Shown here: positions 1 to 64,000 of the stretch, piece by piece
Position numbering within the stretch: the first letter of the stretch is position 1
Layout: every line of letters starts with the position of its first letter
NCBI RefSeq assembly: GCF_035917675.1
Contig: NZ_CP109104.1
Span: forward strand, 7,998,001-8,062,000
DNA length: 64,000 bases
Direction of reading: 5' to 3'
Origin: Streptomyces sp. NBC_01775
GTDB lineage: Bacteria > Actinomycetota > Actinomycetes > Streptomycetales > Streptomycetaceae
Notes under the pieces: model-generated
Told to the model about the DNA's origin: nothing
Database searches by the model: none
The model's input: only the letters and a program-made list of their open reading frames with translations
Position numbers and translations under genes: made by a program

Positions 1-1
1 A

Positions 2-1234
2 CACCGGGTGACGGCGCTGGAGCAGGGCGCGGAAGCCGTCCGCGTCGAGGTGGAGGGACCCGCGGGCCCGTACCGGCTGGAAGCGCGGTACGCCGTGGGA
101 TGCGACGGCACCCGCAGCCAGGTCCGGGAAGCCGCGGGGATCGACTTTCCCGGCACCGGCACGTCGGTGTGGGGATGGCTGGGCGATGTCGTCCTCGACC
201 AGCCGCCCGGCGGCCCGGTCAGCGCGTTCGGCCCGGATGGTGGCGTGATGGCGGTGCCCATGACGGACGGCCTGACCCGCCTCGTCGGCGTCGCCCCGGA
301 AGACCACCGGAGCGACCACCCCGGCGAACTGACCCTGGAGGAAGTGCGGGAGAAGACGGTACGGGTCCTGGGCACCGACTACGGAATGCGCGACCCCTTC
401 TGGCTCTCCCGCTTCGGGAACGCCACCCGGCAGGCCGCCGCCTACCGCGAGGGCCGGGTCCTCCTGGCGGGCGACGCCGCGCACATGCACTTCCCGGCCG
501 GCGGCGTCGGGTTGAACGTCGGCTTCCAGGACGCCACCAACCTCGGGTGGAAACTCGCCGCCACCGTCCGGGGCAGTGCCACCGCCTCCAGCAGCGCGTC
601 CCAGGGCGCCGCCACCACGGAACTGCTGGACACCTACCATGCCGAGCGCCACCCCGTCGGCGCGCGCCTGCTCGACTCCACCCGGGCCCAGACCGCCCTC
701 ATGGCCGCCGGCTCCGCCGAAGGGCGAGCGCTGCGGGCCTACTTGGCGGACATGATCCGTGACCTGCCCGACTTCTCCCGCGCCCTCGCCGAACAACTCT
801 GCGCCCTCGACGTCCGCTACCCGCCGACCCGCCTCGGCCCCGACGCCGATGTCGTCCACGACGCCGACGCCGAAATTGCCGCGCACCCGCTGACGGGAGC
901 CCGCGCACCGGACCTGGTCTTCGCGGATGGCACCAGCTTGTTCCCCCTGATGACTCAGGGAAGGCACCTCCTGCTCGACCTCACCGGCGCCACCGATGCC
1001 GATGCCGATGCCGATACCGATACCGATGCCGATACCGGTACCACCACGGACGCGGCGTCCCCGGGCGGTCCCCTTCCGCCGGGGACACGTCGTCACGCCG
1101 CTCGTCTGAGGCAGCCCGACAGCCGGTGGAGCACCGTCAGCACGGTGCTCATCCGCCCCGACGGCCACGTCGCCCGGGCCGACGGCCACCGCGCCTCCGT
1201 CTCGTCGCGGCCCGGGAGCCGGGCGGCGGCCTGA
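2..1234 (+). CDS. FAD-dependent aromatic-ring monooxygenase, 5' end outside window
   Basis: This is the C-terminal part of a flavoprotein hydroxylase of the PheA/TfdB and polyketide-oxygenase type, which uses NAD(P)H and O2 to hydroxylate aromatic rings. The frame is open from the first bases, so the N-terminal GxGxxG FAD-binding segment lies upstream of the window and the GTG at base 8 is not a real start. Visible signatures are the CDG motif (VGCDGTRSQVR) and the ribityl-binding GD motif (LLAGDAAHMHFPAGGVGLN). The C-terminal domain should be thioredoxin-like, but it is interrupted by an Asp/Ala/Thr run encoded by a hexanucleotide repeat (995-1036). The gene converges on the esterase gene, with 30 bp between the stop codons. 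The family is secure; the substrate cannot be read from sequence. Confidence 0.85.
   Translation, partial: HRVTALEQGAEAVRVEVEGPAGPYRLEARYAVGCDGTRSQVREAAGIDFPGTGTSVWGWLGDVVLDQPPGGPVSAFGPDGGVMAVPMTDGLTRLVGVAPEDHRSDHPGELTLEEVREKTVRVLGTDYGMRDPFWLSRFGNATRQAAAYREGRVLLAGDAAHMHFPAGGVGLNVGFQDATNLGWKLAATVRGSATASSSASQGAATTELLDTYHAERHPVGARLLDSTRAQTALMAAGSAEGRALRAYLADMIRDLPDFSRALAEQLCALDVRYPPTRLGPDADVVHDADAEIAAHPLTGARAPDLVFADGTSLFPLMTQGRHLLLDLTGATDADADADTDTDADTGTTTDAASPGGPLPPGTRRHAARLRQPDSRWSTVSTVLIRPDGHVARADGHRASVSSRPGSRAAA
995..1036 (+). repeat. in-frame hexanucleotide tandem repeat
   Basis: Seven consecutive copies of GATRCC lie inside the monooxygenase coding sequence and encode alternating Asp with Ala or Thr. 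The unit length is a multiple of three, so copy-number change would alter a surface linker without a frameshift. Confidence 0.85.
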
Positions 1235-1264
1235 CCTCTCGCCGGCCGCCGGGGCGACGACGGG

Positions 1265-2797
1265 TCAGGCCCAGGCCCGTCGTTCCTCGCCACGGGGGTC
1301 GTCGACCTGGGTCCAGTCGGCGCCGATGCGCATCGTGGTGCGGCGCGCGGTGTCGTACGGGTCCCAGCCGGGGTCGCCGGTCCTGGCGAAGCGGACCCAG
1401 GTCTCGTGCGTGCGGGCGGCGAGGTCCGCAGGGGGCTCTTCGGGGCCGAGCAGGCCGTTGGGGCCGTGCAACTGGGGTAGGTGCGCGAGGTCGAAGACGA
1501 AGGGGAGCTCCACCGCGTGGGCGGCGCCGAGCTCTCCGTCCAGGGCGTGGGAGCGCCACGCGAACTCGTACCCGAAAGTGGCCGATCCGGGCTGGGCGGC
1601 ATGCGCGTCGGCCAGGGCCCAACTGCCCGCCCCGAACAGCGCGTCGCCCAGGACGGCGGAGCGCAGCTCACCGGCGGAAGCGCCGGGGCGTGCCTTCCGG
1701 TACGTCTCCACGAGCCGCGCCGGATCCGGGTGCGAGCGGGCCGCCGCCGCGTCGACGTCCGCCGCGGTCGAGGTGGAGTACTGGCCCACGGGGACCAGAT
1801 AGAGGTTTCCCTCCTCGGCGTTGGTCCCGATGAGCAGGTCGACATCGGTGCCGAGTCCGGCGGCGACGGATGCGGCGGGCTGTGTACCGAGGACGAGACT
1901 GAAGGGGCTGAGCCCGGCCAGCGGGTCGCGGTGCGTCCCGGTCCGCAGGTCGATGCCGCCGAGCTGGGCGGCGGCCTCCACCAGGCGCTCGTCGGAGATC
2001 TCCGCGAAGGCGCCGGCATGGGGCCGGACGCCCAGGGCCTCGGCCGCCGCCCCGGTGACGCGGGCGGCCTGCTCGGTGGTGAAGGCGCCCAGGCCGCTGC
2101 CGCTTTGGATGATCGCCCGGCGGAAGAGGCCAGCGGCCTGGGGGGTGGCGAGGACGCCGCCGACGACGGTCGCCCCGGCCGACTGGCCGAAGAGGGTGAC
2201 GTTATCCGCGTCACCGCCCAAGGCGGTGATGTTTTCCCGCACCCACCGCAGCGCGGCGACGACATCGAGCAGGCCGCGATTGGCGGGCGCTCCGGGGAGG
2301 TCGAGGAACCCCGCGATGCCGAGCCGGTAGTTCAGGGTGACGAGGACGACGCCGTCGCGGGCGAAGCCGGAGCCGTCGTGCAGCGCCGACCGCGTCGATC
2401 CGGCGACGAATCCGCCGCCGTGGACGAACACCATGACGGGCAGGCCCCCGCCCGCGGCTGGGCCGTGGCCGCCCACGGCTTCGGGCGTCCAGACGCTGAC
2501 GGTGAGGTAGTCCTCCCCGGGGCTCCAGCCGGCGCCGAAGTAGGGGGACATGTCCACGCTGCCGAGCCTGCGTTCGGACTGCGGCGCGTTGGGCCCCGGC
2601 ACGGTGGCGTCGCGTACGCCCTCCCAGGACGCGTGCGCACGCGGCGGCGCGAAGCGGCCGATGCCGAGGGGAGGGGCGGCGTAGGGGATGTTCAAGAAGG
2701 CGCTGATGCCGTCCCGGCGCACGCCGCGGACCGCTCCTTGCGCGGTGGCGACGACGGGGCCGGGGGTGCTCACGACGGGGTCGGGGGAGTGGTTCAC
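1265..2797 (-). CDS. type B carboxylesterase (alpha/beta hydrolase)
   Basis: A 510-residue carboxylesterase/para-nitrobenzyl-esterase family protein that hydrolyses carboxylic esters with a Ser-Glu-His triad. Visible signatures are the oxyanion-hole motif VFVHGGGFVAGS, the nucleophile elbow FGQSAGATVVGG and an EDYL variant of the family's EDCL motif. I chose the GTG start at 2797 because an AAAGG sequence lies eight bases upstream and because the protein then begins a few residues before the conserved TPGPVVATAQGAVRGV segment; the frame is open much further upstream but does not look coding there. No signal peptide is seen, so it is probably cytoplasmic. It lies 41 bp downstream of the metallo-hydrolase gene on the same strand and is likely cotranscribed with it. 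Confidence 0.9.
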   Translation of the reverse strand: MNHSPDPVVSTPGPVVATAQGAVRGVRRDGISAFLNIPYAAPPLGIGRFAPPRAHASWEGVRDATVPGPNAPQSERRLGSVDMSPYFGAGWSPGEDYLTVSVWTPEAVGGHGPAAGGGLPVMVFVHGGGFVAGSTRSALHDGSGFARDGVVLVTLNYRLGIAGFLDLPGAPANRGLLDVVAALRWVRENITALGGDADNVTLFGQSAGATVVGGVLATPQAAGLFRRAIIQSGSGLGAFTTEQAARVTGAAAEALGVRPHAGAFAEISDERLVEAAAQLGGIDLRTGTHRDPLAGLSPFSLVLGTQPAASVAAGLGTDVDLLIGTNAEEGNLYLVPVGQYSTSTAADVDAAAARSHPDPARLVETYRKARPGASAGELRSAVLGDALFGAGSWALADAHAAQPGSATFGYEFAWRSHALDGELGAAHAVELPFVFDLAHLPQLHGPNGLLGPEEPPADLAARTHETWVRFARTGDPGWDPYDTARRTTMRIGADWTQVDDPRGEERRAWA

Positions 2798-2838
2798 TTC
2801 TGGTGCCTTTCTGCGGGCCTCGGCCCTGTCTGCCGGGT

Positions 2839-3759
2839 TCAGTCCTGCTCGGTGAACGGGCTGAAGGGGGACCAGCCCTTGATGGCGAACTTGTTCCCGT
2901 CGCGCACCACCTCCGCCGCGCCGTGACCGCCCAGGTGCGCGGGGATCACGAGAGCGTTGTGGTCGGCCGCCCAGCCCAGAACCCTGCGTCGGGTGGCGCG
3001 GGCGCCCGAGGGGTCCTCGCAGAAGCAGCTGTTGGCGTCCGGTTCGAGGATCTGCATCGGGTTGTGCAACAGGTCGCCGACGAACACCGCGCGGTCCGGC
3101 CCGGAGGTGAGGGTCAGCACGGAGGAGCCGGGGGTGTGCCCGGGAGCCGCGTCCAGGCGCAGGCCGGCGTCGATCTGGTGGGTGCCCGCCCACAGCAGCG
3201 TCTGGCCGGCCTGGTGCACGGGTGCCACGCTGTCCTCGAAGACGTTCTGGTTGCCGCGGCCCAGCAGCGGCTTGTGGCCGTTCTCGGGATTCCAGAAGTC
3301 GAAGTCGTCCTTCGGTATCAGATACGTGGCGTTGGGAAAGGTGGGAACCCAACTCCGCCCGTCCAGATATGTGTTCCAGCCGACGTGATCGATGTGGAGA
3401 TGCGTGTTGACCACGATGTCCCGGTCGAGTACGGGGCGTTCCTTGTGATTGCCCACGCCGGTGTCGACGAGGATGGTCCTGCCCTCGCTGCGCAGCAGCC
3501 ACGTCTGGATCGCGGAGTTCACGATGTTGGTGCCGGGCTCCAGGAAATGCGGCGTCAGCAAGGGGGCGTTGTCGGCCCACAATTCCTTCGGTATTTCGGG
3601 GAAGAAGGTGTCGGGCGTCATTTCAACGGAACCGTAATATTCCCGGACCCGGGTGATGGTGATATTGCCGAGCTCGATCTGTTCCACGAGGCATCCTTGA
3701 GAGGGCGGAAGCTTTTCCGGAACCGTAGGAGGGGCCGAGGTGCGTGCGGTATCCGTCAT
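2839..3759 (-). CDS. metallo-beta-lactamase-fold hydrolase
   Basis: A 306-residue MBL-fold protein. The zinc-binding motif THLHIDHVGW (HxHxDH), a PGHTPGSSVL motif and the downstream FVGDLLHN segment with the bridging Asp are all present, and PAHLGGHG provides the last His. This layout matches N-acyl-homoserine-lactonase-like and general hydrolase members rather than true beta-lactamases. The ATG at 3759 gives the usual family length. The gene is divergent from the LAL regulator, with 111 bp between start codons, and precedes the esterase, so the two hydrolases may act in one pathway under that regulator. The substrate is unknown. Confidence 0.85.
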   Translation of the reverse strand: MTDTARTSAPPTVPEKLPPSQGCLVEQIELGNITITRVREYYGSVEMTPDTFFPEIPKELWADNAPLLTPHFLEPGTNIVNSAIQTWLLRSEGRTILVDTGVGNHKERPVLDRDIVVNTHLHIDHVGWNTYLDGRSWVPTFPNATYLIPKDDFDFWNPENGHKPLLGRGNQNVFEDSVAPVHQAGQTLLWAGTHQIDAGLRLDAAPGHTPGSSVLTLTSGPDRAVFVGDLLHNPMQILEPDANSCFCEDPSGARATRRRVLGWAADHNALVIPAHLGGHGAAEVVRDGNKFAIKGWSPFSPFTEQD

Positions 3760-3870
3760 GTGACTGCACCTGCGCACAGGCGGCCCCCGGACACCGGTCT
3801 CGCCGCTTGTAGCCTGGCCGGAGCAAGGTGAGGCGGCTCCGGTCGAAGAGCCACAACTCCTGGAGATCCC

Positions 3871-6732
3871 GTGGACGAGCACGCAGGTGACCCCGGTGCG
3901 GGCGCGGGAACGGAACCGGGCGCGGGGGAGCTGATCGTCGGCCGGGACGCGGAGCTGGCACGCCTCTTCCGTACGGTGGACGCGCCGTCGGCGGCCGAGC
4001 CGGTTCTGGTGCTCGCCGGTGAGGTGGGCACGGGAAAGAGCGTGCTGCTGGACTCCGCGGTGCTCCGGGCCGGAGCGAGGGGCGCTCGCGTACTGCGCGC
4101 CCAGGGAAGCGAGACGGAGTCGAGTCTCGCGTTCTCCGCACTGCATCAACTGCTGCGCCCGCTACGGGCCGAGGTGGACCGGCTGCCGGAGAGACAGCGC
4201 GCGGCGCTGGACGACGCCTTCGGCGCGGGGCCGGGCACGGTCGCGCCCGACCTCATGCTCATCGGGGTCGCCGTATTGAGCCTGCTGTCGGCCCTGGGCG
4301 ACCAGGGGCCCGTGCTCGTGGTGCTGGACGACGCGCAGTGGTGTGACAGCGCCTCCCTGGATGCGCTGTCCTTCGCAGCCAGACGGCTGGAAGGCGAACC
4401 GGTCACGATGCTGATCGGCGTGCGCGGCGGCGACCACCCTCCGCGGCCCGAGGGGCCCGACGGGCCCGGCCGTTTGAGCCGTTTCGGCCGGCACGTACCG
4501 ACGCTCACCCTCGGACCGCTCGACCACTCCGTCGCCAACCGCCTGCTGGACCTTCAGCCGAAGAGCCCCACCGGCAGGACCAGGACCCGGATCCTGGATC
4601 AGGCCGAGGGCAACCCGCTGGCGCTGGCCGAACTCACGAGGGCGGCAACCGAGGACGCGGCCGGCCACGAAGCGGTTCACGGGACCGTCCAAGGGGCCAC
4701 CGCCCACAGCACCGCCCCACGCGTGGGTCCCCTCCCGCTCACCGCTCACCTGGAGCGACTCTTCGCCGCCCGCCTGCACGCCCTCCCGGCCGCCACCACG
4801 CGAGCCCTGCTGCTCCTGGCCGCCATGGACAGCACCGATGCCGCGCTCGCCGTCGCGGGCGGGCTGCCGGACGCCGAGGACGACGCGTGGCTTCCCGCCG
4901 AGCAGGCCGGGCTGGTCCGGCGGACCGGCCGGGACATCCGGTTCCGGCACCCGCTGGTCCGGTCCGCCGTGTACCACTCCGCGCCCTTCGACGCGCGGCG
5001 CGAGGCTCATCTCGCGCTCGCCGCGATACTGCGGGACGAACCCGACCGGCGCGCCTGGCACCTCGCCGCCGCGTCCTCGCGCCCGGACGCCGCCGTGTCG
5101 GCGGAGCTGGAGCAGACCGCCGGCCGGGCGCGCCGCCGAGGCGGCCACGCGGCGGCGGCCAAGGCCCTGCAACGCGCCGCGGAACTCGCGCCACGGCGCG
5201 AGGACAGCGCCCGGCTGCTGGTCGAGGCCGCGGGGGCGGCCGTGTTCACCGGCGACATCGCCTGGGTCGAGGAGCTGACCGCCGGGGCACGGGCGCGTAC
5301 CGACGACGCGTCGCTGCTGGCCTCCGCCGCCGTACAGGCCGGACGGCTGGCGACGCTGACGGTGCGTCACACCGTGGTCTTCTCCAGACTGATCGACTCC
5401 GCGGGCCGGTTGGCGGACGCACAGCCCGCCGCCGCGCTGGACCTCCTGGCCGGTGCCGCCGTGGTCCGCTTCTACTCGGGCGAGGACATCCAACGCCGCC
5501 GTATCCACGAGGTCCTGCGGAGCCTTCCCGAGCACGCGTCACGCGCATGGCCGCGTACCTGGGTGACGGCCGTGACGGATCCCTTCGGCAGCAGGGCCGA
5601 ACTCCTCTCCCGGCTCCCGTGGCTGGCCGCCGAGGCGGAACGCCGGCCCGACCGGCTCACCGCTCTCGCGATCGCGGCCTGGCTCCTGGACGAGACCCCA
5701 CTGGCCGTCCGCGCATTCGACGAGGCCTTCGACCGCTGGGAGCTGCGGGGGCCGCTGCCGGAGGGCCTGGGCGGCGCGGCGGCCTGGGCCTATGTGGAAC
5801 GGGGAAGATGGGGACAGGCCCGCGAGGTGTGCGCCCGCACCACCGCGGTCGGCTCGACGGCCGGTCTCGGCCACGCCGTGGCGTGCGCGGCGGCGGTGGA
5901 CGCCACCGTGCTGGCCTTCCAGGGGGACGCGGCGGCGGCCCGCGCCAGGGCCGAGGACGCGCTCGCCCTGATCGATCCGCTGGAGAGCCGCTCCGTATCC
6001 GTCTATGCCCGTCGCGCGCTCGGTGCCGCCGCCGTCGCGGACGGCGCGTACGAGACCGCGTACGACCAACTCCGCATGGTCTTCACGGCAGATGGCGCGC
6101 CGGTGCACTACCACGCCTCCTACCCGGCCCTCGCGGACCTGGCCGCCGCCGCTGTGCGCGGTGGCCGGCGCGAGGAGGCCGCCGCGCTCGTCGAGCGGTC
6201 CGCACGCGCGCTCGCCGGCAACGCCTCACCGCGCCTGCGTGCGCTGCTCGGCCGGGCCCGTGGCCTGCTGGCCGACCCCGAGGACGCTGAGCCGCACTTC
6301 CGGGCCACACTGGCGGACCCGGTGTTGGAGCACTGGCCCTTCGAACGCGCCCAGACCCTGCTGGACCTCGCCGAGTGGCTGCGGCGCCGTCGCCGCATCG
6401 CAGAGGCCCGCGCGCCGCTCGCCGAAGCCCTGGAGACCTTCCGGCGCCTGGGCGCGCGCCCGTGGATCGAGCGCGCCCGTGCCGAATCGCGGGCCGCCGG
6501 CCTCGACGTCACGGATGCGGCCCCCGACGCGCTCGCCGAACTCTCCCCGCAACAGCAGCAGATCGTCAGGCTCGCCGCCCGCGGGCTGACCAACCGTGAG
6601 ATCGGCGAGAAGCTCTTCCTCTCCCCGCGCACGGTCGGCTCGCACCTCTACCGCAGCTTCCCCAAGCTGGGCATCACCGCCCGCTCGCAACTCCGCGACC
6701 TCGTGGAGGGCCCCCTCACGACGGCCGGCTGA
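3871..6732 (+). CDS. LAL-family LuxR transcriptional regulator with ATPase domain
   Basis: A 953-residue large ATP-binding LuxR regulator. The N-terminus has an AAA/NTPase module with Walker A GEVGTGKS at residues 50-57 and a Walker B-like LVVLDDAQW near 150. A long helical TPR-like middle follows, then a C-terminal LuxR helix-turn-helix (residues about 890-945, LSPQQQQIVRLAARGLTNRE and then the recognition helix). Proteins of this type bind an inducer and activate nearby catabolic or biosynthetic genes. The GTG start at 3871 is preceded by GGAG seven bases upstream. The gene is divergent from the MBL hydrolase and esterase genes, its most likely targets. Confidence 0.92.
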   Translation: MDEHAGDPGAGAGTEPGAGELIVGRDAELARLFRTVDAPSAAEPVLVLAGEVGTGKSVLLDSAVLRAGARGARVLRAQGSETESSLAFSALHQLLRPLRAEVDRLPERQRAALDDAFGAGPGTVAPDLMLIGVAVLSLLSALGDQGPVLVVLDDAQWCDSASLDALSFAARRLEGEPVTMLIGVRGGDHPPRPEGPDGPGRLSRFGRHVPTLTLGPLDHSVANRLLDLQPKSPTGRTRTRILDQAEGNPLALAELTRAATEDAAGHEAVHGTVQGATAHSTAPRVGPLPLTAHLERLFAARLHALPAATTRALLLLAAMDSTDAALAVAGGLPDAEDDAWLPAEQAGLVRRTGRDIRFRHPLVRSAVYHSAPFDARREAHLALAAILRDEPDRRAWHLAAASSRPDAAVSAELEQTAGRARRRGGHAAAAKALQRAAELAPRREDSARLLVEAAGAAVFTGDIAWVEELTAGARARTDDASLLASAAVQAGRLATLTVRHTVVFSRLIDSAGRLADAQPAAALDLLAGAAVVRFYSGEDIQRRRIHEVLRSLPEHASRAWPRTWVTAVTDPFGSRAELLSRLPWLAAEAERRPDRLTALAIAAWLLDETPLAVRAFDEAFDRWELRGPLPEGLGGAAAWAYVERGRWGQAREVCARTTAVGSTAGLGHAVACAAAVDATVLAFQGDAAAARARAEDALALIDPLESRSVSVYARRALGAAAVADGAYETAYDQLRMVFTADGAPVHYHASYPALADLAAAAVRGGRREEAAALVERSARALAGNASPRLRALLGRARGLLADPEDAEPHFRATLADPVLEHWPFERAQTLLDLAEWLRRRRRIAEARAPLAEALETFRRLGARPWIERARAESRAAGLDVTDAAPDALAELSPQQQQIVRLAARGLTNREIGEKLFLSPRTVGSHLYRSFPKLGITARSQLRDLVEGPLTTAG

Positions 6733-6902
6733 TTCGGCCGACGGCCGACCGAATTCGGCGCCACGATACTGAGCAGTCGTCAATTCCCTTACGCGGAACT
6801 GTTATTCCCCCGAAGATTGGTTCGTGGTGCACTAACCTTTGCTGGCGCGCCGGTCACCGGTCACCCGTTCCCGGGCGGGAGAGCACTCCATGGGGGGAGC
6901 CC

Positions 6903-9074
6903 GTGTGTGAAGAGCTGGGGTTCGAGAAGCTGCTCGGTGAGGAGGGCTTCTTCGCCCGCCTGTTCGGGCGGTCACCGTCGGGCGCCGGCCGGGATCCGCT
7001 GTACGGACCCGACCTTCCTGTGGTGCTGCTCACCGGCGGTCCCGGCATGGGCAAGGGCCGTCTGCTGCGCGCGGCGCGGGACCGGCTCGCCACCAAGGTG
7101 CCGGTGATCTGTCTGGACTGCGGCTCACCGGCGTACGCGGACCGGGCGGAGCCGGAGCCGGGCGCCCGCTCCGCCCCGACCGAGGCCCTGGTCGAGGCCG
7201 CCCGGCGGCTGCACACCTGGCAGGGGACGGGTGGCTCGTTCGCCTTCCCCCGGCTCTTCTCGGGCCTCGCGATGGTCGCGACCGGCGTGGCGGAGGGCAC
7301 CCCCGAGGCGGTCGCGACGGAGATCGAACGGTACGAGGAGCTGGCCCAGAAGCCCGGCCTCCTCGGCACGCGGGGGCGTGACTTCTGGAGCGGCGTGTTC
7401 GTCGGGACCATCCGGAACCTGCTGACGACCCTGTCCGGGGAACAGCTCGGCCCGTACTCGGCGGCGGTGAGCAACGCACTGCTGGATGCCCTCTTCGCGC
7501 GGTTGGCGCCCCGGGGCAGGGCGGAACTGGAGCGGATCTACGGCGCGTACCCCGGCGCGGCCGGTCAGCCCAAGCACGGACTGCGCAACCTCGCCGCCGA
7601 CTTCCAGGCCGGGGGCGACGCGCGCGAGCTGGCAGAGGGCTTCCTCTTCCGGGCGCTGCGCGAGGACCTGGAGGCGGCCCACGCCTCGGCGTCCGGCTGG
7701 CTGCGCCGGGTCGGCCGCCCGGGGCTGCTGCTGGATCACGCCGAGACGCCGCTGGGGGAGGGGCTGTTGAAGGCCGTCCTCCTCGACCGCAGGGGAGGGC
7801 AGCGCGACCGTGTGGTGATCGTGGGCACGACGCGCCGGGCGGACGGCGGCGGCTTCCTGTACGGCGGCCTGCCGCCGGAGGACGTGGCGCCCCCGGCCGA
7901 GTTCCGGCCCGCCGACGGCGCCCCGCCCGCGTGGTCCCGGCCCACGGACGAAGGGGCGGACCGGGCACCGCTGGCCGACGGGGCGCTGCTGCTGCGGATG
8001 CCCTTCCTCACCGGGGACCAGCTGCGCCGGGAGACCGAGCGAAGGCAGACGCGCGCGGAGCCGGAAGGCGGCGCGAACCGCCGCCGCGTCGACGCCGCCG
8101 TGGCACGGCTGAGCGGGGGACGGCCGCACACGGTGATCCGGCTGGCCGCCGCGGCTGCCGCCTTCCGGATGCCGGCCGACGCCAACGACCGGGACGTACT
8201 GGCCGCCCCACTGCGGCTCCCCGGCGACGGCACCCCCGAGCAGCCGGTGGCCGAGGTGCTGCTCCAGGAGCTGATCCTGGACCAGCTGCCGGTGGGGCTG
8301 CCGGGCGAGCACCGCGGCCAGTGGCTGGACCTCCTCACCCATCTGTCGGTGGCGCACGACGAGGAGTGCGCGGACGTCCTGCTCCGTCACCATCAGTCGG
8401 GCCGGGTCCACCGCTTGACGGCGCATCACATCTCGAAGCTGCTCACCGACACCGGGTGGCCCAGCTGCGAACGGCATTTCATCGGGGACTTCGGGCTGCG
8501 CCAGATGCTGGTGCACCGGCTGTACGGGCTGCGCCCCGCAGCAGCCGCCTGGTATGCCGACCACCACCTGCTGCGGGACCACTACGCGACGCGCGCGGTG
8601 ACGGACGAGGGCGCGCCGGGCGACGGGGCGTTCCGTTCGGTCATGGCGCACCGGATGAACCACCACCTGGTCTCCGGCGGTGCGGACGACGTGGCCCGCC
8701 ATCTGGCCGCCACGCTGCCAGGGCGCCCCCAGGAGTGGTGCGCGGAGCTGCTGGAGATCGCCCAGGCGCCGTACCCGGGCGGCGCCGACGCCCGGCGGGA
8801 GCGCGCCCAGGGCTTGGTGACGGCGGACGGACCGGCGCTGCGCCGCACCGTCGACCAGCTGCTGCACGCGGTGTGGCTGTGCGAGGAGCGGACCAGGCCG
8901 ACCGGCCAGGAGACGGCCCGCACGCTGGAGAAACTGCTGGAGCTCCTCTCGATCATGGAGTTCGACGGGGCGGGACAGCTCGGCAAGACGGCGACCTACT
9001 GGAGCGGCCTGGCGGCGAACGAGCAGCCGTTGCTGCGCTGCGCCTGCACAGAGCAGCTGGGGCGAAGGAGATAA
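6903..9074 (+). CDS. large P-loop NTPase-like protein of unknown function
   Basis: A 723-residue protein with a P-loop near residues 45-51 (GGPGMGKG). The residue after the Walker lysine is Gly instead of the usual Ser/Thr, so nucleotide hydrolysis may be weak or altered. LLLDHAETP and VVIVGTTRRADG may correspond to Walker B and sensor regions. The rest is helical, arginine- and alanine-rich and has no domain I recognise. No signal peptide or membrane segment is seen. It ends six bases before the start of the binding-protein gene, so the two are almost certainly one operon and probably one system. A STAND-type signalling ATPase is the best guess, but this is inference. Confidence 0.75.
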   Translation: MCEELGFEKLLGEEGFFARLFGRSPSGAGRDPLYGPDLPVVLLTGGPGMGKGRLLRAARDRLATKVPVICLDCGSPAYADRAEPEPGARSAPTEALVEAARRLHTWQGTGGSFAFPRLFSGLAMVATGVAEGTPEAVATEIERYEELAQKPGLLGTRGRDFWSGVFVGTIRNLLTTLSGEQLGPYSAAVSNALLDALFARLAPRGRAELERIYGAYPGAAGQPKHGLRNLAADFQAGGDARELAEGFLFRALREDLEAAHASASGWLRRVGRPGLLLDHAETPLGEGLLKAVLLDRRGGQRDRVVIVGTTRRADGGGFLYGGLPPEDVAPPAEFRPADGAPPAWSRPTDEGADRAPLADGALLLRMPFLTGDQLRRETERRQTRAEPEGGANRRRVDAAVARLSGGRPHTVIRLAAAAAAFRMPADANDRDVLAAPLRLPGDGTPEQPVAEVLLQELILDQLPVGLPGEHRGQWLDLLTHLSVAHDEECADVLLRHHQSGRVHRLTAHHISKLLTDTGWPSCERHFIGDFGLRQMLVHRLYGLRPAAAAWYADHHLLRDHYATRAVTDEGAPGDGAFRSVMAHRMNHHLVSGGADDVARHLAATLPGRPQEWCAELLEIAQAPYPGGADARRERAQGLVTADGPALRRTVDQLLHAVWLCEERTRPTGQETARTLEKLLELLSIMEFDGAGQLGKTATYWSGLAANEQPLLRCACTEQLGRRR

Positions 9075-9079
9075 CGGGG

Positions 9080-10711
9080 ATGCCCAAGTGGAAGAAGATC
9101 CTCTACACGCTGCTGGCGGTGGCGGCGATCGTCGTGGCCGGCTACCTCATCAAGTCCTGCGCCCAGAAGCCGGACACCTGTGCCGACGGGGTGGAGCGGG
9201 TCGGCGGCGAGTGCGTCGGCGTCAACGGCGAGGGCTACGACTTCGGCACGCCGGAGATCCGCGACGTGGCCAAGGCCATCGCACGCCAGAACAAGAAGGC
9301 CGAGGGCAGCTCGCACGTCACGGTGGCGATGATGCTGCCGCTCCAGTCGGACAAGGCGGCGCTGCGCAGGCAGATGCGCAGCGACATCCAGGGCGCGTAT
9401 CTGGGGCAGCGGCAGGCCAACGGGGGCGAGGGGGAACCGCCGAAGATCCGGCTGGTGCTGGCCAACCCCGGGCGGGACTACAAGCAGCAGGAGAAGGTCG
9501 TGAACACCCTGCTGCGGATGGCCGATTCGTCCAAGGACCGGCTGCGCGCCGTCACGGGCTTCAATCTCAGCCTCGATGACACGGAGGAAGCGGTCGAGCG
9601 GCTGACGAAGCACAAGATCCCCGTGCTCGCCTCCCGGATCAGCGGGGACCGGATCTCGAACGAGGACCGGACGGACGGCTCGGCCAAGGCACGGTTCCCC
9701 GGCCTGGCCCGGATCCTCCCCACCAACCACGACGCCGCCCAGGCACTGGCCAACTTCAACGGCGAACGGGGCCGGGAGAACCGGAAGACGGTGCTGGTCT
9801 ACGACAAGCGCGACGACGGCTACAACGAGTCGCTGGCGAAGGCGTTCAGCGGGATCAAGGAGAAGGGCCCGCCCGGTCCCGCCGCGATGCCCTTCGAGTC
9901 CCCGGGCATCGACGAGCCGGGCTCGACCGGCAACCAGTTCACCCAGACGGCCAACAACATCTGCGACTCCGGCGCCGACACCGTCTACTTCGCGGGCCGC
10001 ACGGTGCACCTGCGGCTCTTCGCGCTCAAGCTCGCCCAGGTGGACTGCCAAAACCGGCACTACACCCTCGTCAGCGGCTCCGACGCCGCCTCGCTGCGGC
10101 TGGACATGACGAAGAAGGACTGGGAGCGGCTGCGCGGCGAGGGCGGCGAGCCGAAGGTGACGGTGCAGTACGCCGCCCCCGCGCACCCGGACGCCTGGCG
10201 TGCCGAACTGGCCGACTGGAAGAAGAAGTGGCGCGCGGACCACGACCGCAAGCCCACCGAGAAGGACCTCCCCCAGTACCTCACCGAGCCCGGCGCGGCC
10301 CTGGAGACCCTGAAGAAGCGGATAGAGACCACGCGCGGCGAGGGCGTACGGCTCGGCTCGAAGCCGGACCTGGAGGACTCCCGGACGATGCTCGTGTACG
10401 ACGGCCTCACCACCATCGGCAAGGCACTGCACCTCGCGCAGCACGGCGGCGCCGAGGAGGTGCCCAGCCGTGCGGACGTCGGTGGGCAGTGGTCGCGGCT
10501 CCAGTCCCGGCACCGGGTGCACGGTGCGAGCGGACTGATCTGCCTGACCAGCAACGGGAACCCGTACGACAAGCCGGCCGCCGTGGTCGAGCTGGATCCG
10601 GGCCGGGAGGGCCATGGCAAGCTGAAGTTCGTCGGCCTGGGCTGGTCCACGGGACGGGAACAGCCGAAGAACTGTGTGATCCCCAGCGACACCTCCCCGG
10701 GCGGGCCGTGA
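9080..10711 (+). CDS. membrane-anchored periplasmic-binding-protein-like sensor
   Basis: A 543-residue protein with an N-terminal membrane anchor (residues about 7-25, LYTLLAVAAIVVAGYLIKSC). A short Cys-rich stretch with four cysteines (C26, C32, C43 and neighbours) follows, then an extracytoplasmic domain resembling the type I periplasmic-binding fold of branched-chain amino-acid receptors (VTVAMMLPLQSD; later VTGFNLSLDD, KTVLVYDKRDDGYNESLAKAF and VYFAGRTVHL). The ATG at 9080 has an AAGGAG sequence nine bases upstream, overlapping the end of the ATPase gene. No ABC permease or ABC ATPase lies alongside, so it is more likely a receptor working with the adjacent P-loop protein than a transporter component. 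Confidence 0.8.
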   Translation: MPKWKKILYTLLAVAAIVVAGYLIKSCAQKPDTCADGVERVGGECVGVNGEGYDFGTPEIRDVAKAIARQNKKAEGSSHVTVAMMLPLQSDKAALRRQMRSDIQGAYLGQRQANGGEGEPPKIRLVLANPGRDYKQQEKVVNTLLRMADSSKDRLRAVTGFNLSLDDTEEAVERLTKHKIPVLASRISGDRISNEDRTDGSAKARFPGLARILPTNHDAAQALANFNGERGRENRKTVLVYDKRDDGYNESLAKAFSGIKEKGPPGPAAMPFESPGIDEPGSTGNQFTQTANNICDSGADTVYFAGRTVHLRLFALKLAQVDCQNRHYTLVSGSDAASLRLDMTKKDWERLRGEGGEPKVTVQYAAPAHPDAWRAELADWKKKWRADHDRKPTEKDLPQYLTEPGAALETLKKRIETTRGEGVRLGSKPDLEDSRTMLVYDGLTTIGKALHLAQHGGAEEVPSRADVGGQWSRLQSRHRVHGASGLICLTSNGNPYDKPAAVVELDPGREGHGKLKFVGLGWSTGREQPKNCVIPSDTSPGGP

Positions 10712-10790
10712 GCGCACCGTAAGGGGCGCGGGGAACGGCGCGACAGCCACGACGTTGCCGCAGACGGGGTACTGGACTCCCAGCGGAGCG

Positions 10791-13667
10791 CTACCGCTGT
10801 CGGCGGACCAGCTCGTGGAACAAGCCCGTGGGGTCGGCCAGCAGGGCCGCCGGCGTGCCCTCCTGCACGACGCGGCCCTGGGACATCACGATCACCCGGT
10901 CCGCGTCCAGCACGGTGGACAGCCGGTGCGCGATCACCACCCGGGTGGCGCGCAGCTCCCGCGTGCTCTCCGCCACCACGCGCTGCGTCTCGTTGTCCAG
11001 CGCGCTGGTCGCCTCGTCGAAGAAGAGCAGACGAGGGCGGCGCACCAGCGCCTGCGCGATCATCAGCCGCTGCCGCTGGCCGCCGGATACGGTGCCACCG
11101 CCGTCGGAGAGCATGGTGTGGAGGCCCATGGGCATCGCCTTGATGTCGTCGGCCACCCCCGCCATCCGTGCCGCCTCCCACACCTCCTCCAGGGGGAAGG
11201 TCTCCGCGCCGCAGACGCACTCCAGGATCGAGCCGGCGTGCGGCTGCGCGTTCTGGAGCACGACACCGCACTGGCGGCGCACCGCCACCTGGTCGAGCGC
11301 GGTGAGGTCCTGTCCGTCGTAGCGGACCTCTCCCGAGGTGGGCCGGTCGAAGCCGATCAGCAGCCGCAGCAGCGTCGACTTGCCGCAGCCGCTCGCTCCC
11401 ACGATCGCCACGAACTCCCCGGGCTCCACCCGGAAGGAGACGCCGTCCAGGACGAGCGGCCCGTCCTCGGAATAGCGGAAGGTCAGCTCCCGTGCCTCGA
11501 TCGCGCCGGAGAGCGTACCGGGCTGTACGCTGCCGCCGCGTACCTCCGGGAGCTCCTGGAGCACCGGCTTGATCTGCTCGTACATCGGAAGGACCGCGGC
11601 GCACGAGATGAGCGCGTTGGTCAGCTGGGTGACGGACGTCAGCAGCATCGTCATCGCGGTGGTGAAGGTGAGGAACCCGCTGGGTGACAGCGCGCCGCGT
11701 GCCGGGCCGGCCAGCAGGACGAACAGCAGCAGCGTCGCCAGCGGCAGGTACACCGCGTTGACGACCGTGCTGATGTTGCGGATCCGCCCCGCCCGCCGCT
11801 GGAGCTCCCGGCTGCGGGCGAACTCCTTCGCCCAGGCCGCGTAGGCGAACGACTCCGCCGCCGCGACCCGCAGCTTCGGCAGGCCGCGCAGGGTCTGGAA
11901 CGCCTGGTTGTTGAGCTTGTTGTTCAGCTCCACCAGGCGGCGCTGCCAGCGCAGTTGCCACAGCCCGGTGGCCGCGAAGATCGCCGCGACGAGGGCCAGT
12001 ACGCCGAGCGCGGTGAGCGCCAGGGGCACGCTGTAGGCCAGCAGCAGGACAAGGTTGACCGCGGCGACCGTGCCGGACTGCACGACGATCGAGCTGATGC
12101 CCGACAGCACGCGGCGGATGGCGCTGACACCCATGGCGGCGCTGGCCAGCTCGCCGGTGGACCGCTCGGCGAAGAACCGCGTGGGCAGCCGCAGCAGCCG
12201 GTCCCACACCGCCGGTTGCAGCGTGGACTCGATCCGGCCCTCCAGCCGCAGCAGCGCGGTGTTCTGCAACAGCATGAACGCCGCCGCCACCACGGCGGTG
12301 CCCACGAGCGCCGCGGCGGCCTGCGCGATGAGGCCCTTCTCCGCGTTGGGCACGTACGTGCCCAGGACCTGACCGGTGGCCACCGGCACCAGCGCGCCCA
12401 GGCCGACCGCGACGAGCCCGCTCAGCACCAGGGTGAGCAGGTCGCCGCGGGCGCCGTACAGCGCGAAGCGCAGCAGCCGCCGTGCGGGCAGCGGCTGTTC
12501 GGGCAGCGGCCGGTAGAACATCACGGCGCGGGGGGCGAGTGTGGCGGCGTTCGCCTTGCCGATCCGCCAGCGGCTGCCGCTGCCGGGCTGCACCGCCTCG
12601 TACCGGCCGCGCCGCCACAGCAGCGCCACCGGCGCACCGCTCGCAGCGCGGTGGCCCACCAGCGGGCCGGTGTTCTCCTTCCACCAGTCTCCCGACAGCT
12701 TCACGGGGCGGGTGCGCAGCCCCGAGGTGAGGGCGAGCCGCTCGACCGGGTCCATGCGGTCGCGGGAGGAGAGCCCTTCAGGGGGAAGGCGCAGCGTGAC
12801 CCCGGCGGCCTCGGCGACCGCGCGGCACACGGCGAGCGCGCTGTCGTCGGAGTCCTGCCCCGCGTCGCCGCCGCGCCCGGACTTGTCGATCGCGGCGAGC
12901 AGGGCCTCGTCGGCCTCGGCGCGGACGGTCTCGCCCGCTTCCATGCCCGCCGCCGTACGGTCCTCGTGGGCGCGCTCCAGCCGCTCGATCCAGCGGTCCA
13001 GGGTGTACAGCAGCCGGGCCAGCTGGTCGACCATGCGCTGCCACATGGCGCCGTCTATCAGCAGGTCGGCGGCGGCCTCCGCGCTGTAGGCGGCGCCGTA
13101 CCGCACGCTGCCGGGGGCGACGGGCATCCACAGGATGTCGTCGTCGGTCGCGGGGCCCTGGTCCCCGGAGTGGCCCGGGTAGCCGGGCTCCCCGTCCAGC
13201 GGCGCCTCGAACAGCACCCGCAGCCCCCGCCCTACACCCCGGGCGAAGGCGTCATCGAGCGGGCCGAGCGCGTCATACGCGTCATACGCGCCGAACCCGC
13301 CTCCGCCGTGCGGTGGCTGGGCGGGCTGGGGCTGGGCGGGCTGGGGGAACAGCTCCCGCAGGGGTATCCGGCGCAGCACTCCGCCTCGCACCGGGCGCCC
13401 GACCAGCGTGTGCCTCGGGCCCGCCACCGGGCCCAGCAGCAGGGTGCCCGCCTCCAGCCGGCCCAGGAAGTGCCAGTGGCCCTGGCCTCCCGCGTCCACC
13501 GCGAACACGTCCATCGCACCGTGCGCCACCAGCCACAGCACGTGCGGCCCCTCCAGCGCCATGCCGCTGCCGGAGGCGTGTGTCACCGCCTCGCCCAGCG
13601 CGCCGAACCGGTCGACCACCACGTCCGTCGTCTCAGGGACCGACTGATCCGTCTGTTGCGCGTACAT
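10791..13667 (-). CDS. NHLM-type bacteriocin-system ABC exporter, second subunit
   Basis: A 958-residue fused ABC exporter. A long N-terminal region (about 300 residues) without peptidase motifs precedes a six-helix membrane domain and a C-terminal ATPase with Walker A IVGASGCGKSTLL, signature VSGGQRQRLMIAQAL and Walker B LLFFDEATSALD. This architecture and length match the second ABC protein of NHLM-type peptide export systems, which pairs with the C39-peptidase ABC protein encoded just upstream. The ATG at 13667 lies 11 bp after that gene's stop and matches the observed family start. It is the last gene of the export operon and converges on the sensor gene at 10711. Confidence 0.9.
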   Translation of the reverse strand: MYAQQTDQSVPETTDVVVDRFGALGEAVTHASGSGMALEGPHVLWLVAHGAMDVFAVDAGGQGHWHFLGRLEAGTLLLGPVAGPRHTLVGRPVRGGVLRRIPLRELFPQPAQPQPAQPPHGGGGFGAYDAYDALGPLDDAFARGVGRGLRVLFEAPLDGEPGYPGHSGDQGPATDDDILWMPVAPGSVRYGAAYSAEAAADLLIDGAMWQRMVDQLARLLYTLDRWIERLERAHEDRTAAGMEAGETVRAEADEALLAAIDKSGRGGDAGQDSDDSALAVCRAVAEAAGVTLRLPPEGLSSRDRMDPVERLALTSGLRTRPVKLSGDWWKENTGPLVGHRAASGAPVALLWRRGRYEAVQPGSGSRWRIGKANAATLAPRAVMFYRPLPEQPLPARRLLRFALYGARGDLLTLVLSGLVAVGLGALVPVATGQVLGTYVPNAEKGLIAQAAAALVGTAVVAAAFMLLQNTALLRLEGRIESTLQPAVWDRLLRLPTRFFAERSTGELASAAMGVSAIRRVLSGISSIVVQSGTVAAVNLVLLLAYSVPLALTALGVLALVAAIFAATGLWQLRWQRRLVELNNKLNNQAFQTLRGLPKLRVAAAESFAYAAWAKEFARSRELQRRAGRIRNISTVVNAVYLPLATLLLFVLLAGPARGALSPSGFLTFTTAMTMLLTSVTQLTNALISCAAVLPMYEQIKPVLQELPEVRGGSVQPGTLSGAIEARELTFRYSEDGPLVLDGVSFRVEPGEFVAIVGASGCGKSTLLRLLIGFDRPTSGEVRYDGQDLTALDQVAVRRQCGVVLQNAQPHAGSILECVCGAETFPLEEVWEAARMAGVADDIKAMPMGLHTMLSDGGGTVSGGQRQRLMIAQALVRRPRLLFFDEATSALDNETQRVVAESTRELRATRVVIAHRLSTVLDADRVIVMSQGRVVQEGTPAALLADPTGLFHELVRRQR

Positions 13668-13678
13668 ACCTGGGTACC

Positions 13679-15886
13679 TCAGTGTTCCTTGACGAGTCGC
13701 GCGTACGGCCCCCCGGCGGCGAGCAGCGGCTCGTGCCGTCCCCGCTCCACGACGGTGCCGCGGTCCAGCACCACGATCTCGTCGCTGTCCCGGACGGTGC
13801 TCAGCCGGTGCGCGATCACCACGCAGGCGCAGCCGCGCCGCCGCAGGTTGTCGATGATGAGGGCCTCGGTCTCGGCGTCCAGGGCGCTGGTCACCTCGTC
13901 CAGGACGAGGATGCTGGGCCGCCGCACCAGCGCGCGGGCGATCTCCAGCCGCTGCCGCTGTCCGCCCGAGAAGTTGCGGCCGTCCTGCTCGACGCGGCTG
14001 TGGAGGCCACCGGGGCGCCGCGCCACGTCCTCGTACAGCGCCGCGTCCCGCAGCGCCGTCTCGACCGCGTCGTCGCTCAGGGAGGGGTCCCACAGCGCCA
14101 CGTTGTCCCGGACCGTGCCCTCGAACAGGAACACGTCCTGGTCGACGAAGGAGACGGAAGCGGCCAGCGCGCCGCGCGGCAGGTCCTCCAGCCGCCGGCC
14201 GTCGATGCGGATGATCCCCTCCCACGGCGTGTACAGGCCCGCGATCAGCCGCGACACCGTGGACTTGCCGCTGCCCGACCCGCCGACGAGCGCGATCTGC
14301 TGCCCAGGGCCCACGGCCAGCGACAGACCGGTGAGCAGCGGCTTGTCCAGCGGGTTGTAGCCGAAGGTGACGTTCTCCAGCGTCACGTACCCGGCCAGCC
14401 GCCGGGTGCTGGCGGGTGGTTCGCGCCGGGTGTAGAGCGGGTCGGCGGGGAAGGTCTCCACGTCCTTGAGCCGGGCGACGTCGGCGGCGAAGTCCTGGAT
14501 GCGGCCCGCCACCGAGTTCAGCCGGGTCAGCGGCGCGGTGAAGCTGGTGACCAGCGCCTGGAACGCGACGAGCAGCCCCGCCGTGATGGCCCCCTCCACC
14601 GCCCGCGTGCCGCCGATCAGCAGGATCAGGGCGCTGTTGAGGGTGGCCAGGGTCGGCGCGACCACGGCCAGCGCCGCGCTCGGTACGCCGAGCCGCTGCT
14701 GCACGTCGAGGGTGGTGGCGTGCTGGCCCGCCCAGCGGCGGAAGTAGCCCGTCTCACCGCCGGTCGCCTTCATCGTCTCGATGAGCTGGAGACCGCTGTA
14801 GGAGGTGTTGGTGAGCCGGGCCCGGTCTGCGCGCAGCTTCTGCGTGCCGGTGGCCCGCAGCCGGATCACCACCCGCATCGCCACCACGTTCAGCAGCGCT
14901 ATCCCCACGCCGACGAGCGTCAGTTGAGGGTCGTACGTCCACAGCAGCAGCGCGTAGCCGACGACGACCACCGCGTCCACGCCCGCCGCCGCCAGGTCCC
15001 GGGCCAGCGTCTCGGCCACGGTGTCGTTGGACTGGAGCCGCTGCACGAGGTCGGCCGGGCTGCGCTGCGCGAAGAAGGTGACCGGCAGCCGCAGCAGATG
15101 CCGCAGGAACCGGGCGCTGCTGAGCGTCGAGGAGATGAGCCGGGCGCGCAGCAGGTTGCCCTGCTGGAGCGCGGTCAGTACGGCGGTGAGGACGGCGGCG
15201 GCACCCATCGCGGCGAACAGCACGCCCAGCAGCGAGTCCTGCCCGCCGAAGACGAAGGTGTCGATGTAGGTGCGGCTGAGCGCGGGCACCGAAGCGCCGA
15301 CCACGACCAGCAGGAAGCTGGCCACCAGCGCCGCGAACATCGCACCCGAGGTGCCGCGCAGCCGCGCCGGCAGCGCCCCCGTGACGCTGGGCCTGCGCCC
15401 GCCCCGCCGGAACGTCTCGGACGGCGTGAAGGTCAGCACCACACCGGTGAAGGAGGTGTCGAACTCCTCCATGGGGACGAACCTGCGCCCCTTGGCCGGG
15501 TCGTTGATGTACACCCCCCGGCGGCCGAAGCGGCGGCCGAGACCGTCGAGGACGACGTAGTGGTTGAACTCCCAGAACAAGATGGCCGGTGCGGACACCT
15601 CGGCCAGCGCCGAGGGCTCCATCTGCATGCCCTTGGCCGTCAGCCCGTAGCCGCGCGCGGCCTTCAGCAGACTGCTGGCCCTGGAGCCGTCCCGGGATAC
15701 GCCGCAGGCGATGCGCAGCTCCTCCAGCGGCACATGGCGCCCGTGGTGGCCCAGCACCATGGCGAGCGCGGCGGCACCGCACTCGACGGCCTCCATCTGG
15801 AGCACGGTGGGGGTCCGCACGGCGCGCGCGCTCTTGGGGGCGCTCTCGCGCCCGCCGTGCCGGCGCCGGTGCTGCGTGGCGGTCAC
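13679..15886 (-). CDS. C39-peptidase-containing ABC exporter (leader-cleaving)
   Basis: A 735-residue bifunctional exporter that removes a double-glycine leader and exports the mature peptide. The N-terminal C39 cysteine peptidase has catalytic Cys36 (MEAVECGAAALAM), His109 (EFNHYVVLDG) and Asp129 (YINDPAKG). A transmembrane domain follows, then an ATPase with Walker A LVGGSGSGKSTVSRL, signature FSGGQRQRLEIARAL and Walker B ILVLDEVTSALD. The GTG start overlaps the HlyD gene stop by 4 bp (GTGA), indicating translational coupling. The expected substrate is the GG-leader peptide encoded at 16893-17087. Confidence 0.93.
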   Translation of the reverse strand: MTATQHRRRHGGRESAPKSARAVRTPTVLQMEAVECGAAALAMVLGHHGRHVPLEELRIACGVSRDGSRASSLLKAARGYGLTAKGMQMEPSALAEVSAPAILFWEFNHYVVLDGLGRRFGRRGVYINDPAKGRRFVPMEEFDTSFTGVVLTFTPSETFRRGGRRPSVTGALPARLRGTSGAMFAALVASFLLVVVGASVPALSRTYIDTFVFGGQDSLLGVLFAAMGAAAVLTAVLTALQQGNLLRARLISSTLSSARFLRHLLRLPVTFFAQRSPADLVQRLQSNDTVAETLARDLAAAGVDAVVVVGYALLLWTYDPQLTLVGVGIALLNVVAMRVVIRLRATGTQKLRADRARLTNTSYSGLQLIETMKATGGETGYFRRWAGQHATTLDVQQRLGVPSAALAVVAPTLATLNSALILLIGGTRAVEGAITAGLLVAFQALVTSFTAPLTRLNSVAGRIQDFAADVARLKDVETFPADPLYTRREPPASTRRLAGYVTLENVTFGYNPLDKPLLTGLSLAVGPGQQIALVGGSGSGKSTVSRLIAGLYTPWEGIIRIDGRRLEDLPRGALAASVSFVDQDVFLFEGTVRDNVALWDPSLSDDAVETALRDAALYEDVARRPGGLHSRVEQDGRNFSGGQRQRLEIARALVRRPSILVLDEVTSALDAETEALIIDNLRRRGCACVVIAHRLSTVRDSDEIVVLDRGTVVERGRHEPLLAAGGPYARLVKEH

Positions 15887-16689
15887 GGCAGGAGCCAGTC
15901 GACGGGCCGCTGCGCGGTGAGGTGCGCCGCGCCGCGCACCGGCGTCGCCGACTCGGGGGCGGACGGCGGGCCGCCGTCGCGGGACCAGGCGTACCCGGAC
16001 TTCGTGGCCGGGGCGCGCTTGAGCCGCACCAGGACGGCCAGGGGCCGGCCCCGGCGGGTGAACTGCTGTGCCAGGTCCTTGTCTCCGAGGAAGCCGCTGA
16101 TCTGCTGCCGGGTCTGCGGCGACTGCCCGACGGACTGCACCGTGCCGCGGAGCATCCCGTACCGGTCCGCCGGTACGGAGCCGACGGTCAGGTCGACGGT
16201 CGCGCCCACCGGCACGGTCGCGCCCTTGTCCGCGGGGATGTAGAGCATCGCCACGAGTGGGTCGTCCGCGCTTCTGACGCGCTCGACGGTCGCCACGTCC
16301 GCGCCGGTGGTGACCACGGCGCCCACCTCGGCCGCCAGGGACGTGACCCGGCCGCGCGCCACGGCACGCACCGGCCGCACACCCTGGTCCGTGCGCACAC
16401 TCACCACGGGCGCACCCTTTTCGACCGACTGCCCCGCCTTGGCGTGCACGGCGGTCACCTGCCCCGGGACGGGGCTCTGGAGGAGGTAGCTGCCCTGGGT
16501 GTGGGTGAGGACGCCGGGGGCGGCGAGCTTGGAGGAGACGGTTCCTGTGACGGCCCAGACGCAGCCCGCCGCCATCACCACAATGGTGACGACGAGTACG
16601 AGAAGGCCCTGCGGCCGTGCGAAGCGTACGGGAACGTCGAGTTCTTCGGGCGATTGCAGCTTGCCAAGCGCCTTTTGCCGGAACTCCAC
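15883..16689 (-). CDS. HlyD-like adaptor of peptide export system
   Basis: A 268-residue membrane-fusion/periplasmic-adaptor-like protein. A single N-terminal membrane helix (about residues 27-47, GLLVLVVTIVVMAAGCVWAV) precedes a lipoyl-like beta domain (VPGQVTAVHAKAGQSVEKGAPVVSV). It is short for the HlyD family and lacks a long coiled coil, which fits the HlyD-like component of NHLM-type systems in Gram-positives. I chose the GTG at 16689 because AAGGA lies eight bases upstream; longer in-frame extensions lack homology. It is the first of three overlapping export genes. Confidence 0.85.
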   Translation of the reverse strand: MEFRQKALGKLQSPEELDVPVRFARPQGLLVLVVTIVVMAAGCVWAVTGTVSSKLAAPGVLTHTQGSYLLQSPVPGQVTAVHAKAGQSVEKGAPVVSVRTDQGVRPVRAVARGRVTSLAAEVGAVVTTGADVATVERVRSADDPLVAMLYIPADKGATVPVGATVDLTVGSVPADRYGMLRGTVQSVGQSPQTRQQISGFLGDKDLAQQFTRRGRPLAVLVRLKRAPATKSGYAWSRDGGPPSAPESATPVRGAAHLTAQRPVDWLLP

Positions 16690-16770
16690 GTCACCTGTCC
16701 TTACCTTTCCTTCACTTCTTGTCCTGCGGCCGGTCACTGATGTGGCGACAACGGCGCACGACCGTAACAC

Positions 16771-16801
16771 ATAAGCCCCGGAACGAAGTTCCGGGGCTTA
16801 T
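16771..16801 (-). terminator. perfect 14-bp stem hairpin between precursor and export genes
   Basis: A 14-bp perfectly paired stem (ATAAGCCCCGGAAC on one arm) closes a GAA triloop. It lies 91 bp after the precursor stop and 81 bp before the adaptor start, all on the minus strand. A run of U is not obvious, as is common in Streptomyces terminators. It probably ends most precursor transcripts, leaving limited read-through into the export genes, or it protects a processed 3' end. Confidence 0.8.
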
Positions 16802-16892
16802 GCCATGTCCCCGCGCTAAGGGAATTGCAAGCAGTTCCGAAGCGACGCGGGAAAGGTGTCAGTCAATGACACCAGTATTCCTGGCCAGTGGG

Positions 16893-17087
16893 TCAGGAGG
16901 CGGCGTTGACGCCGACGCCGACACCCGGGAGACCGTCGGTGCTGACACCGTTCACGGTGTTGCCGACCAGGCCCTCGACGCCGCCGACGGTGCCGCCGAC
17001 CTCGCTCACAGCCTCGTTGACGATGCCGCCGGAAACGGCGTCCAGCTCGGCGTCGGCAAGCTCAGCGGTCTCGATGTGGTGACGCAT
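16893..17087 (-). CDS. double-glycine leader peptide, putative bacteriocin precursor
   Basis: A 64-residue precursor. Residues 1-21 form a leader ending in AELDAVSGG, the classical GG cleavage site for C39 peptidases. The predicted 43-residue core is rich in Gly and Val, contains GG-T-V-GG and other GxxxG-like spacings, and has no cysteine, so lanthionine or disulfide formation is impossible. Small Streptomyces proteins of this type are often labelled type A2 lantipeptides, but the core looks unmodified and class II-bacteriocin-like. I chose the ATG at 17087 because AAGGGA precedes it at good spacing; an ATG at 17105 would add six residues. It is the first gene of the export locus. Confidence 0.82.
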   Translation of the reverse strand: MRHHIETAELADAELDAVSGGIVNEAVSEVGGTVGGVEGLVGNTVNGVSTDGLPGVGVGVNAAS

Positions 17088-17582
17088 GGATGCGTTTCCC
17101 TTCATTGCTTTCGGTTTTATGAGGGGGACTCGTCCCAGACGGCATGAAATGCCGATCGGGACGCTCATCAGTCGGGCATGGGCACACCTGGAAAACCAGG
17201 CGAACTGGAACCGGTAGCGGTGGTTCCGCCCGACTGTCCGAAGAGCAGAACACGACAGTGCAGCCGATCGCCACTTGAAGGTCCACTCGTCTCAAGATCT
17301 CCACATGGTGCACCGCCTGTTGATGAATCAGCACACCCCGTGCCTCTTTGTGCCGCCCGCTTCTTCGCGTTCGGCGCGGGGAACCGGCCGATGGCGTAGG
17401 AGAGTTCCGCGCCGCTGCGCGCTGTGTCCGCGCGGGAGTTGTGTCCACGCTGTGGGGGAGGGCCGGAGAACTCCGCACACCGGCGGGCCGGTTCGCTCCG
17501 GCGCCGTCGGGCGCGCTCATGCGTGAGGCCGGCCGCTGCGCTGTCGCGGCAGCCGGCCGGCCTCCTCGGATAGGGCGTCGTC
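17088..17582. other. 495-bp stretch without a convincing gene
   Basis: This segment holds the promoter region of the precursor gene, then sequence with several open frames but poor codon bias and no recognisable product. A GC-rich hairpin at its right end is listed separately. Confidence 0.6.
17526..17563 (-). terminator. GC-rich hairpin after lipoprotein gene
   Basis: Arms AGGCCGGCCGCTGCG and its near-complement pair with one or two bulges, 20 bp beyond the lipoprotein stop codon on the minus strand. It is a likely factor-independent terminator for that gene. Confidence 0.6.
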
Positions 17583-18158
17583 CTACGAGGACGGCACCTT
17601 GCTCGCCCTCGTCACCTGGCAGGAGAAGGCGAGCCGTTGGCTGGTGCTGTGCGTGATTTCCATGGTGGCCGAGCGGTCGCTTCCGGCGGCCACCGTCATC
17701 GTGTCGAAGTCGGAGCCGATGGGATCGGTCGCGACCGAGGAGCTGGGAGAACTGCCGATCTTGAACTGGACGGAGAAGCTGTAGGTGAACGAGGTGTCGC
17801 TGGAGGAGTTCTGGATGTCGACGTCGAACTTGATCTGGGAGGTCGCCCGGCTGTAGCGGCAGTTCTTCCCGACGACCTCGCCCAGCGCGTCGGAGTCGTA
17901 CGTGGGCGCGGCCGGGCTCGTCGGCGAGGACGGGAGGTCGGTGCTGCCGCCGCTGGACGCGCCGGGGTCGAGGCTGGGGATGTCGCTGGGGGACATCGAG
18001 GGGTCGAGCGAGGGGCCCCCTGAGGGCACCGACGGCGCGTCGTCGAGGTCGCCGAGCCCACCGAACGCCTTGTCCTTGGGGTCGTCGGCGCACCCGGAAA
18101 GTGCTGCGGTGGTGGCCAGGATGAGAGCGGCTGCGCCCATGGCGCGGCGTATGTGCAT
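17583..18158 (-). CDS. secreted lipoprotein of unknown function
   Basis: A 191-residue predicted lipoprotein. The signal peptide (MHIRRAMGAAALILATTAA) ends in the lipobox LSGC, with the modified cysteine at about residue 22. A low-complexity Ser/Pro/Asp/Gly linker follows, then a folded C-terminal domain of about 100 residues with two cysteines (KNCRYSR and LAFSCQVTR) that could form a disulfide. The beta-rich C-terminus, with QIKFDVDIQNSS and TYSFSVQFK, resembles the FxLYD/immunoglobulin-like domains of actinobacterial lipoproteins, but I cannot name a function. The ATG at 18158 is preceded by GGGGGA. The gene is divergent from the membrane protein at 18303. Confidence 0.8.
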   Translation of the reverse strand: MHIRRAMGAAALILATTAALSGCADDPKDKAFGGLGDLDDAPSVPSGGPSLDPSMSPSDIPSLDPGASSGGSTDLPSSPTSPAAPTYDSDALGEVVGKNCRYSRATSQIKFDVDIQNSSSDTSFTYSFSVQFKIGSSPSSSVATDPIGSDFDTMTVAAGSDRSATMEITHSTSQRLAFSCQVTRASKVPSS

Positions 18159-18302
18159 GTGATCCCCCGTTGTGCCGAGTTGCGTTCCAGGCTCCGAATG
18201 CCCGTGCATACCAAAAAGCACTGGCAGGGTACCGGATGCGTGCGGACCGTCTTGGTAGGTTGGGTGCTCGTATTCTTTTCATGCTTCAGTCTCGGGGGAC
18301 AC

Positions 18303-18860
18303 ATGAGCCAGCCTTGGCCGCCGCAACAGCCCATGCAGCCACCTCAGCCCATGCAGCAGTTTCAGCCGATGCAGCCGCCCGGCTACCCCTACCAGCCAGG
18401 ATTCCCGCCACCACGCCGTGGCAGCGGGGTGAAGGCGTTCCTTCTCGGGTGGCTCATCTCCGGCTTCGGCGCGACGCTGTTCGCCGGCCTCCTCGTCGCC
18501 AGCTACGACGATCTGTCGAAGGTCGGGCTGCGCGTCATGTACGTCGTCTTCGCGCTGGTACTCGCGCTGGTCGTCGGCTCGGTGGCGGGCAAGATGGGCG
18601 GGCCCAACCCCGGCGCGTACGTCGCTCCCGCGCTGCTGGCCATGCTCGCCGTCTTCATGGGCACCGCCAACGGCTACGTCTTCGTCCTGCTCGACGCCGG
18701 CGGAACCGACGTCCTTGACGCCATGCTGGAACACGAGCCCGGGGCCCCCGCCGAGTTCTGGTGGAAGGGGCTGAAGGGCGGCATCGCGCTCCTCGGCCTC
18801 GCGGTCGCCGGAGGCGGCGTCTTCGCCATGGCCAACCTCGTCGGCAAGCGGCAGCGGTAG
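18303..18860 (+). CDS. small integral membrane protein with Pro/Gln-rich N-terminus
   Basis: A 185-residue protein. Residues 1-40 are cytoplasmic and made of QPMQPP-like Pro/Gln/Met repeats. At least four hydrophobic segments follow (GWLISGFGATLFAGLLVA, VMYVVFALVLALVVGSVAG, YVAPALLAMLAVFMGTANG and GIALLGLAVAGGGVFAMANL). No catalytic motif is seen. The ATG at 18303 follows GGGGGA. Such proline-rich tails on small membrane proteins are common in Streptomyces and may recruit partners, but the function is unknown. Confidence 0.8.
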   Translation: MSQPWPPQQPMQPPQPMQQFQPMQPPGYPYQPGFPPPRRGSGVKAFLLGWLISGFGATLFAGLLVASYDDLSKVGLRVMYVVFALVLALVVGSVAGKMGGPNPGAYVAPALLAMLAVFMGTANGYVFVLLDAGGTDVLDAMLEHEPGAPAEFWWKGLKGGIALLGLAVAGGGVFAMANLVGKRQR

Positions 18861-18967
18861 CGACAGCGGTACGCGGTGTCGTCCGGCGGGCTCACGGCCC
18901 GCCGGCGGCCCAGCCGTTCAGCAAGCCGCTCGGCGCCCGCCCGGTGGCCTTCGGGGAGGGGGCCGGG

Positions 18968-19315
18968 TCATCGGTGGCCCACTACGTTGACCACCCGGCC
19001 GTTGGGATCACGGACGAAGAACCGGCGCACTCCCCACTCCTCGTCCTGCAAGGCGTGCACGATCTCCGCACCGCTTCCTCGCATCGCTGCGTAGGCCGCG
19101 TCCACGTCGTCCACCTCGACGCTCATGTCGGGCACGACCGGCGCGGTCTTGTCGTGGCTCATGAAGGTGACTTGCGCCGTGGGGTTGGAAGGGGAGGCGA
19201 GCGTCATGACCCAGCCAAGGTTCATGACCTCCTCGAACCCCAGGAGACCGTAGAAGTCCCGGCTCTCCTCCATGGTCTCTGTTCGGATATCGGGCATGGC
19301 CCGGCGGATGGACAT
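18968..19315 (-). CDS. VOC (glyoxalase/bleomycin-resistance fold) protein
   Basis: A 115-residue vicinal-oxygen-chelate fold protein with paired beta-alpha-beta-beta-beta modules. It has ESRDFYGLLGFEEVMNLGW near the N-terminus and GVRRFFVRDPNGRVVNVVGH at the C-terminus, where the metal-ligand Glu of many members is replaced. It may be a small-molecule-binding or resistance protein rather than an enzyme. It lies 118 bp downstream of the UvrA-like gene on the same strand. Confidence 0.85.
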   Translation of the reverse strand: MSIRRAMPDIRTETMEESRDFYGLLGFEEVMNLGWVMTLASPSNPTAQVTFMSHDKTAPVVPDMSVEVDDVDAAYAAMRGSGAEIVHALQDEEWGVRRFFVRDPNGRVVNVVGHR

Positions 19316-19433
19316 GAGTGACTCCTGCTGACGGGTGGGAGCGAAGGTGTCCCTGATCCTCTCAGGCGGGGCCCTGCGGCGCACCCGGCCAACTCGGGAT
19401 CGACCGGGCCGACATCGTCCGCGAGGGCCCCGG

Positions 19434-21902
<2,469 letters not shown>

Positions 21903-22146
21903 CGTGTCTCCATCTGTTGGGCGGGCCGAGCCTCGCGGACTCCGTCGGCTTCGCCGCCTGGATCGATCTGACCAGCTTCGCGCAGTACGTCAGGTTCTGC
22001 TTCGCCGGCCCCGCCTCGGCAACGGTCACCGAGCCGCCCGGTCCACGGGCGGGCCTCCTTCCGTACCGCGCCGGGCGGGGCCCGCAGGCGGGTCCTTACC
22101 CGTAGGCGGTCCCTGCCGGGCGGGCGGCCCTTGCCGACCGGCGGTC

Positions 22147-22563
22147 CTACCGCTCGCGGGGCCGGGTGAAGCGGATCATGTTGCCGGCCGGGTCGCGGAA
22201 GGCGCAGTCGCGGACGCCGTACGGCTGGTCGACCGGCTCTTGCAGCACCTCCCCGCCGGCGGACCGGATGCGTTCGAAGGTGGCGTCGCAGTCGTCGGTG
22301 GAGAAGATCACGCCGCGTAGCATGCCTTTGGCCAGCAGTTCCGCCATCGCCTGCTTGTCGGCAGGCGAGGCGTTGGGGTCGGCGAGCGGCGGTTCGAGGA
22401 CGACATCCACGTCCGGCTGCGCGGGCGAGCCGAGGGTCAGCCAGCGCATCCCCGCGTACGCGACGTCGTTGCGTACCTCCAGGCCGAGGATGTCGCGGTA
22501 GAAGGCGAGCGCCTTGTCATGGTCGTCGACTGCGATGAAGCACGTTGCGAGCTTGATGTCCAT
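22147..22563 (-). CDS. VOC family protein
   Basis: A 138-residue glyoxalase-fold protein with LATCFIAVDDHDKALAFYRD at the N-terminus and GVRDCAFRDPAGNMIRFTRP at the C-terminus. The typical metal-binding His/Glu set is only partly present (no His in the first strand), so catalysis is uncertain. It is encoded upstream of the UvrA-like gene on the same strand, with a 244-bp gap that has no other gene. Confidence 0.87.
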   Translation of the reverse strand: MDIKLATCFIAVDDHDKALAFYRDILGLEVRNDVAYAGMRWLTLGSPAQPDVDVVLEPPLADPNASPADKQAMAELLAKGMLRGVIFSTDDCDATFERIRSAGGEVLQEPVDQPYGVRDCAFRDPAGNMIRFTRPRER

Positions 22564-22762
22564 GCCTCCGACGCTACGAGGCGGCGGGGGATTCCGCTTC
22601 TTCGATCCTGACCGGTCGCGTGCGGATCCTGGCGACGCACGCCGGGACCGCGGCGCCGGCCCCGTGAGAGCGCGCCCGGCGGGTGCTGGGGCTCTCGCCG
22701 ACCAGTTCGGGAAGCGTGAGCTGAACGGCCCCGGCGAGGTGCGTCCGACTTTTCAGGGTCGT

Positions 22763-23515
22763 TCATTCCACGGGCGGACCCGACTGCCGGAGCGTCCTCC
22801 AGTACTGCCGTCGCTTCTCGTCCCGCACGACGACGCCGAGACGGGCCAGCTCCGCACGGAGCTCTTGAAGGTCGCCGTCGGAGGGGTCCTTCTTTTCCAG
22901 CGACTTCTGGCGGGCCTTGAGGATGGCGTTCGCACCCTCCGGCAGTCCGGGAGTATCCGGGACCCAGCGGCGGAACTCGTCCTTGTGGGGATCGGAGTCC
23001 GCCCACGCGTAGCCGCGCTCGGTGAAGGCGTCGGCAACCCGGCCTGCGTCCAGGTCGCATCCCTGCCGGGTGAGTTCACCACCGTCGTGGCCGAGAAGAA
23101 CAAGTTGCTTGCCGTCCCGGAAGACCGCGGCGATGGCGTCGGGTGAGAACTCCTCCTCCCGGCCCTTGCGCGCGAGCACAACGCGATCATCGGACAGCCG
23201 AACCACCAACTGCTCGTGCTGGGCGACAAATCCGAGGACGAGACCTGCCACCGCACCCGCGGCGGGCAGCCCCGGCGCGGGGATCGAGGCGACAAGCTCG
23301 ACCGGTCCCCGCATCGGGGCCCAGGGCAGCGTCAAGAGCCAGTCGGCCAGGAGACCGACGAGCCAGCCGAGCCCCACCCCCACCAGCACGCAGACGACAT
23401 AGACGCCCACGGTGCTCCAAGCCGGCTCGCCGAGCACGGTGACCTGGTCACTCCGCCGGCCCTCCTGGCTCTCCCGGCTCCCCTGGGTCTGCTCAAGTCT
23501 CTTGCGCATGCTCAT
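22763..23515 (-). CDS. YqeB-like membrane protein
   Basis: A 250-residue protein. A charged cytoplasmic N-terminus precedes two membrane segments (STVGVYVVCVLVGVGLGWLVG and PAAGAVAGLVLGFVAQH). A PH-like cytoplasmic domain follows (VVRLSDDRVVLARKGREEEF, then AVFRDGKQLVLLG) and a C-terminal helical tail. This arrangement resembles YqeB-family proteins of actinobacteria, whose role is not known. The start is the first ATG of an ATG-AGC-ATG pair. A large AT-rich palindrome lies about 30-60 bp upstream and may control it. Confidence 0.7.
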   Translation of the reverse strand: MSMRKRLEQTQGSRESQEGRRSDQVTVLGEPAWSTVGVYVVCVLVGVGLGWLVGLLADWLLTLPWAPMRGPVELVASIPAPGLPAAGAVAGLVLGFVAQHEQLVVRLSDDRVVLARKGREEEFSPDAIAAVFRDGKQLVLLGHDGGELTRQGCDLDAGRVADAFTERGYAWADSDPHKDEFRRWVPDTPGLPEGANAILKARQKSLEKKDPSDGDLQELRAELARLGVVVRDEKRRQYWRTLRQSGPPVE

Positions 23516-23541
23516 GTTCCCCCTCCGGCCCTGGCGTTCCC

Positions 23542-23573
23542 TAATAATAGACCGAGTGCTCGCTCTATTATTA
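23542..23573. promoter_or_regulatory. AT-rich 32-bp palindrome, candidate operator
   Basis: Arms TAATAATAGA and TCTATTATTA are perfectly complementary and enclose CGAG-TG-CTCG, a second inverted repeat on the same dyad. Such AT-rich symmetry stands out in this GC-rich DNA. It abuts the stop codon of the EACC1-like gene and lies just upstream of the YqeB-like gene. It could be a repressor operator or the terminator of the upstream operon. Confidence 0.65.
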
Positions 23574-24185
23574 CGCCCGGGAATCACAGGAGCCGAGAGC
23601 CGACCCCAAGGGGCCCGACGAGGACGGCCGGCCTGGTGGAGGTGGTCCGGGAGGCCAGGGCCGCTCGCGCGGCGGGACATCCGCCACTCGCCCCCGGAGA
23701 AGCCCCGTCAGCGTCACCGCGGGCGCGGAGGGACGGGCGGTGCGCCAGGAGGCGTACGCGAGCGCCAGGTTGAGGGCCGCGAATCCCTGGCTCAGAACCA
23801 GCTCGATGATCTCGACCGCGCCCATCGTCTCCGCGTCGTCCTGCTGAGCGGGGCGGAGGCTGTCGTCCTGCTCGACGGGGCGGAGGCTGACGTCCGCGTG
23901 GTCCCGGACATCGGGGGTCTGCCTCAGCCACGCGTAGAAATCGAGGGTGGCCCTCGCCCCGCCGTCGGCCCCGGACGCGCCGAGACGGATACGCACACTT
24001 CCGACGCTGCGCTGACATTCCATAAGAAACAACGGTAGCCACAACTCGTCCCGGACGTAGGCGAGTTGCCCATCACGCACACACTGCACATGCACGCACG
24101 TGATACGGCGCCGGCGCCGGGCCCTCCAGCCGTCCATCCGGTACGGCTCGGAGCGGACCTGCCGGGCGGCAGGCAGCCGGCTCAT
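23571..24185 (-). CDS. EACC1-like (effector-associated constant component) protein
   Basis: A 204-residue product if translation begins at the ATG overlapping the SARP stop (ATGA). The recognisable domain is residues about 58-165: VRIRLG, then TLDFYAWLRQTPDVR, then a helix GAVEIIELVLSQGFAALNLALAYASWRTARP and a short VTLT strand. This matches the actinobacterial EACC1 fold, named as a constant partner in effector/conflict systems with caspase or STAND modules. The first 50 residues are Arg-rich and look poorly conserved, so an internal ATG at 24023 may be the true start. A 27-bp duplication (23835-23888) repeats SLRPxxQDD. The Pro-rich tail has no known role. Confidence 0.65.
   Translation of the reverse strand: MSRLPAARQVRSEPYRMDGWRARRRRRITCVHVQCVRDGQLAYVRDELWLPLFLMECQRSVGSVRIRLGASGADGGARATLDFYAWLRQTPDVRDHADVSLRPVEQDDSLRPAQQDDAETMGAVEIIELVLSQGFAALNLALAYASWRTARPSAPAVTLTGLLRGRVADVPPRERPWPPGPPPPGRPSSSGPLGSALGSCDSRA
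23835..23888 (-). repeat. 27-bp in-frame tandem duplication
   Basis: Two adjacent 27-bp copies differing at a few bases encode SLRPVEQDD and SLRPAQQDD in the loop of the EACC1-like domain. Confidence 0.75.
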
Positions 24186-26728
24186 TCCCCCCGCCGGTCC
24201 GTTCGGCTTCTCGCGCTGAGGCGGACGAGGTTGTGCAGCCGGTAGTGCCCCGGGCCTGCTGATTCCAGGAGCGAGGTGTCGACCAGGCCCTCAAGGACGG
24301 CTTCGGACTGCGCGGGTGGGAGGCCCAGCAGGGCTGCCGCGTCGTCGAGGGAGATGTCGGGGGTATCGGCGAGCCCCAGCCGGCGGAAGGCGCGGGCCTG
24401 TTCGGGGCTGAGCTGGCTGTAGCCGAGTTCGAAGGTGGCCTTCACCGCCAGGTCTCCGGCCTGGAGTTCGTCCAGGCGGCGGCGCTCGTCGCGGAGTTTG
24501 GCGGCGAGGGTGGAGACCGTCCAGGTGCGGCGGGCCGACAGGCGGGACGCCGCGATGCGGATGGCCAGCGGCAGGAACCCGCAGGCCGCAACGACGTCCA
24601 TCGCGGCTTCGCGCTCGAGGAAGATCCGGTCCTCGCCCACAATGCGGGTGAAGAGGGTCATGGCCTCCTCGGGGCTCATGACGTCCAGGTCGACAAGGCG
24701 GGCGCCGTCGAGGTCGACCAGGCGGGCGTGGCTGGTGATCAGGGCGGCGCAGCCCGCGGTGCCGGCGAGAAGAGGGCGGACCTGCGCCGCACCGCGGGCG
24801 TTGTCGAGGAGGATCAGGACGCGGCGGTCCGCCAGCAGCGACCGGAAGAGAGCGGAGCGCTCCTCGACGCCTTCAGGGATGAAGGCATCCGGGGCGCCGA
24901 GGGCGCGGAGGAAAGCGCCGAGTACCGCTTCGGGGTCGGCGGGGGTGGAGCCCGCGCCCTGGAGGTCTACGTAGAGCTGGCCGTCGGGGAAATGGTGGGC
25001 GGCGGCGTGGGCGACGTGGATGGCCAGGGTCGTCTTGCCGACGCCGCCGATGCCCGCCACCGCTGAGACGGCCATGATGCTGCCCTCGGCCTGGGCGAGC
25101 TGATCGGCGAGTTCGGCGACGAAGGGCTTGCGGCCGGTGAAGTCGGCGACGGTGGCGGGAAGTTGGGCGGGACGGGTGACGACGGGAGCCGAGCCGGGGG
25201 TCGGCGCTTCGGCCTGGTGGATGAGTTCGTCGTCGGCCTCCAGGATGCGCTGGAAGAGGTCGGAGAGCTCGGGTCGGGGGTCGACGCCGAGCTCGTCGGC
25301 GAGCAGGCGGCGGGTGTCGGCGTAGACGGCGAGGGCGTCGGCCTGCCGGCCGCTGCGGTAGAGGGCGAGCATCAGCAGTTCGCGCAGGCGCTCGCGCAGC
25401 GGGTGCGCGGCGGTCAGGGCCGTCAGTTCGCTGACGGCCTCCGCGTGGTTGCCGACCTGGAGGTCGAGGTCGAGGCGCGGCTCCAGCAGGCTCAGGCGCC
25501 ACTCGGCCAGGCGGGTGCGCTGGGTTTCGGCGTAGGGGCCGGGGACGCCGGCCAGGGGCTCGCCGTCCCACTGGTCCAGCGCGGCGCTGTAGAGGTCGCG
25601 GGCTCTGGCGCGTTCGCCGCCCGAGGCGGCCTTTTCGGCCCGCATGGCCAGATCGTGCGCGGCGTCCAGGTCCAGAAGGGCTCCGGGACCGGTGCGGATG
25701 GCATAGCCCCCGGCCTCACTGACCAGCAGTTCGGCACCCAGCGTCTTGCGGAGACGGGAGGCGTAGGTGCGCAGGGCGGCCTTCGCCGCCTCCGGTGGCT
25801 CTTCGCCCCAGAGCGCGTCGATCAGTTCTTCGGCGGTCGCTGTACGGCCCCCGCGCAGCAGCAGGGCCGCAAGCAGCGCGCGCTGCTGCGGTGATCCCAT
25901 GTTCAGCGCCTGGCCCTCGCGCCAGGCGCGCACCGGGCCGAGCACGGCGAAGCGCACCCCTCCCTCCGGCCACCCGGCTGTCGGACCTTCCTCCGGCCGT
26001 CCGCCCGGCGGCCCTTCCGGTCGCCGTACGCCTGTCTGTATTTCCTGGCCACCCCTGGCGACCGCCGCCAGGTGGTGCGCCGGCTTCGTCGTCACGACAG
26101 CGTTCGCAGCGGCCACCTCCCCTCCGGGTGACGGCTCTTCGGCACGGGTGGGGGCGTCGGCTGGTTGCGCGTTCCCGTATACGCGGCGCCACGCGTCCAC
26201 CCAGGGCAGCCGCGCTCCGGTGGGGACCTCGCAGACGGTGAGGAACGTGGCGAACTGCTGTGCGTCCCGAGGGCCCGTCTGCCCGTTCAGGATCCGGTGG
26301 ACAGTGGTGTGCGGCAGTCTGCCGAAGCCGCCCGCGCGGCGCTCCATCTCCCGCATGGAGGGCCCGCCCGCCTCGTGGTGGAGCCCCCGAAGGGCAGCGG
26401 CCAGCCCCGGAGCGTCGGTGACGGCATCCGGGGCCAACGGCTGACGGTCTCTCCCGGCGGTACGCAGGTGCTCCTGTCGCGCTCGCAGCCGCAGCTGAAG
26501 GGCCTCTTCGACCGACGCGCCACAACCCCGGGCGTACGCCTCGACGATGTCAGCCGTAGGCACCGAGGCCGCCGAGGCAGCCCGCTGCAACGTCGTGGCG
26601 TGCCGCCCGGTGCGGGCGGCGAGCTGTGCGTATGTCAAACCGTGCGCCGTCCGTTGCCGGCGCAGCCACTGGGCGAGCTCGGCCAGCGCACGGTTCGACG
26701 TGGTGATCGGTTTCTCACTGCGCCCCAC
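24182..26728 (-). CDS. SARP/BTAD regulator with NB-ARC domain and N-terminal HTH modules
   Basis: An 848-residue multidomain regulator. Residues about 10-70 form an XRE-like HTH (LRRQRTAHGLTYAQLAARTG). A second HTH-like copy follows near 110-170 (MREMERRAGGFGRLPHTTVH). A central OmpR-like winged helix (VRFAVLGPVRAWREG) plus a BTAD domain give the AfsR/SARP core. The C-terminal NB-ARC ATPase has Walker A GIGGVGKTTLAIHVAH and Walker B RVLILLDNARG, then a short helical end without the TPR tail of full AfsR proteins. The GTG start at 26728 lies 12 bp after the small membrane protein's stop, and its own stop overlaps the EACC1-like start. The genes are likely one operon in which this protein senses a nucleotide-dependent signal and regulates transcription. 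Confidence 0.85.
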   Translation of the reverse strand: MGRSEKPITTSNRALAELAQWLRRQRTAHGLTYAQLAARTGRHATTLQRAASAASVPTADIVEAYARGCGASVEEALQLRLRARQEHLRTAGRDRQPLAPDAVTDAPGLAAALRGLHHEAGGPSMREMERRAGGFGRLPHTTVHRILNGQTGPRDAQQFATFLTVCEVPTGARLPWVDAWRRVYGNAQPADAPTRAEEPSPGGEVAAANAVVTTKPAHHLAAVARGGQEIQTGVRRPEGPPGGRPEEGPTAGWPEGGVRFAVLGPVRAWREGQALNMGSPQQRALLAALLLRGGRTATAEELIDALWGEEPPEAAKAALRTYASRLRKTLGAELLVSEAGGYAIRTGPGALLDLDAAHDLAMRAEKAASGGERARARDLYSAALDQWDGEPLAGVPGPYAETQRTRLAEWRLSLLEPRLDLDLQVGNHAEAVSELTALTAAHPLRERLRELLMLALYRSGRQADALAVYADTRRLLADELGVDPRPELSDLFQRILEADDELIHQAEAPTPGSAPVVTRPAQLPATVADFTGRKPFVAELADQLAQAEGSIMAVSAVAGIGGVGKTTLAIHVAHAAAHHFPDGQLYVDLQGAGSTPADPEAVLGAFLRALGAPDAFIPEGVEERSALFRSLLADRRVLILLDNARGAAQVRPLLAGTAGCAALITSHARLVDLDGARLVDLDVMSPEEAMTLFTRIVGEDRIFLEREAAMDVVAACGFLPLAIRIAASRLSARRTWTVSTLAAKLRDERRRLDELQAGDLAVKATFELGYSQLSPEQARAFRRLGLADTPDISLDDAAALLGLPPAQSEAVLEGLVDTSLLESAGPGHYRLHNLVRLSARSRTDRRGE

Positions 26729-26740
26729 GGTCGCGGGCCC

Positions 26741-27004
26741 TCAGACCGAGAAGCTGACCCGCATGCCCTGTATCACCAGGCGGCCCAGCTTGCTGCCGCC
26801 GCGCAGGGTGAGCAGCACGCCGAGTGCCACGAGTCCGGCGACGCCGAGCACGTCCAAGATGGCTGACGGCGACAGCCCACCGGCCGCCAGCACGCTCGCC
26901 AGCACGGCGATCACGACGATGACCACGACGTCCGGCGTGGACAGCCGGTGCCGGTCGGGCAGCTTCGACTCGACACAGCAAGCCGGGGAGGGAAGGCGGG
27001 ACAT
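26741..27004 (-). CDS. small single-pass or hairpin membrane protein
   Basis: An 87-residue protein with two hydrophobic stretches (PDVVVIVVIAVLASVLAAGG and DVLGVAGLVALGVLLTLRGG), a Cys pair near the N-terminus and a basic C-terminal end. A strong AGGAGG ribosome-binding site lies eight bases before the ATG at 27004. It is the first gene of the presumed operon with the SARP/NB-ARC regulator. I do not recognise a family; a membrane sensor or anchor is possible. Confidence 0.7.
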   Translation of the reverse strand: MSRLPSPACCVESKLPDRHRLSTPDVVVIVVIAVLASVLAAGGLSPSAILDVLGVAGLVALGVLLTLRGGSKLGRLVIQGMRVSFSV

Positions 27005-27579
27005 GGGGATGCCTCCTGAGATTCAGTCGCCCGGACGTTGGCCGGCCGGGGCGTGTTGCGGGCTCCATGCGTCTGTACGTGTCTCTCCGCCGACCGGTGC
27101 TTGCCGACACCGATGGCGGAACAGCATCGTGCCACTCACCGGCTCAAGAAGCAGGGGCCCCAGGGAGGCGGTGGGGATTGATGCGTTGCTGTCCCGGTGG
27201 CCGGGTGCGGAACTTTCCCGCCCACGTGCCGCGACGATGCTTGTGACCTGCGCCTGGCGCACAACGGGCGCTGCACGGCGTCTCTTTGGGAGCCGAAGAT
27301 GCGGTGTCGTCCCACATCCACTTGCCAATCGCTGACACGCCTCTGTAAGCATCTTCCAGGTACGGGGATATCCCGTACCGCTCCCTGAGAGTTGCGGGCT
27401 CCACCAACACGACCAGGGATGTTCGGCGGACACGCGTTGCCGCGCGTCACCGCCCCCGGGGCCGGCGTTCCAGCTCGTGAGCGCCGGCCTCCCGCCGTGC
27501 CGCGTGCCTCGGGCAGGCCCGAGGCCATCCGGCGAGGGCCGGTCGGTCGCGCGCCCGGTGCCTCTGGCATCCTGATGCG
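27005..27579. other. 575-bp divergent gap, no certain gene
   Basis: No convincing gene is seen. A minus-strand frame (27144-27410, GTG start) begins with a protein-like stretch, LVEPATLRERYGISPYLEDA, and then loses coding character. It is locally less GC-rich than its surroundings and may be a gene remnant. The rest should hold promoters for the two divergent units. Confidence 0.5.
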
Positions 27580-28359
27580 GTGCAGGGACCCACCACCATC
27601 ACCCCCGATGCTCCCGACCTTGTGGACAGCCCACTCCTCACGCAGCAGTGGCTCGACCTGTGCTTCATCCACTGGGCTGTCGACCCGGATGTCGTTGCCG
27701 GACTCCTGCCCGAGGGCACCGTCCCCGACCTCCACGACGGCGTCACATATGTCGGACTCGTGGCCTTTCGCATGCACCGGGTCGGTTGGTTCCGGCTGCC
27801 CGGTGTGCCGTATCTGGGATCCTTCCCGGAGACGAACATCCGCCTGTACTCGGTCGACGCGCAGGGGAGACGCGGTGTCGTCTTCCGGTCGATGGACGCC
27901 TCACGGCTGATACCCGTCGTGATGGGACGCGCCGGCTTCCGGCTGCCGTACCTGTGGTCCCGGATGAGGGTCCGCGCCACCGGTGAGACCGTCACGTACA
28001 CCAGCTCGCGCCGCTGGCCGGGACCGCGCGGAGCATACAGCCGGATCGCTGTGCGCCGGGGCGAACAGGTGGCGGAGCCGACAGAGCTGGAGCTCTTCCT
28101 CACCGCCCGCTGGGGGCTGCACACCACGTTCGCCGGCGGGGTGGCCTATCTGCCCAACTACCATCCGCGCTGGCCTCTGTACCGGGCCGAGCTGCTGACC
28201 TGCGAGGAGAACCTGGTCGAGGCGGCCGGCCTGCCCGCGCCGTGCGACCCCCCGATCAGTGTGCTCTGCTCTCCCGGCGTACCGGTACGCCTCGGCCGCC
28301 CGGCCCGGACGGGTATACGTGGCGCGAGAGGGATGCGGAGGGGCCGAGCGGAGCGCTGA
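27580..28359 (+). CDS. DUF2071 (YqjF-like) family protein
   Basis: A 259-residue protein with the DUF2071 pattern. It has QQWLDLCFIHWAVDPDVVAGLLPEG near the N-terminus, a central GVTYVGLVAFRMHRVGW and NIRLYSVDAQGRRGVVFRSMDA, and a late PNYHPRWPLYRAEL. The fold is acetoacetate-decarboxylase-like, but members lack a demonstrated reaction. I kept the GTG start at 27580 because homologs begin close to this point. The C-terminal 20 residues are Arg/Gly-rich and may be poorly structured. It appears monocistronic. Confidence 0.85.
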   Translation: MQGPTTITPDAPDLVDSPLLTQQWLDLCFIHWAVDPDVVAGLLPEGTVPDLHDGVTYVGLVAFRMHRVGWFRLPGVPYLGSFPETNIRLYSVDAQGRRGVVFRSMDASRLIPVVMGRAGFRLPYLWSRMRVRATGETVTYTSSRRWPGPRGAYSRIAVRRGEQVAEPTELELFLTARWGLHTTFAGGVAYLPNYHPRWPLYRAELLTCEENLVEAAGLPAPCDPPISVLCSPGVPVRLGRPARTGIRGARGMRRGRAER

Positions 28360-28457
28360 GTCTGCGGCTCCCGGTGGGCCGCCCGGCGCCATGGCCGTGC
28401 GGGGCGGATTCCGGCCCCCCCGCACGACCCTGTGCGCCGCCGCGCGGCGCGAGCGCG

Positions 28458-29486
28458 TCAGCGCTGTTGGTAGACGAGCCAGACCTGGCCCCGGTCGAAG
28501 GGCATCCGCTTGCCGTTCGAGAGGGTGTAGGTGGTGTCGCCCGTCGCGCTCTTGCGCTCCCACTTCGTCTTGAACGCCTTGCCGTCGCGCAGCACGGTCG
28601 CCTCACCGCTGCCGACGGTCTCGATGTACGGCGTCTCGCCGCTGGAGTCCGGCGGCATGTCCGTCTTCTGGATGATCACGGTCTTGCCGCCGAGCCGCTT
28701 CCCGGAAGTGCCCTTCGCGGGCTGACCGTCGAAGGAGGCCAGCCAACGCCCCTCCTCTCCCGACCAGTTGAAGGAGGTCTTGGACGAGCCGTAGTCCACG
28801 GTCTGCTCGTCGGTCGGCGTCCCGCCGCTCGGCTCATCGCCGAAACGGAAGCCGATGTCGCTGGCCTTGCTCGCCTCGGGCGCCTTCTTGAAGAGCTCGT
28901 CGGGGTGGCCGTAGAGGTTGTGCGGGGGCGCGTTGTCGCCCCCGCGCTCGTAGGCGTCCGGGTGGTCGTCGTGCGAGACCCCGTACAGCGGCGACTTCTT
29001 GATCTTGTCCACCACCCCCGCACGGGCACCTGAATAGGCGAGCGCGGGGCGCTGGAACATCCGCATCTGCTCGACGTTGTACTCGCGGGCGCTGCGCACC
29101 GGGCCCAGCGACTTGGGGTAGTGGCTGGAGTAGATCGCGAACAGCCGTCCCAGCCCGCCCTCGACCTTTTCCACGCCGACGATGTCGGCGTCTTCGAGCG
29201 CGGTCTGCGGGCGTGCGTCCTTATGGTTGTCGATCTTCACCGCGAGCACGGGATTCCGCTTCGCCGGAAGCCCGGTGAACGGGGAGGTGGACGCGTCCTC
29301 CTTCTGCTGCTTCACCGCGGGCTTGGCGTCCTCGTCGAGCGCGGCGAACGACGGCGTCGCCACGGCCGCGCCCGCCAGCCCGCCGGCTACGGCCAGTGCG
29401 GCTACGAAGCGGGTGCGGCCAAGGCGTATTCGTGGTGAACCCTTCGAACGACCGGCGAAGGACGGCGGGGTGGAGCGGCCTTTCAT
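28458..29486 (-). CDS. DUF3048 (YerB-like) secreted protein
   Basis: A 342-residue exported protein. An N-terminal basic region with a long hydrophobic stretch (FVAALAVAGGLAGAAVATPSFA) makes a signal peptide with an AxA cleavage site. DUF3048 follows, with NPVLAVKIDNHKDARPQTAL, VGVEKVEGGLGRLFAIYSS and GPVRSAREYN, and its C-terminal domain ends in MPFDRGQVWLVYQQ. YerB-type proteins are extracytoplasmic and of unknown role. The ATG at 29486 has AGGAGG eight bases upstream, which rules out the longer frame. It is divergent from the TetR gene. Confidence 0.88.
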   Translation of the reverse strand: MKGRSTPPSFAGRSKGSPRIRLGRTRFVAALAVAGGLAGAAVATPSFAALDEDAKPAVKQQKEDASTSPFTGLPAKRNPVLAVKIDNHKDARPQTALEDADIVGVEKVEGGLGRLFAIYSSHYPKSLGPVRSAREYNVEQMRMFQRPALAYSGARAGVVDKIKKSPLYGVSHDDHPDAYERGGDNAPPHNLYGHPDELFKKAPEASKASDIGFRFGDEPSGGTPTDEQTVDYGSSKTSFNWSGEEGRWLASFDGQPAKGTSGKRLGGKTVIIQKTDMPPDSSGETPYIETVGSGEATVLRDGKAFKTKWERKSATGDTTYTLSNGKRMPFDRGQVWLVYQQR

Positions 29487-29686
29487 GAACAGACCTCCTG
29501 TGGGGGGAGAGAACTTCGCTGGGGAGCCAACCCCATCTCCACCGCGCTGCGGCGTCAATACCAACATCGATACTCGCCGCCCGTCCTGGCCCGCCTTCGG
29601 TCCTGGCCGCCCCGAAAGTCACCGGTGTCCGGATGCGTTAAGGTGCCGCCTGGCAGAGCAGACCTTCACCCTGTGGCTACGAGGCG

Positions 29687-30346
29687 GTGGCCGACGGGCA
29701 GGATAGGGGAACGTTGACGTCGGAGCGGGGCAGTCAGCCAACGGCGGCCCGGGGGCGTGCGGCGGCCGGCCGGGTGGCGGGAAAACGGGGGGCGGAGATC
29801 CGGGACGCCGCCCTGCTCCTGTTCGCCGAGCGCGGGTACGCCGCCACCACGATGGCCGACATCGGCGCTGCGGTGGGAATGCGCGGGCCGAGCCTGTACA
29901 AGCACGTGGGGGCCAAGCAGGAGCTGCTTGCCCAGATCATGACGGGCACGATGGACGCCCTGCTGCGAACCCACCGCACGGCGGTGGCCGACTGCGAGGA
30001 CACCGTCGAGCGGCTGCGCCGGGCCGCCGAGGCCCATGTCCGCTACCACGCCCGGCACCGCCTGGAAGCTTTCGTGGGGACGCGCGAGATCCGCAGCCTG
30101 GAGGAGCCTCACCGCACGGAGATCCTGCGGCTGCGGGCGGCCTATGAGCAGGCGTTCCGGGAACTGCTCGCCGAAGGGGTGGAGGCGGGCAGCTTCCGGA
30201 TCACCAAGGTGAAGCTGACCTCGTACGCGATCTTGGACCTCGGGATGGGCGTGGCCGTCTGGTACCGCGAGGACGGCGACCTGACGGAGGATCAGATCGT
30301 CTATCAGTACGGCGACTTCGCCCTGCGGCTGGCCGGCGTGCGCTGA
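29687..30346 (+). CDS. TetR-family transcriptional regulator
   Basis: A 219-residue regulator with an N-terminal TetR helix-turn-helix (TTMADIGAAVGMRGPSLYKHVGAK) and an all-helical ligand-binding C-terminus. The GTG at 29687 gives a 28-residue N-terminal extension; a TTG at 29714 with a nearby AGGGG is an alternative start. It lies 330 bp upstream of the MHS transporter on the same strand and could govern the catabolic locus, although the second TetR gene at 50491 is closer to more copies of the putative operator. Confidence 0.87.
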   Translation: MADGQDRGTLTSERGSQPTAARGRAAAGRVAGKRGAEIRDAALLLFAERGYAATTMADIGAAVGMRGPSLYKHVGAKQELLAQIMTGTMDALLRTHRTAVADCEDTVERLRRAAEAHVRYHARHRLEAFVGTREIRSLEEPHRTEILRLRAAYEQAFRELLAEGVEAGSFRITKVKLTSYAILDLGMGVAVWYREDGDLTEDQIVYQYGDFALRLAGVR

Positions 30347-30587
30347 TCGTCGCATCGAGCGGCCAGGGCCCGGGGTGAGGCCGGGGCGAGGGCGCCCGCA
30401 GGGGCGCGACGCCACGGGCCGTTGATGCCCGCTCCGGAGCGGCGAGTCCGCCGCGCGGTTGCTGTGGCTCGTTCTCGTTCTCGATCCAAACCAAATCCAG
30501 TTCGGCTCTCCGAGTGTCCGCGCCCCGGCGGATCCCCCATTTTCGGGCCCTCAAGGCGCCTGGTGTCCCTGAAGTGGACAAGAACCC

Positions 30588-30622
30588 TTGACGGAAGACT
30601 AGCTGTACTGAGTTCAGTTCTG
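30588..30622 (+). promoter_or_regulatory. putative promoter element and operator (site a) upstream of transporter
   Basis: A TTGACG (-35-like) at 30588-30593 is followed by TGAGTTCAGTTCTG at 30609-30622. The latter matches 12 of 14 positions of the TGARTTCAGTTCAA motif found upstream of six units in this locus. A bound regulator here would cover the expected -10 region. Confidence 0.65.
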
Positions 30623-30676
30623 TAGCCTCCGGGCGTCGGCACGGAACGACCTGTGCCGCAGGAAGGGGAGTCGGTC

Positions 30677-31978
30677 ATGAGCGTCACCCAGCCGTCCGCC
30701 GCACCAGGCGCAGAGCCGGCACCGCCCAGTCCGCGTTCCGTGCGCCGCGCGATGCTCGCCGGAAGCCTCGGCACGATGATCGAGTACTACGACTTCAGCG
30801 TTTACGGCTATCTGGCCGTGGCGATCGCCCCGCAGTTCTTTCCGAGCGGCGATCCGGCGGCCTCGCTGCTGGCGGCGCTCGCGGTGTTCGCCACCGGCCT
30901 TCTGGTACGGCCGATCGGCGGCATCTTCTTCGGACGGCTCGGCGACCGGCTGGGCCGCCGTAAGGCGCTGGTCTCCTCGGTGTTGTGCATGGGGGTCGCC
31001 AGCAGCATCACCGGGCTGCTGCCGACGTATCACCAGATCGGCGTGACGGCGGCGGTGCTGCTCTTCCTCACCCGGGTGGTGCAGGGCATCTCCTCGGGCG
31101 GGGAGTCCGTCGGCGCGTACGCCTACATCTACGAGTCGGCCCCGCCCCGGCGCCGGGCGTTCCTCGGCGCCTTCACGCCCATCGGGTCCAACCTCGGGTT
31201 CGCGCTGGCAGCCGCCACGGCGGGCGCGATCACCGGATTGACCACCGAGGGGCAGATGGAGGCGTGGGGCTGGCGGATCCCCTTCCTGATGGCTGTGCCG
31301 CTCACGTTGTTCTGCCTGTGGGCTCGGCTGCGGATCGAGGACACTCCCGAATTCGCGGCGGCTGCCGAACGCGAGGACATCCCCACCGCCCCGGTCCGCG
31401 AGGTCCTCTCGACGCACCGTACGGCGCTCCTCCAGGCCATGGGACTGGCGATGGCGCAAGGCGGCGCCATCTTCCTCGGACTGACGTACATCGGCATCTA
31501 CCTGACCAACAACCTGGGCTACGACCCGACCCAGGTGTTCTGGCTGACCTCGGGCGTCGTGCTCGTCACGGTGATACTCATGGTGCCGGTGGGCTGGCTC
31601 GCCTCCCGGTTCGGCTGCCGCCGCGTCCTGCTGGCCGGCATGCTGGGATTCCTGGTGACCGCCTACCCCGCCATGGTGCTGATGGGCCGGGACAACCTGG
31701 CCGTCGCAGGCGCGGCCTACGCCTTGTTCATGCTGAGCAGTGCGGTCGTGCAGGTCCCCGCGGCCAGCCTGTGGCCGCATCTGTTCGAGCGCCGGGTCCG
31801 CTACACCGGCATGGCGATCGGATACAACGTCGGCACCGTCCTCGCCGGTGGTACGGCGCCCTACATCGCGGCCTACCTGGTCGACCAGACCGGGAATCTG
31901 CTCTCCCCGGCCTTTTATGTCATGGGCGTCAGCGTGATCGGGATCGGCGCGCTCCTCACCGTCCGCAAGGACGTGTAG
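30677..31978 (+). CDS. MFS transporter, metabolite:H+ symporter (MHS) type
   Basis: A 433-residue permease with twelve predicted membrane helices. MHS-family marks are IEYYDFSVYGYLAVAIAPQFF in helix 1, the loop motif GRLGDRLGRRKALV between helices 2 and 3, and RVVQGISSGGESVGAYAY in helix 4. These proton symporters take up small organic acids or osmolytes. The ATG at 30677 follows GGAAGGGGAG. Its position at the edge of a CoA-dependent catabolic locus and the operator-like motif upstream suggest that it imports the pathway substrate, probably a carboxylate. Confidence 0.9.
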   Translation: MSVTQPSAAPGAEPAPPSPRSVRRAMLAGSLGTMIEYYDFSVYGYLAVAIAPQFFPSGDPAASLLAALAVFATGLLVRPIGGIFFGRLGDRLGRRKALVSSVLCMGVASSITGLLPTYHQIGVTAAVLLFLTRVVQGISSGGESVGAYAYIYESAPPRRRAFLGAFTPIGSNLGFALAAATAGAITGLTTEGQMEAWGWRIPFLMAVPLTLFCLWARLRIEDTPEFAAAAEREDIPTAPVREVLSTHRTALLQAMGLAMAQGGAIFLGLTYIGIYLTNNLGYDPTQVFWLTSGVVLVTVILMVPVGWLASRFGCRRVLLAGMLGFLVTAYPAMVLMGRDNLAVAGAAYALFMLSSAVVQVPAASLWPHLFERRVRYTGMAIGYNVGTVLAGGTAPYIAAYLVDQTGNLLSPAFYVMGVSVIGIGALLTVRKDV

Positions 31979-32059
31979 CCGCGCACCCGCCCCGGTGACC
32001 GCCCGTCGTGGGACCGGCGGTCACCGGACGTTTCCCGCTCCGGGGCAGGTGCCTCCCGG

Positions 32060-32869
32060 TCAGGAGCCGGGCTCGGTGGGAGCGGAAGGAGTGGTGGGAA
32101 CGGAAGGAGCAGTGGGGGCGGTGGGAGAAGCGTGGGCATGACCGGGCCGGCCGATGGTCTGGCCGCCGTCGACGAGGAACTCGCCGCCGGTGGTGTAGGA
32201 GGCGTCGTCGCCGGCGAGGAAGAGCACCATGCGGGTGACCTCTTCGGGCTCTCCGATGCGCGGCACCGGCTGCTGGGCGAACAGTTCGGGAGAGGCGCTC
32301 TCTCCCATGGGTGTCCGGATGACACCGGGGTGTACGGAGTTGACGCGTACCCCGGTGCCGGCCAGGTCCAGCGCCGCCGCCTTGGTCATGCCGCGGATGC
32401 CCCACTTGCTGGCGACGTAGCCGATGCCGTCGGCGAAGCCCGTGAGGCCGGCCGCCGAGGAGATGTTGACGACGGCTCCGCGACCGCGGCTGCGCATGCC
32501 GGGCAGGACGGTGTGCATGCCGAGGAAGGAGCCGACCAGATTGACGTCGAGGATCCGGCGGAACTGATCCGGCGACTGCGCCTCGACACCGCCGTAGTGC
32601 ATGATCCCCGCGTTGTTGACCAGGACATCCACGGGGCCGATGGTGTCCTCCACCGCGCGGACGACCGATTGCCACGAGTCTTCGCTGGTGACGTCGAGGT
32701 GGAAGTACCGCGCGTGGGGGAGTTCGCCGGCCAGGGCCGCTCCCTCGTCGTCCAGCAGATCGCAGATGGCGACCCGGGCGCCTTCCGCGGCCAGACCGCG
32801 TACGTGTGAGGCGCCCATGCCCCGGGCGCCACCGGTCACGATCGCGACCTTTTCGTCGAAGCGCATCAT
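32060..32869 (-). CDS. short-chain dehydrogenase/reductase (SDR)
   Basis: A 269-residue classical SDR with coenzyme motif TGGARGMG, NNAG, and catalytic Ser (NISSAAG) and YVASK. An Asp after the second beta strand (AICDLLDD) suggests NAD preference. It resembles 3-alpha/20-beta-hydroxysteroid dehydrogenase-like enzymes, which oxidise ring or chain alcohols. The C-terminal 30 residues are a Pro/Thr/Ser-rich extension unusual for the family, encoded by repetitive DNA. It lies 88 bp downstream of the zinc alcohol dehydrogenase gene on the same strand. Confidence 0.9.
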   Translation of the reverse strand: MMRFDEKVAIVTGGARGMGASHVRGLAAEGARVAICDLLDDEGAALAGELPHARYFHLDVTSEDSWQSVVRAVEDTIGPVDVLVNNAGIMHYGGVEAQSPDQFRRILDVNLVGSFLGMHTVLPGMRSRGRGAVVNISSAAGLTGFADGIGYVASKWGIRGMTKAAALDLAGTGVRVNSVHPGVIRTPMGESASPELFAQQPVPRIGEPEEVTRMVLFLAGDDASYTTGGEFLVDGGQTIGRPGHAHASPTAPTAPSVPTTPSAPTEPGS

Positions 32870-32957
32870 GATTCCCTTCTGCGGACGGTGTTGGTGGTCT
32901 GCGGGCGCCGTTGGCGGTCCGGGGCGGCCCGGGGAAAGCGTCGGCGGAGGGGCTGCT

Positions 32958-34049
32958 TCAGTCGGGCACCAGCACGGCCCGCCCCCGCACCCGGCCTCGC
33001 CGGAGCAGCTCGAACGCCTCCAGCCCGGCGGACAGCGGGAACCGCTCCGTCTCGACGTGGACCGCCCCCGACCGCGCCAGCGCGATGACCTCTGTGAGTT
33101 CGGGGTGGCTTCCCCAGAACGGCAGCGAGAGCGTGCAGCCCTGCGGCAGAACTCCCGGCTTCCGGACGGTCAGGTGGCCGCCGCCACTGCCGACCACCGC
33201 GAGTGCGCCACCCGCGCGGAGAGTGCTCGTCGCCAGCTCCATCGAAGCCGTGGTGCCGGCGAAGTCGAGCACGGCGTCCGCTCCGGGGCCTCCGCTCTCC
33301 GCCCTCAGCACACCGGCGGTGTCAGCGCGCAACAGCGTGCCGAAGTGCGCGCCGGAGCGGTGCGCGAGAGCGAGGGCTTCCTCCCGGATGTCGACCGCCA
33401 GAATCCGGCTCGGAGTGGTCGCGCGGAGAATCTGGACGGCCAGGTGGCCGAGCCCGCCGACACCGATGACGACGGCGGTGGAGCCTTCCCCGAGCGCGTG
33501 CCGCAGGCCGGATACGGCGTGGTACGACGTCAGGCCCGCGTCCGAGAGCGGCGCCGCCTGATCGGCCGCCAAGCCGTCGATCGGCACGAGATGGCGGGCG
33601 GACGGCACGAGTACGTACTCGGCCAGTCCGCCGTCCCGGCCCAGTCCGGCTCCGTGCCAGGCAAGGGTGTCACGCCGGTCGCAGTAGTTGTCCCTGCCCG
33701 CGGCGCACCGGTCGCAGATGCCGCAGCCCCACGGTCCGTACAGCGCCACGCGTGCGCCGATCGCGAGCTCGTGGGCGGCGGACCCGCCGTCGTCGGACCC
33801 GCCGTCGTCGGACCCGCCGTCGTCGGGTCCGAGCGCCGCGACGTGCCCGGCGACCTCGTGGCCCAAGGTGAACGGGAGCCGGTAGGGGAGAGTCCCCGGA
33901 GCGCTGTCGATGACATGCAGGTCGGAGTGGCAGAGTCCGGCGGCCTCCACCCGCACCAGCACCTCGCTGCCGTGCGGGACGGGCCGCTCGACCCGGGTCG
34001 GTGCCGGGAGTTCTCCCCAGGCCGTCATCCGCAGCGCCTTCATCTTCAC
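32958..34049 (-). CDS. zinc-dependent alcohol dehydrogenase (MDR)
   Basis: A 363-residue medium-chain dehydrogenase. Catalytic zinc ligands are in AGLCHSDLH and GHEVAGHV; the structural zinc loop CGICDRCAAGRDNYC has all four cysteines; the nucleotide motif is VIGVGGLGHLAVQIL. It should oxidise an alcohol to an aldehyde or ketone with NAD(P). Residues about 75-90 contain three DDGGS repeats encoded by a 15-bp tandem repeat, an insertion next to the catalytic domain. It is divergent from the SDR at 34136, with an 86-bp gap that holds operator site b. Confidence 0.92.
   Translation of the reverse strand: MKMKALRMTAWGELPAPTRVERPVPHGSEVLVRVEAAGLCHSDLHVIDSAPGTLPYRLPFTLGHEVAGHVAALGPDDGGSDDGGSDDGGSAAHELAIGARVALYGPWGCGICDRCAAGRDNYCDRRDTLAWHGAGLGRDGGLAEYVLVPSARHLVPIDGLAADQAAPLSDAGLTSYHAVSGLRHALGEGSTAVVIGVGGLGHLAVQILRATTPSRILAVDIREEALALAHRSGAHFGTLLRADTAGVLRAESGGPGADAVLDFAGTTASMELATSTLRAGGALAVVGSGGGHLTVRKPGVLPQGCTLSLPFWGSHPELTEVIALARSGAVHVETERFPLSAGLEAFELLRRGRVRGRAVLVPD
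33781..33825 (-). repeat. 15-bp tandem repeat, three copies, in alcohol dehydrogenase gene
   Basis: Three exact copies of GACCCGCCGTCGTCG (plus-strand reading) encode DDGGS repeats. The unit keeps frame, so slippage would only change the loop length. Confidence 0.9.
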
Positions 34050-34092
34050 CGTCCCAGGTCTTGTCAGCCGCGCAGCCGCACGATAACAGATA

Positions 34093-34106
34093 TGAAGTCA
34101 GTTCAA
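34093..34106 (+). promoter_or_regulatory. putative operator (site b)
   Basis: TGAAGTCAGTTCAA matches 13 of 14 positions of the locus motif. It sits between the divergent alcohol dehydrogenase and SDR genes, about 30 bp before the SDR start. Confidence 0.65.
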
Positions 34107-34135
34107 TAAAGATACGGGGACGAGGAGGGATCACC

Positions 34136-34972
34136 GTGGTGCTCAGTGATGTACGGGCGGACCGGTTCGCGGGCAAGGTCGCGATGGTGACGGGCGCCGG
34201 CTCCGGCATGGGGGCCGCTGTCGCCCGGCAGCTGGCCGCGGAAGGGGTGCGGGCGGTCGTCCTGGTGGACGTCAACGCCGAGGGTCTGGCAGCCGTCGCC
34301 GAGGAGTTGTCCCAGTTGCGCGAGCCGCCACTCGCCGGGCCCGCCGCCGAGCCGGTCACCCTCGACGTGGCGGACGCGGCAGGCGTCGACGGCGCGGTCC
34401 AGGACGTACTGCGCCGGCACGGGCGGCTCGACATCCTGGTGCACGCGGCCGGGGTCGACGACCCGGAGGTCAAGCGGCGGATCGCGGACGCGCTGGCCGC
34501 CGGGCGCCCGGCCGAGGTGACCGGCTCCCTCGACGACGCCTCCTGGCGGCGCGTGATGCGGGTGAATCTGGACGGCACCTTCCATGTGCTGCGCGCCGCG
34601 GTGCGCGCGATGCGGCCCGCCGGCGGCGGGGCGATCGTGGTGATCGGCTCCTCCTCGGCGTTCGACACTCCCGCCGGCTATCCCCACTACGCCGCGTCCA
34701 AGGCGGGGGTGCACGCGCTGAGCCAGGCCGTGGCCAAGGAGGTCATCGCGTCCGGGGTCCGCGTGAACGTGGTGGCCCCGGGGCCGACGGAGACGGGGAT
34801 GGCGGTGCGCACGCCCGCGTCGCTGCGCGCCGGTTTCGCGGACCCCGGGGTGCGCCCGTACGCGACGCCCGAGGAGATCGCCGGTATCGCCCTCTTCCTC
34901 GCGAGCGATGCCGCGGCGAACCTGGTCGGGGCGGTACTGCTCGCCAACGGGGGACGGTTCACGGTCGCATGA
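34136..34972 (+). CDS. short-chain dehydrogenase/reductase (SDR)
   Basis: A 278-residue SDR with VTGAGSGMGAAVA, a VLVDVN segment suggesting NAD, HAAG in place of NNAG, Ser in VVIGSSSAF, and YAASKAG. An insertion of about 20 residues between the NNAG-equivalent and the active site (EVKRRIADALAAG) is longer than usual. I chose the GTG at 34136 because GGAGG lies seven bases upstream. It is the first gene of the rightward group and directly follows operator site b. Confidence 0.9.
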   Translation: MVLSDVRADRFAGKVAMVTGAGSGMGAAVARQLAAEGVRAVVLVDVNAEGLAAVAEELSQLREPPLAGPAAEPVTLDVADAAGVDGAVQDVLRRHGRLDILVHAAGVDDPEVKRRIADALAAGRPAEVTGSLDDASWRRVMRVNLDGTFHVLRAAVRAMRPAGGGAIVVIGSSSAFDTPAGYPHYAASKAGVHALSQAVAKEVIASGVRVNVVAPGPTETGMAVRTPASLRAGFADPGVRPYATPEEIAGIALFLASDAAANLVGAVLLANGGRFTVA

Positions 34973-35024
34973 GGATGCGGGCCTCGCTCCTGGCGCCGCC
35001 CCTTCCAGGTCTTGCAATCCGAAT

Positions 35025-35038
35025 TGGATTCAGTTTAG
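35025..35038 (+). promoter_or_regulatory. putative operator (site c)
   Basis: TTGGATTCAGTTTAGC contains an 11-of-14 match to the locus motif. It lies 63 bp before the FAD oxidoreductase start, between it and the preceding SDR. Confidence 0.5.
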
Positions 35039-35101
35039 CTGCGATAGGTGGTCGGGATCGGCGGACCTCGCTGGGCAGCCCCGTGGCCGGAGGAGAGGCG
35101 T

Positions 35102-36442
35102 ATGCGCGCAGGAGACATCGATCTGCTGATCGTCGGTGCGGGTATGGCGGGACTGACCGCGGGCGCCCGCGCCGCCCGTGCAGGGCTGTCCGTGACAGTC
35201 GTCGAGATCGGCGCGGAGGTCGGCGGCTCCGCACGCTTCGCGGGGTACGCGTGGACCGCCCCCACCCACGAGGTCATGGACGAGCACAACCCGCGCGGGG
35301 ATGTCGCGCTCAAGCGCGCGCTCGTGGACCGTTTCGCCGACGGCATCTCCTGGATCCGCTCCGTCGGCGTGGCCGCCAAGGACCCACAGCCTGTCCTCAG
35401 CTTCGGCCGCGGGCACCAGTTCGACACCAATCACTACCTCGACACCTGCCGCCGGCTCCTCCTCGAAGGCGGTGGTGAGCTGCTGCTGCGGACCGACACC
35501 GAATGGCTGGTGGTCGAGGACGGTGCCGTGGCCGGAGCGGACCTGCGGTCGGCCGACGGCACGCGCCGGCGGGTACGTGCTCGCGCCACGCTCCTCGCGA
35601 CCGGCGGATTCCAGGGCGACCCCGCGCTCTGTTCCGCTCACGTACACCCCCACGCCGGCCGCATGGAACTCCGCTCGAACCCCCACAGCCGCGGCGGCGG
35701 CTACCGGCTGGCCACCCGGGCCGGAGCGGCCACCGGCCCCGACGAGGCGGGCTTCTACGGCCACCTCGTCCCCCGTGGCATCCCCTTCGCCGACCCCGCG
35801 GACTTCGTCGACATGTCGCTGTACTACAGCGAGCACGCCCTCCTGTTCAATCTGCGCAACGCCCGGTTCGCCGACGAGACGCTGGGCGACCACCTCACCG
35901 CCATGGAACTGCTGGAGCAGCCCGAGAGCCGCGGCCTTCTCATCGCCGACGTCCGGGTGTTCCGCGAGTGGGTCACCGGCTCGTACGTCGAGGGAGCCGT
36001 CGCCGTCGACAAGTTCGCCCTGGCGAGCAAGCGGGGCGGTCGCGTGGGGCTGGCCGAAGACATCGACGAACTCGCCTGTCTGCCGCCGGAGTGGGGCTAT
36101 GACGGAGAGTCCGTCCGCGACGCCGTCAAGCGATTCAACGAACGCGCCTCGGCGGGGCTGGAGCTGTCGCCCGGCCGGGAGCTGGACCGCCTCCCGCTGG
36201 ACGAACCGCCGTACTACGTCATCGAGACGGCCCCGGCCCTCACCTTCCCGTTCCACGGCCTGCGTATCGACGACCGGGCCCGCGTGCTGCGCGAGGACGG
36301 GCAGCCGGTCGGCGGACTCCTCGCCGCCGGATCGGACACCGGCGGCCTGTGGCACCGCGCCTACGCCGGCGGTCTGGCCTCGGCTCTGGTCTTCGGACTC
36401 ACCGCCGCGGACACCGCTGCCAAGACGGCTCGCCGCACCTGA
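35102..36442 (+). CDS. FAD-dependent oxidoreductase, succinate dehydrogenase/3-ketosteroid dehydrogenase-like
   Basis: A 446-residue flavoprotein of the fumarate reductase/3-ketosteroid-Delta1-dehydrogenase superfamily. The N-terminal FAD motif is LLIVGAGMAGLTAGARAA, followed by an acidic end to the second strand (VVEIGAEVGGSA) and LLATGGF. The C-terminal FAD-binding end is GLLAAGSDTGGLWHRAYAGGLASAL. It probably introduces a carbon-carbon double bond into, or reduces one in, a cyclic ketone or acid. The ATG at 35102 is preceded by GGAGGAGAGG. It is followed 33 bp later by an acyl-CoA dehydrogenase gene. Confidence 0.85.
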   Translation: MRAGDIDLLIVGAGMAGLTAGARAARAGLSVTVVEIGAEVGGSARFAGYAWTAPTHEVMDEHNPRGDVALKRALVDRFADGISWIRSVGVAAKDPQPVLSFGRGHQFDTNHYLDTCRRLLLEGGGELLLRTDTEWLVVEDGAVAGADLRSADGTRRRVRARATLLATGGFQGDPALCSAHVHPHAGRMELRSNPHSRGGGYRLATRAGAATGPDEAGFYGHLVPRGIPFADPADFVDMSLYYSEHALLFNLRNARFADETLGDHLTAMELLEQPESRGLLIADVRVFREWVTGSYVEGAVAVDKFALASKRGGRVGLAEDIDELACLPPEWGYDGESVRDAVKRFNERASAGLELSPGRELDRLPLDEPPYYVIETAPALTFPFHGLRIDDRARVLREDGQPVGGLLAAGSDTGGLWHRAYAGGLASALVFGLTAADTAAKTARRT

Positions 36443-36475
36443 CCGGACCACCCTCGCACACGCACGGAGGAACAG

Positions 36476-37627
36476 ATGACAGCCCTTGACCGGATCGACC
36501 CTCAGCTGCTGTCCGAAACCGACGAACAGCGGCAACTGCGCGCCGTCCTGCGGGACTTCTACCGTGAGGCGAGCGGGCCCAAGGACGTCCGCGAGCACCT
36601 GGGCACCCCGCGTGGATACGACGAGTCGCTGTGGAAGCGGCTCGCAGGCGAGATCGGGGTCCACGGGCTGGTGATCCCCGAGGAGTACGGGGGGTCGGGC
36701 TTCACGTTCGCCGAACTGGCGGTGGCCCTGGAGGAGTCCGGACGGGCGTTGTACTGCGCGCCCCTGCTGCCCACGGTGGTCCTCGCCGCACACGCCCTGC
36801 TGGCGGGCGGGGAGCGGGCGGCGTGCGAGCGCTACCTGCCGCGGATCGCGGATGGCACGCTGACCGCCACCGTGGCCGGTTTCGACGCCGACGCACCCGG
36901 CGTCGCCGCCGAGCCGGCCGGCTCAGGCTGGGTGCTGCGCGGCCGGACGGACTTCGTGCTCGACGGGGCCGGCGCGGACCTCATCCTGGTACGGGCCGAT
37001 ACCGCCGCGGGCCCCCGGCTGTTCGCCTGCGAGCCGGTCATGGACACCTGCCGGCGTACTCCGCGCCGTGTCCTGGACGAGACGCGCCGCCAGGCGCTGG
37101 TGGAGTTCCGGGGGGCGCCGGCCGGGGCCGTGGGCGTGGCGGAGCACACCGGGACCGCCGAGCACGCCGTCTCGGCGACCCTCGACACCGGGCGCGCCGC
37201 GCTGGCGGCCGAGCAGGTCGGCGGAAGCGGCCACGCGCTGGACGCCACGGTCGAGTTCGTCTCCCAGCGTCACCAGTTCGGGCGCCCCATCGGCTCCTTC
37301 CAGGCGGTCAAGCACCGGTTGGCCGACGTGCTGGTCGCGCTGGAGGCGGCGCGCTCGGCGTCGGCGTACGCGGCGGTCTGCGTCGCCGTCGCCTCGCCAC
37401 AGCTTCCGGTGGCGGCCGGTACCGCCGCCGTGGTCTGCTCCGAGACCTTCCGGCTGGCGACGGCCGAGTACGTCCAATTGCACGGCGGTATCGGCTTCAC
37501 CTGGGAGCACCCCGCGCATCTGTACGTGCGCCGGGCACGCAGCAGCGAGGCGCTGTTCGGCACCGCGGACCACCACCGGGTCCGGCTCACCCAACTCATA
37601 GGGCTCGCCGGGCGGCCCGCCGCCTGA
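36476..37627 (+). CDS. acyl-CoA dehydrogenase
   Basis: A 383-residue flavoprotein of the acyl-CoA dehydrogenase family. It has LVIPEEYGGSGFTFAELAVALEESGRAL at the N-terminus, the RHQFGRPIGSFQAVKHRLADVLV helix, and C-terminal YVQLHGGIGFTWEHPAHLYVRRAR. The central beta domain is short and diverged, and the residue equivalent to the catalytic Glu of the classical enzymes is not evident at the usual place. This is typical of one subunit of the actinobacterial heteromeric steroid- and terpene-type dehydrogenases. It is cotranscribed with the two neighbouring flavoprotein genes. Confidence 0.9.
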   Translation: MTALDRIDPQLLSETDEQRQLRAVLRDFYREASGPKDVREHLGTPRGYDESLWKRLAGEIGVHGLVIPEEYGGSGFTFAELAVALEESGRALYCAPLLPTVVLAAHALLAGGERAACERYLPRIADGTLTATVAGFDADAPGVAAEPAGSGWVLRGRTDFVLDGAGADLILVRADTAAGPRLFACEPVMDTCRRTPRRVLDETRRQALVEFRGAPAGAVGVAEHTGTAEHAVSATLDTGRAALAAEQVGGSGHALDATVEFVSQRHQFGRPIGSFQAVKHRLADVLVALEAARSASAYAAVCVAVASPQLPVAAGTAAVVCSETFRLATAEYVQLHGGIGFTWEHPAHLYVRRARSSEALFGTADHHRVRLTQLIGLAGRPAA

Positions 37628-37645
37628 GCGGACAAGGAGGACCGT

Positions 37646-39592
37646 ATGACGGAGCGACCCGGCCTCGCCATGACCGCACCGATCGTGCTCGGCGGTCTCC
37701 GGCTGCGTAACCGCCTCGTCGCCACCGCCCACGCCACCGCCGCCGTCGAGGAGGGCGCTCCCACCGGGACCGACGCGGCCTACTGGCGGCGGCTGGCCCG
37801 GGGTGGCGTCGGCATGGTGATCACCGGAGGCACCGTCGTGGCCCCCGAGTCGACCCTGCCTCGGCGCTATCTGACCGAGGCGTGGCGTCCTGAGGTTGAC
37901 GACGCCGTACGCCGCCGCGCTGAGGCGATCACCGACGGGGGCGCCGTGGCCCTCGCGCAGCTCGTCCACCTCGGCCGGGAGACCCTGGGCGCGGGCACCT
38001 ACTACGCGCCGGTCTCGGCTGCCGCTGTCCGCTCGCCCCGTGAGGCGGCAGCGCCCCACCCGCTGAGCCGTGAAGAGACACGCGGCGTCGTCGACGCCTT
38101 CCGTATCTCGGCGGCAAACAGCGTGCGGGCCGGCTTTCACGGTGTGGAGCTGCACGCCGGCCACGGCTATCTGCTGGCTCAGTTCCTCTCCCGCGCCAAC
38201 AACACCCGCGACGACGAGTACGGCGACCGCCTCTTGCTGCTGGCTCAGGTCATCGACGCGATCCGCGGCGAGATCGGCGACCTGCCCCTCGGCGTACGGG
38301 TGTCGGTGGAGCCCGGTGAGGACTCCGGACTCGGCCTCGACGATCTGATCGAGCTGCTTCCCCGCCTGTGCGCCCTCACTCCGTTCACCTACGTCAACGT
38401 CACCACCGGCGTCCGCAACACCTATGTCCCGGGCATGGCCACCACCCGCCCGCCACTGCTGGAGTCCGTGTCCCGGCTCCGCGCGGCGGTCGCGCTGCCA
38501 CTGCTGGTGAGCCAGGGGTTCCGCTCGGTCGCCGACATCGAGGGCGCACTGGCCTCCGGAGCCGATCTGGTCGGCATGGCCCGGCCCTTCATCGCCGACC
38601 CGGACTTCGCCGCCAAGGTGCTGGTGGCCGACGAGCGTTCCGTACGGCCCTGCACGGGCTGCAACGAGGGCTGCCGGACCTTCGAGCCCACCGGGTCGTG
38701 CTCGGTCAACCCCGAACTGGGGCCACCGGGGGCCGGCGCCCGCCCGGCCGTCCCGCTGCTGCTCTCCCGGCCGGGCCGCCGCAGCGGCCCCGTTGCCGTC
38801 CTGGGAGCGGGACCCGCGGGCATGGAGTGCGCGATGGCGCTTGCCCGCGCGGGGGGCGAGGTGACCGTCTTCGACACGGCACGGGAAGCCGGCGGCCAGG
38901 CGCGGCTCGCCTCCCTCGCCCCGCACCGCCCCGGCTGGCAGAGGTTCGTCGACTACCAGCGCGACCGGCTCGCCGACCTCGGCGTGCGCGTGCTGACGGA
39001 AACCTCCCCGCACGACGGCGAACTGGCGCAGTACGCCCAGATCGTGCTTGCCACCGGCGCCGGGGAAGCGCCCGTCCCCGTGCCGGGCGAGCTTCGGACG
39101 CTCACCAGTACGGACTTTTTGCACCGGTACGCCGACGTCGTACCGAGAGCGCCCAGCGTCGCCGTCCTCGACGACGGCTTCGGCTGGTGGCAGGGCATCG
39201 GTGCTGTCGAGAGCGCGCTGGCGGCCGGTGCGGGCGAGGTCACCTTCATCACCCCCGGCACCGGCTTCGCGACGGGCCTGTCGGCGGAGAACCGCACGCA
39301 GTTGATGAACCGCCTCGCCGGGGCTCCGCTGCGCAGCGTCGCGATGAGCACCGTGTGTTCGACATCCCACGACGGTGTGCGCCTGCGCCACGTGCTGGAC
39401 GGGCACGAGACGCACCTGGCCGCGGACGTTCTGGTCACGGTCGGCGAACGCCGCCCGCGACGGCCGGACGTCGGCCCGGCCGCCCGCCGGACCGTCCGAG
39501 CGATCGGTGACTGCGTCGTGCCGCGCCGGATCGCGCACGCCGTCGCGGAGGGACGCGCGGCTGCGGAGGCCGTCATCGCGACACCGCTGTGA
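37646..39592 (+). CDS. old-yellow-enzyme/FAD fusion, 2,4-dienoyl-CoA reductase-like
   Basis: A 648-residue protein with an N-terminal FMN TIM barrel (LRLRNRLVATAHATA; VELHAGHGYLLAQFLS). An iron-sulfur loop has CTGCNEGC and a fourth Cys eight residues on. The C-terminal FAD/NAD domain begins AVLGAGPAGMECAMALARAGG. This is the layout of 2,4-dienoyl-CoA reductase and trimethylamine dehydrogenase. In this setting, reduction of a conjugated enoyl- or dienoyl-CoA, or of a cyclic enone, is likely. The ATG at 37646 has AAGGAGG upstream. It is the last gene of this rightward group and converges on the hydroxyacyl-CoA dehydrogenase gene. Confidence 0.9.
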   Translation: MTERPGLAMTAPIVLGGLRLRNRLVATAHATAAVEEGAPTGTDAAYWRRLARGGVGMVITGGTVVAPESTLPRRYLTEAWRPEVDDAVRRRAEAITDGGAVALAQLVHLGRETLGAGTYYAPVSAAAVRSPREAAAPHPLSREETRGVVDAFRISAANSVRAGFHGVELHAGHGYLLAQFLSRANNTRDDEYGDRLLLLAQVIDAIRGEIGDLPLGVRVSVEPGEDSGLGLDDLIELLPRLCALTPFTYVNVTTGVRNTYVPGMATTRPPLLESVSRLRAAVALPLLVSQGFRSVADIEGALASGADLVGMARPFIADPDFAAKVLVADERSVRPCTGCNEGCRTFEPTGSCSVNPELGPPGAGARPAVPLLLSRPGRRSGPVAVLGAGPAGMECAMALARAGGEVTVFDTAREAGGQARLASLAPHRPGWQRFVDYQRDRLADLGVRVLTETSPHDGELAQYAQIVLATGAGEAPVPVPGELRTLTSTDFLHRYADVVPRAPSVAVLDDGFGWWQGIGAVESALAAGAGEVTFITPGTGFATGLSAENRTQLMNRLAGAPLRSVAMSTVCSTSHDGVRLRHVLDGHETHLAADVLVTVGERRPRRPDVGPAARRTVRAIGDCVVPRRIAHAVAEGRAAAEAVIATPL

Positions 39593-39755
39593 CGGCCCCG
39601 CGCCGGCCCGTCCCTTGGCCGGGAACATCCCTCGTCCGAGGAGTTCCCGCCCGGAGACGGTCGCCGCGTGGCGTGTCTCCACGGCCTTTCCCCGTCGGAG
39701 GCCGGTTCACCGTACGGGCCGGCCGACCGCCGGACAACGGCCGGGCCCGCTCGCG

Positions 39756-40616
39756 TCAGTCGTACGAGTAGAACCCCCGGCCGCTCTTGCGGCCCAGGTG
39801 GCCCGCGGCGACCATGCGCTGGAGCAGCGGGGGCGCGGCGTAGAGGGGCTCCTTGAACTCGTCGTACATCGAATCGGCGACGGCCTGGATGGTCTCCAGG
39901 CCGATCAGGTCGAGCAGTCGCAGCGGGCCCATCGGGTGGGCGCAGCCCAGCTCCATGCCGCTGTCGACGTCCTCCGCGCGTGCCGCCCCGGACTCGACCA
40001 TGCGGATCGCGGCGAGCAGGTAGGGCACCAGCAGGGCGTTGACCACGAAGCCCGAACGGTCGGGCGCCTGGATGGCCGTCTTGCCCAGGCCCCCGGTGGC
40101 GAAGGCCAGGGCGCGGGCCACGGTGTCCGCACCGGTGGTGAGGGCGGGGATCACCTCGACGAGCTTCTGTACCGGCACCGGATTGAAGAAGTGCAGCCCC
40201 ACCACGTGGGAGGCCCGGCCGGTGGCGACGGCGAGGTCGACGACGGGAATCGAGGAGGTGTTGGTGGCGAGGACGGCGGCGGGGTCGGCCACCACCTTGT
40301 CCAGTCGGCGGAAGACCTCCAGTTTGACCTCGCGGCGCTCGGCGACGGCCTCGATGACGAACTGCCGGTCGGCCAGCTCCTCCAGGTCGTGGGTGAAGGC
40401 AAGCCGCTCCAGTGCCTGGGCGCGATCGGTCTCGGTGAGCTTGCCGCGCCGCAGGCCGCGGTCGAGGGAGGCGATGACGCGGTCCCGGCCGGTGGCTGCC
40501 AGCTCGGGGGTGGACTCCGCGACGATCACGTCGAGGCCGCGCAGAGCGGCGAGCTCGGCGACGCCGGAGCCCATGAGGCCGCAGCCGACCACGCCGAGAC
40601 GGAGGATGTCGGACAT
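39756..40616 (-). CDS. 3-hydroxyacyl-CoA dehydrogenase
   Basis: A 286-residue NAD-dependent dehydrogenase of the 3-hydroxybutyryl-CoA dehydrogenase type. It has LGVVGCGLMGSGVAELAA for NAD, the catalytic His in GLHFFNPVPVQKLVEV, and GFVVNALLVPYLLAAIRMVESG with the C-terminal dimer domain ending GRKSGRGFYSYD. It performs the third step of beta-oxidation, oxidising L-3-hydroxyacyl-CoA. The length is normal. It is transcribed away from the crotonase operon, with a 448-bp gap holding the control region. Confidence 0.93.
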   Translation of the reverse strand: MSDILRLGVVGCGLMGSGVAELAALRGLDVIVAESTPELAATGRDRVIASLDRGLRRGKLTETDRAQALERLAFTHDLEELADRQFVIEAVAERREVKLEVFRRLDKVVADPAAVLATNTSSIPVVDLAVATGRASHVVGLHFFNPVPVQKLVEVIPALTTGADTVARALAFATGGLGKTAIQAPDRSGFVVNALLVPYLLAAIRMVESGAARAEDVDSGMELGCAHPMGPLRLLDLIGLETIQAVADSMYDEFKEPLYAAPPLLQRMVAAGHLGRKSGRGFYSYD

Positions 40617-41064
40617 GAAGGTCCTTCCATGCTGAGTTGATTGAGGAAGGGCGCGGGCGGCGGGCCGGACGGGGCGGCGTCCGTGAGGGTCGCGAAGACG
40701 TTCCCGCCGCTGGTCGTCGTTCCCTCCCCGGGTGACCAGCGTCCGGTGCGCCCGGTCGTGGTGGGTGCGCCCGGTCGCGGTGCCGGGCGTCGCGGCGCCG
40801 TGCCCCTCGGCATGGTCATAGTGAACCGGAGTCGGTGCCTTCCTCAAGAGGTTGGGTGAAGTCGATTCGGTTCGATCAAGAACGAAGGTTGCGGCGCCAC
40901 TGGCGCGACTCGCGCCGTATGGCTTGATTCCGCCGGTGGCGGCGTGTGCAACGCGACTCGGTCTCGGCCTGGTCGCTCGTTGAACGGATGTCGATCGAGG
41001 GCTTGACAGGGTTCTTTCGGCTCCCCAGACTCGTAATGAATTCAGTTCAATTTGGAGGCAAGTG
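40617..41064. promoter_or_regulatory. 448-bp divergent control region
   Basis: No gene is seen. It contains a TTGACA (-35-like) at 41003-41008, the perfect operator match (site d, listed separately), and a weaker resemblance to the motif (GATTCGGTTCGATCAAG, about 40864-40880) that could serve the leftward dehydrogenase gene. Confidence 0.55.
41037..41050 (+). promoter_or_regulatory. putative operator (site d), perfect motif match
   Basis: TGAATTCAGTTCAA lies immediately before the GGAGG ribosome-binding site of the crotonase gene. A bound repressor would block transcription just at or after the start point of the main operon. Confidence 0.72.
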
Positions 41065-41853
41065 ATGGCAGTGGAAGACGAGATCCAGTTCGAGCGGGAC
41101 GGCCATGTCGCCCGTGTCTGGCTCAACCGCCCGTGGAAGAAGAACTGCGTCACCGTGCCGATCCTGGACCGGCTCGACGAGATCATCACCGAGGTCGACG
41201 AGGACCCCGAGCTGCGGGTCCTGGTCTTCCGAGGCCGCGGCGGCACCTTCTGCTCGGGCTTCGACCTCGACAGCCTGAAGTCGGAGTACGTCGGCAAGTC
41301 GAACGCGATCGATGTCGCGGTGAAGTCCGCGAAGGTGTGCGACCGCCTCTACTCGATGAAGACGCCCTCCGTCGCGGTCCTGGAGGGCCATGTCACCGCG
41401 GGCGGCTTCGAGATCATGATTTCCTGCGACTTCGCGATCGCCGTGGACGACGCCAAGATCGGCGACTTCCACATCCGCCGCGCGCTGTTCGGCGGCGCCG
41501 GCCCGATCTACCGCGTGCCGCGCATGATCGGCATCCGCAAGACCAAGGAGCTGATGCTCACCGGCAAGCTCCTCTCCGGCGTCGAGGCCGTCGAGTTCGG
41601 GCTCATCAACAAGTCCGCCCCTGCCGACAAGCTGGACGAGACGGTCGAGGAGTTCATCGGGCACCTCACCGACAAGAGCCCCTTCACCATGTGGCTCACC
41701 AAGATGACGATCGACCGGAGCCTGGACGCCGACACCCAGTCGCTGATGGTCATGGAGCACCTCGCCGTGGGTGTCGCCCTCAACTCCGAGGACGCGAACG
41801 AGGGCGTATCGGCGTTCCTGGAGAAGCGCGAACCCAAGTGGCAGGGGCGCTGA
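41065..41853 (+). CDS. enoyl-CoA hydratase/isomerase (crotonase) family protein
   Basis: A 262-residue crotonase. The oxyanion hole is formed by GTFCSGFDLDSL and GHVTAGGFEIMISCD, and the first catalytic Glu position (E of GGFE) is kept. At the second Glu position of true hydratases the sequence is IGDFHIRRALFGGAG, with His instead, so the reaction may be isomerisation, hydrolysis or ring cleavage rather than hydration. I chose the ATG at 41065 over the adjacent GTG because GGAGG lies six bases upstream. It is the first gene of the main rightward operon. Confidence 0.88.
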   Translation: MAVEDEIQFERDGHVARVWLNRPWKKNCVTVPILDRLDEIITEVDEDPELRVLVFRGRGGTFCSGFDLDSLKSEYVGKSNAIDVAVKSAKVCDRLYSMKTPSVAVLEGHVTAGGFEIMISCDFAIAVDDAKIGDFHIRRALFGGAGPIYRVPRMIGIRKTKELMLTGKLLSGVEAVEFGLINKSAPADKLDETVEEFIGHLTDKSPFTMWLTKMTIDRSLDADTQSLMVMEHLAVGVALNSEDANEGVSAFLEKREPKWQGR

Positions 41854-41858
41854 TCCGA

Positions 41859-42248
41859 ATGGTCACGGATCCGGGGAGCCCGGCCACAGCCGGGGCCGGG
41901 CTCCAGGGCTCACGCTGCTTCGACTGTTCGGTGACCGTCTACCCCGCGGACGACGCGTGCCCGCGCTGCGGGGGACCGGCCGGTCCTGCGGTTCTGAGCG
42001 GCACGGGCACGCTGTGGACCTGGACGGTCCAGCGGTATCCCCCCAAGTCACCGCCCTACCAGCCCCCTGCCGGCGGCTTCGCGCCGTTCGCGCTGGGCTA
42101 CGTCCAACTGACGGAAGGCGTGCGGGTGGCGGCCGTCCTGGAGGTCGACGACCTGGACGGGCTTCGCATCGACATGCCCCTCACGGTGACCGCCGGCGAG
42201 GGCGTCCCGCGGGCCAGGCCCACCACAGCCGCCGAGGGGGGCTCATGA
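41859..42248 (+). CDS. DUF35 OB-fold/zinc-ribbon protein, thiolase partner
   Basis: A 129-residue protein. An N-terminal rubredoxin-like zinc ribbon (CFDCSVTVYPADDACPRCGG, four Cys) precedes an OB-fold (GTLWTWTVQRYPPKSPPY; PFALGYVQLTEGVRVAAVLE). Such proteins bind CoA-thioester partners and are obligate companions of some SCP2-type thiolases or aldolases. The ATG at 41859 lies six bases after the crotonase stop, and the stop overlaps the thiolase start (ATGA), consistent with a heteromeric complex. Confidence 0.9.
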   Translation: MVTDPGSPATAGAGLQGSRCFDCSVTVYPADDACPRCGGPAGPAVLSGTGTLWTWTVQRYPPKSPPYQPPAGGFAPFALGYVQLTEGVRVAAVLEVDDLDGLRIDMPLTVTAGEGVPRARPTTAAEGGS

Positions 42249-43390
42249 GCAGCGACGTCCTGATCTGCGGCGCCGGGCGTACCCCGTTCGGGCGGCCGGA
42301 GGCGAGCGGCCGTCAGCTGGCCGTCGGCGCGGTCGGTGCCGCGCTCGCGGACGCCGGGATCGAGTGGTCGCGGGTGGGCGCGGCGTTCGGCGGCAGCGAC
42401 AGCGCCGGGCTCGCCGACACTCTGGTGGCCCAACTGGGCCTGACCGGGCTTCCGTTCGTCAACGTCAAGAACGGCTGCGCGACCGGTGGCAGCGCGCTGG
42501 TCTCCGCCGTGAACGCGATCCGCTCCGGCATGGCGGACGTCGTCCTCGCCGTCGGGTTCGACAAGCACCCGCGCGGTGCCTTCGACCCGCGGCCGGAGGA
42601 CTGGGGCCTGGGAGCGGAGTACGGCAGCGACGGGCTGATGGTGACCACCCAGTTCTTCGGGATGAAGATCCGGCGCTATATGCATGACCACGGGATCACG
42701 CCGCGGGCCCTGGCCCTGGTCGCCGAGAAGGCGTACCGCAACGGGGCCCATACCCCCGAGGCCTGGCGGCGCAAGCCGGTGTCCGCCGCGGAGATCCTCG
42801 ACTCGGGCATGGTCAGCGATCCGCTGACCCGCTACATGTTCTGCTCCCCGGGAGCCGGCGCGGCGGCGCTCGTCCTCTGTTCGCCCGAGGCCGCCCGCAC
42901 CCTGGAGGGGCTCCCGGTCACCCTGCGCTCCGCAGCCGTACGCACGCGCCGCTTCGGGTCCTTCGAGGTGTTCAGCCCCTGGATCCCAGGGGGCGAGCTG
43001 ACCAGCGTCAGCCGCGACGCCTCGGCCGCCGCCTTCGAGGAGGCGGGCATCGGACCTGGCGACGTCAACGTCTGCCAGCTCCAGGACACCGAGAGCGGCG
43101 CCGAGGTCATGCACATGGCCGAGTGCGGCTTCTGCGAGGACGGCGAACAAGAAGAGCTGATCGGCTCGGGCGCCACGGAGATCGGCGGCACCCTGCCGGT
43201 CAACACCGACGGCGGCTGCCTCGCCAACGGCGAACCCATCGGTGCCTCGGGGCTGCGGCAGGTCTACGAAATCGTCCAGCAGCTGCGCGGACGGGCCGGA
43301 GAGCGCCAGGTCCCCGGCGAACCCAGGGTCGGTTTCACCCACGTGTACGGGGCGCCCGGCGTCAGCGCCTGCACGGTGCTGTCCCGCTGA
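42245..43390 (+). CDS. SCP2-type thiolase-like enzyme
   Basis: A 381-residue thiolase-fold protein. The acyl-carrying Cys is in NVKNGCATGGSAL. The late motif reads GGCLANGEPIGASGLRQVYE, where classical thiolases have GHPxGATG, so the catalytic His position is Glu. This subclass usually works with a DUF35 subunit, here encoded immediately upstream, and may carry out thiolysis or retro-aldol cleavage of a CoA thioester. The ATG overlaps the DUF35 gene stop by 4 bp. Confidence 0.88.
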   Translation: MSSDVLICGAGRTPFGRPEASGRQLAVGAVGAALADAGIEWSRVGAAFGGSDSAGLADTLVAQLGLTGLPFVNVKNGCATGGSALVSAVNAIRSGMADVVLAVGFDKHPRGAFDPRPEDWGLGAEYGSDGLMVTTQFFGMKIRRYMHDHGITPRALALVAEKAYRNGAHTPEAWRRKPVSAAEILDSGMVSDPLTRYMFCSPGAGAAALVLCSPEAARTLEGLPVTLRSAAVRTRRFGSFEVFSPWIPGGELTSVSRDASAAAFEEAGIGPGDVNVCQLQDTESGAEVMHMAECGFCEDGEQEELIGSGATEIGGTLPVNTDGGCLANGEPIGASGLRQVYEIVQQLRGRAGERQVPGEPRVGFTHVYGAPGVSACTVLSR

Positions 43391-43415
43391 ACGGAGGTAC
43401 GGAGGTGAGGAAGAG

Positions 43416-44624
43416 ATGAGCGGCATCCCGGAACCGGAGGAGTTCCGCGCACAGGCCCGGCAGTGGCTCGCCACGGCGGCCCGTCCGCGCGCCGCCGAAG
43501 GCGAGTGGGGCAGCGGATCCGACTCCGTCGCCGTGTTCGAGAACTGGACCGAGCAGCAGGAGCGCGAGCACACCGCCCGCGTCCAGGAGTGGGAGCGCAC
43601 CCGCTACGACGCGGGGTGGGGCGCGCTCAACTGGCAGGAGACATACGGGGGCCGCGGCCTGCCCGCGTACTACGAGCAGCTCTACCGGGCCGAAGAGGCC
43701 GCCTTCGACGTGCCGCACCGCACCGAGATCTTCCCGGTGACCCAGCAGCTCGTCGCCCCGGCCATCGGCGTGTGGGGCACCGAGGAGCAAAAGCTCCGCT
43801 GGCTGCGTCCCATGCTGCGCACGGACGAGCTGGCCTGCCAGCTGTTCTCCGAGACCGAGGCGGGCTCCGACCTCGCCGCGGTACGGACGAAGGCGGTGCG
43901 CGACGGCGACACCGCGAACTGGGTGCTGGACGGCCACAAGGTATGGACCTCCGGGGCCCCGGTCGCGACCTGGGGCGTCGCGGTGTGCCGCACCGATCCC
44001 GGTGTGCGCAAACACGCGGGCATCACCGTCTTCCTGGTGCGCATGGACGCGCCGGGCGTCACCGTGCGGCCCATCCGGCAGATGACGGGCGGCACCAGCT
44101 TCAACGAGGTCTACCTCGACGGCGTGGTGGTGCCCGACGCCGACCGGCTCGGACCGGTCGACGGGGGCTGGCGGGTCGCCCTCAGCGTGCTGGCGGCCGA
44201 ACGGCTCGACTCCGGCAACCTCGGTCTGGGCAACGCCGACCGGGCGCTCGAACTGGCCAGGAACCTGCCACGCGCGCTCACCGGCGGCGAAGCGCAGCGG
44301 GCCGCGGACCTTCACATCCGCGCTCTCGTGCAGCGGCTGATCGGACTGCGGGTGACCGCGGCGCTCGTCGCCGGACGTGAGCCCGGCGCGGAAGCCTCGG
44401 TCGGCAAGCTCTACGCCACCGAGACCATGCGGCGCACCGGCGACCTCGTGTCGGAGCTGCTGGGGCCGAGCCTCGTCGCGGACACGGGGGAGTGGGGCAC
44501 CTACGCCTGGACGGAGCACCTGCTCGGCGCCCCCGGCTACAGCATCGCGGGCGGCACCGACGAGATCCAGCACAACATCCTCGCCGAGCGCGTGCTCGGC
44601 CTGCCCAAGGAGCCCGTCCGATGA
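43416..44624 (+). CDS. acyl-CoA dehydrogenase
   Basis: A 402-residue acyl-CoA dehydrogenase. It has NWQETYGGRGLPAYYEQLYRAEEAAF, the FAD/substrate motif CQLFSETEAGSDLAAVRTKAV, GHKVWTSGAPVATWGVAVCRTDP, and the C-terminal APGYSIAGGTDEIQHNILAERVLGLPKE. It lacks a peptide extension. The ATG at 43416 follows GAGGAAGAG. Its stop overlaps the start of the kinase gene (ATGA). Confidence 0.92.
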   Translation: MSGIPEPEEFRAQARQWLATAARPRAAEGEWGSGSDSVAVFENWTEQQEREHTARVQEWERTRYDAGWGALNWQETYGGRGLPAYYEQLYRAEEAAFDVPHRTEIFPVTQQLVAPAIGVWGTEEQKLRWLRPMLRTDELACQLFSETEAGSDLAAVRTKAVRDGDTANWVLDGHKVWTSGAPVATWGVAVCRTDPGVRKHAGITVFLVRMDAPGVTVRPIRQMTGGTSFNEVYLDGVVVPDADRLGPVDGGWRVALSVLAAERLDSGNLGLGNADRALELARNLPRALTGGEAQRAADLHIRALVQRLIGLRVTAALVAGREPGAEASVGKLYATETMRRTGDLVSELLGPSLVADTGEWGTYAWTEHLLGAPGYSIAGGTDEIQHNILAERVLGLPKEPVR

Positions 44625-45619
44625 GCACGGACCCTACGGACACCGAGGTGGCTGACGGCGAGGTGACGGAGCTGGCCGCCCGCGTCCGCGACCGTCTCGC
44701 CCGTCGGCACCCGGGGGCGGAGATCGGGGAGTTGCGTACGCTGCCGGGCGGCCACTCGGGGCTGACGTACTCGGTCACCGCCGGGGATGCCAGGTACGTC
44801 GTGAAGGCGGTGCCACCGGGGCAGCGGCCTGTGGGCCGCAACGACGTGCTGCGCCAGGCGCGGGTGCTGGGCGCGCTCGCCGGATCCCCCGTGCCGGTGC
44901 CGGGCATCGCCGCTGTCGAGGAGAGCCGGCCGGCCTGGTTCGCCATGGACTTCGCCGCCGGGGAGGCCGTCGAGCCCGTGCTCGACGAGCCCGAGGTGCC
45001 CGCCGCCACGGCCCGCAACCGGATGCTCGCCATCGCCCCCGTGCTGCGCAGGCTGCACGAGACCGATCTGCGCACGCCAGGACTCGACGCGCCGGAACCG
45101 CTCGACGCGCCTGGGGAGCTGGAGCGGTGGAGTCGCACCATGCACGCCGTACCCGCCGAACTGCGGCCCGGAGGCGAGGAGTTGCTCGCACGCCTGGCCG
45201 ACGACGTGCCCAGGGGTCTCCCGCCGGTGCTGCTCCACGGCGACTTCCGGCTCGGCAACGTGCTGTGCACCGGTGACCGTCCGGACGCCGTCGTCGACTG
45301 GGAGATCTGGAGCGTCGGGGACCCGCGCATCGACCTGGGGTGGTTCCTGCTCTTCGTCGACCACCGGAACTTCCCCGAACTGGGGCGCGCCGTACCGAGC
45401 CTGCCCACCGAGTCCGAACTGCTGGACGCCTACCTCGACGGGCGGCCCGCACTGCCCTCGATGGGCTGGTTCCGGGCGCTCGGCCGGATGAAGATGGCCG
45501 CGATCATGGGCCACAACCTGCGCCGGCACCGGGAGGGCAAACACCACGACCCGGACCAGGAGCGACTGCCGCCGACCATCGCCGCGATGATCCGCACGGC
45601 GCGCGACATCCTCGGCTGA
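44621..45619 (+). CDS. aminoglycoside-phosphotransferase-fold kinase (ACAD11 N-domain/LvaA-like)
   Basis: A 332-residue protein kinase-like small-molecule kinase. It has GGHSGLTYSV near the N-terminus, the catalytic loop LLHGDFRLGNVL (HxDxxxxN) and metal-binding VVDWEIWSVGDPRIDLGW. The sequence and context (sandwiched between acyl-CoA dehydrogenases) match the kinase half of ACAD10/ACAD11 and bacterial LvaA, which phosphorylate hydroxyacyl-CoAs, not antibiotics. It is coupled to the upstream dehydrogenase by an ATGA overlap and lies 38 bp before the ACAD11-like dehydrogenase gene. Confidence 0.88.
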   Translation: MSTDPTDTEVADGEVTELAARVRDRLARRHPGAEIGELRTLPGGHSGLTYSVTAGDARYVVKAVPPGQRPVGRNDVLRQARVLGALAGSPVPVPGIAAVEESRPAWFAMDFAAGEAVEPVLDEPEVPAATARNRMLAIAPVLRRLHETDLRTPGLDAPEPLDAPGELERWSRTMHAVPAELRPGGEELLARLADDVPRGLPPVLLHGDFRLGNVLCTGDRPDAVVDWEIWSVGDPRIDLGWFLLFVDHRNFPELGRAVPSLPTESELLDAYLDGRPALPSMGWFRALGRMKMAAIMGHNLRRHREGKHHDPDQERLPPTIAAMIRTARDILG

Positions 45620-45656
45620 TCCGGACCAACCACTCGAATCCCGGACAGGAGCAATC

Positions 45657-46894
<1,238 letters not shown>

Positions 46895-46898
<4 letters not shown>

Positions 46899-47671
46899 AC
46901 ACCCACACCCTGGAGGGCCGGGTCGCCGTCATCACCGGCGGATCCCGGGGCATCGGTCTCGGGATCGCCGCGGCCTACCGGGCAGCCGGCGCGCACGTGG
47001 TGATCGCCGCCCGCAAGGCGGCCGGACTCGCCGAGGCACGCGAGGAGTTGCTGCGCGTCAAGGGCGACGGCGACCTCCACACGGTCGTGGCCAACGCCGG
47101 CGAACCCGACCAGGCCGAAGCGTGCGCCGAGGAGACCATGGCCCGCTTCGGCCGGATCGACATCCTCGTCAACAACGCGGCCACCAACCCGTACCACGGC
47201 GACCTGCTCGACCTGGACCTGCCGCGTGCGGAGAAGACCGTCCGGGTCAACCAGTACGGCATGATCGCCTGGACCCGCTGCGCCTGGCGGGCCTGGATGG
47301 CCGAGCACGGGGGAGCGGTGGTCAACATCGCCTCCGTCGGAGGGCTGATAGTCGACCCCCACATCGGCTACTACAACGCCACCAAGGCCGCCATGCTGCA
47401 CATGACCCGGCAGCTCGCCTACGAACTGGGGCCGCGCGCACGCGTCAACGCCATCGCCCCCGGACTGATCAAGACGGAGCTGGCACGGGCGGTGTGGGAG
47501 GCGCGCGAGCCCATCCTCACCGCCAAGCTGCCGCTGCGGCGCCTGGGCACCGTGGAGGACGTCGCGAACGCGGCGCTGTTCCTGGCCTCCGACGCCTCCT
47601 CCTGGATGACAGGCCAGACCCTGGTGCTCGACGGCGGCGCCACCGTCCTGCCGATCGGGGTGGACGAATGA
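46895..47671 (+). CDS. short-chain dehydrogenase/reductase (SDR)
   Basis: A 258-residue SDR with ITGGSRGIGLGIAA, ILVNNAATNPY, Ser in VVNIASVGG and YYNATKAAM. The segment VVIAARK (small/basic) may favour NADP. It is translationally coupled to both neighbours by 4-bp overlaps. It likely acts on a hydroxyacyl- or ketoacyl-CoA of the same pathway. Confidence 0.9.
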
Positions 47672-48435
47672 GCCGGCCGCGACCCGCAGCGGAGCTGTTC
47701 TCGCTGGAGGGCAGGACCGCGATCGTCACCGGCGCCTCCTCGGGGCTCGGCGCACGCTTCGCCACCGTCCTCGCCCAGGCCGGGGCCACCGTCTTCGCCG
47801 CCGCCCGCCGCGTGGACCGGCTGAAGGAACTCGCCGGCTCCGACGAGCGCATCCACCCGGTGGGCTGCGACGTCTCACAAGAAGCCGACCGGGTGCGGCT
47901 CGCCGAGGCGGCGGTGACCGCCACCGGCCGGATCGACGTCCTGGTCAACAACGCCGCCGCATCCGGCGAGACACGCGCCGAGGACGAGTCCCCGGAGACC
48001 TTCTCCGACGTGCTCGGCGTGAACCTGACCGGGCCCTTCCACCTGGCCCGGCTCGCGGCCGAAGCTCCCGGCGAGCGCAAGAGCGTCGTCAATGTCGCCT
48101 CCATCCTCGGCCTGGTCACCGCAGCCCCCCTCGGCGGGGCGAGCTACTCGGCGTCGAAGGCCGGGCTGATCGGTCTGACCCGCGAGCTGGCCGGGCAGTG
48201 GGGCCGCGCCGGAACACGGGTCAACGCACTCGCCCCAGGCTGGTTCCGCACCGAGATGACCGCCGACCTGTTCGGCGACGAGCGCTCCAGCCGCTGGGTC
48301 GAGCGCAACACGCTGCTGCGCCGCGGCGGCGACGAGCACGAACTCGACGGCGCGCTGCTCTTCCTCGCCTCGGACGCCTCCTCGTACTGCACCGGTCAGG
48401 TCCTGACCGTCGACGGCGGCTGGACGGCACGATGA
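47668..48435 (+). CDS. short-chain dehydrogenase/reductase (SDR)
   Basis: A 255-residue SDR with VTGASSGLGARFAT, VLVNNAAASGE, NVASILG and YSASKAG, ending CTGQVLTVDGGW. The AARRVDR segment suggests NADP. The start and stop both overlap neighbours (ATGA). It may act on a different chirality or chain position from the preceding paralog; the two are only distantly alike. Confidence 0.9.
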   Translation: MSRPRPAAELFSLEGRTAIVTGASSGLGARFATVLAQAGATVFAAARRVDRLKELAGSDERIHPVGCDVSQEADRVRLAEAAVTATGRIDVLVNNAAASGETRAEDESPETFSDVLGVNLTGPFHLARLAAEAPGERKSVVNVASILGLVTAAPLGGASYSASKAGLIGLTRELAGQWGRAGTRVNALAPGWFRTEMTADLFGDERSSRWVERNTLLRRGGDEHELDGALLFLASDASSYCTGQVLTVDGGWTAR

Positions 48436-49226
48436 GTGTCGGCATCGAGATCCACGACGGCGGCCTCGCCCACGTCACCCTGAGCCGGGCCGAGGCGGGC
48501 AACGCCATCGGCCTGGAGACGGCACACGGACTGCGGGAAGCGGCACACGCCTGCGCACGCGAGGACGTGCGGGCCGTGCTGCTCGACGGCGAGGGAAGGT
48601 CCTTCTGCGTCGGCGGCGACCTCAGAGAGTTCTCCCGGTTCTCCGGCGAGTCCCTGGAGAGGCACCTCCTCGCGGTGACCGAGGCGCTGCACGACGCCTT
48701 GCGCACCTTCGCCACGATCGACGCGCCCATGGTGGCCGCCGTGCAGGGGGCGGTCGCGGGCGCGGGCATCGGCCTGGCCTCGGCCGCCGATGTGACCCTG
48801 GCCGCCGATGACGCCTCGTTCACCGCGGCCTACACGGCCATCGGCTACTCGCCGGACGCCGGCGTGAGCTGGTTCCTGCCCCGGCTCGTCGGCCCCAAGC
48901 GGGCCCTGGACCTGCTGCTGACCAACCGTCAGGTACCGGCGGCGGAAGCCGCGGCACTCGGCATGGTGAGCCAGGTCGTCCCCGCCGACCGGCTCGCTGC
49001 TGAGGCCGCCCGCACAGCGGAGGTCCTGCGGCGCGGGCCCACGGCCGCCTTCGGCGCCACCCGCCGGCTCGTGGCCTCCGGCATGACGGCCGACCTGGGC
49101 GCGCACCTGGACCGCGAGTCCGCCGCGCTGGCCGCCGCTGCCGCGTCCGCCACGGGCCGCGAGGGCGTCGCGGCCTTCCTCGGCAAGCGGGCGCCCGAGT
49201 TCACGCGCGTCCCGCCCCGATCCTGA
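48432..49226 (+). CDS. enoyl-CoA hydratase/isomerase, PaaG-like
   Basis: A 264-residue crotonase. It has the oxyanion motif SFCVGGDLREFSRFS and AVQGAVAGAGIGLASAADV, then FTAAYTAIGYSPDAGVSWFLPRLVG. The first Glu of hydratases is replaced (GAGIGLA), while an Asp sits in SPDAGVS, the pattern of the PaaG/DCI isomerase branch. It therefore probably shifts a double bond. The ATG overlaps the SDR stop. Confidence 0.88.
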   Translation: MSVGIEIHDGGLAHVTLSRAEAGNAIGLETAHGLREAAHACAREDVRAVLLDGEGRSFCVGGDLREFSRFSGESLERHLLAVTEALHDALRTFATIDAPMVAAVQGAVAGAGIGLASAADVTLAADDASFTAAYTAIGYSPDAGVSWFLPRLVGPKRALDLLLTNRQVPAAEAAALGMVSQVVPADRLAAEAARTAEVLRRGPTAAFGATRRLVASGMTADLGAHLDRESAALAAAAASATGREGVAAFLGKRAPEFTRVPPRS

Positions 49227-49255
49227 CCCCCTCTCCCGAACCCCTGGAGACCGCC

Positions 49256-50404
49256 GTGTCCCAAGCATTCATCGTCGGAGCCGTCCGCACCCCCGTCGGC
49301 CGCCGAGGCGGCGCGCTGAGCACCGTGCACCCTGCCGACCTCGGCGCACACGCGCTGCGCGCGCTGCTGGAGCGCACCGGCGTGGACCCGGGCGCCGTCG
49401 ACGACGTGTACTTCGGCTGCGTGAGCCAGATCGGCGCACAGACCGGAAACATCGCACGTACCGCGTGGCTGTCCGCGGGACTGCCGCAGCACGTCCCCGG
49501 TACCACCGTCGACCGCCAGTGCGGATCCTCCCAGCAGACCGTGCACTTCGCCGCCCAGGCCGTCGCATCCGGTACCGCCGACCTGGTGGTCGCGGGCGGT
49601 GTGGAGGTCATGAGCCTGGTGCCCATCGCCAGCCCCATGACCGTCGGCGAACAGGCCGGTATGGGCAGTCCGTACGCGGGGGAGGGCTGGCGCGAGCACT
49701 TCGGGGACCAGGAGGTCTCGCAGTTCCGCGGCGCCGAGCTGATCGCCGACAAGTGGGCGGTCTCGCGCGCGGACATGGAGCAGCTCGCGCTCACCAGCCA
49801 CCAACGGGCCCTCGCAGCCCAGGCCGACGGGGCCTTCGGCAAGGAGATCGTCCCGGCCTTCGGGCTCACCGCGGACGAGTGCCCCCGGGCCGACACCACG
49901 CTGGAGAAGATGGCGGGGCTGAAGACCCTCACCGAGGACGGCCGGCTGACCGCCGCCGTCTCCAGCCAGATCGCCGACGGCGCCGCAGCGCTGCTGATCG
50001 CCTCCGAGGAAGCGGTACGCCGCCACGGGCTGACCCCGCTGGCCCGTGTGCACACCATGGCCGTGGTCGGCTCCGATCCGATCCACATGCTGACCGGTCC
50101 GATCCCCGCCACGGAAAAGGTCCTGGGCAAGGCCGGGCTGTCGATCGAGGAGATCGACCTGATCGAGATCAACGAGGCATTCGCCCCCGTCGTCCTCGCC
50201 TGGCAGAAGGAGACCGGCGCCGCCCAGGAGCGGGTCAACGCCTTCGGCGGCGCCATCGCCCTCGGGCATCCGCTCGGCGCCACGGGTGCCCGCCTGATGA
50301 CCACGCTCGTTCACCAGCTGCGCAGGACCCGGGGACGCTATGGTCTCCAGACGATGTGCGAGGGCGGCGGAATGGCGAATGCCACCGTGCTCGAATCCTG
50401 CTGA
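49256..50404 (+). CDS. acetyl-CoA C-acyltransferase (thiolase)
   Basis: A 382-residue classical thiolase with nucleophile Cys in TVDRQCGSSQQT, the NEAFAPV motif, GGAIALGHPLGATGAR with the catalytic His, and the second Cys in MCEGGGMAN. It cleaves 3-ketoacyl-CoA to acetyl-CoA and a shortened acyl-CoA and completes beta-oxidation for this locus. The GTG start lies 29 bp after the crotonase gene, with CCTGGAGA upstream. It ends the main operon; the TetR gene follows. Confidence 0.94.
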   Translation: MSQAFIVGAVRTPVGRRGGALSTVHPADLGAHALRALLERTGVDPGAVDDVYFGCVSQIGAQTGNIARTAWLSAGLPQHVPGTTVDRQCGSSQQTVHFAAQAVASGTADLVVAGGVEVMSLVPIASPMTVGEQAGMGSPYAGEGWREHFGDQEVSQFRGAELIADKWAVSRADMEQLALTSHQRALAAQADGAFGKEIVPAFGLTADECPRADTTLEKMAGLKTLTEDGRLTAAVSSQIADGAAALLIASEEAVRRHGLTPLARVHTMAVVGSDPIHMLTGPIPATEKVLGKAGLSIEEIDLIEINEAFAPVVLAWQKETGAAQERVNAFGGAIALGHPLGATGARLMTTLVHQLRRTRGRYGLQTMCEGGGMANATVLESC

Positions 50405-50425
50405 TTCCCCCCCCTGATTGGCAAC

Positions 50426-50439
50426 TGAGTTCAACTTGG
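50426..50439 (+). promoter_or_regulatory. putative operator (site e), degenerate
   Basis: TGAGTTCA, an exact left half of the locus motif, is followed by a diverged right half (ACTTGG). It lies 51 bp upstream of the TetR start and may mediate autoregulation. Confidence 0.5.
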
Positions 50440-50490
50440 GTCTACTCTCGGTTACCGAAATGGTGGAGGGACGGCCAGAAGAGAGGGTCC

Positions 50491-51111
50491 ATGGCGAGGA
50501 TCGTTGAGCCGGAAGCGGGACCGAGGTCCAAGCGGGGAGCCATTCTGACGGCCGCCGTCGACTGCTTCGGCGAGACCGGCTTCGAGGCCACCAAGTGGTC
50601 CACGGTCGCGGAGCGGGTGGGCATCGGGCAGACCGCCCTGTACCACTACTTCGAGTCCAAGACCCACTGCCTGCTCACCATCATGCGGCTGGAGCTCCAG
50701 CGCTCCCACGACAAGTTCACGGAGGCCACCGCGGACGTCGAGGACCCGGTCGAGGCGCTGCGGGCCGCGGTCCGCGCGGCGTACGACGTCTCCGAGCTGG
50801 AGGTCCTTCAGATGCGCATCCTGCAAAACCACATCGACCTGCTCTCCGGCGAGCGCAAGTCCAAGCGCGAGGAGGCCGAGCGCGTGGCGGCACGACGGCT
50901 GGTCCAGCTGGTCGAGCGCGACTGGACGAACCTTCTCGTACGGGGCATGTCCCAGGGGGCGTTCCCGCTGCGGGACGCGCAGCTGCTCGGCGCGAGCGTG
51001 CTCGGTCTCATCGTCAGCGTGTGGCGGTGGTACCGGCCGTCGGGGCCGACGCCCCTGTCGGAGATCAGTGAACTGATCGAGGGAGCCTGCGTCCGTATGG
51101 TCGCCACCTGA
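50491..51111 (+). CDS. TetR-family regulator, probable regulator of the catabolic locus
   Basis: A 206-residue regulator with N-terminal HTH WSTVAERVGIGQTALYHYFESK and an all-helical C-terminal domain. It begins MARIVEPEAGPRSKRGAIL. Its place at the end of the main operon, with operator-like sites on both sides (50426 and 51304), makes it the prime candidate for binding TGARTTCAGTTCAA, with an acyl-CoA as the likely inducer, as for FadR/KstR-type repressors. The ATG at 50491 follows GAGAGGG. Confidence 0.9.
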   Translation: MARIVEPEAGPRSKRGAILTAAVDCFGETGFEATKWSTVAERVGIGQTALYHYFESKTHCLLTIMRLELQRSHDKFTEATADVEDPVEALRAAVRAAYDVSELEVLQMRILQNHIDLLSGERKSKREEAERVAARRLVQLVERDWTNLLVRGMSQGAFPLRDAQLLGASVLGLIVSVWRWYRPSGPTPLSEISELIEGACVRMVAT

Positions 51112-51303
51112 CGCCCGCGAGCCCTCGCGTCTCCTTCAGGCCCCCGGCCCCCTGACGAACATCCGGACGGTTCGGCAGGGGGCTTTCCGCTGTCCTGGCG
51201 GGCCTCGGCTGCCTTGGGGCGCTCCGGGCCGTACCGAGGGGGCGGCCGGTCCGGGGCCGGCTCTTGCCAGGTGTGTTTCCCGGGGATTACGATCCTTCTG
51301 AAC

Positions 51304-51317
51304 TTGAACTGAACTCA
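51304..51317 (-). promoter_or_regulatory. putative operator (site f), perfect match on minus strand
   Basis: The reverse complement reads TGAGTTCAGTTCAA, a full match. It lies 22 bp before a short frame at 51339 and upstream of the NTF2-like/EthD/ligase genes. Confidence 0.7.
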
Positions 51318-51338
51318 GGTTGATCTGAGAGGGAGTTC

Positions 51339-51500
51339 GTGAACGCGCCTCTTCGTGACCACCCGGCTCGCTCCGACGCCGAGGCCGCGAACAGCACCGC
51401 ACACCACCCGAGCATTCTGGACGCGCGGAAGGCGGTTCTCCAGACCCCCGGGCAGGCGGGTTCGCGGGACGGCTTCCTCAGCCCGCCTGGCGGAGGCTGA
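51339..51500 (+). CDS. possible 53-residue protein
   Basis: A GTG-initiated frame preceded by AGAGGGAG, directly after operator site f. Third positions are strongly G/C, as in real genes here, and the product starts MNAPLRDHPARSDAE with a Pro/Gly-rich end. No family is recognised. It may be a leader peptide, a genuine small protein, or the truncated start of a lost gene. Confidence 0.4.
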   Translation: MNAPLRDHPARSDAEAANSTAHHPSILDARKAVLQTPGQAGSRDGFLSPPGGG

Positions 51501-51549
51501 CAGCCACCAGGGCGGCACCTCGCGGACGGCCACATGAAAGGGCTCACTC

Positions 51550-51960
51550 ATGGCGTTGCGCGCATACCTGGCCAGCATGGACACCCAGAACCCCGAGCAG
51601 GCGCTGGACCTGCTCGAACCCGACTTCCGCTTCCTCATCGCCCTGCCGGGCAGGGAGGCCACCGGGAAGTCCAAGGAGGACTTCGCCGCCTATATCGCGG
51701 GCCGCAATCCGGTGGACCGTGCCCATGAGGTGCTGCGTCACAGCCGCGACGCGGACCTGGAGACCGTCTACGGAGCGGTGACGGAGGCCGGGCAGTACAT
51801 CGGCTCCTTCCTGTCGGCCGCGGTGATCTCGCCCAACGGGCTCATGGCCCGCTACCAGTCCTTCTTCACCACCTCCTTCGAACTGGTCGACCGGACCGGA
51901 CAGGGCGCCGGACACGCACCCGCCTCCCGGCAGGCCACCCCCGGCGGGAGCCAGGCATGA
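51550..51960 (+). CDS. NTF2/SnoaL-like protein
   Basis: A 136-residue protein with the N-terminal alpha-helical and mixed-sheet pattern of the NTF2 superfamily (LRAYLASMDTQNPEQALDLLEPDFRFLIALPGREATGKSKEDF). Family members include ketosteroid isomerases, SnoaL-type cyclases and non-catalytic subunits. The canonical catalytic Asp/His set is not evident. The ATG at 51550 follows AAAGGG. Its stop overlaps the next gene start (ATGA), so the two related proteins may form a heterodimer. Confidence 0.75.
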   Translation: MALRAYLASMDTQNPEQALDLLEPDFRFLIALPGREATGKSKEDFAAYIAGRNPVDRAHEVLRHSRDADLETVYGAVTEAGQYIGSFLSAAVISPNGLMARYQSFFTTSFELVDRTGQGAGHAPASRQATPGGSQA

Positions 51961-52358
51961 CCGACCTCGACACCTCGGCGCCGACGCCGCCCTCCTCTTC
52001 GGCGCCCTTCCTGACCGCGTGGTTCGACATCCTGGACGGTGACGAGCCGGCCAAGATCCTGGACCTGATCAGCGACGACTTCTCGCTCTCCATCCTCTTC
52101 TCCACCGGCGACGGCAAAGCCACCGACTTCGCCGGAGGCCGCGACGCTCTCGTGGGCTACCTCGAACAGCGGGAGAAGGGCACCCGCACCCACCACCGGC
52201 TCTCGGCGGTCACCGTCGGCCAGGACGAACTCTTCCTGGGGGAGGTACGGCGCGCGGGCGTGCCCGAGGCGGGCTTCGTCGCCGCGGGACGCGTGAACGA
52301 GGAAGGCCGGCTGCAACGTCTGCTGATCGGCCGGTCGACCGAGATCCGCTTCAGCTGA
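51957..52358 (+). CDS. NTF2-like protein, second of pair
   Basis: A 133-residue NTF2-superfamily protein (LTAWFDILDGDEPAKILDLISDDFSLSILFSTGDGKATDFAGG), distantly like its upstream neighbour. Translational coupling by ATGA suggests equal production. A double-bond isomerase, hydratase or dehydratase role in the pathway is possible, but no catalytic residue can be assigned. Confidence 0.75.
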   Translation: MTDLDTSAPTPPSSSAPFLTAWFDILDGDEPAKILDLISDDFSLSILFSTGDGKATDFAGGRDALVGYLEQREKGTRTHHRLSAVTVGQDELFLGEVRRAGVPEAGFVAAGRVNEEGRLQRLLIGRSTEIRFS

Positions 52359-52412
52359 CCGACGCCGTCAGCCCATCAACGCCTTCAGCCGACCAACGTA
52401 CGGAGGATCGTC

Positions 52413-52733
52413 ATGTACAACCTCGTTCTGCTGGCAGCCCGGCCTCCCGAGTGGACGCACGAGCAGTTCATCGACTGGTGGCGCGGCGACCACGCGGAGC
52501 TGACCTATCGCCTGCCCGGACTGCGCGCCTGGCGGCACACGGAGATCGACGCAGCTCTGGAGCCGCGCTCCGAAGGCTGGGACGGGATCTCCGTGCTCGG
52601 CTTCGACTCACCGGAGGCCCTCAAGACGGCCCTCGCGAGCCCCCAGTGGGCGGAAGCCGTCGCGCAGGTGGGGGACATGAAGGGCCGCCGTATCGCGGTG
52701 ATGGGCCACGAGGCGGAAATGTTCCTCGCCTGA
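52413..52733 (+). CDS. EthD-domain protein
   Basis: A 106-residue EthD-like ferredoxin-fold protein. It has YNLVLLAARPPEWTHEQFIDWWRGDHAEL at the N-terminus, with the conserved WWRxxHA. The domain is common in catabolic gene clusters as a small dimeric enzyme or accessory protein. The ATG at 52413 follows GGAGGATCGTC. It is probably cotranscribed with the NTF2-like pair and the ligase. Confidence 0.87.
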   Translation: MYNLVLLAARPPEWTHEQFIDWWRGDHAELTYRLPGLRAWRHTEIDAALEPRSEGWDGISVLGFDSPEALKTALASPQWAEAVAQVGDMKGRRIAVMGHEAEMFLA

Positions 52734-52847
52734 CCCGCCACAACCGATTCCCCAGCCCCAACGCCCAACAGCCCAACAGCACGGCAGCACGGCAGGCACC
52801 ACAGCTTTCACTACACGGAGTTCGGCGCAGCGCAGCGAGGAACCAAA

Positions 52848-54359
52848 ATGCGACAGGTAGTGCGGGAGTTCCAACGGAAGGCCGACGAGGCGGACTTCGT
52901 CGCCGTCATCGACGACACCGGCGCCCATACGGCCCGGGAGCTGCTCGGCGAGGCGACAGGCCTTGCCGGAGCGCTGGCCGACGGCCGGGCAGGTGGAACG
53001 TGCGGCACCGTCATGGTTCAGGCGGACAACTCATGGCGCACTGTCGTCGCCACCCTTGCCGTAGGCATGAGCGGCGGGGTCCTCGCGGTGGTCAACCGCC
53101 ACACCACACCCGCCGAGTTCACCGCGGCCAGGGAGGACATCAGCCCCGACGCCGTCATCGCCGAGGACTCGGCGATGGAGGAATGGGCGGTGCCCGAGGC
53201 GCTGCCGGGCCCGACGAGCACGGTGCTCAAGGGCTGGAGCTGTCGGACCGCGCCCGGGAAGCGCGATGTGTCCCGCTGGTCCGGCGGCGTCCTGATCGGC
53301 CTCACCTCCGGCTCGACCGGGCGGCCCAAGGGCGTCGTACAGTCCGAAGAGGCCCTGCGCTACGCGTGCACCAGCACCATCGCCGTCAACGGCCTGGCAC
53401 GCGGCGACGCCATCGCCGCGATCGTGCCGCTGTCGTCCACGGCGGCCTACTGCTTCGGCGTCTACCTCTCCCTCCTGCTGGGCGGGCCGCTCCTGCTGAC
53501 GGGGAAGTGGGACCGGGCCGTCGCACTGCGGCGGATGGCCGAGAACGACGCCCGCTGGACCATGTGCGTACCGACCATGGCTCTCCAGATGGGCGCCGAG
53601 GCCGCCGGCTCCGGGATCCTCGGCGGAGTGCGGGCGATCACCGTCGGCGGCGGGCCCATGGACCGCGCCGCCCTGGCACGGGCCGAACAGTCCCTCGGCA
53701 CGAAGATCCTCCGAGTCTTCGGCATGTCCGAGTGCCTCGGGCACACCTCCCCGAGCCCCGGCGACCCCGAGGAAATCCGGCTCGGCAGGGACGGGCGGCC
53801 CTTCCCCGGTACGGACGTCCGCGCGCTCACCCCGGACGGGCAGCCCGCCGGAACGGGCACGACCGGCCGGGCACAGGTGCGCGGCCCCTCTCTCTTCCTG
53901 GGCTACGCCCGCGACGGCGGAGTCCATCCCCCCGCGCTGACCGACGACGGCTACTTCGCGACCGGTGACCTGCTGATGACCCACGAGGACGGCACCCTGA
54001 GCATCATGGGCCGCGAGAAGGACGTCATCATCCGCGGTGGCCGCAACATCGACATCACCGAGATCGAGCGCGCGGTCGCCGGCCACCCACGCGTCGCCAG
54101 GGCCTGTGTCGCCGCGGTTCCCGACGAGGTGCTCGGCGAACGCGTGGCACTGCTCGTCGTCACCGAGGACGGCGGCGGCATCGAACTGGACGAGGTGACC
54201 GGACACCTGGAGAGCGCAGGGCTGGCCAAGACGAAGTGGCCCGAGTACGTCTGGGGAGTGTCCGAGCTGCCCCAGACCAGGGTCGGCAAGCTCGACCGGG
54301 CCGGGGCCCGGGACCTGGCCTTCAGAATGCGTGCCCGCACGGCCGGCCCCGCGGCATGA
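52848..54359 (+). CDS. AMP-forming acyl-CoA ligase
   Basis: A 503-residue ANL-superfamily ligase that activates a carboxylic acid to its CoA thioester via an acyl-adenylate. It has the P-loop LTSGSTGRPKGVV, the FGMSECLGH motif, DGYFATGDLLM, the hinge GREKDVIIRGGRNI and the catalytic Lys in TRVGKLDR. It is slightly short at the N-terminus compared with long-chain enzymes, which suggests a medium, cyclic or aromatic substrate. It is the obvious entry enzyme for the locus. Confidence 0.93.
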   Translation: MRQVVREFQRKADEADFVAVIDDTGAHTARELLGEATGLAGALADGRAGGTCGTVMVQADNSWRTVVATLAVGMSGGVLAVVNRHTTPAEFTAAREDISPDAVIAEDSAMEEWAVPEALPGPTSTVLKGWSCRTAPGKRDVSRWSGGVLIGLTSGSTGRPKGVVQSEEALRYACTSTIAVNGLARGDAIAAIVPLSSTAAYCFGVYLSLLLGGPLLLTGKWDRAVALRRMAENDARWTMCVPTMALQMGAEAAGSGILGGVRAITVGGGPMDRAALARAEQSLGTKILRVFGMSECLGHTSPSPGDPEEIRLGRDGRPFPGTDVRALTPDGQPAGTGTTGRAQVRGPSLFLGYARDGGVHPPALTDDGYFATGDLLMTHEDGTLSIMGREKDVIIRGGRNIDITEIERAVAGHPRVARACVAAVPDEVLGERVALLVVTEDGGGIELDEVTGHLESAGLAKTKWPEYVWGVSELPQTRVGKLDRAGARDLAFRMRARTAGPAA

Positions 54360-54434
54360 GGAAACCCGTCCGTGGAGGGCCTCGGCGCGCGATCCATCCA
54401 ACGTGACCACAGCGGTACATCAGCAAGGAGAGTC

Positions 54435-55475
54435 ATGACAGCGCGGTTCGACCAGGGCCCGTGGGCCGCAGCAGGAGTCCAGACCGTACAGCCCGGGGTG
54501 CACCGCGTTCCCCTGCCGCTCCCCAACGACGGGCTGCACGCCGTCAATGTCTATCTGCTGGAGGGCCTGGCCGACGACGGTGGCCTCGTCATGATCGACG
54601 GGGGCTGGGCGATTCCCGAGGCGCGCAAGGCGCTTGAGGAGGCCATGGCCGTCATCGGCCGCGACCTGGGCGACATCAGCCACATCCTGGTGACCCATAT
54701 CCACCGTGACCACTACACGCAGGCGGTGGAACTGCGCAGGCTGCTCGGCTCGCGCGTCTACCTGGGCGCGGGGGAGCGTCCGGGTCTGGAGATGCTGAAC
54801 GAACTGCGCAGCGACGAGCCGGCCGGCTCGATCGACACGTTGCGGCGGGCCGGGGCAGGTGAACTGGCCGACCGCGTCCGGGCGATGGACCACGGCGGAT
54901 ACGACCCGGCCGTGTGGGAGGCTCCCGACCGCTGGCTCGGCGCGGAGACCCTCCGCTTCGGTGACAGCGAGCTGCGGGCCGTACCGACGCCCGGACACAC
55001 CAGGGGGCATGTGGTCTACCTGGACGAGCGGCGCGGGCTGCTGTTCTCCGGTGACCATGTTCTGCCCCACATCACCCCGTCCATCGGCTTCGAGCTGGCC
55101 GAGTCCGGCGGCCTGCCGCTCGCCGACTACCTGGACTCGCTGCGGCTCATGACCCGGTACGCCGACGCTCATCTGCTGCCCGCGCACGGACCGGTGACCG
55201 ATAGCGCGCACGCCCGGGTCGCCGAACTGCTCGCCCATCACGACGACCGGCTGGGCAAGAGCCTGTCAGCCCTGGGCGAGGGCACGCTGGACGCCCACGC
55301 TGTCGCACGCGAGCTGAGCTGGACGCGCCGGGAGGTGCCGTTCGGCGAGCTCAGCGCCTTCAATCAGATGCTCGCCATCAACGAGACGGCGGCGCACCTG
55401 GACGTCCTCGTACTGCGCGGCCAGGCCACCGCGGCGTTCACGAACGGGGTGAACCGGTACACGCGCGTGCGGTGA
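54435..55475 (+). CDS. metallo-beta-lactamase-fold hydrolase
   Basis: A 346-residue MBL-fold protein with VTHIHRDHYTQAVEL (HxHxDH), PTPGHTRGHVVYL, LLFSGDHVLPHI and LLPAHGPV. This glyoxalase II-like set plus a C-terminal helical extension (the LAHHDDR region) resembles enzymes that hydrolyse thioesters or lactones. In this setting it may hydrolyse a CoA thioester or a lactone intermediate. AAGGAG precedes the ATG at 54435. It converges on the SDR at 55546. Confidence 0.88.
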   Translation: MTARFDQGPWAAAGVQTVQPGVHRVPLPLPNDGLHAVNVYLLEGLADDGGLVMIDGGWAIPEARKALEEAMAVIGRDLGDISHILVTHIHRDHYTQAVELRRLLGSRVYLGAGERPGLEMLNELRSDEPAGSIDTLRRAGAGELADRVRAMDHGGYDPAVWEAPDRWLGAETLRFGDSELRAVPTPGHTRGHVVYLDERRGLLFSGDHVLPHITPSIGFELAESGGLPLADYLDSLRLMTRYADAHLLPAHGPVTDSAHARVAELLAHHDDRLGKSLSALGEGTLDAHAVARELSWTRREVPFGELSAFNQMLAINETAAHLDVLVLRGQATAAFTNGVNRYTRVR

Positions 55476-55545
55476 GACCACTGGCGGGAAGGGGGGCGCG
55501 CCATCTGGCACGCCCCCCTCCGACGTGATCAGCACGTTCGCGCGG

Positions 55546-56304
55546 TCAGCGCGCCGTCCAGCCTCCGTCGACGTACAGCTCGGAGCCGGTGACGAAGCCG
55601 GCGTCCTCGGAGGCGAGGAACGCCACAGCCCCCGCGACCTCTTCGGGCCGCCCCAGCCGCCCCATGGGGGTGCCTTCCACCATCGCCGTGTGGCGCGCGG
55701 TGTCCCGCCACAGTTCACGGGAGCGCGGCGTCTCGATGAAACCGGGGTGGACCGAGTTGACCCGCACCCCGCGCGTGGCCCAGTGCAGTGCGGCGTTCTT
55801 CGTCATCAGCCGGACCGCGCCCTTCGCGGCGTGGTACGAGAACTGGCTTCCGAAACCGCCGACCGTACCGAAGATCGACGCGATGTTGATGACCGAGCCG
55901 CCCCCGGAGCGTTCGATCGCGGGGCCGCCGTGCTTCATGCCGAGCCAGACACCCGTCTGCGTGACCGAGATGACCTTGTCCCAGGTCTCCTGCGTCTCCG
56001 TCTCGACGGTCCGCATGTCGGCGATCCCCGCGTTGTTGACCAGCACGGACAGGCCGCCCAGTTCGGCGACCACGCGCTCGACGACACCGGCCCACGCGTC
56101 CTCGTCCGCCACGTCCAGCGCGAGGCCGAGCGCCCTCGCCCCGCCGGCCGTCAGCTCTTTGGCCAGCCCGTCGCAGCGGTCGGCGTCCACGTCGGTCACC
56201 ACCACCGTGGCACCCTCGGCCGCCAGCCTGCGCGCGACCGCGTCCCCTATGCCGCCGGTCGCGCCCGTGATCAGGGCCGTCTGTCCGGTCAGTCGCTCCG
56301 ACAC
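55546..56304 (-). CDS. short-chain dehydrogenase/reductase (SDR)
   Basis: A 252-residue SDR with ITGATGGIGDAVAR, an acidic VVTDVDADR suggesting NAD, VLVNNAG, NIASIFG and YHAAKGA, ending ELYVDGGW. I chose the GTG at 56304 because GGAG precedes it and the protein then begins five residues before the Rossmann fold; the GTG at 56337 lacks a ribosome-binding site. It is the last gene of the three-gene minus-strand kinase/dehydrogenase module and may handle the hydroxy/keto step after phosphate elimination. Confidence 0.88.
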   Translation of the reverse strand: MSERLTGQTALITGATGGIGDAVARRLAAEGATVVVTDVDADRCDGLAKELTAGGARALGLALDVADEDAWAGVVERVVAELGGLSVLVNNAGIADMRTVETETQETWDKVISVTQTGVWLGMKHGGPAIERSGGGSVINIASIFGTVGGFGSQFSYHAAKGAVRLMTKNAALHWATRGVRVNSVHPGFIETPRSRELWRDTARHTAMVEGTPMGRLGRPEEVAGAVAFLASEDAGFVTGSELYVDGGWTAR

Positions 56305-56370
56305 GCGCTCTCCATTCCTCAACAGATCAGTGTTCACGGCAGCGGCCCCGGGTTCACGGAACAGCCCCAG

Positions 56371-57426
56371 TCACGCCAGCAGCTCCAGCCCGGAGCGCAG
56401 CAAGGCGGGCACGGCGGATCCGACCCGCTCGAATCCGGTGCCGACGGTCCGGCCCGCGAGGTAACGGGCGTGAATGCCCTCGGCGATGACAGCCAGCTTG
56501 AAATACCCCAGCGCCTGGTAGAAGGCCACAGCGGCGATGTCGCGCCCGGACTTCTCGGCGTACCGCTCGGCCAGCTCGCGGCCCGAGGGGAAACCGGGGT
56601 TGGACGTGGGTACGTGTCTCGTGCCCAACACCGGCTCGCAGACCGGCTCCCAGTACATGAGCAGCATCCCGAGATCGGCGAGCGGGTCACCGAGGGTGGC
56701 CATCTCCCAGTCCACGATCGCGGCGATCCGGCCGAAGTCACCGGGGGCCAGGATGGTGTTGTCCAGGCGGTAGTCGCCGTGCACGACCGCCGGGGCACCG
56801 CTCGCGGGGAGGGCGCGCGCCAGCCGGCCGTGCAACTCGCCGAGGTCGGGCAGGCCGCGGGTGGCGACCTTGTCCCACTGGCTGCGCCATCGGCGTACCT
56901 GCCGCTCCAGGTAGCCGTCGGGCCGGCCGAAGTCACCGAGCCCGACGTCGGCGGCGTCGACCGAGTGCAGCGCCACCAGAGCGTCCACGAGCGCCTCGGC
57001 GCCGCGCCGTGCGTCGGCGGGCGGCAATCGCGCGGCCTCCTCGCCGTCCCGCAGCACCGGCCCCGCCACGAAGTCGACGACGCAGAACGGCGCCCCGATC
57101 ACCGTCGGATCCGTGCACGACAGCACGGCTCGCGCGACCGGCACCCCGGTCCGGCCGAGCGCGGCGACGACGCGGTACTCGCGGTCCATGTCGTGCGCGG
57201 TCGGGGTGAGGTTCCCCAGCGGCGGCCGGCGCAGCACCCAGCGGTGTGTCCCGTCGGTCAGCTCGTAGGTGAGGTTGGAGCGCCCGCCTTGCAGCAGGCG
57301 TGCCCGCAACGGGCCGGCGCACTCCGGGACATGGCGCTCGAAGTAGCTCTGGAGGGCGGGCCCGTCGATGCCGACCACCGGCGTCCGAGGCGTCCCTGGA
57401 GTCTCCGGCGTCGGAGGCGAGGTCAC
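56371..57426 (-). CDS. APH-fold kinase (ACAD10/ACAD11 N-domain-like)
   Basis: A 351-residue kinase closely matching the N-terminal domain of ACAD10/11. It has GGRSNLTYELTDGTHRWVLR, PTAHDMDREYRVVAAL, VIGAPFCVVDFVAG, the catalytic loop VVHGDYRLDNTIL and the metal loop IVDWEMATLGDPLADLG. The expected substrate is a hydroxyacyl-CoA. The start GTG overlaps the dehydrogenase gene stop (GTGA), so the two proteins, fused in animals, are coupled here at translation. Confidence 0.9.
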   Translation of the reverse strand: MTSPPTPETPGTPRTPVVGIDGPALQSYFERHVPECAGPLRARLLQGGRSNLTYELTDGTHRWVLRRPPLGNLTPTAHDMDREYRVVAALGRTGVPVARAVLSCTDPTVIGAPFCVVDFVAGPVLRDGEEAARLPPADARRGAEALVDALVALHSVDAADVGLGDFGRPDGYLERQVRRWRSQWDKVATRGLPDLGELHGRLARALPASGAPAVVHGDYRLDNTILAPGDFGRIAAIVDWEMATLGDPLADLGMLLMYWEPVCEPVLGTRHVPTSNPGFPSGRELAERYAEKSGRDIAAVAFYQALGYFKLAVIAEGIHARYLAGRTVGTGFERVGSAVPALLRSGLELLA

Positions 57427-58631
57427 CGGGTGGCCCTCCGCTCCCGCGCCGCTCGCACCGCGCGCTTGGCGATGGCCCAGCGGTGGGTCTCGGAGGGGCC
57501 GTCGTAGATGCGGAACGGCCGCACCTCCCGGTACATCCGCGACAGCGGCACGTCCCCCGAGATGCCGAGCGCGCCGCACACCTGCACGGCACGGTCGACC
57601 ACCCGGTTCACCGCCTCGGAGACACAGGTCTTGGCGATCGAGGTGTGCTGGGCGGCCGGGCGGCCCTGATCCAGTTCCCAGCAGGCCCGCCAGAGCACCG
57701 CCCGGCTGGTCTCGATGTCGATCTCGCTGTCGGCGAGCTGCTGCTGGACCATGCCCAGTTCGGCCAGCGGCCTGCCGAAGGCCGACCGGTCCGCGGCACG
57801 GTCCAGAGCGATGTCCTGGGCGCGGCGCGCTATCCCGAGCCAGCGCATGCAGTGGGTCATACGGGCCGGCCCGAGGCGCACCTGCGCGTACGCGAAGCCC
57901 TCGTCCACCTCGCCCAGCACCATACTGTCGGCGACCTCGCACCCGTCGAAGACGATTTCGCTGTGCCCACCGAACAGGCCCTGGTCCAGGGTGTCGAGAT
58001 TCCGGACGATCTTCATGCCCGGGTTGTCGGCGTCGACGAGGAACATCGTCGCGCCGCCCGGGTCCCCGGGGGCCCCGCTGGTACGGGCCATGCAGATGGC
58101 GAAGGCGGCGCCGTCGGCGCCGCTGATGAACCACTTGCGGCCGTCGATCCGCCAGCCGGCCGGGGTCTTGGTCGCGGTGGTGGCGAGCGCCCGGGGGTCG
58201 GATCCGGCGCCCGGCGCCGGCTCGGTCATCGCGAAGCACGAGCGCACCTCCCCGGCCGCCAGCGGGCGCAGGTACCGCTCCTTCTGCTCCGGGGTGGCCA
58301 CCACCTCCAGCAGGTGCGTATTGCCCTCGTCGGGGGCAGCGCAGTTGAGCGCCAGCGGTCCGAGCAGTGAGTATCCCGCCGCCTCGAAGACCACCGCCTG
58401 CCCGCACAGGTCCAGGCCGAGCCCACCCCACTCCGCGCCGATGTGCGGGGCGAAGACACCCGCCGTCCGCGCGGCCTCCTGCAACCGTCGCCGCAGCGGC
58501 TCCGGCCCGCTGTGGACGTTCCCGTCGCAGGCGTGCTCCTCGGACAGCACCACGTCCCGTACGAACTCGGTGGTACGCCGCGCGATGTCGGCGACCCTCT
58601 CGTCGACCTCGAACCCTATGGACACCTTCAC
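57423..58631 (-). CDS. ACAD11-like acyl-CoA dehydrogenase
   Basis: A 402-residue dehydrogenase of the ACAD10/11 lineage. It has LNCAAPDEGNTHLLEVV, SCFAMTEPAPGAGSDPRAL, IDGRKWFISGADGAAFAIC, QVRLGPARMTHCMRWLGIARRAQDIAL and RIYDGPSETHRWAIAKRAV. It probably works on the phosphoacyl-CoA made by the coupled kinase. The GTG at 58631 is the natural start, followed by 333 bp of divergent control sequence before the lanthipeptide genes. Two GGCTA-N8-TAGCC sites lie upstream. Confidence 0.92.
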   Translation of the reverse strand: MKVSIGFEVDERVADIARRTTEFVRDVVLSEEHACDGNVHSGPEPLRRRLQEAARTAGVFAPHIGAEWGGLGLDLCGQAVVFEAAGYSLLGPLALNCAAPDEGNTHLLEVVATPEQKERYLRPLAAGEVRSCFAMTEPAPGAGSDPRALATTATKTPAGWRIDGRKWFISGADGAAFAICMARTSGAPGDPGGATMFLVDADNPGMKIVRNLDTLDQGLFGGHSEIVFDGCEVADSMVLGEVDEGFAYAQVRLGPARMTHCMRWLGIARRAQDIALDRAADRSAFGRPLAELGMVQQQLADSEIDIETSRAVLWRACWELDQGRPAAQHTSIAKTCVSEAVNRVVDRAVQVCGALGISGDVPLSRMYREVRPFRIYDGPSETHRWAIAKRAVRAARERRATR

Positions 58632-58640
58632 CCCTACGTC

Positions 58641-58658
58641 GGCTACTAGTCATTAGCC
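58641..58658. promoter_or_regulatory. inverted repeat GGCTA-N8-TAGCC, copy 1
   Basis: GGCTA and TAGCC separated by 8 bp, 10 bp upstream of the dehydrogenase gene start. The minus-strand reading (TGGCTAATGACTAGTAGCC) matches copy 2 at 15 of 19 positions. Probable operator of the leftward kinase/dehydrogenase module. Confidence 0.65.
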
Positions 58659-58706
58659 ATAACAAGTCATGAGTCTCGCGACGTCAAGAGGTGCGCAATC
58701 GTATTT

Positions 58707-58724
58707 GGCTAATTAGGGATAGCC
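58707..58724. promoter_or_regulatory. inverted repeat GGCTA-N8-TAGCC, copy 2
   Basis: TGGCTAATTAGGGATAGCC in plus orientation; the dyad extends one base on each side. Its centre is 66 bp from that of copy 1. It differs from the TGARTTCAGTTCAA motif, implying a separate regulator. Confidence 0.65.
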
Positions 58725-58964
58725 ACTGCGGCACCCCCGGCGCGGGTGGGGTCGAAGGTCCCCGGTCGCCGACCATGCCTCCAGGTGTTCCTGGCCCGCG
58801 CCGCCGGCCGGGAGAGGGGGGATTGCCCCGGTTCGTTCATACGGTCGATGTTGTACCTTGATGGGGCTTCACTCGGATCATGCCCAACACCACTGCCCCG
58901 ACCGGCACTTCACCGGACACCCCAGGACGCGCGGTTCCCGCGCTGAACGCAAGGGAATGCCCCT

Positions 58965-61900
58965 GTGCGGGACGACTTCTTCGATACGGCTGAGCCGATT
59001 CTTCTCCGCATGGCGAGCGCGCCCCGAACCGGGCCGGAACCGGATGACGGCCTTGGCGCCCCCTCCGATTCCACTTCGGCCATCCAGCGCGTCTTCTCCG
59101 ATCCACTGCTCCGCGAAGCGATCCAGGTGGCCAGCGGCAGCCTTGCCGACTCCCTGGACCGGATCGACTCCGGCGGTGTCCTGGGGGCGAAGCGGCATAC
59201 GAGCGCCGCCTTGTCGGCCACCCGGTACGCGCTGCGCATGTCCAGCCGGCCGACACCGTTCGGCCTGTTCGCCGGTGTGACAACGGCGCGCCTCGGCTCC
59301 ACGGCGTACGCCGAGATCACCGGCCCCGGGCACAAGGCGGCACGGCTCGACGCGGGGTGGCTGCACGAGCGCGTTCAGAGCTGGCTGGAGGACCCCGGGG
59401 TCCGGGGCCGGGTCAGCGTCGTCACCAGCGACCTGTGCTACCGGCGAGGCGATCGGCTGGTGTTGTCCGACACCCGTCCCGAGGTCTCGGTCCGTCATAA
59501 CGCGCTGGTGGCCCTGGTGTGCGAGGACGCGGCACGCCCCACGCCGTACGAGGACGTGCTGCGGCAGGCGGCTGCCGCGTTCCCCGGCTTTCCCGGCGAG
59601 CGGATCGACGCTGTCCTCGCGCGGCTGGTCAGGCTCGGCTTCCTGTTGACGTCGATCACCCCGCACCACATCGACGCGCCCCTCCTCGACCGCGTCGAGT
59701 CCGCGGTGGAGGGTCAGGAGGGCCTTCCCGGTGCGGCCGGAACCCTCCGTGAGGTACGGTCCGCGCTGGCCGCGTACGAGAAGACCGAGCCCGGCGCCGG
59801 CGGCGAGTCCTGGCACCGGCTGAGACAACTGACCGACCCCGCGGGCGCCGCGCGGCGGCCTCAGATCCAGGTCGATCTGCGGGTGGACGCGGATGTCACG
59901 CTGCCTCACGCGGTGGCCGAGGAGGCGCGGCGATACGCCTCCGCGATGTGGGCGATCTCCCCGGAGTGGGCCACCCACGCCCATATGCGCGCCTACCGCA
60001 GCCGGTTCAAGGAGCGGTACGGGACCAGCGGTACGGTGCCGCTCGCCGAACTCATCGACCCTCACCGGGGGTTGGGCTTTCCGGCCGAGTACCGGGACCG
60101 GTCCGGGCAGGGCGCGGGTGCCGTGCCACCTGCCGCCGCACCCGGCAACGGACACGACGAGGGGCCATTCCGCGAGCGGCGCGCCCTCGCGGCTCAGCTC
60201 GTCCAGGAAGCGCTGCTCCGTGACGACCAGGAATTACGCCTCACTCCTGATCTGATCGACCGGCTGTCGCCTCCGCCGCCTGCGTCGACCGCCCCGCCCG
60301 TCTCCCCGCCGTGCTCCATGGAGCTGTGCTTCCAACTGCTGGCGGACAGCGTGACCGCTCTGGACGAGGGGGACTTCCGGCTCGTCGGCTCCCCGCTCAA
60401 CGGCTCCCGGCTCGCCGGGGCGATGGCGGGTCGCTTCACCGAACTCTTGGGCGGCACCGCGGAGTTGTCCCGCCTCATGGCGTTCAGCGCCGACGAGGAC
60501 ACCCTGCTCGCGCAGGTCGCCTTCTCACCGCACACCACACGCACCCTGAACCTGATCCAGGTGCCACCGTTGCTGCCGTACACCATTCCGGTCGGCGTGT
60601 ACGCGGACCGGGGCGAGCCCGGTTGCCTCGACTGGCGCGAACTGGTCGTCAGCGCCGACGTACACGGAATGCGTCTCAGCTGCCCGCGCACCGGGCAGCG
60701 CGTCGTTCCCGTTGTCCCGCACATGCTGGTCCTGGACAACGAGGCCCCCGAGGTGGTCCGCCTGATGGTGGACATCGTCTTCGGCCGCTCCAGGAACTGG
60801 ACCGGCTGGGGCTGGTGGGGCCTTGAGGACCTGCCCTTCCGGCCCCAGGTGAGCTTCGGCAAGGTCATCGTCTCTCCCCGACGCTGGACACCGGACCAGC
60901 GGCTGCGCGAGGCAGCACAGGAACAGGCGCAAGACCCGGCCGGATGGGCTCTCGCCATCGGCCAGTGGCGAGAGCGCTACCGCGTGCCGGACCGGTTGCA
61001 AGTCCTGCGCTGGGACCAGTCGTACGGTGTCGACCTGACCGACCCCTGGCACCAGTCGCTGCTGCGTCAGGACATACGCAGAACGGGCAACCTCGCGCTC
61101 TTCGACGACCTGACGGCGGACGGGCAAGGACTCGGCTGGGCTCAGGGCCGCAGCGCCGAAGTCGTGATTCCCCTGTCCGGACGGGGTGCTCCCGACCCCG
61201 ATCCCGATCCCGAGCTCGCTCCCGATCCCGTCTCCGCGACGCCCTCCTCGCACATCCGGGTGCCGGCGACGAGCAGCTACCACCTCCCCGGCGAGGACTG
61301 GCTGTTCGCGAAGATGTACGCCGTTCCGGGCACCCATGATGAGCTGATACGCACCCACCTCCCCACCGTGCTGGGCGACCTCGAACAGCACATCGACCGC
61401 TGGTTCTTCATCCGCTACCGGGACCCCGACCCTCATCTGCGGATCCGCTTCCACGGTGACCCCGAAACCCTGCGGGCACACGCACTGCCCACGCTCGCAC
61501 GCCATCTCAGGCGATTGCGCGACACCGGAGCGATCCGGACCGCCGTGCTGGACACCTACGAGCCCGAGACCGACCGGTACGGCGGGCCCGAGGCGGTTAC
61601 GTCCGCCGAGCAGCTGTTCTGCGTGGACAGCCGGTCCGTCGTCGCACAGTTGGCCATGCGCGCACGCGGAGTCCTCGATCTGCCGGACGAAGTGCTGGCT
61701 GCCGTCAACCAGGCGCTGCTGTTGGAGTCACTGGGCGACTGGAACTGGTGTGCCTGGGTCGACGACACCTTTCCCAAGGGGCCGGAGCACGCCGACTACC
61801 AGCAGCATCGCGCACTGGTCAGGGATCTGGTCAGGCCGGGGCGAGGGCGGACCGCGGCGCGGTTCGCCGAGGCGTACGGTGCGCCGGCCCTGGCCGCTTT

Positions 61901-62180
61901 GTGGACCGAGGCTCCCGAACCTCGTACGTACGGACGGATCGTGCTGTCCGACAAGGGCCGGCCCCCTTCCGGCAGCGCGCAGGAGAACGCGGTCCTCGCG
62001 CTGTTGCACATGCAGTACAACCGGCTCCTGGGTATCGACAGGGCCGGTGAGCTCAGCGGATACGCCGTCCTCAGAGGCGTCGCACGCGATCACCTCGCGC
62101 GGCTCGCACATGAGTCAGTCCCGACGAGCGCCACCGGGACGACCGAGGGCTCGGGCTCAAGGCCGAGAGGAAGACGATGA
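58965..62180 (+). CDS. class I lanthipeptide dehydratase LanB (full-length)
   Basis: A 1071-residue full-length LanB that dehydrates Ser/Thr of a precursor peptide via glutamyl-tRNA-dependent glutamylation. The N-terminal glutamylation domain has SSRPTPFGLFAGV and FKERYGTSGTVPLAELIDP with HRGLGFP. The C-terminal elimination domain (from about residue 770) has WFFIRYRDPDPHLRIRF and TYEPETDRYGGPEAV. A Pro/Asp-rich linker joins the two. The GTG start at 58965 has AAGGGA upstream. It is coupled to the LanC gene by an ATGA overlap. No regulator gene of the cluster is visible in the divergent gap. Confidence 0.95.
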   Translation: MRDDFFDTAEPILLRMASAPRTGPEPDDGLGAPSDSTSAIQRVFSDPLLREAIQVASGSLADSLDRIDSGGVLGAKRHTSAALSATRYALRMSSRPTPFGLFAGVTTARLGSTAYAEITGPGHKAARLDAGWLHERVQSWLEDPGVRGRVSVVTSDLCYRRGDRLVLSDTRPEVSVRHNALVALVCEDAARPTPYEDVLRQAAAAFPGFPGERIDAVLARLVRLGFLLTSITPHHIDAPLLDRVESAVEGQEGLPGAAGTLREVRSALAAYEKTEPGAGGESWHRLRQLTDPAGAARRPQIQVDLRVDADVTLPHAVAEEARRYASAMWAISPEWATHAHMRAYRSRFKERYGTSGTVPLAELIDPHRGLGFPAEYRDRSGQGAGAVPPAAAPGNGHDEGPFRERRALAAQLVQEALLRDDQELRLTPDLIDRLSPPPPASTAPPVSPPCSMELCFQLLADSVTALDEGDFRLVGSPLNGSRLAGAMAGRFTELLGGTAELSRLMAFSADEDTLLAQVAFSPHTTRTLNLIQVPPLLPYTIPVGVYADRGEPGCLDWRELVVSADVHGMRLSCPRTGQRVVPVVPHMLVLDNEAPEVVRLMVDIVFGRSRNWTGWGWWGLEDLPFRPQVSFGKVIVSPRRWTPDQRLREAAQEQAQDPAGWALAIGQWRERYRVPDRLQVLRWDQSYGVDLTDPWHQSLLRQDIRRTGNLALFDDLTADGQGLGWAQGRSAEVVIPLSGRGAPDPDPDPELAPDPVSATPSSHIRVPATSSYHLPGEDWLFAKMYAVPGTHDELIRTHLPTVLGDLEQHIDRWFFIRYRDPDPHLRIRFHGDPETLRAHALPTLARHLRRLRDTGAIRTAVLDTYEPETDRYGGPEAVTSAEQLFCVDSRSVVAQLAMRARGVLDLPDEVLAAVNQALLLESLGDWNWCAWVDDTFPKGPEHADYQQHRALVRDLVRPGRGRTAARFAEAYGAPALAALWTEAPEPRTYGRIVLSDKGRPPSGSAQENAVLALLHMQYNRLLGIDRAGELSGYAVLRGVARDHLARLAHESVPTSATGTTEGSGSRPRGRR

Positions 62181-63412
62181 CCTCCACCGGCAGCTCCCGC
62201 GTCCGCGCGGCGGCACGCGCCGCCGCCGCCCAGGTGCTCGACACGCTCGCCGATCCCGCATCCACGGCAGGCGGCCCTCAGTGGGCCGACCTCTCCCTCT
62301 CCAACGGATTCCCCGGCGTCTCCCTCGCCTTCAGCGGCTCGACGCCCCGGCGCCCCGACCACGTCGCCCGTGCCCATGGTCACCTCACGCGGGCCATCAC
62401 GTCCCTCGCCGGGGGAGAGCACCCGCCGGCCGGCGGGTATTCCGGACCCGGCGCGGTGGCGTTCGCGGTCCTCATCGCCCACCGGGCCACCGGCGGCTAC
62501 CACTCGGCCCTGACTCAACTCGACGAGCACCAGCGCAGTTTGGTGCGAAGCGCGCTCCCCGCACTCACCGACGCTCCACTGGCCACCAACGGTGTGTTCG
62601 AGGTGGTGCGCGGCATGGCAGGCATCGGACGGTACCTGCTCGCCCGCCGCGACAGCTCCGCCGCCGAACTCGACATGGTGCTCCGCTATCTGGTCGCCCT
62701 GACGCAGGGGGACTTGCTCCACCAGGGGCATCGGGTGCCGCGCTGGTGGACGCCGGCCCCGCCCACCCCCGGACAGCGGGACGAGCTGCCGGACGGGCAT
62801 CTCAACCTGGGACTCTCCCACGGCGTCAGCGGGCCGCTCGCCCTGCTCGCGTTGGCATGGCGGGACGGTGTGCGCGTCGAGGGGCAGCGCGAGGCGTTGG
62901 AGAGCCTGGTCGGCCTGCTGCGGCGGTGGGCCACGGAAGACCGGGACGGTATCCGGTGGCCGGGATACCTCACCCTTGAGCACTGGGCGGCGGGGCCGGG
63001 ACGGAAGGTACCGCGGCAGCGCCCGTCGTGGTGCTACGGCGCTCCGGGTATGACCCGTGCCGTGCAGCTGGCGGCGCTCGCGCTTGACCGGTCCGACTGG
63101 CACGACCTGGCCCACCGGTCCCTCCTCCCGCTTCTCGCCCTCCCGTTGGACAGCTGGGGCATCGACGCTCCAGGGCTGTGCCATGGCTGGAGCGGGGTGC
63201 TCCATCTCATGGGGCTCATCGGCGAACACCTTCACGACGAGCGCCTGGCACGGGTCAGGGACGAGCTGGCGGTGAGGCTCCTGGCAGACCTGCCGAACAG
63301 AGCCGATGAGCCGGGTTTCCTGGAAGGCGCCGCCGGGATCGCGCTCGCGCTGGACGCCTACGCGGAGGGCCGTGCCCTCTCGGGATGGGACATGCCGCTC
63401 CTCGTGAGCTGA
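62177..63412 (+). CDS. lanthionine cyclase LanC
   Basis: A 411-residue cyclase that adds precursor Cys thiols to dehydrated Ser/Thr. Zinc ligands are the Cys in WCYGAPG and the Cys-His of LCHGWSG; HLNLGLSHGVSGPLALLAL is the conserved GxSHG block. The length is normal for a stand-alone LanC. The ATG overlaps the LanB stop by 4 bp. Confidence 0.95.
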   Translation: MTSTGSSRVRAAARAAAAQVLDTLADPASTAGGPQWADLSLSNGFPGVSLAFSGSTPRRPDHVARAHGHLTRAITSLAGGEHPPAGGYSGPGAVAFAVLIAHRATGGYHSALTQLDEHQRSLVRSALPALTDAPLATNGVFEVVRGMAGIGRYLLARRDSSAAELDMVLRYLVALTQGDLLHQGHRVPRWWTPAPPTPGQRDELPDGHLNLGLSHGVSGPLALLALAWRDGVRVEGQREALESLVGLLRRWATEDRDGIRWPGYLTLEHWAAGPGRKVPRQRPSWCYGAPGMTRAVQLAALALDRSDWHDLAHRSLLPLLALPLDSWGIDAPGLCHGWSGVLHLMGLIGEHLHDERLARVRDELAVRLLADLPNRADEPGFLEGAAGIALALDAYAEGRALSGWDMPLLVS

Positions 63413-63578
63413 GGTGGCTGGGGTGAGTTCACCCGCTTCATGGCCGGTTCACGGCAAATCATGACCAATAACGATCGTTGCGCATGCCTCTTCGCCCCAT
63501 AGACTCCTCCCGCCAGAGGCCAAAAGGGTCTCTGTATTCGCCTGTGCGAATGACTTGACACCGTAAGGAAGTTATCTC
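63413..63578 (+). promoter_or_regulatory. lanthipeptide precursor promoter region
   Basis: Between the LanC stop and the precursor start lies a TTGCGC-N17-TAGACT promoter-like pair (63478-63506). A 14-bp near-palindrome GGGTGA-GT-TCACCC (63421-63434) sits just after LanC, and a small hairpin (about 63511-63532, AGAGGCC/GGGTCTCT arms) in the presumed leader could attenuate or stabilise the transcript. An AAGGAAG ribosome-binding site lies seven bases before the ATG. Confidence 0.55.
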
Positions 63579-63752
63579 ATGACGACGATGACTCTTCCCG
63601 AATACGCCACGCACAACGGCGACTTCTCCGACCTGGACCTCGACGTTCAGTTCGCGAGCACCGCTCTCGACCCGTCCGGCTTCGGTACCGCGAACGACGC
63701 CCCGACGTTCCTGACGCCGTGCGAGGTTTCCACCGGGTGTCCCCTCGCCTGA
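63579..63752 (+). CDS. lanthipeptide precursor LanA (class I)
   Basis: A 57-residue precursor peptide. The N-terminus is acidic and includes FSDLDLDVQF, which resembles the FNLD/FxLD box recognised by LanB. The C-terminus (residues about 41-57) is the presumed core, with T43, T46, S51 and T52 and cysteines C48 and C54; it ends PLA. These residues allow up to two thioether rings, for example T46-C48 or T43-C48 and S51-C54. AAGGAAG lies seven bases before the ATG. It follows LanC in the same orientation and is the natural substrate of the LanB/LanC pair. Confidence 0.85.
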   Translation: MTTMTLPEYATHNGDFSDLDLDVQFASTALDPSGFGTANDAPTFLTPCEVSTGCPLA

Positions 63753-63804
63753 CCTGATTCCCAGGGCGGTGGGCCCCGGCGGCCGTGCACAGCCCCGGGC
63801 CCAC

Positions 63805-64000
63805 TGCGTAGGAGTAGGTCACCGTCTTCGAGGGGCCCTGGACCTTGGTGACGCGATCGCGCTCGTCGTAGGTGTACGTGGTCTTGGTGCCGCGGCCGTC
63901 GGTCACGGTTTCGGGGCGGCCCTTGGCCTCGTAGGAGAACGTGGACTCCTCCCCGTCCGGCGTCTTCACCGTGCCGGGAAGGTCCGCGCCCGCGATCGTC
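63805..64000 (-). pseudogene. RHS/YD-repeat protein fragment, truncated
   Basis: The minus strand reads about 65 residues of YD-repeat sequence (TFSYEAKGRPETVTDGRGTK, TTYTYDERDRVTKVQG, TVTYSYA), entering from beyond the window's right end. After about 63805 the frame stays open for another 76 residues but loses all YD-repeat character and runs antisense through the LanA gene. The RHS protein therefore lacks its C-terminal part, including any toxin tip, and is probably a remnant. How much of the rest survives cannot be seen here. Confidence 0.75.

Follow-up and report, generated by a model that had tools for sequence, protein, structure and literature searches.

Six copies of an inverted-repeat motif in a 64,000-nucleotide stretch of the Streptomyces sp. 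NBC_01775 genome (the window) are very probably the operators of one regulon under the TetR-family protein encoded at 50491 (hereafter 50491), which would act as an autoregulated repressor released by a CoA thioester. Comparison among genomes shows, at the level of sequence, that the sites are real and conserved, that they lie at promoters or operon heads, and that they are linked to 50491 and not to a second TetR protein, encoded at 29687. That 50491 physically binds the sites, and represses rather than activates, is what we infer; the most tentative parts of the proposal are that the inducer is an acyl-CoA and that the substrate is an alicyclic or hydroxylated acid.

In the proposed mechanism, a dimer of 50491 would bind the 19-bp inverted repeat, whose half-sites are 10 bp, or one helical turn, apart. 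Bound 50491 would block RNA polymerase at the promoters of the transporter, the ADH/SDR pair, the flavoprotein unit, the NTF2-EthD-ligase unit and the main operon of beta-oxidation type. It would repress its own promoter more weakly, and one of the pathway's CoA thioesters would free it from the DNA.

Motif copies in the window and genome

The six copies were first described in an earlier note on this DNA, which defined the motif as the 14-mer TGARTTCAGTTCAA; their positions and mismatch counts proved accurate. With up to 3 mismatches on both strands, TGARTTCAGTTCAA has 8 matches in the window, well above the chance expectation of 0.94 ± 0.98 (maximum of 4 in 100 shuffles). There are 2 mismatches at 30609, 1 at 34093, 3 at 35025 and none at 41037 or 51304 (minus strand). 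Matches at 30603 and 41031 are opposite-strand readings of sites 30609 and 41037, and the lone unrelated match, with 3 mismatches, is at 17761. Site 50426 is a half match outside the 3-mismatch limit, scoring 21.0 bits with a matrix derived from other genera. The same six sites rank highest in the window with this matrix, and nothing beyond the sites of Table 1 exceeds 14 bits. A further match at 30484 may be a seventh site, judging from its 18.3 bits against 15.1 for the largest of 20 shuffles and 17.8 for the largest of 60 column-permuted matrices.

In the 9.34-Mb genome, all 3 places that match TGARTTCAGTTCAA with 0–1 mismatches are inside the window, as is 1 of the 8 places with 2 mismatches (30609). 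The random genomic distribution that the earlier note had set against its own claim was therefore not observed. The re-registered pattern MTGARYTSARTTCAR, discussed below, has 6 distinct places genome-wide with 0–1 mismatches, 4 of them in the window. Two distal sites, at 6515025 and 8069730, which count against the proposal, have a 15-mer in common and flanks without mutual similarity.

Table 1. Putative operators, promoters and genes of the proposed regulon in the window.
Feature	Position	Strand	Basis and remarks
Possible weak seventh site	30484..30507	+	18.3 bits
Operator before MFS gene	30606..30624	+	TACTGAG-TTCAG-TTCTGTA; 26.3 bits
MFS transporter, metabolite/H+ symporter type	30677..31978	+	Pfam; NCBIfam match below cut-off
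SDR dehydrogenase, probably downstream of ADH	32060..32869	-	Pfam; best NCBIfam match ChcB1-like, 262.8 bits (cut-off 400)
Zinc-type alcohol dehydrogenase (ADH), divergent from SDR 34136	32958..34043	-	Pfam
Operator between divergent ADH and SDR	34090..34108	+	ATATGAA-GTCAG-TTCAATA; 26.9 bits
SDR dehydrogenase	34136..34972	+	Domain matches
Operator before FAD flavoprotein gene	35017..35035	+	ATCCGAA-TTGGA-TTCAGTT; 27.1 bits
FAD_binding_2 flavoprotein (ketosteroid dehydrogenase / fumarate reductase superfamily)	35102..36442	+	Domain matches
Acyl-CoA dehydrogenase	36476..37627	+	Pfam; no own site seen in the window
FadH/old-yellow-enzyme-type reductase	37646..39592	+	Pfam; best NCBIfam match mycofactocin OYE 2, 328 bits (cut-off 793)
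ECH operon promoter	41003..41031	+	-35 TTGACA 41003-41008, 17 bp, -10 CAGACT 41026-41031, read by eye
ECH operon operator	41034..41052	+	TAATGAA-TTCAG-TTCAATT; 30.4 bits, best in window
Main operon	41065..50404	+	Domain matches; order: ECH, ChsH2-type OB-fold (41850-42248), SCP2/thiolase-like, acyl-CoA dehydrogenase, APH-family kinase, acyl-CoA dehydrogenase, SDR, ECH, thiolase
TetR promoter hexamers			TTGGCA 50418-50423, TCTACT 50441-50446, read by eye; operator within spacer
Weak operator at TetR promoter	50423..50441	+	21.0 bits
TetR_C_24 family regulator, proposed regulon repressor	50491..51111	+	Pfam; ortholog distribution; alignment
Operator before NTF2-like/EthD/ligase unit	51302..51320	-	26.1 bits
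NTF2-EthD-ligase unit	51550..55475	+	Two SnoaL/NTF2-like (51550 and 51957; weak matches below the Pfam cut-off), EthD-family, AMP-forming acid-CoA ligase, metallo-beta-lactamase-fold hydrolase
EthD-family gene	52413 (start)	+	Domain matches
AMP ligase gene	52848 (start)	+	Domain matches

Conservation of the sites across genomes

Of the 23 same-genus genomes that have a 50491 ortholog, 22 contain the exact 13-bp core (37 matches), versus 10 of 272 without one (10 matches; Fisher p 1.7e-24). The reversed core pattern matches nowhere in the 295 genomes; against that control, the 10 exact cores outside ortholog-bearing genomes are an excess. With up to 2 mismatches, TGARTTCAGTTCA has 184 matches in the 23 regions, versus 7 for the reversed pattern.

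When a matrix built from 31 other-genus loci was applied to Streptomyces, it found 128 sites in 22 regions, with 1 inside a mapped gene and none in shuffles, and it detected a site at all 49 named Streptomyces loci. Its reversed-sequence counterpart scored above 18 bits at 30 places in these 22 regions, compared with the 128 forward ones, and was positive at 39 of the 49 loci; a further count stood at 25 versus 98. Each of the 30 mirrors a real site; since operators still score when reversed, this control lacks independence and was set aside.

Upstream sites are most consistent for ECH (21/21 regions), ADH (16/16), MFS (7/7) and the SDR of the 34136 type (17/18). Coverage is partial for the FAD gene (7/13), acyl-CoA dehydrogenase (8/20), SDR-d (1/22) and ACAD-d (4/15). 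For the NTF2-like gene, 14 of 22 regions have a site no more than 220 bp upstream, a count that excludes the present window, where the gene starts 230 bp beyond the operator. The SDR of the 32060 type, downstream of ADH, has no site of its own in any of 8 cases, and of the eight named downstream genes of the main operon, thiolase has one in 1 of 15 regions and the others have none in 21–22 regions each. A site is present in all 23 neighbourhoods of 50491 orthologs and in none of 7 paralog neighbourhoods. Because the 23 regions were selected by presence of the TetR gene, they cannot separate linkage of the sites to TetR from their linkage to the rest of the cluster. ADH and SDR have been relocated by ∼67 kb in one genome (G292) and ∼24 kb in another (G140), and both still bear sites. 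Thus, both within Streptomyces and in other actinobacterial genera, the sites recur ahead of the same transcription units, rearranged cases included, and the proposal that the six copies define a regulon gains from this. Judged by such comparisons, the sites are genuine and conserved, and chance is a very improbable source.

Some strong sites speak against the proposal in that they adjoin genes of no obvious relevance, such as a baeRF-family gene at one locus (L217). A matrix match of 19.9 adjoins a DUF5753 gene at another (L219). In G292, a gene beside an ABC-type permease and binding protein would take the place that the MFS transporter has in the window.

Operator structure and promoter geometry

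The improved register of the motif is a 19-bp inverted repeat, AACTGAA-YTSAR-TTCAGTT. With at least 8 of 10 half-site positions matched, the arrangement CTGAA-N5-TTCAG (spacing 5) fits 288 of 311 sites; 255 sites fit at spacing 0 and 177 at spacing 10. We therefore replaced the register of TGARTTCAGTTCAA, a shifted form of this repeat: the copies stand, the 14-mer frame does not. The copy at 35025 is likewise present, but reads better as 35017–35035. Half-site repeats at 5-bp steps could fit two overlapping dimers, as in the QacR-type double-dimer operator (28 bp, tetramer; PMC4482099), from which the present sites differ in that both staggered pairs are well matched in only 18 of 226. One dimer per site would be the simpler reading, since at least one pair is well matched in 195 of 226, and a two-dimer site appears a minor possibility.

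All 19 orthologous ECH promoters that were aligned (of 21 available) carry the TTGACA. The operator starts 2 bp past the -10 hexamer and overlaps the expected transcription start; lying right behind this promoter, it is placed as a repressor operator would be, which supports repressor geometry at the ECH operon, as the earlier note had suggested from typical repressor positions. That note had also pointed to a -35-like TTGAC(A/G) element or the ribosome-binding site beside two sites. The TTGACA by 41037 is the conserved one; the TTGACG adjoining 30609 is absent from the 5 other aligned MFS promoters.

At the TetR promoter, AACTGAGTTCARCTTGGG is found in 13 of 13 aligned near-clade Streptomyces and is degenerate in 6 from a 75%-identity clade. 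Of the 23 Streptomyces regions, 9 have a site above 18 bits at this promoter, as do 19 of the 31 loci from other genera. The weakness of TetR's own site here and its degeneracy in the 75% clade count against the regulon reading, as does the incomplete coverage of this promoter and of the units named above.

Identity and action of the regulator

By its N-terminal helix-turn-helix domain (PF00440 TetR_N, 49.3 bits; cut-off 24), 50491 belongs to the TetR/AcrR family; it also matches PF17932 TetR_C_24 (54.0 bits; cut-off 26.4), and its own promoter has a weak, half-conserved copy of the inverted repeat. Its predicted structure is of low confidence (mean pLDDT 54.7). We favour 50491 over 29687 as the probable regulator of the sites because it is common to all 23 regions (by search design), has a site at its own promoter, and because 13 of the 23 genomes have no 29687 ortholog above 39% identity and yet hold 2–7 sites each. 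Control by 29687 instead is quite improbable. This protein adjoins the transporter and the first site, is likewise a TetR_C_24 protein and has relatives at ≥53% in 10 of 23 genomes, and degenerate motif copies lie near the start of 29687-type genes in G196 and G011; however, besides its absence from the 13 site-bearing genomes, for which it was set aside, none of its 7 mapped copies is preceded within 220 bp by a site scoring above 18 bits. It is also unlikely that 50491 binds the sites as an activator, or as an activator and repressor. Some TetR-family proteins, such as FasR, are activators, and the MFS and ADH sites lie ∼55–70 bp ahead of the start codon, where promoter elements could not be fixed. 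Repression is the better match to the ECH operator, which directly follows the -10, and to the TetR-gene operator in the promoter spacer.

The A+T-rich composition of the motif and its place in promoter regions would also suit a basal promoter element or sigma-factor signature, but such an origin is scarcely credible for an inverted repeat at varying distances from the start codon that coexists with separate -35 and -10 hexamers at ECH and is nearly confined to one regulon genome-wide. The chances are similarly slight that the copies are fortuitous likenesses among A+T-rich intergenic stretches. The compared stretches are indeed A+T-rich islands in a genome of 72% G+C, but conservation at fixed places across genera contradicts this explanation, and the best score of any column-permuted matrix on these stretches is 17.8 bits.

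Pathway and significance

The NCBIfam hints to the pathway (ChcB1, ChcB2, mycofactocin OYE) are all below cut-off, and ECH has no match at E 1e-50 among solved structures. The 50491 regulon is best read as controlling CoA-dependent catabolism of an acid. We lean slightly towards a wider view, in which this is an undescribed regulon, widely conserved among actinobacteria from Streptomyces as far as Nocardia and Rhodococcus. In this view, a repressor related to KstR2, with an operator of its own, would sense a CoA thioester and govern a CoA-dependent catabolic pathway whose substrate is probably a cyclic or hydroxylated acid. Peripheral parts, e.g. the transporter, would be swapped between lineages under the same operator. 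Openly licensed PMC papers yielded nothing relevant on the cluster as such and no report of the motif or regulon, consistent with its description as previously unmarked.

If this is true, the regulator-operator pair would be recognisable by sequence in many actinobacterial genera, and the operator would allow scattered genes of a catabolic pathway to be gathered. The substrate would be testable, as ligands that free 50491 from a 19-bp probe would indicate the pathway. The automatic names KstR2 or cholesterol catabolism regulator, which some database entries for 50491 orthologs carry, would be corrected.

Comparison with known TetR systems

As described in PMC3068626, KstR2 is a TetR repressor of a cholesterol ring-degradation regulon in mycobacteria and Rhodococcus, its operator is AnCAAGnnCTTGnT, and its orthologs are >50% identical among themselves. 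The likeness to the present system, on that description, is a TetR-type protein whose short inverted-repeat operator recurs, within a single catabolic cluster close by, at several promoters, its own included. KstR2 is among the nearest solved relatives of 50491 (4w1u; 52.2 bits, E 6.7e-13), a score short of close similarity, and it differs in operator and gene set as well as in this low protein similarity. Its operator AnCAAGnnCTTGnT has no match in the window with up to 1 mismatch, nor has a stricter KstR2 16-mer with up to 3. KstR2 responds to a steroid-derived CoA thioester.

KstR, the mycobacterial cholesterol regulon repressor, shares the TetR family, a lipid/acyl-CoA catabolic regulon and an inverted-repeat operator, but matches 50491 weakly (29.7 bits); the NCBIfam KstR model gives 50491 only 41.6 bits against a cut-off of 280. 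The KstR motif TAGAACNNGTTCTA matches the window only with 3 mismatches (9 matches versus 3.0 expected), never at the six sites. KstR2 and KstR operators were thus both rejected as the identity of the sites. QsdR of Rhodococcus erythropolis (PMC6262395), a protein of 186 residues, is similar in being a TetR repressor of an actinobacterial operon, one with an acyl-CoA ligase and a lactone hydrolase. By that description it differs in its shorter protein, its other gene set and an operator not resolved to the present motif. Among these systems, 50491 is best read as an autoregulated TetR repressor that is related to, yet distinct from, KstR2.

Sites in the window and genome

Gene assignments in the region were made with Pfam and NCBIfam (Table). 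Hints of cyclic-acid metabolism (ChcB1, ChcB2, ChcC-like and cyclohexanecarboxylate-CoA ligase) all come from matches below the curated cut-offs. The module at 58 kb, described in the earlier note as kinase/dehydrogenase, is rather a lanthipeptide-type biosynthesis locus adjoining the cluster.

Genes and proposed operator sites of the region (mm, mismatches to the 14-mer)
Feature	Position	Strand	Remark
TetR regulator	29687		TetR_C_24
Possible weak second operator	30484-30507		upstream of MFS gene
Site before MFS gene	30609		2 mm
MFS transporter, then SDR, zinc ADH, SDR	30677 (MFS)
Site before ADH/SDR	34093		1 mm
Site before FAD gene	35025		3 mm
FAD_binding_2 flavoprotein, acyl-CoA dehydrogenase, FadH/old-yellow-enzyme-type reductase
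3-hydroxyacyl-CoA dehydrogenase	39756	minus
Site before ECH operon	41037		0 mm; operator 41034-41052
ECH, ChsH2-type OB-fold protein, SCP2/thiolase-like protein	from 41065		head of ECH series
Acyl-CoA dehydrogenase, APH-family kinase, acyl-CoA dehydrogenase, SDR, ECH, thiolase			ECH series, continued
Site before TetR gene	50426		half match
TetR regulator	50491		TetR_C_24
Two small proteins			past 50491 and the 51304 site; weak SnoaL matches below Pfam cut-off
Site before NTF2-EthD-ligase genes	51304	minus	0 mm
EthD-family protein, AMP-forming ligase, metallo-beta-lactamase-fold hydrolase			after SnoaL-like pair
Lantibiotic dehydratase (LanB) and LanC-like genes	58965-63412

The earlier note proposed that six copies of a 14-mer define a regulon. 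Searching the window for this 14-mer recovered five of them with the positions and match counts claimed, and the sixth, at 50426, is only a half match, as was also recognized. The window contains 8 matches compared to 0.94 expected, a count that includes two reverse-strand readings and one unrelated match (17761). Across the genome (9.34 Mb, 2 contigs), all three places with 0–1 mismatches and one of the eight with 2 mismatches lie inside the window, as do both exact places of the core pattern CTGARTTCAGTT. A symmetric matrix of 24 columns, built from 31 other-genus loci only with seeds picked using the earlier note's consensus, ranks the six sites at the top of the window (30.4, 27.1, 26.9, 26.3, 26.1 and 21.0 bits); the largest score in 20 shuffles was 15.1.

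The next rank in the window, at 30484 (18.3 bits), may be a weak second operator. In several relatives, MFS has another site farther upstream, next to ACAD-d. Two distal places in this genome (L104:7723 and G000:C1:6515025) share an identical 15-mer that differs from the operator pattern at one position; one of the two shortly precedes an SDR gene, and a comparison of their surroundings revealed no mutual similarity.

Conservation of the sites

A protein search of 295 same-genus genomes identified 50491 orthologs in 22 further genomes (74–95% identity; next best ≤36%), and regions of ~33 kb around 21 of these, plus a short contig of the 22nd, were compared. Most keep the catabolic genes, with rearrangements; the G261 contig covers only the downstream part of the cluster. 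Allowing up to 2 mismatches, the pattern TGARTTCAGTTCA matches 184 times in the 23 regions and its reversed form 7 times. In whole genomes, the exact 13-mer is found in 22 of the 23 with an ortholog (37 matches); in the exception, G239, all sites are imperfect. It also occurs in 10 of the 272 genomes that have no ortholog (one match each), while the reversed 13-mer has zero matches among the 295 genomes. The other-genus matrix detects 128 sites above 18 bits in 22 Streptomyces regions, only one within a mapped gene, and none in shuffled sequence of these regions; reversed sequence makes a poor control, as all 30 reversed matches above 18 bits in these regions mirror real sites.

Sites were assigned to genes when located within 220 bp upstream, and ratios refer to regions with the gene. 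In Streptomyces, sites precede ECH (21/21), ADH (16/16), MFS (7/7) and SDR-b (17/18), less regularly NTF2-like (14/22), the FAD gene (7/13), TetR 50491 (9/23) and ACAD-a (8/20), and seldom ACAD-d (4/15), HCDH (1/4), thiolase (1/15) and SDR-d (1/22). No site lies within this distance upstream of SDR-a (0/8), OYE (0/6), TetR 29687 (0/7) or DUF3048 (0/1). Ten operon-internal genes, picked after the table of ratios had been seen (SCP-thiolase, ACAD-b, APH, ACAD-c, SDR-c, ECHb, NTF2b, EthD, ligase and MBL), together give 0/215.

The ADH/SDR pair retains its site where it has moved ~67 kb (G292) or ~24 kb (G140) from TetR. Sites also lie close to the starts of the genes neighbouring the moved pair in G292, which encode a Peripla_BP_4 protein, a BPD_transp_2 permease and a GMC oxidoreductase. 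Operator copies are present beside the moved pair in both loci (L215:3472-7033 and L216:3541-7061; domains scanned in L215 only), with an ABC-type transporter in MFS's place.

In G196, a second module (L218:4011-5220; ECH ~54% and thiolase ~65% similar) carries strong operator copies, which suggests a duplicate of the pathway, or a parallel one, with shared control. An exact-core site in G096 (L217:5605, 29.1 bits) precedes a baeRF-family gene that is distant from the cluster.

Named genomes were scanned for 50491 relatives, and the best 80 of 146 (identity down to 56%) were kept: 49 Streptomyces and 31 other-genus loci. Among these 80, the other genera are Lentzea, Kibdelosporangium, Amycolatopsis, Sphaerisporangium, Saccharothrix, Nonomuraea, Pseudonocardia, Actinoplanes, Prauserella, Dietzia, Nocardioides, Nocardia, Actinomycetospora, Saccharopolyspora and Rhodococcus. 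The scan words were taken from the recognition region, whose conservation among the relatives found is thus by construction. With a matrix from Streptomyces, 30 of the 31 other-genus loci show sites (98 in total; reversed sequence gives 25 and shuffled sequence none). By the 220-bp rule used above, a site in the other genera precedes TetR in 19/31 and ECH in 17/27, most of the 10 ECH misses having a gene start within ~45 bp of the sequence end. We have high confidence that the regulon is real.

Operator structure and mode of action

Inverted half-sites CTGAA/TTCAG with a 5-bp spacer fit at ≥8/10 positions in 288 of 311 site contexts, compared to 255 with no spacer and 177 with 10 bp. The re-registered consensus is AACTGAA-YTSAR-TTCAGTT, a 19-bp inverted repeat with half-site centres 10 bp apart, a spacing that would fit a single TetR-type dimer.

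The ECH promoter here reads TTGACA, 17 bp, CAGACT, 2 bp, operator (hexamers read by eye). Since the operator begins 2 bp past CAGACT, a bound protein would cover the expected transcription start. The TetR gene's own site sits between TTGGCA and TCTACT (also read by eye); it is conserved in 13/13 near-clade promoters and degenerate in six of the 75% clade. Operator placement at these two promoters makes repression the likely mode of action. The earlier note had placed two sites beside a −35-like TTGAC(A/G) element or the ribosome-binding site; of these hexamers, TTGACA at ECH is kept in all 19 aligned promoters (of 21), while TTGACG at MFS is not conserved.

Identity of the regulator

Both 29687 and 50491 are candidates. 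Relatives of 29687 with at least 53% identity occur in 10 of the 23 genomes; the other 13, with best matches of ≤39%, carry 2–7 sites in the region. Neighbourhoods contain a site in 23/23 cases for 50491 orthologs versus 0/7 for distant paralogs. The regions were located via 50491, so that co-occurrence by itself does not distinguish this gene from the rest of the cluster. Helpful here is G122, where most catabolic genes are absent: the cluster is reduced to ECHb, TetR, MBL and SDR-d, and three sites are kept. The regulator of these sites is thus most probably 50491.

Comparison with known regulators

Searches of openly licensed PMC papers yielded no description of the motif or of such a regulon. 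The score of 50491 lies well short of the cut-off for every NCBIfam regulator tested. Some database entries for its orthologs are named KstR2 or cholesterol catabolism regulator, names unsupported by operator and similarity. The operator of KstR2, the TetR repressor of cholesterol ring degradation in mycobacteria and Rhodococcus, is given as AnCAAGnnCTTGnT (PMC3068626); it is absent from the window at up to 1 mismatch, and 50491 is not KstR2. However, the regulon of 50491 would work like KstR2-type regulons. From the resemblance of 50491 to KstR2 and the enzyme content, a CoA thioester may be the inducer, which is the weakest step of the proposal.
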